From Baffinella frigidus (taxonomy: Eukaryota > Cryptophyceae > Cryptomonadales > Baffinellaceae), in NCBI GenBank assembly GCA_026770585.1, contig MU647611.1, forward strand, positions 16,275 through 48,691: a stretch of DNA of 32,417 bases, in the 5' to 3' direction. This document shows, one piece after another, positions 1 to 32,417 of the stretch. Below the pieces are notes generated by a model. That model was not told the origin of the DNA, searched no databases, and was given only the letters and a program-made list of their open reading frames with translations. Every line of letters begins with the position of its first letter. Within the stretch, counting starts at the first letter, position 1. The position numbers and the translations under genes were made by a program.

Positions 1-130
1 GAGGAGTGGGGGGTGACTCGCTCTCCGTGGCTAGGGTTTAGGGTGTAGGGGATTGGGGATATCATTGGGGTGTAGGGTTCAGGGTGCAGGGGAGGAGCGT
101 GACTCGCTCTCCGCGCAGCAGCGCACACAG
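1..130. repeat. Degenerate telomere-like repeat at left edge
   Basis: GGGTTTA, GGGTGTA and GGGTTCA units are interspersed with two copies of GTGACTCGCTCTCCG (13-27 and 97-112). The following 900 bp are GC-rich with only weak ORFs and no gene that I can support. Confidence 0.6.
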
Positions 131-441
131 GGCGTGTGGCCACCTGGTCCTGAAAGCAGACGCATCGTCACACAGTCACGTCCGTTCACAAGCAGTAGGG
201 AGGGTGGTCACAGTGCCGTGCATTCCCGAACCGTGGTGTGAGGCGTCCTGGTCTCGCGTCCTTTCCCGAGCAGTGAGGTGGCCTGGCATCGCTCGTGGGA
301 GACGCATCTTTCCTCAGAGGCGTGCGTTCCCTCCCAGTGTTGTCCTGACGTCCCGGCCTTCTGCGCGGCAGGTCTCGACAACAAGGCGTTCCGCAAGCGC
401 TTTTGTGCCGTGTACGACATGCACTTGTGCCGCCCCCGCCC

Positions 442-446
<5 letters not shown>

Positions 447-483
<37 letters not shown>
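447..483. repeat. (GA)n microsatellite between short direct repeats
   Basis: About 18 GA units are flanked by CGACATGCACTTG at about 415-427 and again at 484-496. Confidence 0.9.
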
Positions 484-484
<1 letters not shown>

Positions 485-1869
485 GACATGCACTTGACCC
501 GCCCTCGCCCTTGCCCGTGGACCGTATCGCATGTATCGCATTGCTCGCTCCCCGAGGCGTGCACTATGCGCGGGCCCGAGCCGAGCCTTGCATATATCCC
601 GCCCTCGCCTGGACTCGCCTGGACGTGAAAATTGCTCGCCCTCTACTCGGCGTTGTCATGAAGCACCTGCATGGACCCGGCCAGCCCTGGTGTGTACCAA
701 CGCAGCCTGCAACGTTGAGAATGCTCCGCTTCGGAGCCCGCCCCCGCCCCTGCCTTTCTGGAGATACAGTCCCGTGAAGGATGACCGGAGTGACTTTGCC
801 ACAGCTGTATCCCCAGGGCCTTGCGCCCGGCACTGAGAGCCAGCCTAGGGGGGCGAGCAAGGAGATGCATGTGGAAAGGTGCAACTGTGTGCGCGCGTGG
901 ACTCTCCGCGAAATTCGCCTTGCGCACAGAGAAGTTCGGGTCGTGTTTCGAGTGTGGTGTTTTGCGCTGAGTGACGCCTCTGGGAGCAGGTATTACTATC
1001 TCACGTCAAACTCCAATACCGCACAGGGGGCGGTGCGTGTGCCCCCCTCTGGGTTTACGGTTGAGGGGTTCAGGGTTGAAAGTTCTAGTGTCTGAGCTTA
1101 AGGGTTTGGGTTTAGGGTTGAGGAGTAAGAGCTTCGTTGCATGAGCGTCTGGGGTGCTCTAATTTCGGTGTATAGCGCTGAGCGGCTGCTGGTATTATTT
1201 CCAAGTGGTCAAGACCACAGAAGTTTCTTTCGAGAGAAGACCGCAGCCAGCGCCTCTCCGCACGCTACCGTGCCCTCGGTCCCCGGAACCAAAGCCTCGA
1301 GGGTGTCCCTGGTCCCGGGAGGTACTGCCCACTGTCCTCGAGGCAATGGTTCAGGAGGTCTTGAAAGCGAGGTGGCGGTCGGTAGAGACCCAGCGCCAAG
1401 GATCACGCCAGATTCCTGGAATGGTCTCCAAAAGTCAATTCCCCAGAGGGAATAAGGGGGGGTCGGTTACTTTTGGGGTACTAGAACGCCAAAATTGGTG
1501 TTCCTAGTATGGCGTGGGAGCGCCTAGGTGTTGCATTCTGGGTGGTAGGGATGGTGGGTTTTGCGGCCATCCTACACGGGAATGTGTCGCCAGAGCTATG
1601 GTAGGACTGTTCTTGGGAGCCTCAGAGCCCCGCGAGGCACGGTGCGTGTCATTCGTCGATGCAGGGTGAACAATCCAACTGAGATTGTAACTTGCGCCAT
1701 TTCGTTCGAGGGGCCGGTCCGAAACAACCGGCTGCCCGAGGAAACTGCAGAAGCGCCAGGCTCGGTTTGATCCTCTTCGAAGGGGTGATAATTGGCCCTG
1801 CATCGAAGACGTTGACCGTGTGCCGCGGTGGGAGATGGCACCAAACAATATCGTTATTAGAAGTTGACA

Positions 1870-1962
1870 GGGGGAAAAAACTGTAGTACCCAAAAAAACT
1901 GTAGTACCCTCTAGTACCCTGTTAAAAAACTGTAGTACTCAAAAAACAAAGTGTAGTACCCT
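1870..1962. repeat. Short tandem repeat with unit AAAAAACTGTAGTACCC
   Basis: Four imperfect copies of a 17-25-nt unit with variable spacing, including one shortened CTAGTACCC copy. Confidence 0.7.
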
Positions 1963-2204
1963 CTTGGAGGTCCTGTGAACAGATCCTAACTCAGTGAAAC
2001 GTGATCAAGTTACATACTACGCTGACAGCACACCACCAGCCATGGTCTGCGCAACCGCTCACTCCTATAATACTTCTAGGACGTGACTTGTGTAAAGTCA
2101 CTCCGGATATGCCTACGTGGGGTGCATCCCGAGATCACTCAACAGGCAAGTGACTCCGGGGACCCCCGACATCACAGATCAACTTACACGGGGCGCACAT
2201 ATCG

Positions 2205-2480
2205 GTGAGCAAGTCAGGCACGATGAAGATCGAGACGGCCGCGTTCATCGTTGAGGCGGGCAATGAGCAGCGATCCTACTACTTTGTGTCTGACGCCGGC
2301 GACGGTCCTCCCCTCTCTCACTCGAGAATGCTGGATGACCCTATTTACATGTGGGGTTGTAAATATTTGTACCAGGATAACGTAACCAACCTCGTGACTT
2401 TGCTAATTTTGCAGAGTTACGTGACCAACCTCACGAAAGTTACTACACAAAGGCCCACTTGTAAAAGCAAACGGTTTTAA
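2205..2480 (+). CDS. Weak ORF of 91 codons
   Basis: MKIETAAFIVEAGNEQRSYY looks protein-like, but the rest does not. An internal imperfect repeat at about 2378-2443 (acgtaaccaacctcgtga / acgtgaccaacctcacga) suggests non-coding DNA. No family is recognised. Confidence 0.18.
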   Translation: MSKSGTMKIETAAFIVEAGNEQRSYYFVSDAGDGPPLSHSRMLDDPIYMWGCKYLYQDNVTNLVTLLILQSYVTNLTKVTTQRPTCKSKRF

Positions 2481-3140
2481 GTAGGCCCCTCTAGCATTCT
2501 CGTGTGGTCGCACCGCACTCTGGGAGGGGAACTCCGGCGCCAGCCACGGGGCCCTCTGTCGCCCGCCCTCTCACAGCAGTCACGTGACCCGTCCTTGGAG
2601 CCACTAGGTGTTACATAGTCCTGCCATCCAACGCACTCTGGCACGCCCCTCTCACGCGTCACGTCCGCATCCGCGTCCAACCACACCCACCCACGCCCCG
2701 CCAGCCACGTCCTGCCCCCCCCGTGTCACACCCAGCCACGCCGTGTCACACGGTCACGCCCAGTCACACTCTGTCACGCCCCTGGCACCGCTCCCTGCCA
2801 CGCGCTACCACGCCCCGACCCTGAACCCTCACCCCCCATTCCGCGTTCCTTGACCCTGAACCCTGATTGATCATCCCTGGCAAGGCGCCCGGCGTCCGGT
2901 CACGGCGCGCGCCCTCTCACACCCGCCCACGTCCTGTCTTGTACTCGAGGTACCCATGTAGGAGTGGGGGGCTTGCCAGGGCGTGTCGCCGCTCCCAGCC
3001 TCGCCTTCCTTTGTGACTGTTGGAATCAAGTGCGGGAGAATGCACGGCACCCTCGCACACCCTGGCGTGCCCGAGATCCTCGCGATGCCAGCTGGAGGCA
3101 TGCCCTGACACCTCTTCTCAGAGACCCCGTGTTTCTCACA
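2480..3140. other. C-rich CACGCC satellite-like stretch, no gene
   Basis: Between about 2580 and 2860 the words CCACGCC, GTCACACC and GTCACGCC recur irregularly. No domain or splice structure was seen. Confidence 0.5.
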
Positions 3141-3141
3141 G

Positions 3142-3381
3142 ATGTTAGACAAAACAAATGATATATTACTAATTCCAAATATCGTGTTTCTGACTTGGGC
3201 AAGATCGCGTGTTCCGCGCGGCATGGCGGCTGAGAGGGCCCTGGGCTGTGGTGTGGCAGATGTCGTGGACATTACCAAACCCGACGACGAGATCATGCGC
3301 ATTCGCCAAAAAGCGAAGTTGGCTGACATGAAACGATGGGCAAAGTATCCTCCCCCATCTCGCACACATCCGAGGTTTTGA
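3142..3381 (+). CDS. Short ORF, possible exon
   Basis: The second half (DVVDITKPDDEIMRIRQKAK, then LADMKRWAKYPP) looks protein-like, with alternating charged and hydrophobic residues. The first half does not. No family is recognised and no clear splice partner was found. A (GA)n tract starts just after the stop. Confidence 0.28.
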   Translation: MLDKTNDILLIPNIVFLTWARSRVPRGMAAERALGCGVADVVDITKPDDEIMRIRQKAKLADMKRWAKYPPPSRTHPRF

Positions 3382-3390
3382 ACTTGACGG

Positions 3391-3427
<37 letters not shown>

Positions 3428-3440
3428 AGAGAGAGAGAGG
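3391..3440. repeat. (GA)n microsatellite
   Basis: GA units with a few GGGA interruptions. Confidence 0.9.
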
Positions 3441-3857
3441 GTATTTCGGAAATGGTTGGGGATATCCCTGAAGTGGCGAGTAGGCGCATACACCCTACCG
3501 TAGGGCCCTAGGACCTGCCTGGAACCTCTTGGGGGTCAATTTTGACCCCCTTGCCACTTAAGGGATACCGTCGTATGCGCAGGATCATGTGGGGGTGCAG
3601 GTGCCAGGGGGATTTGAGCGATGAGCCTTGTGTTTGACCACAAAAAAAAAACTGGAGAGCACGGCTAAGATTTTTTGAAACTGGTTGGAAAATACTGGAA
3701 TTTCCACACAAAATCTAGCAGGAATGTCCAGTCTCCGAGTATTGAATTTGAATACTGATTTGGATGAAATCGGTAGGTGGTGCGAAGCAGAGGCCTGCAA
3801 GACCTACACCCCTGACCTCCGACGGAAGCGGCCGTGAACCTTGCCCGGACGGTGCCC

Positions 3858-3982
3858 TACAGGGGTACCTCGCTCATGAGAAACCGCCTCCTCCTAGGAC
3901 CCTACAGTAGGCCTATGCCTCTAGGGTCCCACGGTGGTCCTGGGGGGGGGGGGAAGGGTCTTATGAGCGAGGTACCCCTGTA
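3858..3982. mobile_element. Small inverted-repeat element, family B (best copy)
   Basis: Perfect 20-bp terminal arms (3858-3877 and 3963-3982, acaggggtacctcgctcat type) enclose about 85 bp with GGACCCTACAGTAGGCCT and a GGTCCTGGGGGG core. The size and perfect arms fit a MITE-like non-autonomous element or a foldback. No coding capacity. Confidence 0.7.
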
Positions 3983-4148
3983 CATGCCCGTGGGACACAG
4001 TCCCGTGTAGGATAGCTAGAGTCACGTTATCATAGTCACGTGCACTGGAAGGAGATGCAGGCCGCACGTGCTGATTCCAGAGCCTGGAGTCGCGCACTGT
4101 CTGTCCCAGCGTGGCCGAGAACCTGCTGTGTGGCACGACCCTTGTAGC

Positions 4149-4183
4149 GAGAGAGAGAGAGAGAGAGGGAGAGAGAGAGAGAG
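4149..4183. repeat. (GA)n microsatellite
   Basis: GA units interrupted once by GGGA. Confidence 0.9.
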
Positions 4184-4504
4184 CTACGATGGAAGTTCAC
4201 AACAACAAACGAGAAACTGTACATGTACATGAAAAACTCGAAAATAGCGTCGTGAACGAAGTCGGTGCGGTGCCCTGAAATTGTATCTTGCGTGAATTCT
4301 AGCTTGTGCGTACACGATTTATAAACCGTGCCGCTTCCACCAGGACCAACAATACCGTACTGTACAGATGGACATGTCATTGGGGGGTTGCATGCTGTGT
4401 AGGAAGTCGTGACTCACGCTCAAGTGATGGAGACAGCGAGAGTGATCAGTGCGTAGCATTCACTTCCTCTTGAGAAAACGCCCTGCCGGCCACATTGGCA
4501 GCCA

Positions 4505-4592
4505 TACAGGCGTACCTCGCTCATAGGAAAGCGCCTCCCCCCCCTGCCCCCCCCCCCTGGACCCTACAGCAGGGGCACCCTTGTGCATGCAA
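4505..4592. mobile_element. Family B inverted-repeat element, degenerate copy
   Basis: It starts ACAGGCGTACCTCGCTCAT, then a C-run, GGACCCTACAGCAGG and a degraded right arm. Confidence 0.5.
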
Positions 4593-4795
4593 CGACCTCC
4601 ACACAACAACACCCCCCGCCCTACGCTCGCGGTTCGCGCGCATGTCGTGAGGACGAGGAGTACTTCCGAAGACTGCTTTTGGAGATGGGTACATGGGAAT
4701 GCTCCGTAATGCTCCCGCCATTGGCGGGCACGAGCACCACCATTTCTGACGACGAGGAGCGTCGACGCCGGTTGGAGGGAAGAACGGCGGGCTGA
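4583..4795 (+). CDS. Short ORF, possible exon
   Basis: It contains REDEEYFRRLLLEMGTWEC and TISDDEERRRRLEGRTAG before a TGA. It overlaps the end of an inverted-repeat element (about 4505-4592), so the first residues are unlikely to be coding. The opposite strand is also open here (Ser/Arg-rich), so strand is uncertain. Confidence 0.25.
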   Translation: MHATTSTQQHPPPYARGSRACREDEEYFRRLLLEMGTWECSVMLPPLAGTSTTISDDEERRRRLEGRTAG

Positions 4796-5187
4796 GAGTG
4801 CGAGAGCACGGGAGGTCCTCTCAGGGGTGGTACTCCCGAAGGCGCCGGAGCACCTGTCGACCGGAGTTCCCCGCGTAAGTTGACGCGATGACTTACGAGT
4901 CAGGACAGGACAGGACGAAGCCGAGGATGAGGCACTAAGGGGACCGACTGCACTAAGTGGACCTCGCAGGTGGTCCACTCTCACTCAGAAGAAACGCCGC
5001 TCCCACAGGACCACCGGAGGGCCCTAGGCGGAACCCTGCTGCAGTGTCCTGGGGGGGGGGGGGTTCTGATGCGTGAGGTGGCAATGTAGCGAAGAGGGGC
5101 AGCGGGGCAGACCCGCACGTCCACCAAACAGAAACAGCAACCCAAGCAGGCCCGGCTTCACGATGCGCTGCTGCATTGACCATCTAA

Positions 5188-5306
5188 CTCTGTCCGAGTC
5201 AATCTCGTCTCCTCAAAATGAGGAGGCCGGAACTTGATCCCCCGGGTGTGTGGCACAACTCTGTTTTCGGTGTGGAAACGATGATGCAGCCCAAGTGAGG
5301 CAGAGC
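5188..5306. mobile_element. Small inverted-repeat element, family A
   Basis: It starts CTCTGTCCGAGTC and ends AAGTGAGGCAGAG, with an internal hairpin CTCCTCAAAATGAGGAG. It lies after the last kinase exon found. Confidence 0.5.
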
Positions 5307-5369
5307 GAGACCATCGACGCACCGCACGCCAACTCTGGAGGGAGACAGGCACAGGGGCGCGGCACGCAC

Positions 5370-5993
5370 CTCGAGGGCACTAGGCCGCGACGACGCTACC
5401 CCCCCAGTGCAGTCCCGCATCAGCGACGAGAGCGCCGCAGCCGCCGTGATCGGAACCTGCTTTGGGGTTCAGGGTTTGGGGGCTTGGATTTTGGGTTCGG
5501 GGTTTCGGGGTTGGGGTGTGGGGTCTAGGATTTAGGGATTGGGTTTAGGGTTTAGGGTTGAGGGTTTAGGGCTTGGGCTTGAGGGTGTAGGGTTTGGGGT
5601 TTAGGGTTTAGGGTTTGAGGATTAGGGTTTAGGGTTTAGGGTTCAGGGTTTAGGGTTTAGGATTGAGGGTTTAGGGTTTGGGGTTGAGGGTTCAGGGTTG
5701 AGGGTTGAGGGGTAGAGGTTTGGGGTTTAGGGTTTAGGATTTGGAGTTTAAGGTATAGGGTTTAGGGTGTAGGTTGTAGGGTTTAGGGTTTCGGGTGTAG
5801 GGTGTAGGGTGTAGGGTGTAGGGTGTAGGGTGTAGGGTGTAGGGTGTAGGGTGTAGGGTGTAGGGTGTAGGGTGTAGGGTGTAGGGATTAGGAACCGCGG
5901 GGCGCTCGCCGGCGACGATGGCAGTCTTCATGTCCGAGAGTTGCATCCCGCCGAACGGATACTCTTCCGCCGCCGCCTCCCAGATCGTCATCC
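5370..5993 (-). CDS. Kinase C-lobe exons (alpha-F to RPS motif)
   Basis: Exon 5896-5993 reads MTIWEAAAEEYPFGGMQ and ends AGERPA. Exon 5370-5456 continues VPITAAAALSSLMRDC and ends SSRPSALE. Together they give the helix F/G region and the conserved Arg-Pro-Ser near the end of TKL kinase domains. The intron between them is about 440 nt of GGGTTTA/GGGTGTA repeats on the plus strand, which is C-rich on the sense strand. The donor after ALE is GTGCGT. The exon after it, with the stop codon, was not identified; an inverted-repeat element occupies part of the following sequence. Confidence 0.85.
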
Positions 5994-8900
5994 CTGTTAG
6001 GGGAGAGGGTTTAGGAACAAAAGTTAAAAGTTAAACGTCAACATCGTTGCGAAATTAACTGGGGTATTCGAAATCGAGAAATGTCGCGCGGCGGCCTTCG
6101 CCTCGCGTCGAACAGCACCGCGCTACTCGCGGATTCAAAGCTGCGCACTGCATGTAGTAGGACGGCACCGGTGGGGCACAGCGCGCATGGGGTAACTTGA
6201 TAGAAAATGTGAAACACCAAATTGTTCATGGGGCGACGGACCTATGGCGTAGACGTCAGACTCGGTGGAGCAGCACTCGCCTCTGTAGAGCTCCGGCGAC
6301 ATGTACTGCGCACCAGGGCAGAGGAGGCGGGGGTTAATAAATTGTCGACCACGACCGTGGCGAGCCAGAAGGCGCGGTGAGACGAGATGTCCTTAGAGGT
6401 CCTCCTCACTTCTGCGAGAAGAAGCAGACCGGCACACAGCACGTGATTTCCTGCCCCAAGAAAGCAACCATTCATCCGAGGAGAGTGTGAAAGACTCGAG
6501 AGGGAACATCGCAAAAGGGGCGCAGAGAGAGGGGCTGCCCCCCCGAGGGGGGGGGGGGGGAAAAGTCGAAAGCCCAGAGTGGAACGTCGAAGGGCTGCCC
6601 CCCCCCCGTTGGGGCTTAGTGCTTTGGGTTCTGGCCCCCCTTTAGAGATTAGGGCTTGTGGGGTGGGGCGCTTAGAGACCTGCGGGGTGCCAGCATCGGA
6701 GCGAGTGTTGGCAACTTCCGAGTTGCGGATCGCCAGCCCGAAGTCGCACAGCTTCGCCACCGAGCGCAGCCCTGCTCAGGGTTTGGGGTTGAGGTTAAGG
6801 GTTTAGGGGGTATCGTTTAGGATTTAGGGTTTAGGGTTTAGGGTTTAGGGTTTAGGGCTTAGGGTTTCGGGTTTGGGGTTGAGGGTTGTGGGTTGAGCGT
6901 TGAGCGTTGAGGGTTTGGGGTTTAGGATTGCTAGGATTCCGCACGACAACATCCAGGATTTGGCGATTTTATGGGCATCGAATGAAGTTGATGCTGGTGT
7001 GTTCGGCAAGGTGGGCATGGGTTCTCGGGTGGTGGGGACCGTCGACGAGGACGTTGTGGGGCTTGATGTCGCGGTGGATGATGGCGGGCGACGACGTGTG
7101 CAGCCACGCCACCGCTGCCAGCCCCCGTCGTCAGTACTCGCACGTCCCCATCACGTCCGTGCACGCCGTGTCAGTGAACCATGGACTCGCAAGTCTCTCT
7201 GTCCCCATCATTTCAACGGCACGGTGCAGTCACGCCGCGCACACGCAGTCACCGCACACCGATTGCCGTGTCCTCGTCACGCTCTCGCTCGCTCTCGCTC
7301 GCTCTCGCTCGCTCTCTCGGCAAAAGGAGGCGGCGAGTGGGCGCAGAGGTGCGGGTGGGGCGAGTGGCGCGGGGTGAGTGGCGCGGGGCGCGGGGCGGAG
7401 CGGGGAGAGACCGGCGGCGAGGCCTGCGAGGAGGTTGCGCTTCTCGACCTTGTTCAGCGGGGGAGGGGGGGCGAGCGGCTCAGGGCGAGTGGCGTCGGGC
7501 GCGTGCGGGCTGGGGGGGAGGGGGGGGACCAGCAGCGAGGCCAGCGAGAAGGTTGCGCTTCTCGACCTTGTTCAGCGGCTCGGCCGGGTGGTGGATCAGT
7601 TCGTGCAGGTTGCCCCCGTCGCACCTGGTTGAGGGTTTAGGGTTAGGGTTGAGGGTGGAGGGTGGAGGGTGGAGGGTGGAGGGTTGAGGGTTGAGGGTTG
7701 AGGGCTGGGGTTGAGGGTGTAGGGTTTAGGGTTGAGGGTGTATGGTTTAGGGTTCGGGGTTTAGGGTCTAGGGGTCAGGGTGTATGGTGCAGGGTTCAGG
7801 GTGTAGGGTGTAGGTTTTAGGGTCTAGGGTTTGGGGTGCACCACTCGAGGACGAGGCAGAGGTTGGAGCCCTGGAGGGACGCGCCCAGGAGGAGCACCAC
7901 GTTCGGATGCCTCACCTGCCACCAACCCCCCGCTCAGGGGAAGCGCATGGGGACCTGCCTCCTCTGTCACCCACAAACCCCGCTCAGGAGTCCGCGTGTG
8001 TCGTCGGAGATCCCCTCCTACTCATACGCAGGGAGGCCTGCTTCTGGCGCCCGCCGCCTCCTCCTCCCTGCGAGGCGCTCATGGGGGGGCTCCTCGCCAT
8101 CATCCTCCTCCTCCAGCCAACCCCCGCCGCCTCCTCCTTGTCCTCCTTGGAATCCAACCTCCCCCGCCAACCTCCTCCGAAAATCTCTGAACCTTTGCAC
8201 GGCCTCCTCGGGGCAGCAAAGCACCCGCTCGTGCATACTGTCTCTCCATCCCCGCCAACTCGCCTGCCTCTCCGTACCCACCAACCCTCCTGCGACACCT
8301 CGTGCGTTGCACCGGCGGAGAACCGCCGAACGTGTCGGGGAGGGGATCCGGATGGTGCGGCGCCTCACTCTGTCTCAGTCTATCTGGTCTCACTAATATG
8401 GTGAGACCAGGCTCTTGCCCGCTCCGAAATTGACGGATATGTACCATACACCCAGCAAGTCAACTTGAGAATAGTCTGACAGTCAACCCGAGTGAGGCAG
8501 AGCTAGACCTCGCCAAGGATGGTGGCCTCTCGGCGGAGGCCTCCTTGAGGACATAGCGTGCGACGCTATCCGGATCCCCAAACCCTGAACGCTACACTCG
8601 GTCAACGCGATGGGTTGAGGTTTTAGGTTGGTGCGGCACCTCGCCGAAGATGGGGGGCTCCCGGCGGAAGTCCTCCGTGCGGTTCGCGGAGGGCGCGCCA
8701 GTCCATCCAAACATTCCCCGTGCAAACCCCGGTATTTCAAAACACATTTTAAATCCTGAAAGTACGAAATGGCTCCAAGGTCAAGCCCGCAGAACGGACC
8801 TCGCCGAGGATGATGCACTCTCGGCGGAAGTCCTCCTTGAGGTTGGCGTCCAGCGCCGCGCGCGGATCCACCGGCCGCTTCACCGCAACCTGCCATCGAC

Positions 8901-10985
8901 ATCTTCTCACCGATGTAGGTCCCACCATACATCCTAACGTGGTCCCAACGCGCCACAAACTGCACGTTCAGAGAGAGAGTTCCGTTATCCGCGGCAGGTC
9001 ATTACTGTTTCAGGACGCAACGGTTCGTTTCGTGGTACTAAATGGTGTGTAGCCAACCCGCCAAGTCGGGACGGTTCGTCTTTCCACGTCCGGTCCGAAT
9101 ACAAAATTCATCGCAACCTGTTTCCACCAAGCCAACCACTTACCAGCCACCGGCGCCTTCGGGAATCGCTCCATCTAACGATTCCCGTACATATTGCAAA
9201 TCGTTTCGCGCGCAACGTGGCCAATCTCTCCCGGAAATCCGGATAGATAGGCACCGGTGGCTGCTAAGTGGGCTGCACGTTCAGAGAGAGAGGTGCTTTG
9301 TTCGCACACCTGAGGCGGGTCCGTGTCACCGTGTGCTGGCAGGACCCGCACTCTAGCTCTGCCTCACTCGGGTTGGCCGACTGTTTGCAAGTTGACATGC
9401 TGGGTGTGCGGTACACTCCCGTCAACTTTGGGGCGGAAAGGAGCCCAGGCTCACCAAATTGGTGAGCCCGAATAGACTGAGACAGAACTAAGCCAAGACG
9501 CATGCGATACAGGGCCATGCAAGACAGGTGCGAGTTACGCAGGGGCGCGTGCTCGTCTCTAGGCTGAGAGTACTAGAGCAGAAGAACAAGGCCGGGCGCT
9601 CGCACCTCGCAGCCTCGCCACGTGCCCTTGTACAGCACTCCCAGCCCCCCTTGCGCAACCTGCGCAGAGTCACCACGCTTCAGCACTTGAATACATCGTC
9701 ATTTAATACAGGATGTGTGCACGAATGGTGCCGGGGGGAGGGGGTGAGAAGCCACTCGAGGCTCGAATCCAAGCTGGAGAAACATGTCCACACTCATGCC
9801 AGTAAAGGTACTGATTAATTGCTTTTCGGGTAACGAAAATTACTTCACAAATGCTTTGCTATTACTGTTACTAGCATGGTCCAATTGAATAGTAATTTCG
9901 TTGCAGAAAAGGCTTTGATCAATGAATGCTCTCAGATGAAATTATCTGGCACCAGACGCTTTCCGTTTCACGACATTACCAGCATGCGCGAATCGTATTT
10001 GAATTTTCGTTGCCCACAACCAATGACGCATACAAAATTCGGACATCAACACTCAGCGCTCGCTGTCACGACCTTGTCTTGATCGTGGAAGTCTATTTCC
10101 TTGATATCCACCTCCAGGACCCCCCCAGCAGCACCCCCCCCCCCTCCGGATGAGGCCGTGTTTTCGAAGACGCTCCCCCCGCCCCGCCGCCGCCCCGTCT
10201 GCGTGAGACTTAGGGTTTAGGGTTTGGGGTTTGGGGTGTAGGGTTCAGGGTTTAGGGTTTGGGGGTTTAGGGTTTAGGGTTTGGGGTTTAGGGTTTGGGT
10301 TTAGGGTTTGGGGTTCAGGGTTTAGGGCTGAGGGTGTAGGGAGGCAGTTCGACCTCGGCACTGGAAGCAGCGGGGTCATCATCAAGCGACAAAGGACCAA
10401 CGTCCAGCCCCCCGGAGTCCTCCCGCGCGGCACGCGCTGCCTGTCGGGGGGGGCAGAAAGCCGTCAGGGTCCCCGCCACGTGCGCGAACCCAGAAGTCTT
10501 CGGGCGCACCCAGGGCAGGCAGAGTATGGTGCTGCCCTTCTGAAATGCGGCGTCCCGAGCTTGGGAAAGGGGGGTGACTGGTCGGGATGGTGTAAGAAGG
10601 ACACGAGGAAATTGACGCGGATGCAGAGACATCCGACGGCGACAAAAAAATGTTTTTCGAGCGCCCGAAGCTCTCATCGCCGCGCATCCCCCGCAGGCGC
10701 TCCGTTTCCGGGGACAGGCGCTTTCGCCACATTTTCTAGGGCGGAAAACGCCTGTCCAGGGGATTCCCCTAATGCAGCCTATTTTGTCCGGCAGACGCTG
10801 CATGCGCTCTGGTGTTGGAGAGGGAGGCCGGGGATGGGCCCCACGGAAGGATGTTGGCGCTGTCTATTGAACCCGGGCACACTGGGAAACGTAGGGAACG
10901 CGTGACGCACCTTCTTCTTAGCGAGGATCTCGGCGAGCTTGCCCGAGTCGCCCATCTTGACGCCAGGTGCAAAGCAGCAATCCAC
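5370..10985 (-). CDS. TKL-like protein kinase, multi-exon, partial
   Basis: Transfers phosphate from ATP to Ser/Thr or Tyr, probably in cytoplasmic signalling. Hand-spliced minus-strand exons are 10911-10985, 10354-10440, 10073-10111, 9606-9659, 8800-8889, 7842-7915, 7530-7624, 7040-7114, 6680-6771, 6242-6305, 5896-5993 and 5370-5456. They sum to 930 nt (310 codons) with matching phase at every junction. In order they give a glycine loop (QGGLGVLYKG), VAVK lysine, alpha-C Glu (FRREC), HPNVV, IIHRDIKPHN, DFG, GTPQYMSPE, SDVYAIG, GERPAVP and a terminal RPS. All catalytic residues are present, so it should be active. The HRDIKPHN loop and the GTWRG strand resemble the tyrosine-kinase-like (TKL) group. 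Neither the start codon nor the stop was found, so both ends are incomplete. Most introns hold telomere-like repeats or small inverted-repeat elements. The kinase identity is very secure; individual splice sites are inferred. Confidence 0.88.
5461..5890. repeat. Telomere-like tract in kinase intron
   Basis: Mixed GGGTTTA, GGGTTGA and GGGTTCA units, then about 12 near-perfect GGGTGTA units (5785-5884). It fills the intron between kinase exons 5896-5993 and 5370-5456. C-rich on the sense strand. Confidence 0.9.
6242..7915 (-). CDS. Kinase hinge, catalytic and activation-loop exons
   Basis: Exon 7842-7915 encodes VRHPNVVLLLGAS and the hinge LVLEW. Exon 7530-7624 encodes CDGGNLHELIHH and helix D/E. 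Exon 7040-7114 carries VAWLHTSSPAIIHRDIKPHN, the catalytic loop. Exon 6680-6771 carries KLCDFGLA and runs to DAGTPQ. Exon 6242-6305 starts YMSPELYRG and ends SDVYAI. Codons split across the junctions rebuild sensible residues (Trp after LVLE, Gly before LRSV, Gly after DVYAI). The acceptor before 7114 has an upstream TACTGAC that looks like a branch point. Confidence 0.87.
6778..6930. repeat. Telomere-like tract in kinase intron
   Basis: GGGTTTA and GGGTTGA units fill part of the intron between exons 7040-7114 and 6680-6771, starting directly at the acceptor. Confidence 0.88.
7410..7460 (-). pseudogene. Partial duplicate of a kinase exon with its donor site
   Basis: It matches 7528-7578 with about 4 differences in 51 nt. 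The copy covers the 3' half of the exon (LNKVEKRNLLAGLAA) and its GT donor. The flanking GGGCGAGTGGCG sequence is duplicated too. Confidence 0.7.
7626..7841. repeat. Telomere-like tract in kinase intron
   Basis: GGGTTGA, GGGTGGA, GGGTGTA and GGGTTTA units cover the whole intron between exons 7842-7915 and 7530-7624. Confidence 0.9.
8368..8502. mobile_element. Small inverted-repeat element, family A
   Basis: The termini are CTCTGTCTCAGTC and CGAGTGAGGCAGAG, with an internal GGTCTCACTAATATGGTGAGACC hairpin near one end. It sits in the kinase intron between 8800 and 7915. Confidence 0.65.
8508..8566 (-). pseudogene. Decayed copy of the kinase alpha-C exon
   Basis: CCTCGCCAAGGATG, then CTCTCGGCGGAGGCCTCC and TTGAGG, matches 8799-8845. 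The copy has lost frame. Confidence 0.6.
8639..8697 (-). pseudogene. Second decayed copy of the kinase alpha-C exon
   Basis: CCTCGCCGAAGATG, then CCCGGCGGAAGTCCTCCG, matches the exon and donor at 8799-8845. TEDFRREPPIFGE is still readable in frame on the minus strand, but the rest has diverged. Confidence 0.6.
8800..10111 (-). CDS. Kinase N-lobe exons (beta1 to alpha-C)
   Basis: Three exons build the ATP-binding lobe. Exon 10073-10111 (13 codons, VDIKEIDFHDQDK) gives the strand before the glycine loop. Exon 9606-9659 (18 codons) carries the loop QGGLGVLYKGTWRGCE. Exon 8800-8889 (30 codons) starts at VAVKRP with the ATP-binding Lys and ends FRRECIILGE with the alpha-C Glu. All three are phase 0. 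The intron between the last two holds a small inverted-repeat element (9357-9486) and a spliced-looking decoy (9144-9272). Confidence 0.85.
9357..9486. mobile_element. Small inverted-repeat element, family A
   Basis: The termini are CTCTGCCTCACTCGGGTTG and GACTGAGACAGA, with a GGCTCACCAAATTGGTGAGCC hairpin near the right end. It is oriented opposite to the copy at 8368. It lies within a kinase intron. Confidence 0.68.
10208..10345. repeat. Telomere-like tract in kinase intron
   Basis: GGGTTTA and GGGTTTGG units lie just after the donor of the candidate exon 10354-10440, in sense-strand terms. Confidence 0.88.
10354..10985 (-). CDS. Candidate N-terminal exons of the kinase gene
   Basis: Exon 10911-10985 (25 codons) reads VDCCFAPGVKMGDSGKLAEI and then LAKKK. 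It lies between a CAG acceptor and a GTGCGT donor. Exon 10354-10440 (29 codons, acidic, containing PLSLDDDPAASSAE) follows a strong pyrimidine tract ending in GACAG. Both are phase 0 and would join in frame to the next kinase exon. No domain is recognised in either. The internal Met in the first could be the true start, or more exons may lie upstream. The 470-nt intron between them shows no repeats that I recognise. Confidence 0.5.
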
Positions 10986-11319
10986 CTGCCGTCAGAGCGA
11001 GCCCCTTGTAACTATGCGTGAAAGCATTTTTGTCACAGTTCGTGGAAGCGACACGGAGGTGAACCGCGTTAGGGGGCATAGTACACTTTCCCTAAGTAAG
11101 GAGGGAGGCGGGGGTGTCTGATCCGGAAGGAGAGGAGGACGGGAATTGGTGTGTGGGATTGATGACCTGAGCTTCTAATCGGGTGCCGTGTCCGGGGATC
11201 TTGTGGAGGGGATCAAGGAAGCAGCGGGCGTGTGCGGAGCGGGGTGCTTCTGGGGAAACATCACCTTCAACCTGATCCCACCGTGTCTCGTCACGTTTCC
11301 TCTTTTTGAACGTTGAAAG

Positions 11320-12700
11320 TTGAGTTTTCAAAAAGTCGACAAAAAAACAGTAAAAAAGGGATCAAAAAAGGTCAAAATTTGACCACTATGCAGTAAAGCA
11401 ACCTCCATAAGCTCCATAACCACCCTACAGGACCTGTATCGAATGCTTTCTCTGCAGATCCCTTCTACGGAACGGCGTGTCGTTGGCATGTGTTGGGAGA
11501 AATTAAAACCTAAAGGACCTAAAGGATCTCATCACGGCGAGTATTCCTGAGGAATACGAATCTGTTGTATATTGAGGCTCAGAGGATGTTCATATTGGCC
11601 TTTCATATCAGTAACTTCACAATAAATAGCCTCAAGATACACCGAAATCGCATCGATGGTCCCCGAAATCGTATTTCTCAGAAATACTCGTCCGGATGAG
11701 ATCCCCTCTTCACGAGCCTCTGCACTGGAGAGCGAAACGCGATCCGAGAGCAACAATGCTTTCTCCGCAGTCCTTTCTACGGAAGGGCGTGTCGTTGGCA
11801 TATGTTGGGAGAAATCAAAACCTAAAGGGCCTAAAGTAGCCCCCTGAGTAAAGTCCTTTAGGACTTTGTCAAGTCCTTTAGGTGGCTGGAGCTTTTATAC
11901 TCCAACCATGGGATACCATGAGCCTCATAATGGCTGACTTGGGTTCGGTGTGTGCGCGAGCGTGCTCCCACTTGGGACTCCTCAAACACCCCAAGAGAGC
12001 CACCCTGTATCCCCTCTTCACGAGCCTCTGCACTGGAGAGCTAAACGCGATCCGAAAGCAAAAATGCTTTCTTTTCAGATCCCTTTTACGGAACGGCGTG
12101 CCGTTGGGCTATGTTGGGAGAAATTAAAACCTTAAGGACCTAAAGGACAAAGAAACTGTTCGTAAATAACCTGGAATTGGATAATCCATAGACCCTGCGG
12201 CAGGCAATTGCGTATGGACATAGGGGACTTGCTACGGGTAAGGTCACGGAAAGGCGACGCGAATCGGGCCAAGTGTCAAAATTTGACCACTTGGCAACCA
12301 GATTTCAAAAATTAAAAATCACTTTTTCCCTTTTTTGAAGGTTCCACACAGCGGACTTCGAAGGGATTTCGAATAACCCTTGAGCGATAAGACGTGGGAC
12401 CCTACGGCAGGCAATCCAAAGGGACATGGGGGGGGTTCCTACGGAAAAGGTAACGGAAACTCGGGCTCTCAGAGCGCGAACATCCCTGGAGAGTTGAGTT
12501 TTCAAAAAGTCGACAAAAAAAACATGAAAAAGAAACAAATTTTGCTGGCTATGCAAGGTTCCTCAAGGACCTCGTTTTTTCCCCACACATAGCGGACTAC
12601 AAAGGGATTTCTTTAATAACCCGAAAATGGATAATCTGTAGACCCTGGTGGGCAATACGGTACCGGATGGACATAGGAGGCTATTCTTAACTACCCTGGA
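11320..12700. repeat. AT-rich repeated unit with paired blocks
   Basis: The block GAGTTTTCAAAAAGTCGAC recurs at about 11324 and 12498. CAAAATTTGACCAC recurs at about 11372 and 12278. A GGATAATC..AGACCCT..GGCAAT block recurs at about 12178, 12395 and 12630, and GCGGACTNCNAAGGGATTTC at about 12351 and 12592. No gene was seen. Confidence 0.6.
11690..12150 (+). mobile_element. Dispersed repeat family C, two plus-strand copies
   Basis: Copy 11690-11840 and copy 11880-12150. The longer copy starts with GAGCTTTTATACTCC, passes GGATACCATGAGCCTCATAA, CTGCACTGGAGAG, GCAAAAATGCTTTC and GGAACGGCGTG, and ends ATGTTGGGAGAAATTAAAAC before a tail of CCTAAAGGA units. It resembles a SINE-like or non-autonomous retroelement by its repeated tail, but no tRNA-like head was seen. 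A fragment lies at 11435-11530. Confidence 0.6.
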
Positions 12701-13019
12701 ATAAATGGGTTGAAATGAACCCCTCAGAGTTCTAAACTTTCCCAAAATCAACGGCAGTTTCCAGCTGAATTCAGTTTTTGGCGGCAATTGGGAGTTTCAT
12801 GATACACGGTACCGTAGATTTTGGGTAAGCGTGGATTTTTTTTGGGTTAGCGTGGAAATTTTCGAGATCAGGTCGGGGGCTCAGTTTGTGTTTAAGAGAC
12901 AGAAAGATAAAGAAACAAAGTGTGAACTTTTGCAGCACCCGATATTGGAACTCTTAACCCTTAACCCTTTAGGTCCTTTAGGTTTTTCGAGCTCCCAACA
13001 TCGGCGGACACCAACACCC

Positions 13020-13335
13020 TGAACTCGAAACCCGAAACACTCATCCCTAAACCTTGAACTGTGAACCCTGAACCCAAAAGCTTAAACCTTGAACCCTGAA
13101 CTCTAAACCCCAAACCCCAAACCCCAAACCCCAAACCCCAAACCCCAAACCCCAAACCCCAAACCCCAAACCCTAAGCCCCAAACCTCAAGCCCTAAACC
13201 CTAAACCCTCAACCCTAAACCTTGAAACTTAAACCCTAAACTCTAAACCCTGAACCTTAACCATAAACCCTAACGCGTGAACACTAATCACTGAACCCCA
13301 AACCCGAAACACTCAACCCTAAACATCTGCAACCG
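13020..13335. repeat. CCCTAAA/CCCCAAA tract
   Basis: Degenerate units with a run of about 10 CCCCAAA at 13107-13172. No flanking gene is recognised. Confidence 0.9.
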
Positions 13336-13351
13336 GCAGATGTGTAGGGTG

Positions 13352-13412
13352 CACGGTCAAGAGCTAAGGGTTTAGGGTTTAGCCAAACCATCAGCTCTTG
13401 ACCTTACACCCT
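13352..13412. repeat. Hairpin at junction of two telomere-like tracts
   Basis: GGTCAAGAGCT and its exact complement AGCTCTTGACC enclose about 25 nt of GGGTTTAGGG. It separates a CCCTAAA tract from a CCCTACA tract. Confidence 0.65.
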
Positions 13413-13435
13413 ACACCCTACATCCTACACCCTAT

Positions 13436-13590
13436 ATGGCGGAATTGCTCTGCTCGAGCGCTCGAGACACACAGAGACATCGTGTGCGAGTAAGGCTTCA
13501 CTGCAGGGCTCACAACCTCTGGCGGAAGAGCTCCGCTCAGGCGCTCGAGACACACAGAGACATCGTTTGCGAGTCAGGCTTCACTGAGGA
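13436..13590. repeat. Tandem duplication, unit about 85 bp
   Basis: GGCGGAA, GCTC, GCGCTCGAGACACACAGAGA and CATCGT, GCGAGTMAGGCTTCACTG occur twice (13438-13502 and 13520-13586). Confidence 0.7.
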
Positions 13591-13687
13591 GAATGAAGGT
13601 CCGCTGCACGAGCGGGCTTATATCTCCTGGTAGTCGACGTGACTGTGTAAAGTCACCCCAGTCATCCTACATGGGGTTGTATCACCA

Positions 13688-13905
13688 GACCCTACACCCT
13701 ACACCATACACCCTATACCCTATACCCTACACCTTACACCCTACACCCTACACCCTACACCCTACACCCTACACCCTACACCCTTCACCCTAAACCCTAC
13801 GCCCCACACCCTACACCTTACACCCCACACCCCACACCCTACACCCTACACCCTACACCCTACACCCTACTACCTACACCCTACACCTTACACCCTACAC
13901 CATCA
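13688..13905. repeat. CCCTACA tract
   Basis: About 25 mostly perfect CCCTACA units. Confidence 0.92.
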
Positions 13906-14329
13906 ACAGAAAAAGGTCGACAGATCGACAAGAGAAAAGGAATGTCCGGGACGGGACTCGAACTGTCGACCTTAAACGACTTGCACGTTCTCGGCCGGCT
14001 CCCTAATCCGCTGGGCTAAGACAGTCCAGGGGGATGGTAAGGGTACCAAAACGATGAATGGCTCCAAAAACAGACTCGTTTCCGGGGGGGTCTCGTGAAT
14101 GGGAAGGGGCCAATGGCTCCAAAAACGGACCCGTTCCAAGGGTGTCCTTGTACTGCTGTCACGTCCCGAAAGTAGTACCGGGCTGTAACAAGGCGGTACA
14201 AAAAGGTACAAGCCGGAACAAAAAGTTACTACCGTCACGTCCAAATAAGCCGTCCATCTATCATATATAGGCCACACCCACAAGAATTTGCTAGCCACCT
14301 CCTACAGTAGGGCGACCCGTAGGTCATAC

Positions 14330-14395
14330 CCCCTCAACCCTCAACCCTAAACCCTCAACCCTAAACCCTAAACACTAAACAGTAAACACTCAACG
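14330..14395. repeat. CCCTAAA/CCCTCAA tract
   Basis: A short tract just upstream of the possible exon at 14455. Confidence 0.8.
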
Positions 14396-14454
14396 CCTCG
14401 GCTTTGCTATGTCCGATTGCGGACCTACAGAGACACTTTTTTGTTTTTCTCTAG

Positions 14455-14645
14455 GAGAGAGTGTTTCACCAACCGAGGCTCAGCCCACACTCAGGTTTCT
14501 GTTGGAAGAGTGCACCCTCCACAGTTCGCAAAGTGGCGTTCCCGACATCATAGAAGCTTTCCTGGTACAAGCGTATCATGAACTTGTTGGTATCAATCAT
14601 CATAGTCTGCACACGGCTCTCATTATGTATGGGGAAACTCTTCAG
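14455..14645 (+). CDS. Possible isolated plus-strand exon
   Basis: It is preceded by a T-rich tract ending CTCTAG and followed by a CAG/GTTAGA donor. It encodes about 63 residues (TLRFLLEECTLHSS, DIIEAFLVQAYHELVGINHH). CCCTAAA repeats just upstream (14330-14395) read C-rich on this strand, as in the supported genes. No domain or partner exon was found. Confidence 0.3.
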
Positions 14646-14659
14646 GTTAGATGTTTCTG

Positions 14660-15420
14660 ACTGAGACCGCCCTCTGGCCCAGCCGATCAATTTCGATCGT
14701 AGTACCAGGGACCAGCGTGTGCTCGCAGGCTCATTCTGTCGCCGAGCCAGGGAGTGCCACCGGGGCTGGAGGCAAGGTTGAAGCTTAGCTAGAGAGCCTG
14801 GTCCTGGCTGAGAGACGTTTGACGCGGGAACAGGGCGCCAGCTCTTCCACCCGCTAACATGCTCCCAGCATGGGATCAAGCCAGACGCCGAGAGTCGAAG
14901 ACCATACCACCCAAAATGACAATAGCGGGACAACGAAAGGCCCTAGGACCTGCCTAGGACCTCTTGGGGGTCTAGGACCTCTTGGGGGTCTATTTTGACA
15001 GCCTCGCCACTTCAAGAATATCGCACGAAGATAGTGTTCAAAAACACAGGGCGTGGCACTCGAGGCTCTGAAAAAGGATCCTCGGAGGACGGGACACAGT
15101 TTTACAGGATGTTAAAACTTTCACCTTGAAATGTATGGGGCGGTGGGCGAGACCACATATGTGGCCTTGGGGGTGTGTGATGGTCTTCCCAGTCGGAAAT
15201 ACATGTTCCTCTTTTGAGTGACCTCGTGTGTCCCCTCGTATATCCCCCCTAGTACATTCCCACGAGAGTGCTTGAGTGGCGAGGTTGTTTCATTCTCTCA
15301 TTGTAAGTGTAAGACCCTATCTTGAAAAAAAAGAGGGAGGATTGGGCCGCACAATGATAATCCACGACCAGTCACCGTCGATCCGATGTCATCATCGCAG
15401 AATCGATTCTCTCCCAATTG
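14660..15420. other. No supported gene
   Basis: A minus-strand 155-codon ORF (14466-14933) has no recognisable domain. Around 14938-15000 the block GGCCCTAGGACCTGCCT and CTCTTGGGGGTC repeats sequence found at about 3505-3550. The rest shows nothing I can name. Confidence 0.5.
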
Positions 15421-15421
15421 T

Positions 15422-15556
15422 GGGCTTTAGGGTTTATGATCTCAAGTTTTAGGGTTCAGGGTTTAGGGTTTAGGGTTGCGGTTTAAGGTTTAGGGTCTAC
15501 GGTTCAGGGTTTAGGGTTTAGAGTTCAGGGTTCAGGGCTCAGGGTTTCTAGGGTTT
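15422..15556. repeat. Telomere-like tract
   Basis: GGGTTTA and GGGTTCA units, G-rich on the plus strand; no gene is attached. Confidence 0.85.
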
Positions 15557-15686
15557 GGGGGCGAAAAGCACCACAAAAAAGAAAGCCCCCTCTAAGCAGA
15601 ATGCAATCCCTGGACCAGCGTGGGGTTGGACACGCTCCGAGGGCCAGCATCGCCTCAACCGTCGAGACGGAGGGGCAGCATCCTAG

Positions 15687-15727
15687 CTCTGTCTCAGTCG
15701 GGTTCGCTTGACTTTTCTGATTGCTAC
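15687..15727. mobile_element. Family A element, truncated left end
   Basis: CTCTGTCTCAGTCGGGTT followed by GCTTGACTTTTC matches the family A end; the rest is missing or replaced by a family C repeat. Confidence 0.5.
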
Positions 15728-15739
15728 CCGGCCCTGTTA

Positions 15740-16870
15740 GGTCCTTGCGGTTTTAATTTCTCCCAACATGGCCCATCGGCACGCCTTCCCGTAAAAAAGA
15801 TCTGCGTATGAAGCATTTTTACTGGCAATTCTTTTTAGGCCACCTTTAGGTCCTTTAGGTTCTTCGAGTCCCCATGGTCCTTTAGGTTCTTCGAGTCCCC
15901 AGGTCCTTTGGGTTTTGATTTCGCCCAACATATGCCAACGACACGCCCTTCCGTAGGAAGGACTGCAGAGGAAGCATTTTTGCTTTCGGATCGCGTGTAG
16001 CTCTCCAGTGCAGTGTAGAGGGGATCAAGGGTGGTTCTATTGGGACACCGGAACTTATGGAACCCATGGGGCTTTAATGAACGTGATACAGCAGCACGCA
16101 CGATCCAGCGGATCGTCGTGGTGAGCAGCACGGCGAACGAAATCGCCGGCCATTTAGGTCCTTTAGGTTTTAATTTCTCCCAACATAGCCCAACGACACG
16201 CTGTTCCGTAGAAGGGATCTGCAGAGAAAGCATTTTTGCTTTCGGATCGCGTTTAGCTCTCCAGTGCAGAGGTTCGTGAAGAGGGGATACAGGGTAGTTC
16301 TCTCGGGGTGTTTGGAGGCCAGTTGGTGACCATGCCCGCCCACGCACCGAACCCAAGTCAGCCTTTATGAGGCTCATGGTATCCCATAGTTGAAGTATAA
16401 TAGCTCCAACTACGGATACCCCACAAGGTGAGAGGCATTGTGTGAGGGGGTGATCATCCTTTAGGTCCTTTAGGTTTTAATTGAATTGGCGATATTTCGA
16501 TTTCGATAGGTCCTTGAGGTTTTAATGTCGCCCAACATATGCCAACGACACGCCCTTCCCTAGCTTCCGTAGGTCCTTTAGGTCCTTTAGGTTTTAATTT
16601 CGCCCAACATAGCCCAACGACACGCCCTTCTGTAGAAAGGACTGCAGAGAAAGCATTTTTGCTTTCGGATCGCGTTTCGCTCTCCAGTGCAGAGGCTCGT
16701 GAAGAGGGGATAAAGGGTTGGTTCTCTTTGGGTGTTTGATTGCTTCCAAAATAGGAGCGCGCCCGCACACACACCGAACCACAAGTCAGCCTTTATGAGG
16801 CTCATGGTATCCCATGGCTGAAGTATAAGAGTCTGGAGCTTTTATACACGGATACCCCACAAGGTGAGAG
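15740..16870 (-). mobile_element. Dispersed repeat family C, cluster of minus-strand copies
   Basis: Successive copies start (plus strand) with a CCTTTAGGT tail at about 15740, 15840, 16150, 16460 and 16570. Those at 16150-16430 and 16570-16860 are near full length and end with the GAGGCTCATGGTATCCCAT block. Others are truncated at different points. Confidence 0.62.
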
Positions 16871-16950
16871 GGATTGTGTGTGGGGGGGTGAGGGGTTTCC
16901 CCCAATGTACGGACGTCAACAAAGTTAAGGGTAATCCAGACGTCAGAAAG

Positions 16951-17521
16951 CACTTATTGACACTTATTGACTTTATTCGAAAGTGAATTACACGGTGCAA
17001 GAATTGAGACGAGATTAGGAAAAAATCTGGGAACTGCACCAAAGTTTTCCTATTCAAGAAACTGCCACTACCCATAATGGGGGATCCACACAGGAGCAGT
17101 GCGCATTAGCGTCCTCCTCCTTAGTTTTTCCCCTGCAGAGCACCCCGTTGCGTGGGGCCCCTGCCTAAGCCACACATAGTTGCCCCGTGCACCTCCTTTC
17201 GAGCGGATGGCGGGTGGGGCAAAAACATGTGGACCAGCCGTTTAGGTCCTTTAGGTTTTAATTTCGCCCAACATAGCCCAACGACACGCCGTTCCGTAGA
17301 AGGGATCTGCAGAGAAAGCATTTTACTTTCACTTATTGACACTTATTGACTTCATTCGAAAGAGAAATGCACGGCACAGAATTGAGGCGAGGTTAGGAAA
17401 ACCTTTGGGAACTGCACCAGAGTTTTCCTGCCCAAGAAACTGCCACTACCCATATTGGGGTCCACCAAGGAACAGGGTCACAATAAGCGTCCACCGTTCC
17501 CTAGTTTTCCCGCAGAGCACC
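16951..17521. repeat. ~190-bp direct repeat, two copies
   Basis: Copies at about 16951-17155 and 17330-17521 share a doubled CACTTATTGA start, then GGGAACTGCACC, AAGAAACTGCCACTACCCAT and a GCAGAGCACCC end. They differ at many positions, so the duplication is old. A family C fragment separates them. Confidence 0.75.
17240..17330 (-). mobile_element. Family C fragment joined to the 190-bp repeat
   Basis: It runs from the CCTTTAGGT tail to GCAGAGAAAGCATTTT, then switches directly to the CACTTATTGA repeat. Further fragments lie at 23395-23480 and 29690-29765 (plus orientation). Confidence 0.55.
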
Positions 17522-17610
17522 CAAAGCATATGTTTTTAATATTTCACCTTAAGTCAACTGGCTTGTCAGCTAAAACTGGAGTAAAAGTGACTTTCAGGTG
17601 AAATGTTCGT

Positions 17611-17618
17611 TTTGGCGC
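17611..17618 (+). promoter_or_regulatory. E2F-like site TTTGGCGC
   Basis: An exact match to the E2F/DP consensus TTTSGCGC lies 13 nt before the FHA-RING-ankyrin start codon. A pair of inverted TTTCACCT/AGGTGAAA arms flanks it upstream (about 17543-17603). One 8-mer can occur by chance; position and the checkpoint-ligase-like domains make it plausible. Confidence 0.35.
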
Positions 17619-17631
17619 GAAGGACCAGAAG

Positions 17632-18024
17632 ATGGCGGGAGGCGCCGGTCCTCGGTGGTGCATGCTCCGGATGGGCGATGCGGCGGTTGCGGTGCGGAAC
17701 CTCCCGTTTAGGATTGGCGCATGGGAGGACGCGGACATGATCGTGGAGGGTGGGATGAGCTGCTCCATTCACAAAATTCCTAGCGGTCTGGAGCTTCTGT
17801 CCTTCAATGGGGCGGCGCTGGTGAACGGGGCGGCACTAGGCGAGGGGGGCTTTCAGACGTTACGCAACGGCGACGTAGTGGCGATGGCCGCGGGGGGGCT
17901 GCAGTTTGCCGTCGAGGATATTCGTGAGGAGGCTAATGCCCAGCAGAGGGGTGGGAGCGAGGAGGCGGGGGCTCTGGAGAAAGCTATGGAGAAGTGCTTG
18001 GAGTGCACGATCTGCATGGAGACG
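17632..18024 (+). CDS. FHA-RING-ankyrin exon 1 (FHA domain, first RING cysteines)
   Basis: It encodes 131 codons. The FHA-like signature is FRIGAWEDADMIV, then SCSIHKI, SFNGAALVNG, LRNGDVVAM and LQFAVED. The Arg that usually follows the Gly of FRIG is replaced by Ala, and the Ser-Arg-x-x-His motif is altered (Ser is at His-4), so phosphopeptide affinity may be changed. The exon ends ECTICMET, the first Cys pair of the RING. Confidence 0.82.
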
Positions 18025-21000
18025 GTCCTGCCCGTCCTCCCTCCCTGTCCCCCCCTCCCGCGTGCGGCTCGCGCGTGTGCTTCGGATGGGGAGTGATGCG
18101 CTTGAGAAGTTGTGCCAAGGGGTGCGTTTTTATAAAAAAACTTGGTTGTACGCGGGTGCCGGCTGACAAGGGGCGTGTGGGAGCACAGATACATCGGGCA
18201 ACGGCGCTGCTGCCATGCATGCATACTGTTTGCGCGGGATGCGCCTCCAAATCGCTCGCACGCTCCGACACCTGCCCCTTGTGCCGCACTATGGTGCTTG
18301 GGGTGGGGAAGGTGTTCGCCTTGAACGCGGCAGTGGATGTTTTCCACGCATCTGTGCCCGGACGGAAGCGCCCGGCCGAGGAGCTGAGCAAGATGGACGA
18401 GGACGAGGAATCGCTCGCGGGGCAGGTGCAGCGCATCGTGCGGCAGCGGCATGGTGTCTCGATCCTCCAAGCGGTGCAGGACGGGGACCTGGCGGCAGTG
18501 CTGGACGGTCTCCTCAACGGGGCCGACGTCAACGAGCGGCCGTTGGGGGGAGGGTCGCTGCTGCACATTGCAGTGGATGCGGAAGACATACATATGGTGA
18601 GGACACCCAACACCAAAACCCCACACCTCAACCCCAGAACACTAAACCCTAAACCATGAACCCAGAACCCCAAACCCTAAACCCTCAACCCTAAACCCCA
18701 GACCCCAAACACTACGAATGGACCATGCATCCTAAACCATAAAGCCTACACCCTACACCCTAAACCCTAAACCCTGAACCCCAAACCCTAAACCCTAAAT
18801 CCTAAACCCTAAACCCTAAACCCTAAACCCTAAACCCTAGACCCAAAACCCTAAACCCTCAACCATAAACCCCAGACCCCAGACCTCAAACCCTCAACCC
18901 TCAACCCTAAACCATAAACCCTACATATGAACCCTGCCCCCTCAACCATAAACCCTAAACTCTGCACCCTAAACTCTAAACCCTTGACCGCAAACCCTAA
19001 ACGCTACACCCTGGACCCTAAACCCTAAGCCCTAAACCCTGAACCCTAAACCCCAAACCTCTGACCCCAGACTGTCAACCCTGACCCCTACACCCCAAAC
19101 CCTACACATAAACCCTGCACCCTAAACCATAAACCCTACACCCAAAACCCTAGACACAAACCCTAAAGCCTACACCCTAAAGCCTACACCCTGAACCCTA
19201 CACCCTAAACCCTAAACCCTATACCCTACACCCCAAACCCTCAACGCTAAACCCAACACCTGAACGTAAGCAATGAAACCCACACCCTTCACCATAAACC
19301 CTAACCCATAAACTCTAATCCCTAATCCCTAAACCCTAAACCCCAAACCCTAAACCCTACACCCTAAACCCTCAACCCTCAACCCTAAATCACCCTAAAC
19401 CCCAAACCCTCAACCCTAAACCCCAAACCCTACAACCCAAACCCTTAACCCCAAACCCTAAACCCTACACCCCACACCCCAAACCCTATTCCCAAAGCCT
19501 GAACGGTACACCTTGAACCGTGAAACAGGTGAGAGCGCTGCTCGCATCGGGGCCAGACCTCGAGGTGGAGGCAGCGGACGGGTAAACCCCACACCCCAAA
19601 CCCTCAACCCTAAACCCTATACCCTACACCCTAAACCCCAAACCCCAAATCCTCAACCCTAAACACTTAACCCTGAATTCTGCACCCTGAACCCTGAACC
19701 CTAAACCCTGAACCAGGACTGCGTTGAACCTTGCGGCTCAAATCGGTGACTTCGAGATCCTCCTGGCCTTGCTGGAAGCGGTTTAATAAACCCCAATCTC
19801 TTAACTCCAAACCCCATGACCGAATTCCGAAACCCGAAACCCGAAACCCGAAACCCGAAAACCTAAGCCCTAAACCCTAAACCCGAAACACGAAACACGA
19901 AACCCGAAAATTCCAACCCTACACCCTGAACCAAAAACCACAAACCACAGACCACAAACCCCAAACCTCAAACCCCGAACCCCACACCCCAAATCCAAAC
20001 CCCCAAACCTCAAACCCCAAAGCAGGGCGCCGACGGCGACGAGATCATAGATCTGGAGGAGGGGGGGGCTTTGTTGATGGAGGCGGCTCGCAGGGGCCTC
20101 GCGAGAGCAGTTGGAGCGCTGGTGCAGGACGACGCAAACGGGGTGTCCCTGGCCGACAGCAGCGAGACCGACGAGGATGGGGTGTTCCCGCTGCTCGAGG
20201 CCTCTCGCAGGGGGTTCCCCGAGGTGGTGCGGGCGCTGCTGCGGGGGGGCGCGGCAGCCGATCAGGCCACGACCATCGCCGACCGCTACGGCGACGAGCA
20301 CAGGGGCGTCACGGCGTTGCTCGTGGCGTGCGCGGAGGGGCATGGTGAGACGGTGGAGGCGCTGCTCGAGTGGGGGGCGACGCCGTGCCTCGAGGACGCG
20401 CTCGGGGTGTGCCCGCTGCTCCAGGCGTGTCAGAGTGGCCACGCGGATGTGGCGCGGAGACTCCTGAGGAAGGGCGTCTTCCCGAATCGGGCGGGCAGGG
20501 GGAAGGAGCAGGAAACCGCGTTGATCGCGGCTTCTGCGGGGGGGTTCGTGGAGGTGGTGCGGGCGCTGCTTGAGCACGGCGTGGATGTGCATCAGGGGGA
20601 CCACCGGGGGCGGTCTGCCTTGTTTTTCGCGTGCCAGTGTGACCCCGAAGTGCTCGAGCGTTATGCCAAGTGGCAGACGGTTTGGCCGAACGAGTATGTC
20701 CCGAGAGATCGCCGGCCGCTCGATGTCGTCTCTGCGCTGCTTGAGCACGGCGCTGACGCGAATCAGGCGGACAGGGATGGGGAGTGTGCGCTGAGGATGA
20801 CGGGGGACGTGGGGCGTGTGCGGATCATGCGGACGCACAGGGCCGACGTGAACCAGTGCGACAGCAAGGGGCGGAGCGTGCTCCTGCACTGCATGGACAC
20901 GCAGCTGCACCTGGAGGTGCACGAGCTGGGCTTTGCGTGGGACGAGGGATCATCCCAGGATGACCATCCTGAGGAGGAGTCGAGCAGGGTGCGCGCGGCT

Positions 21001-21651
21001 GCGATGGAAAAGTCCTGGGGGGCTCACCTCGAGGTTGTGCTCGAGCTTGCTGGCAATGGGGCGGACGTGCGGGGGGCGCCGGTGCTCCTGGCGAGCATGC
21101 AGGGACTCTTGGCGCTCCTTGAGAACGGGGCAGCTTCTTGCGACGGTGGTGCGCATGCAGCAGCGTTGGGCGGACAATGGGCAGTGGTGCGCGCGCTGCT
21201 GGATGCGGGGGCGGGCCTGTTCCATGCCGACGGCAAGGGCAACACGGCCCTGCACCTCGCGTGCCAGGCCGGGCACACGGACGCCGTGCGAGCCATGGCC
21301 GGGGGGTCGCTCATCGACACGGGCAACCACGAGGGCGGGACGGCGCTCATGGCGGCGTCTTACCGCGGCCACGTGGAGTGTGTTCGGGCGCTGCTCGGGG
21401 CCGGGGCGAGCGTGAGCGTGGTGGATGCGCAGGGGCGCCACGCACTGTGGTGGGCGCTTGGGCTGTGGAAAGTGGTGCAGGCGCTTGTGGCGGCGGGGGT
21501 CGACGAGGCGATCAAGGGTGCGGCGCTCGAGCGGGCTGTGCGGCAGGGGTGGGACGAGGTGGCACAGGTGCTTCGCGGGGAGGAGGTGCGGGACAGGTTC
21601 CACGGGTTTGACGGTTATGTCCAGCGGGCGTACCTCCCTGAGTTGGACTGA
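17632..21651 (+). CDS. FHA-RING-ankyrin protein, probable E3 ubiquitin ligase
   Basis: Probable E3 ubiquitin ligase. The FHA domain would bind phosphothreonine targets, the RING finger would recruit an E2 enzyme, and about 14 ankyrin repeats would bind partners. Five exons: 17632-18024, 18189-18596, 19529-19581, 19717-19780 and 20026-21651, totalling 2541 nt (846 residues plus stop) in frame throughout. FHA is about residues 5-95, RING about 122-165, a basic/acidic linker about 175-200, and ankyrins from about 210 to the end. FHA plus RING recalls CHFR and RNF8, but ankyrins in place of their C-terminal regions are unusual. The start is the Met just before the FHA fold; it follows a TTTGGCGC element by 13 nt. 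Stop TGA at 21649; AATAAA at 21821. Introns 2-4 are CCCTAAA-type repeats. The donor of intron 1 could also be at 18034. Confidence 0.87.
18189..18596 (+). CDS. FHA-RING-ankyrin exon 2 (rest of RING, first ankyrin)
   Basis: After an acceptor ending GCACAG, the exon reads ATALLPCMHTVCAGC and then DTCPLC. This completes a C3HC4 RING with 12 residues between Cys2 and Cys3. It continues through a KRPAEELSKMDEDEE linker into the first ankyrin repeat (LQAVQDGDLAAVLDGLLNGA). The donor after DIHM is GTGAGG, phase 0. Confidence 0.85.
18601..20020. repeat. Telomere-like introns of the FHA-RING-ankyrin gene
   Basis: Introns 18597-19528, 19582-19716 and 19781-20025 consist almost wholly of CCCTAAA, CCCTACA, CCCCAAA and CCCTGAA units, C-rich on the sense strand. 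The last also has CCCGAAA and CACGAAA units. Each ends in AG directly before an ankyrin exon. Confidence 0.92.
19529..19780 (+). CDS. Two ankyrin micro-exons inside telomere-like introns
   Basis: Exon 19529-19581 (53 nt) encodes VRALLASGPDLEVEAADG. Exon 19717-19780 (64 nt) encodes TALNLAAQIGDFEILLALLE and a final Ala. The split Gly codon between them, and the phase-0 junctions to the outer exons, give uninterrupted ankyrin repeats from exon 2 to exon 5. Both are surrounded by CCCTAAA-like sequence and would be missed without splicing logic. Confidence 0.88.
20026..21651 (+). CDS. Terminal ankyrin-repeat exon
   Basis: It encodes 541 residues and the stop codon, starting GADGDEIIDLEE after an AAAGCAG acceptor. 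About 12 ankyrin repeats are recognisable (for example TALLVACAEGHGETVEALLE, TALIAASAGGFVEVVRALLE, TALHLACQAGHTDAV and TALMAASYRGHVECVRALLG). The stretch around residues 290-350 of the exon is degenerate, with an acidic insert (DDHPEEESS). The C-terminus RFHGFDGYVQRAYLPELD does not look like an ankyrin. Confidence 0.92.
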   Translation, partial: GADGDEIIDLEEGGALLMEAARRGLARAVGALVQDDANGVSLADSSETDEDGVFPLLEASRRGFPEVVRALLRGGAAADQATTIADRYGDEHRGVTALLVACAEGHGETVEALLEWGATPCLEDALGVCPLLQACQSGHADVARRLLRKGVFPNRAGRGKEQETALIAASAGGFVEVVRALLEHGVDVHQGDHRGRSALFFACQCDPEVLERYAKWQTVWPNEYVPRDRRPLDVVSALLEHGADANQADRDGECALRMTGDVGRVRIMRTHRADVNQCDSKGRSVLLHCMDTQLHLEVHELGFAWDEGSSQDDHPEEESSRVRAAAMEKSWGAHLEVVLELAGNGADVRGAPVLLASMQGLLALLENGAASCDGGAHAAALGGQWAVVRALLDAGAGLFHADGKGNTALHLACQAGHTDAVRAMAGGSLIDTGNHEGGTALMAASYRGHVECVRALLGAGASVSVVDAQGRHALWWALGLWKVVQALVAAGVDEAIKGAALERAVRQGWDEVAQVLRGEEVRDRFHGFDGYVQRAYLPELD

Positions 21652-21820
21652 TGCGGAGCAGGGCGTTTTTGAGAGGCGATTTCCTTAATGGTATGAGCTC
21701 GCGCTCTGAGAGAAGGAGAGGGGGGGGGGACGCAGCGTGTAGAGTGCTCATGACCTTTCTCTAGGACCTGGTCAGACACGGCCTCTGTGGGGGTGCATAC
21801 ATGGCGGCAGTGTTGGTAGT

Positions 21821-21826
21821 AATAAA
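21821..21826 (+). promoter_or_regulatory. AATAAA poly(A) signal
   Basis: A canonical AATAAA lies 170 nt after the stop of the FHA-RING-ankyrin gene. It sits within a block (about 21795-21832) that is partly conserved at 23722-23765. Confidence 0.5.
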
Positions 21827-21899
21827 GGTCTCCCTGCACTCAGCCTGTGTGGGTATCTAGGCTCTAAGGGCTCCTCAGGAAGCACGGTTATGATGACGC

Positions 21900-21990
21900 C
21901 AAAGAAGATTCACTTGGGCCTCCGAAGTAGATTCACTTGAGAGAGTTGACTGGAAACTCCGGTCCTTCTAAAGGAGAGTTGACTGGAAAC
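21900..21990. repeat. Short tandem duplications
   Basis: GAGAGTTGACTGGAAACTCC occurs twice (about 21940 and 21974), preceded by a doubled AGATTCACTTG. Confidence 0.75.
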
Positions 21991-22185
21991 TCCGGCCCTA
22001 CTAAGGCCTGCTGATCCGTTTCAGTCAACCTAACGAAAGACAAGAGACACCGCGTGACACGCGGGCGGGTAGTGTCCAGAGCCTGAGCTTTGCGCGTGAT
22101 GCTGTGTGATCGATGAACGATGCTTCCCACCCCGACGCGCGCTGCGGAAGCGTGGGCATACCCGACTGCGAGAGAGAGATGTTTA

Positions 22186-22348
22186 TCAATCCAACACGGC
22201 AGCCTGCGAGCTGAACGCACTCGCCACCTGTTCTGCGCCCGCGCGCGAGGGAAGGACCCGGGGTGCTGTGGCGGTGGAGGTTGACGGCGCGCCCTCGGCT
22301 CCGCCCTCGACGTGCGAGGCAGGCCACTTGATCGGGATGCGCCCCGCC
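22186..22348 (-). CDS. Second, alternative terminal exon of the SAP gene
   Basis: After GGGGATCAG this minus-strand stretch reads IPIKWPASHVEGGAEGAPS and stays open to a TGA at 22186. It matches the end of the main terminal exon (IVPRKRPTSQVQGGDEGA) in protein and in DNA (compare plus 22300-22340 with 22814-22856). It may be an alternative 3' exon, or a relic of duplication. Confidence 0.35.
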
Positions 22349-22359
22349 CTGATCCCCGC

Positions 22360-22800
22360 CTCCATGTATTCCCTCGAGTGTAGGCCGTGTAGGATCAGGC
22401 CTGAACGTATATCTCTTCTGGGATCACCAAGGGGGTTGCTCTTCGTAATGTTATGGCCGTTTTTGTATTTTAATTAAAACGACAGGAAATGTCGTGCTAT
22501 GTGGTCAACAAACGCTGCCAACCCCCCACCCCGCGCGAGCCAGCTCACAGTGCCCACGGAACCACGTTTTCTCGCCTCCACAAGCAGAACCTAAGTGCCC
22601 ATACCGGATTTGGGGCCTTCGTTTTCTCAATTTTGACGAGAGGGTTGACCAAATCTTGCGTTTCGTCAACCCGCAGGTACTGCTCTAAGAAAACAGACTC
22701 CGACCGAGGCTCGACCAAGGGTGCTCTTATCCCGGATATCCCTGGAGTGTGAAGATTTCACCAGCACTATTGAAGTGACGGGATGGGCCCGCCTCGGGAC
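22360..22800. other. No supported gene
   Basis: Sequence downstream of the SAP gene with short ORFs only. No poly(A) hexamer on the minus strand was identified with confidence. Confidence 0.4.
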
Positions 22801-22803
22801 AGA

Positions 22804-24119
22804 CTAGGCGCCCTCGTCTCCGCCCTGGACTTGCGAGGTAGGCCGCTTCCTCGGGACGATACCCGGGGCGCACCCCTTGGCGTCTTCGGGTGCAGCGGGA
22901 GGGCGCGTCTTCGCAACGAGCCCCGCACGAAGGTCCTCGAGGCGGCTGAGCATCCACGCGCGCAAGTTCTCCGGGGCGTCGCAGCACGTCTCCCCGCTCG
23001 CCACGAACGTCACGTGGAACGCCGCGACCCTCCCCCCGAGCCGCGTGCACCCGCCACCCTACAGCCTGAAGCGCCCCGCGTACATCTCTCGGATCTCCCC
23101 ACGCACAACCTCATCGCCCTCCGCCTCCCCCGGCTGCTCCGCACCGATGGCAGCCCGCACGTCCGCAAGGTGCGTCTTGGCCGATCCCGGACGCTCGGGC
23201 ATGATCTTGCCCCACGGGGCGCGGTCCGGGACGGGGAGCGTGCAGCACAGCCGCGGAAAGGCGCGGGGGGACGCCGTGGAGAGCGCAGGTGCCGGCACGC
23301 TGGGGAACGTGGGGCACTTGCGGGCGAGGAGTGCGCGTAGCTCCAAGACCTGGGCGTACCGGCCGTGGCAGCGCGGGTGAGTGCGAGGTCCGAAAGGAAG
23401 CATGGCCATTCTGCAGATCCTTTCCACGGGAGGGCGGGGTGTCCGCCTATGTTGGGGGTGATTTGAATGGACCTAAACGGAGGGGATCCACGCTTGTGGT
23501 GCTGCGAACACGCATGCGATTTGGAGCAACTCGTGGCACCGGGGGTCAACCCCTCATCCCAAACCCTACACCGTACACCCTAAACCCCGAACCCCAAACC
23601 CTCAACCCCAAACCCTACAGCAAGATGCTGGGCAAAAGCTGTGGAAGGCGAACAGGAGTGTCGCACGGGCCTAGCGCGGGGGGGGTGCACACCGCGGAGA
23701 TTGCACATGACCTCTATCGGCGTACATAAATGGCCGCCGTGTTGGTAGCAATACAGGTCTTTCTCGTTCTCTGGGGTCAGACGGGGCAGCGCAGGATGGA
23801 GCTATTGGATAAGGTTTGGAATACCTCTCGCTGAAAGTGCCCCACGGATTCGCCCACGACTTTCACCTGTGTTGGGGTTTCGGGTTTCGGGCTTCGGGTT
23901 AGGGTTTAGGGTCCAGGGTTCCGGTTTCAAGGTGTAGAGTGTAGGGTGTAAGGTGTAGGGCGTAGGGTGTAGGGTGTAGGGTGTAGAATGTGGGGTGTAG
24001 GGTGTAGGGTGCAAGGTGTAGGGTGTCGGGTGTAGGGTGCAGGGTTTGACCGTGCCGGCGACCGTGGTGAGCAGAGGCACGGTCTGCCGGGCGAGGGTCT
24101 GTCTCTCGCACACATGCTC
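22804..24119 (-). CDS. SAP gene, C-terminal exons
   Basis: Exon 24063-24119 (19 codons, EHVCERQTLARQTVPLLTT) follows a TTTGGCAG acceptor. Exon 23063-23349 starts VLELRALLARK and reaches EMYAGRFR. Then either a TAG at 23059-23061 ends the protein, or a 33-nt GTAGGG..GGGAG intron is removed and the frame continues AAFHVTFVASGETCC to a TAG at 22804. The downstream part looks protein-like in that frame (ENLRAWMLSRLEDLRAGLVA). No domain is recognised here. Confidence 0.5.
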
Positions 24120-27100
24120 CTGCCAAACCAGGAACGCCGCTTCAGGTTGCTCCGCCCTGAGGTCCAGATATTTCAGCTGACTGATCGAAGATTCACATCT
24201 TCAAGCAGTTGCGTGTGTCCCTGCTCGCTCTGATCTTCACGCAGTCGTCGCCCGCGCTACTAAGCGAGGTGACCGACTTAGAAGGGTCATGGATGCTTCC
24301 GGTGGGAGCTCACCCCAGATACAGATGGGACATATTTTGGATCCTACAGTAGGCCTACAGTAGGCCTACGTATACATCCCTACAGTGGTCCTGATTGTGG
24401 GGGGGGGGGCTCTTTATGATCACGGATGCTTTCGGTGGGAGCTCACCCGCGGCTCCCCCAGCGTGAACTCAAACCCGCACCGCGCGCACCCCCCCCCCCG
24501 CCACACACACCCCGCCTCGTGCGCCCCCACGTCCCTCCGCTGCACCTGCCTCAGGATTTACGGTTTAGGGATCAGGGTTTGGGAATTAGGGATTAAGGGG
24601 TAGGGGGTACCTGGGCGGTGCACCCCGCGTGCGTGCACGCGGCCACGGCGAAGTTGCACTCCGCCAGGTGCTCCGCGAGTGCGCCCAGCCTCCCGGTCCA
24701 GCCGCACGTCTCCTGCGCGCCAACGCCCGTTCGTTCGCGGATGACGCCAGCCCCGGTCGGGACCGCGTGGCGGGGGCGTTTGGAAGGGCGCCCGGAGGCG
24801 GAGGGGGGGGGGGAGTTGAGGCGATTCGCTGGTGGCGCCGGGAGGTCGTCGGGGCCGAGACCTGCGGACGCGCCAGTAGTAATGAGGACGTGGTCTGAGG
24901 ATGTGACAGTGGCAATGAGGACGTGGTGTGAGGACGTGCCAGTGGCAATGCGGACGTGGTGTGAGGACGTCTCAGTGGTGATGAGGACGCGACCTGGGGA
25001 GAGGGTGCCGTGGAGATCGGGCGCAAAGTTGGCGCGCCGTTTCCTGGAGGGGGGAGAGTCGCTTTACTAAACCACAGCGCGGAATATGCCAATAGTGGTC
25101 ATGATTATGACAAGGCAGAGTTACACTGCCTGCTGTGCGCACTGTAAACACAAGGTGCATAGTTTCGCATGCGTGTTTTGAGGGGGGGGTCTGCAACCTG
25201 AGGCCGTTGGCGATGGCTTGAGGCGAGAGGTTCTGGACATGGCCGACACCACTGCTCCAGGGAGTCAGCAAGGTGTCAGAAGTTGATGGCCAGATGCCCA
25301 AGTCTCTTTGCTGCGCGCTCGGACCCATGCGAGGTATATCCTTGCAAGGCATGCCCCGAATCCGCTACGGCAGATGCGTCCCGCGCAGGACGCATCCACG
25401 CCAGGGCATACTCCGAAATTTCATTTGACTACACCATCTACGAGTAAAATTGATTCTGAGGGGGAAACACGCCATTTTTTTGGGAATTGGAGCCCTTTGT
25501 TTGCGGAATAATAAGAATTTGTATCGGGATCAGGTTCATTGACACTTTTAGTGCGAATCGTTGCGTTTGAAATTTGCATTTATGAACTTGCGTGGCTTGA
25601 TGGAGGCACTCACTCGGGATGCGGCCAGTCTCCTGGATAAGGTTGAATCTATGTGCTAAGCTTGAAGCGGGTCTAACAGGAATCAACCATCGCGATTGGG
25701 TGTTAGGGGAGAGCAGCTGTGCCGACAAAGGTTCGCTTGATATGATATGATATCAAGCAAACCTGAGATCAAGCGAACCTCACCTCGGTTGGCATCGTCG
25801 AAGGAGCGCTTCAACATCAGAAGAGTACGGGGGGGGGGTCCACGCAAGAAGAGACCGAGAGGTTCTCGTTGGAAAAACGTGGACTAAAAATAAGGGAGGG
25901 GGGAGGGGGGGGGTCCTTACGAGTTGTAGAGTTTGATCACCACGCTGGAGAAAATCGCCTCTTTCACAAGATCTGCAGGGTCGAGAACTCCGTAGTGGCC
26001 CGGAAAGCCCCACCAGCTCCCCTGCTCGCCTGCCCCGCGCTCGAAGCTCCTCGGGTGTTTGGCTCGGAGAGAGATGGCGAAGGTGCGGGCATCCAAGATG
26101 CGCTCCACCAGGGCATGCCTGCTCCCCCCGGACAAAGAAAGACCAGCGTCCCTGCAGAGATCCTTGAGATGAATCCCGGAGAGCTGCTCCAGCGTGCTCC
26201 TGTCCTGTGCCGGGGGAGGAGGAGGAGAGGCGTTAGCGGTTGGGGCATCGACAAAGCGACAGCGGCACCCCGACCCTCGCTTCTGACTCGAGAAAGATCT
26301 CATCACCAAATCATGCCTGCTACGCTGTTGACCACACTCCGCCACTCCGAACCGATGACCCACAATCCATGGAAAGACGTGTGCCAGTCAAGTGGCGCGG
26401 CTATTCGTACCCAGACGACAGCGGCCGCCATCTCTTCCTCGAGGGTGGGAGCAGCCCCCCCGGCTCCCTCACCCCCCCCCGTGGCCGAGGACGACCACAA
26501 CGCAGTGAGGTTGAGAAGATCCAAAGGAAGCTCAACAACGTCGTCGTCGTCGAGGGCGGGCGCGAAGTTGGCGCGCCGTTTCCTGGATCAGAGACACGTC
26601 GCGTCACGGAATCAAGGCAAGGGTGGTAATGATGACATGGAGGAGAAGATCGAGGCGCATCGATGACACTGCTGCGCGCTGCAAATGCAAGGCGCCGGGT
26701 TGCGCAGGCATGTTTCGGGTGGGTCGTCTGCAACCTGAGGGACTTGACCAGAGTTTCAGACGACTTCCTCTGGAATTCGTTGGCACCACTGCTCGAGGCA
26801 ACGCAGCGAGGCGTCAGGAGCGTGTGTTTGGATGGCCAGTAGTCCTGCTGCGCCCCCGAAACCGAGCGACCAACATGATTGCATGGCATCGAACGAACCC
26901 GCAACTCAAACAATCCATTGTTCACTGGCGAAGCACAGTTCCAACCCTTCAACTACGCTTGGTGTGGGTCAAATGTGCGCTTGAAGTCCCGCATAGAAAA
27001 TAATGGGGGTAGATTTTGCAGAGCTGAGACAACGGTATAATGAGAAGATGCGGGGACTTGGGAGGCTCACGGGTTATGGAAATTGAGATGCACGCCGCTG

Positions 27101-30100
27101 AAATCCGCCTCCTTCTCCAGATCCGCAGACTGGAGGACTCCGTAGTGCCCCGGGAAGCCCCACCAGCTCCCCTGCTCGCTCGCACCGCGCTCGAAGCTGC
27201 TCGGGTGCTTGGCGCGGAGAGAGATGGCGAAGCTTCGGGCATCCAAGATGCGTTCCACCAGATCAACCTTTTTCCCGACCACCGTCATTCCAGAGTCTCT
27301 GGCGAGATCCTTGAGCGCTTCCCCGGAGAGCTGCTCCAGCGTGCTCCGGTCCTGTGCCGGGAAGGGGGGGGGGGGGGAGACGTCACCGGTTGGATCATCG
27401 AAAGGGACCGCGACACCCCTAGCCTAGCCTAGCGTCTCTGTCGAGTGCTTCTCACGAGGCAGTTTCTCTCGAGAGGCGGTTTCCACCACCGGATGATCCC
27501 TGCTCCACTCCTCCCCGACCACCCCCCCACCAATCCGAACTGCGACCTACAATCCATCCAAAGACGTGCGCCAATTGGTCTAGGTGCCGAGGTGGGTCTT
27601 CGTACCCAGATGACAGTGGACATCATCTCTTCCTCAAGGGTGAGAGCAGCCCCCCCGGCTCCCTCACCCCCCCCGTTGGCCGAGGAAGACCACAACGCCG
27701 CGAGATCGAAGCGATTCATAGGAATCTCAACGACGTCGTCGAGATCGGGGGCGAAGTTGGCGCGCCGATTCCTGGATGAGAGACAATCGCGTCACGGAGA
27801 CCACCGCATATATGATCGTGAAGATCAAGACACTTCTGCGCCCCGCGATTCGCCGGCATTGTTTTTTTTGGGGGGGGGTTGCAACCTGAGGGCCTTGGCG
27901 AGTGCTTCAGGCGACTTGGTCTTGCATTCGCCGGCAATGCTGCTCAAGGGAATTTAGAAGTCAGCGAGGTGTCAAGAGTGTGTCTGGATGACTAGGTCTC
28001 TTCCTACGCGCTCGGAACCAACCGCCCAGCACACTACAAGCGTTTGGTGTTTCGGGGTTAGGGGCTTAGGGGTTTAGGGGTATAGGGTTTAGGATTTGCA
28101 AGTTCTGGCCCGAAGCTGCTCCAGAAAGAATCCGTGTTCAAGCATTCACTCAGCAAACATGGTTCCAGTCTGTGTTTCAAGCTTGGTCCACCCTTATCAA
28201 GGGTCTAACCATAACGTGCATCCTATCATCTCCACATTCGGTCAAAACAACTACCACGATTGGGTGCAAGGGGGGAGCAGCTGCGCTGAGGTTAGCTTGA
28301 TCAAAGGCGCGCTGGAGCTCCAAAATCATAAGAAAAAGAGAGAGGGGCGTCAGAAGGGAATGAAGAAGCTCCAACTAGGTTGGGAAACGGTACGCACGCA
28401 CACAAGAGGGGAATTGAAGACGTACCGATAACTAGTGACGACCACTGCCGAGAAAACCGCCTCTGCCTCGAGATCCGCAGGATCGAGAACTCCGTAGTGG
28501 CCCGGAAAGCCCCACCAGCTCCCCTGCCCGCTCGCCCCGCGCTCGAAGCTGCTCGGATGTTTGACTCGGAGAGACGCCGCGAAGGTGCGGGCATCCAAGA
28601 TACGCTCCACCACTTCATGCCTGCTTCCGACCACCATGAGACCCGAGTCTCTGCAGAGATCCTTGAGTGGTTCCAAGAAGAGCTGCTCCAGCGTGCTCAT
28701 GTCCTGTACCGGGGGAGGGGGGGGGAGAGACGTCAACGGTTGGCGCATCGACGAAGGAATCGCTCCCCACCTCTCGCTCCTCACTACAAGAGGCGGTTTC
28801 CATCACCGCATCTGTCCTGCTCCACTGCTCTCCGACCCCCCCCCCCCACTCAGAATCTACGACCTTCAATTCATGCGACGACGTGTGCCAATCTTATCTT
28901 GGAACATACCAGAATCTGTGGGTAAATACACTCATCTGAGCCTTGTTTTTATGCCTAAATAGCACACCCACCCTTATCTTCGGCGTTGGAAGCCTTAAGA
29001 TCGCCACATAATCCGGTATGTTCCGAAATGAAATGAATGCATGTGCCGTGGTGGGCCTCCGTACCCAGCCGGCCACACCCGTGGCCGAGGATGCCCACAC
29101 CGCCGCGAGATTGAAGCGCCCCGAAGGAGACTCCAAAGGAAGCTCGACGAAGTCGGTGAGGTCATACCCGAGACACTCGCCACGCCGTTTCAGCAGGCTC
29201 ACTCGGAGCTGGCTGGCACTCTTGTCCCTCCGCCTAAGCCTGTTTGGGTTTGGGTTTAGGGTGCAGGGTGAAGGGTGGAGCGTGAAGGGTGTAGGCCGGC
29301 GGGGTTGCAGTGGTTGTGATTCAGAGGTGTGAACCTACGATGGGACTGAGCGGGGGCTCTCTCGAAAGGTACCCTGCCCGATTCAGTCAAGCGTCGTGGG
29401 GGCATGTGACCTCCCACGAGGTTGGGGGCGTTTTAGTAGTTCAGGTTTAGGGGTTTGGGTTTAGGGTTTAGTGTTGAGGTTTTAGTGTTGAGGTTTTAGT
29501 GGTTAAGGGTTTAGGGTTTAAGGTTTAGGGTTGCGGGGGGGTTTCGACTTTTCCGAGGTGGGCCTATCGGCTCGCTGTCGTGAGGATCACACTATGCTAG
29601 GCTTGAGAGTAGTAACGAAGGAGAAGAAAAAAGAGAAAAAAAAGGAGAAGAGGGACAAGCAGAAGTTTGGTTGCGCTAAGGTAGTCCTGATGAGTCCTTC
29701 CACGGAACGGCGAGGCATCCGCCCATGTTCCTATCTTGTCAGCAATTAACCCCTTCCTAAAGGATCTGAAGAATCTACCTCTCGTAGAACGTGAGGGTCC
29801 AGTACAAAGCACATCCAACCGTATTTACTGAGGCCCCTTGATTAACTGAGGCAGATATAGAGTGTGACTTGGATTCTCTTTAACCCCAATGCAAAAACGT
29901 CTCATAATTCGAGGGTCCGGGCCCCAGAAAAACCAGTACCGGGGGCACACGTGAGGCAGAGGTCCCCTACCCCATCCTGTCGTAGATCGTGAGGGCCACC
30001 CCCTCGCAGAGCGCCTCCTCTTGTAGATCCTTCAGCTTCATCTGGTGTAGAGTTTAGGTTTGAGGGTTCAGGGTTCAGGGTTAAGGGTTTGGGGTTTGGG

Positions 30101-30231
30101 GTTTGGGGTTTGGGGTTTAGGGTGTAGGGTGTAGGGTGTAGGGTTTGGGGTTTCGGGTTTTAAAGGTTGAGGGTTTGAGGTTCAGGGATCAGGGTGTAGG
30201 TTGTAGTGTTTAGGGTTCAGGGTTTGGGGGT

Positions 30232-30305
<74 letters not shown>

Positions 30306-30533
30306 GTAGAGTTTCACCTTTTCGTAGTCGGCCCGGCTGCCCCGCCACCTCCCCGCAATGCTCCTGGGGGTGAGCACCAGAGTCGATTTGATCACACGTG
30401 ACGACCGCGGAAAGTTGAGGTTCGGCAGGTTCAGGAGAGGGAGGTTCAGAAGGGTCCCAAGGCGGGCCCGTCTCACGCCGGAGCTGAGGCGGGCCCGTTT
30501 CGCGGGGTTCAGGAGGCAGGGTTCATGAGACAT
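22804..30533 (-). CDS. SAP-module repeat protein with TRAF-type zinc finger
   Basis: Hand-spliced gene with 16 exons: 30318-30533, 29971-30041, 29065-29212, 28426-28703, 27886-27939, 27606-27771, 27071-27351, 26735-26788, 26411-26582, 25921-26204, 25198-25251, 24611-25043, 24447-24545, 24063-24119, 23063-23349 and 22804-23029. The sum is 2880 nt (960 codons with stop) and every phase matches. SAP domains bind AT-rich DNA or chromatin, so a nuclear role is likely; PAKRAR near the N-terminus could be a nuclear signal. Three copies of a SAP segment are followed by GSWWGFPGHYGVL, a motif I do not recognise. A TRAF-type Cys/His finger follows, which in known families mediates protein contacts, often in ubiquitin signalling. 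The start (ATG at 30533) is the first Met of an open first exon and may not be the true one. The 33-nt last intron is doubtful. Confidence 0.75.
23540..23775 (+). pseudogene. Plus-strand gene-end fragment inside a SAP-gene intron
   Basis: A CCCTAAA/CCCCAAA tract ends CCCTACAG, then about 95 nt of exon-like sequence follows. After that comes GGCCGCCGTGTTGGTAG with CAATACAGGTCT, which matches GGCGGCAGTGTTGGTAG with TAATAAAGGTCT in the 3' end of the FHA-RING-ankyrin gene (21802-21830). It looks like the last intron, exon and 3' end of a related gene copy. Confidence 0.4.
23875..24050. repeat. Telomere-like tract in SAP-gene intron
   Basis: GGTGTAG units with GGGTTTCGG at one end, C-rich on the gene's sense strand. 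Confidence 0.88.
24346..24412. mobile_element. Family B core remnant
   Basis: GATCCTACAGTAGGCCTACAG, with the word repeated, then CTACAGTGGTCCTG and an 11-G run match the core of the copy at 3858-3982. The terminal arms are not recognisable. A further weak core lies at about 4999-5060. Confidence 0.4.
24447..25251 (-). CDS. Fourth Z-X copy fused to a TRAF-type zinc finger
   Basis: Z4 is 25198-25251 (54 nt, LSPQAIANGL). The next exon, 24611-25043 (433 nt), starts like other X exons (KRRANFAPDL), then runs into an 11-residue repeat (TSSHHVLIAT type), a Pro/Ser-rich stretch and CGWTGRLGALAEHLAECNF with a further Cys pair. Exon 24447-24545 continues VQRRDVGAHEAGC, then CARCGFEFTLGEPR. The Cys/His spacing fits the TRAF-type zinc finger family. 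An 11-C run (plus strand) in the last exon is in frame as given; one base more or less would break the gene. Confidence 0.75.
24871..24990. repeat. 33-nt in-frame minisatellite
   Basis: About 3.5 copies of a 33-nt unit (plus-strand core GTGGCAATGAGGACGTGG) encode an 11-residue repeat in the SAP-gene exon with the zinc finger. Confidence 0.8.
25730..25785. repeat. Palindromic sequence
   Basis: AGGTTCGCTTGATATGAT faces ATATCAAGCAAACCT, and a third arm ATCAAGCGAACCT follows. It lies in the intron after Y3; a related but non-palindromic sequence lies at about 28290-28310. Confidence 0.65.
25921..26788 (-). CDS. SAP gene repeat module 3 (exons Z3, X3, Y3)
   Basis: Z3 26735-26788 (54 nt, KSSETLVKSL). 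X3 26411-26582 (172 nt, RRANFAPALDDDDVVELP, LNLTALWSSS, PTLEEEM). Y3 25921-26204 (284 nt, HLKDLCRDAGLSLSGGSRHA then LVERIL, and GSWWGFPGHYGVL). The donor after Y3 is GTAAGG. Size differences from module 2 are all multiples of three, as expected if the copies are kept coding. Confidence 0.82.
27071..27939 (-). CDS. SAP gene repeat module 2 (exons Z2, X2, Y2)
   Basis: Z2 27886-27939 (54 nt, KSPEALAKAL). X2 27606-27771 (166 nt, RRANFAPDLDDVVEIP, then FDLAALWSSS, a Gly-rich stretch and LTLEEEM). Y2 27071-27351 (281 nt). Y2 has the most canonical SAP sequence of the three: ALKDLARDSGMTVVGKKVDL followed by VERIL. Z ends CTCAG/GTTGCA, X ends TGG/GTACGA and Y ends before GTGAGC. Identical positions are used in module 3. 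Confidence 0.8.
28048..28097. repeat. Short telomere-like tract in SAP-gene intron
   Basis: GGGGTTTA-type units between exons Y1 and Z2. Confidence 0.7.
28426..28703 (-). CDS. SAP exon Y1
   Basis: This exon is 278 nt (92 codons plus 2 nt). It starts DMSTLEQLFLEPLKDLCRDS, a SAP helix pair, then VVERILDARTF, KHPSSFERGA and GSWWGFPGHYGVL. The acceptor is a pyrimidine tract ending GGTACAG; the donor is GTACGT. Compared with Y2 and Y3 it differs by whole codons in length. Confidence 0.8.
29065..30533 (-). CDS. SAP gene, N-terminal exons
   Basis: Exon 30318-30533 (72 codons) starts MSHEPCLLNPAKRARLSSG and ends WRGSRADYEK before a GTGAAA donor. Exon 29971-30041 encodes MKLKDLQEEALCEGVALTIY and then DRM plus two bases. 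If this exon were not spliced at its GTAGGG donor it would stop at once. Exon 29065-29212 (first X exon) has LLKRRGE, TDFVELPLE and FNLAAVW, and ends before a TGG/GTACGG donor. It lacks the Gly-rich acidic part of the other X exons. The two introns hold GGGTTTA-type repeats on the plus strand. The acceptor of the first X exon is the weakest choice. Confidence 0.55.
29236..29300. repeat. Telomere-like tract in SAP-gene intron
   Basis: GGGTTTA, GGGTGCA and GGGTGAA units just upstream (sense) of the first X exon. A second tract in the same intron is at 29440-29535. Confidence 0.8.
30050..30310. repeat. Telomere-like intron 1 of the SAP gene
   Basis: It fills the whole intron 30042-30317 and includes 11 perfect GGGTTGA units (30229-30305) and GGGTGTA units. 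C-rich on the sense strand. Confidence 0.9.
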
Positions 30534-30715
30534 GGTTCAGGAGGTAGGGTTCCGGAGGCACGGAGAGATGAGGCCACCCCCCCCGGAACATTTTTCTGGG
30601 GGTGAGCAGCGCGCATTGCGCTTGATCGCGGAAAGCAATCCCTGCGAGGCCTGTTCCCGTAACCTGTGTGAGGCTGGCAAAACACCTGTCAATCGAGCAG
30701 TTGTCCGAAGCCTCG

Positions 30716-30910
30716 CTCTACCCCAGTCGGGTGGACTGATCGTTTTCACAACAAAAGTTGAAGGATGTGTACCACACAACAGGGAAATCAACATCCCGTG
30801 TCCTCATTTCGAAGAGACCTGTGGTACGAATCCGTCAATTTTGGAGCGAAAAGGTGCCCAGCGGTAGACTGTTGCACCAAACTTGTGAGCCTGAATAGAC
30901 TGAGACAGTG
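30716..30910. mobile_element. Family A element, long copy
   Basis: The ends are CTCTACCCCAGTCGGGT and GAATAGACTGAGACAG. Internally, GTACCACAC and GTCAATTTTGGAGCGAAAAGG match the 9357 copy, showing it is the same family with an extra segment of about 60 bp. Confidence 0.6.
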
Positions 30911-31020
30911 CTGAATTGTGACAACACTTTTTTTGTTACAACCCTCTTTTTTAGAGGGGTGGAATACCTGGGTCGCACTGCGCCGGAGACCTCTTGCAGC
31001 GCGCGTGCCACGTCCTTTGT

Positions 31021-31228
31021 TTACGGTTAAGGTTTAGGGTTTGGGGTTTAGGGTTTAGTGTTTAGTGTTTAGGGTTGAGGGTTGAGGATTGAGGGTTTGA
31101 GATTTAGGGTTTAGGGTTTACGGTTTAGGGTTAAGGGTTAAGGGTTAAGGTCTAGGGTTGGGGGTTTAGGGTTTAGGGTTGAGGGTTTAGGGGTTAGGGT
31201 TTAAGGTCTAGGGTTTAGGGTTTACGGG
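31021..31228. repeat. Telomere-like tract
   Basis: GGGTTTA and GGGTTAA units just downstream of the stop codon of the rightmost gene; another short tract in that gene's intron is at 31499-31535. Confidence 0.88.
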
Positions 31229-31253
31229 TGCCGTTATGCATGGCCGCACATCA

Positions 31254-32104
31254 TCAGGTCGCGGGGGCAAACCTCGCGAGGTTAGGACGTAGAGGCGTGG
31301 GGATGCAAGAGTCTTTCCACGCAAGGGCGAAGTTTGCGCCTATGTCGGGAATCTGTCAATTGCAAAGGTTGACCTCAGGGGTTTCGAAGAGCGGAGTGAG
31401 CGAGTCGATGAGGGCTTCCTTCTGCATGGTCGGACATGCCACGCCCTTCGTCTTGCAAATTCCCCACAGCTCCGTGCAGGTAACCTGCAGCGGACTCGTG
31501 GGGTTAGGGTTTAGGGTTGAGGGTCTGGGGTTTCACTCCCAGGACCTCACCTACCCTCTTCCCACCATGCCTCACAGCTCTGTGCAGAGGCGGGTCAGTT
31601 AAATGCGGAAACGGATTCAATTTGAAAGAATGGTGTGTGCTATCTCAAGGATGCAATTTGCAATCTTAGCCTCGAAATAGCTGTACAATGGAACCAAACC
31701 AACCCTAAGATAAAAAAAAGGTGGTCTGACAGGACGCCCCGCCCCCAAGGAAGAACCCTTGCTTGATCGCACTGCAAGACCGCGGCAATCGCAGGTGCAT
31801 CGGAGGGTGGGATGTGAGGGTAGAAGCGCCTGAGAGAATTGAGGCCAGAGATTGGCCAGAGGTCCAGGAGAGATGTGAGGGCGAAAGCCCAGGTACCCCA
31901 CATAACCTGAACAAAACGCGCGATGAAATAAACCACAAAATGTGAGAGCACCTGGATGCCATCGAACGGCGATGAGAAGCTCTCGGAGGACCCCCCCCTG
32001 CCACCCCTGAGGGCCGCGCTGGCGTTGGCGCCATTGGAGTTGTTGGAGCCATTGCTATTGGGGCCGTTGCCCCCCCCGTCCAAATCCTCGTCCACTCGCG
32101 CCGC
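31254..32104 (-). CDS. Unrecognised gene, 3' exons, with SAP-like segment
   Basis: Three phase-0 exons were found. 32104-31952 (51 codons) encodes VDEDLDGGGNGPNSNGSNNS and a Gly/Ser/Asn-rich stretch ending SPFDGIQ before a GTGCTC donor. 31484-31374 (37 codons) encodes CTELWGICKTKG and MQKEALIDSLTPLF, which loosely follows the SAP pattern. 31352-31254 (32 codons plus TGA) encodes IPDIGANFALAWKDSC and LRPNLARFAPAT. The 31374/31352 gap would be a 21-nt intron, which is doubtful; without it the frame stops within that gap. Upstream exons lie beyond the window. Telomere-like repeats fill the 31.5 kb intron and the sequence upstream of 32104. Confidence 0.45.
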
Positions 32105-32417
32105 CTGGTTTGGGGTTTGGGGTTTGGGGTTTGGGGTTTGGGGTTTGGGGTTTGGGGTTTACGGGTGGGAGTTTAAGGTTTAGGGTGTCGGGGTTTCGGT
32201 TTAGGGTTTTGGGGTTAGGATTTAGGGTTTAGGGTTTAGGATTTGGGGTTTGGGGTCTGGGGTTTGGGGTTTGGGGTTTGGGGTTGGGGGGTTGGGGGGT
32301 TGAGGCTTTAGGTTTACAGTTGAGGGTTTGGGGGTTGGGGTGTAGGGTGTAGGGTGTAGGGTGCAGGGTGTAGAGTGTAGGGTGTAGGGTGCAGGGTGTA
32401 GGGTGTAGGGTGTAGGG
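32105..32417. repeat. Telomere-like tract at right edge
   Basis: GGGGTTT units, then GGGTTTA and GGGTGTA units to the window end. It begins exactly at the acceptor of exon 31952-32104. Confidence 0.92.

Follow-up and report, generated by a model that had tools for sequence, protein, structure and literature searches.

Telomere-like repeats in introns read C-rich along the gene strand in a cryptophyte-like nuclear genome

One kind of repeated DNA can give rise to many introns of a single genome. Such introners have GT..AG ends, with some families taking their splice sites partly from the site of insertion, and in some families only there are target-site duplications of 3-9 bp and terminal inverted repeats (PMC9860276). 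Telomeric repeats are also found inside chromosomes, as interstitial telomeric sequences at double-strand breaks, with a flanking duplication at some loci; in the horse telomeric DNA is reported to have been inserted at staggered breaks with duplication of the flanks, in a process linked to telomerase (PMC7215372). A third related class is formed by the endogenous retroviruses of human introns, which exhibit a strand bias within genes that has been discussed in terms of harmful splice signals (PMC1794541).

We have analyzed a stretch of 32,417 nucleotides (the window) that is part of a 70,348-base contig (C1118) in a nuclear assembly of 382,457,362 bases and 1,364 contigs. In protein comparisons Rhodomonas lens is among the nearest named relatives of a kinase encoded there (57% identical to the spliced form), and a kinesin of the genome has a Hanusia phi match near the top of its list (63% over 60% of the query). 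The nearest named protein relatives are cryptophyte algae, which points to a cryptophyte-like nuclear genome. Amorphochlora was rejected as the source of the DNA, having TAACCC as its telomere repeat and a GC content of 27% (PMC12730881). Long-read genomes of cryptophytes reportedly often comprise over half repeats (PMC12220804). The exact word (CCCTAAA)x3 occurs 27,288 times in the forward and 25,832 times in the reverse direction over the 1,364 contigs, whereas the same word read backwards occurs 14 and 13 times, respectively. Telomere-like repeats are thus present at internal chromosomal sites, with 53,120 exact places on the two strands.

Tracts were called with a cyclic seven-state model of the telomere-like repeat. 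The window contains 28 such tracts, totaling 4,583 bp, and three base shuffles of the window gave 0 bp. A control using the reversed sequence called 3,429 bp but gave no information, as a repeat remains similar to the model when it is reversed; it was replaced by the shuffles and by exact words. No Rfam family matched the window at gathering scores.

Tract-bearing introns of the window genes

Eight exons of a kinase gene on the minus strand join into an open frame of 221 amino acids over a genomic span of about 3.5 kb. A protein of 266 amino acids (P0001), encoded by a 972-bp contig with the source tag 'lgn', is 100% identical over all 221. Since these exons occupy about 3.5 kb in the genome, we infer that the contig derives from spliced RNA. 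P0001 spans seven kinase introns, of which three contain large tracts that are C-rich on the sense strand and one contains only a 24-bp tract in the reverse orientation. On the plus strand lies a gene with RING and ankyrin domains, as assigned by Pfam. Its three tract-bearing introns are crossed by related proteins, P0121 and P0123 covering all three junctions and P0124 two of them, at about 60% identity and with neither gap nor insert at the junctions; an identical transcript was not among the matches listed. Six tract-bearing introns, three from each gene, are therefore missing from spliced or homologous proteins. In all, eight tract-bearing introns of the window have been read exactly (Table 1). 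All have GT..AG ends, and seven consist of 82-98% tract, with the eighth at 57%. The gene containing the short intron of 65 nt may be zinc-finger-like.

Four gene spans, set by hand, hold 15 of the 28 tracts. The bases in tracts that are C-rich on sense amount to 927 of 951 in the kinase span, 1,284 of 1,284 in the RING-ankyrin span, 229 of 229 in the gene at 23.86-24.80 kb and 817 of 817 in the rightmost gene. The remaining 13 tracts have not been assigned to verified genes, including those at 28.04, 29.24 and 29.43 kb near the SAP genes and that at 23.55 kb. The first-pass annotation of the window had described the repeats as intronic and C-rich on sense, and for the window genes this is confirmed by the eight GT..AG introns and the four spans. 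It had extended the description to four gene models; introns have been read in the kinase, ankyrin and rightmost genes, but the tracts near the SAP genes are among those not assigned to verified genes. The tract at 23.56 kb had been named as the only counter-example, but the 24-bp reverse tract of the kinase is a second.

Table 1. Telomere-like tracts and tract-bearing introns of the window, in order of position
Feature	Position	Strand	Basis
Kinase intron H/I: 98% tract, sense strand C-rich, GGTTCC at either end	5457..5895	-	P0001 identity
Kinase intron E/F: 57% tract, sense strand C-rich	6772..7039	-	P0001 identity
Kinase intron C/D: 97% tract, sense strand C-rich, GTGC at either end	7625..7841	-	P0001 identity
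24-bp tract in kinase intron B/C, opposite orientation (counter-example)	8574..8597	+	Tract call
Tract separating upstream exons of the kinase, sense strand C-rich	10210..10341	-	Putative splice junctions, read by eye
RING-ankyrin intron 1: 98% tract, sense strand C-rich, GGTGAG at either end	18597..19528	+	Relatives
RING-ankyrin intron 2: 98% tract, sense strand C-rich	19582..19716	+	Relatives
RING-ankyrin intron 3: 96% tract, sense strand C-rich	19781..20025	+	Relatives
Tract named as counter-example in the first-pass annotation	23548..23617	+	Tract call
Tract, presumed same gene as the 65-nt intron, same orientation	23872..24047	-	Putative junctions
65-nt intron, 82% telomere-like, C-rich on sense; CAGGT at both ends	24546..24610	-	Frame and junction only
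Intron of rightmost gene, 95% telomere-like, C-rich on sense	30042..30317	-	Frame and junction only
Tract in span of rightmost gene, C-rich on presumed sense	31019..31227	-	Putative junctions
Tract preceding acceptor-like site, rightmost gene	31500..31533	-	Tract call; putative acceptor
Tract up to acceptor-like site, continuing past the window end	32107..32417	-	Tract call; putative acceptor

Orientation and boundaries of tracts across the genome

Further genes were taken from the same genome by searching for kinesin (PF00225, 45 matches) and chaperonin (PF00118, 10 matches), a choice that is blind to the repeats. The loci read were the contigs with at least two collinear matches, giving 15 kinesin and 3 chaperonin loci with 69,348 readable bases, within which some intervals may contain unseen exons or nested genes. 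The counts leave aside the kinase loci outside the window (108 kinase matches) and the families PF00501 (2 matches), PF00122 (1) and PF12774 (9).

Tracts are present in 15 of the 18 loci, and in all 15 they are mostly C-rich on sense (P = 6e-5). Over the 18 loci there are 110 tracts that are C-rich on sense against 14 that are G-rich, corresponding to 10,808 and 695 bp, and the exact ten-base word CCCTAAACCC occurs 158 times on the sense strand and 4 times on the antisense, the tracts and words not being independent of each other. The relatives P0241 and P0242 run across one of the kinesin introns (L029), their alignment showing a gap of four residues near the junction. The sense orientation extends beyond the window, and the proposal that it follows the gene strand is borne out in 15 of 15 other tract-bearing genes from a sample of 18 loci. 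The introns of the same loci that lack tracts have a GC skew of -0.04, with AG at 53.7 and CT at 57.0 per kb, and hardly any depletion of AG. A general compositional bias of introns is ruled out as the cause by this small skew, and the bias is specific to the telomere-like repeat within the genes read.

Where no gene is known, 19% of 11,060 bp falls on the minor strand, compared with 6% in the gene loci. Loci of this kind too lean to one strand, so that the contrast between gene and non-gene loci is not clean. In one locus (L013) some 2.3 kb of tract is opposite in strand to a neighboring RWP-RK exon, and lies beyond its open frame.

The edges of the tracts carry a further signal. Among 107 merged sense tracts from the read loci and the window genes, CAGG occurs no more than about 18 nt from the 3' edge in 41 and from the 5' edge in 10, where the background is 10.3%. 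GGT marks the 5' edge of 52 of these tracts and the 3' edge of 38, against a background of 24.5%; the 3' number arises in part from CAG/GT junctions, which themselves supply the word. In the whole genome GCAGG occurs within 12 bases after CCCTAAACCC 1,476 times and before it 561 times, whereas GCGGT occurs 526 times before and 166 times after; a permuted control (GGACG), made for the 3' side only, occurs 267 times after the word. These counts include overlapping starts within one tract, and are for the C-rich reading only, the variants within G-rich introns themselves containing words like GCAGG and GCGGT. The mirror-image counts indicate that tracts read in the C-rich direction tend to start after a donor-like word and stop before an acceptor-like word. 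Tracts are thus bounded like sense introns, genome-wide.

Origin of the tracts and the cause of their orientation

The two readings of the repeat have very different contents. In the window tracts YAGG occurs at 0 per kb in the C-rich and 64 per kb in the G-rich reading, GGT at 0.2 and 114 per kb, and quadruplex motifs number 0 and 70, the latter distributed over 22 of the 28 tracts. Splicing repressors of the hnRNP A type recognize UAGGG-like words, and telomeric RNA in its G-rich form folds into quadruplexes. Repressor binding or quadruplexes could each be the feature selected against. Plain avoidance of AG or GT is unsupported, since the sense strand is not depleted of (GA)n and (GT)n runs and if anything has more of them, with 31 (GA)n against 11 TC runs and 9 (GT)n against 2 AC runs, a few loci dominating. 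This tells against a filter on splice signals in its simplest form, as does the near lack of AG depletion in introns without tracts.

CTAAAC occurs at 26.8 per kb in the C-rich reading and 0 in the other, and many tracts reach an acceptor-like site. The first-pass annotation had suggested positive selection for the branch points and C-rich tracts supplied by each unit. However, any C-rich telomeric tract has CTAAAC, so that its presence is not independent evidence. Moreover, a count of 917 heptamers from sense tracts includes 398 that lack any CTNA word, namely the variants CCCTACA, CCCTATA, CCCTAGA, CCCCAAA, CCCGAAA and CCCAAAA, and the branch-like word is therefore not maintained throughout. 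We regard such an explanation as very improbable.

We think it somewhat more likely than not that telomere-like DNA was inserted to form introns, or their 3' parts, and that selection on splicing then determined the orientation. Telomere-like repeats would enter genes, probably during the repair of breaks. If inserted C-rich on sense they would give the transcript a long stretch that is nearly free of YAG/G, GGT and quadruplex motifs, and this stretch, flanked by G/GT on the left and AG/G on the right, would be spliced out. The opposite orientation would offer UUUAG/GG, GGU and quadruplex-forming runs of G, with the result that the gene would be harmed and the insertion lost. As only the C-rich reading would splice cleanly, selection would leave the orientation that is C-rich on sense. 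Selection for splicing, which had been proposed in the first-pass annotation, is the best-supported class of explanation, given the contrasts in YAGG and GGT and the acceptor-like edges. The accompanying argument, that random insertion would not follow the gene strand, overlooks selection after random insertion, which would produce just this pattern. A mechanism that sets orientation at the time of insertion is not needed but may exist.

The tracts in the minority orientation are also informative. The 15 that are G-rich on sense (719 bp, the window genes included) are shorter, with a median of 44 compared with 78 bp, and poorer in YAGG (37.6 compared with 57.0 per kb), with GGT and AG not depleted. 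This fits a filter against a harmful orientation. The shorter length would also be expected if transcription through arrays that are G-rich on sense formed R-loops and quadruplexes on the displaced strand, so that such arrays broke or contracted, while those that are C-rich on sense persisted and grew, splicing being uninvolved. The asymmetry in quadruplex motifs and the lack of such an orientation in other AG- or GT-bearing repeats are in accord with a difference in stability, but this would leave unexplained why tract edges lie at splice-like sites and why entire introns are made up of tract, and we regard it as unlikely.

The tracts consist of tandem heptamers, sharing the heptamer and varying in length and in its variants. 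Introns made almost purely of telomeric units are most simply understood as inserted DNA that became intron. Short sequences are duplicated at the ends of several of these introns. Within the window they are GGTGC, GGTTCC, GGTGAG and CAGGT, while L029 has AAGGT and L034 has GGTCG. When compared with shuffled partners there are 6 runs of at least five against 2.7 expected (P = 0.03), or 6 against 3.1 (P = 0.08) with other merging, and the same test was not significant for runs at four or six. For all 165 tracts the numbers are 7 and 5.1 (P = 0.23), and for the window tracts alone, with runs of at least six, 3 and 0.8 (P = 0.02), one of these three being by its alignment unlike the true junction. 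As proof of insertion the target duplications are therefore weak. Many clear tract introns have no end duplication, and the splice consensus by itself places GG at each junction. The tandem SAP paralogues are too diverged to provide a view of an empty site. Visual inspection of the junctions read showed no terminal inverted repeats. A telomere-linked retroelement was also considered and rejected; the reverse transcriptase of L012 matches retroviral and related PDB enzymes by sequence, none of them telomere-linked.

The strength of the exact-word bias, 158 against 4, is great for a filter acting alone, and might be taken to indicate that the repeat is placed C-rich on sense at the outset, either through break repair or telomerase acting in genes under transcription or by a mobile element that carries it. 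GGT-bearing duplications at some introns, and the telomerase-linked insertion with duplicated flanks reported for the horse (PMC7215372), are consistent with this. However, the duplications are hardly above chance overall and GG is expected at both junctions from splicing, and an exposed GG of the horse type, in register and extended on the sense strand, would by our reasoning give a G-rich tract. We consider insertion in a fixed direction to be quite unlikely. Returning to selection through splicing, the results suggest that DNA of chromosome ends can be raw material for introns. A broader proposal, which we make only tentatively, is that telomeric DNA ranks among the chief sources from which this lineage has drawn new spliceosomal introns, insertions at coding sites compatible with G/GT and AG/G being born as introns, with only the C-rich surviving. 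Intron gain on a massive scale would then have followed an undescribed route.

Comparison with known sources of introns

We found no report of telomere-like introns or of their strand bias in the open literature, searched through titles and the starts of abstracts and with most subscription journals lying outside. The component pieces are of known kinds, and their combination appears to be new within the literature covered. If the proposed origin is correct, a tandem repeat would join the known sources of new introns, and telomere biology would be tied to gene structure. The genome would then be a natural experiment on the tolerance of the spliceosome, with one repeat in two orientations at thousands of sites, and the strand rule would aid gene finding in this lineage.

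In common with introners, many introns of this genome consist of one kind of repeated DNA, with GT..AG ends in eight and absence from the spliced or homologous product in six. Here, however, the body of the intron is built of telomere-like units in a degenerate tandem array whose length varies, with weak duplications, and the main text of PMC9860276 discusses introners without the word telomer. Interstitial telomeric sequences share the internal telomeric repeats, but in human they lie in introns at chance frequency (31%), and the effects of intronic telomeric repeats on splicing are described as still to be tested (PMC7215372); here they form whole introns and are oriented with the gene strand. 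The endogenous retroviruses of human introns share a skewed strand within genes, but are retroviral elements lying within introns, whereas here tandem repeats often make up the whole intron. In the genes that we have read the bias, seen in 15 of 15 genes and in the exact word, goes well beyond a preference.

Tandem SAP-type genes

Three mutually similar genes lie in tandem on the minus strand of the window (25780-29200), and the introns have diverged strongly between the copies. Two of the three score for a SAP domain by Pfam, with values above or near the cut-off (2.8e-5 and 0.0012), and the third gives just a weak match to a related model (0.0071).

Orientation and flanks of telomere-like tracts

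At L013 (2791-6629), a locus elsewhere in the genome, ~2.3 kb of C-rich tract is found on the plus strand, past the open frame of the RWP-RK exon. It is possible either that this tract sequence is a counter-example to the rule that tracts read C-rich on the sense strand of their gene, or that it is part of an adjoining gene.

Within window 13011-13436, tracts of opposite orientation are separated by few bases, and a similar inverted arrangement is seen at two further loci, L033 and L036. The tract at window 32-91 is flanked on either side by an identical 15 bases, CGGAGAGCGAGTCAC, perhaps corresponding to a duplication around the tract.

Features on the window and at other loci (L, locus-internal positions)
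Feature	Position	Strand	Match
RWP-RK domain exon	L013 2791-6629 region	minus	2.4e-12
Open frame with reverse transcriptase domain	L012 2-1072	minus	RVT_1, 1.2e-16
Telomere-like tract, inverted pair	window 13342-13382	minus	
Telomere-like tract, inverted pair	window 13385-13436	plus	

Dispersed repeat and reverse transcriptase

Reading by eye, we find CCTTTAGGTTTTAATTTCGCCCAACAT-like sequence within a dispersed repeat at window 11460-17330, occurring several times and in both orientations. At L012 the reverse transcriptase frame lies ~4 kb from a telomere-like tract, and by sequence its PDB matches are retroviral and related enzymes.
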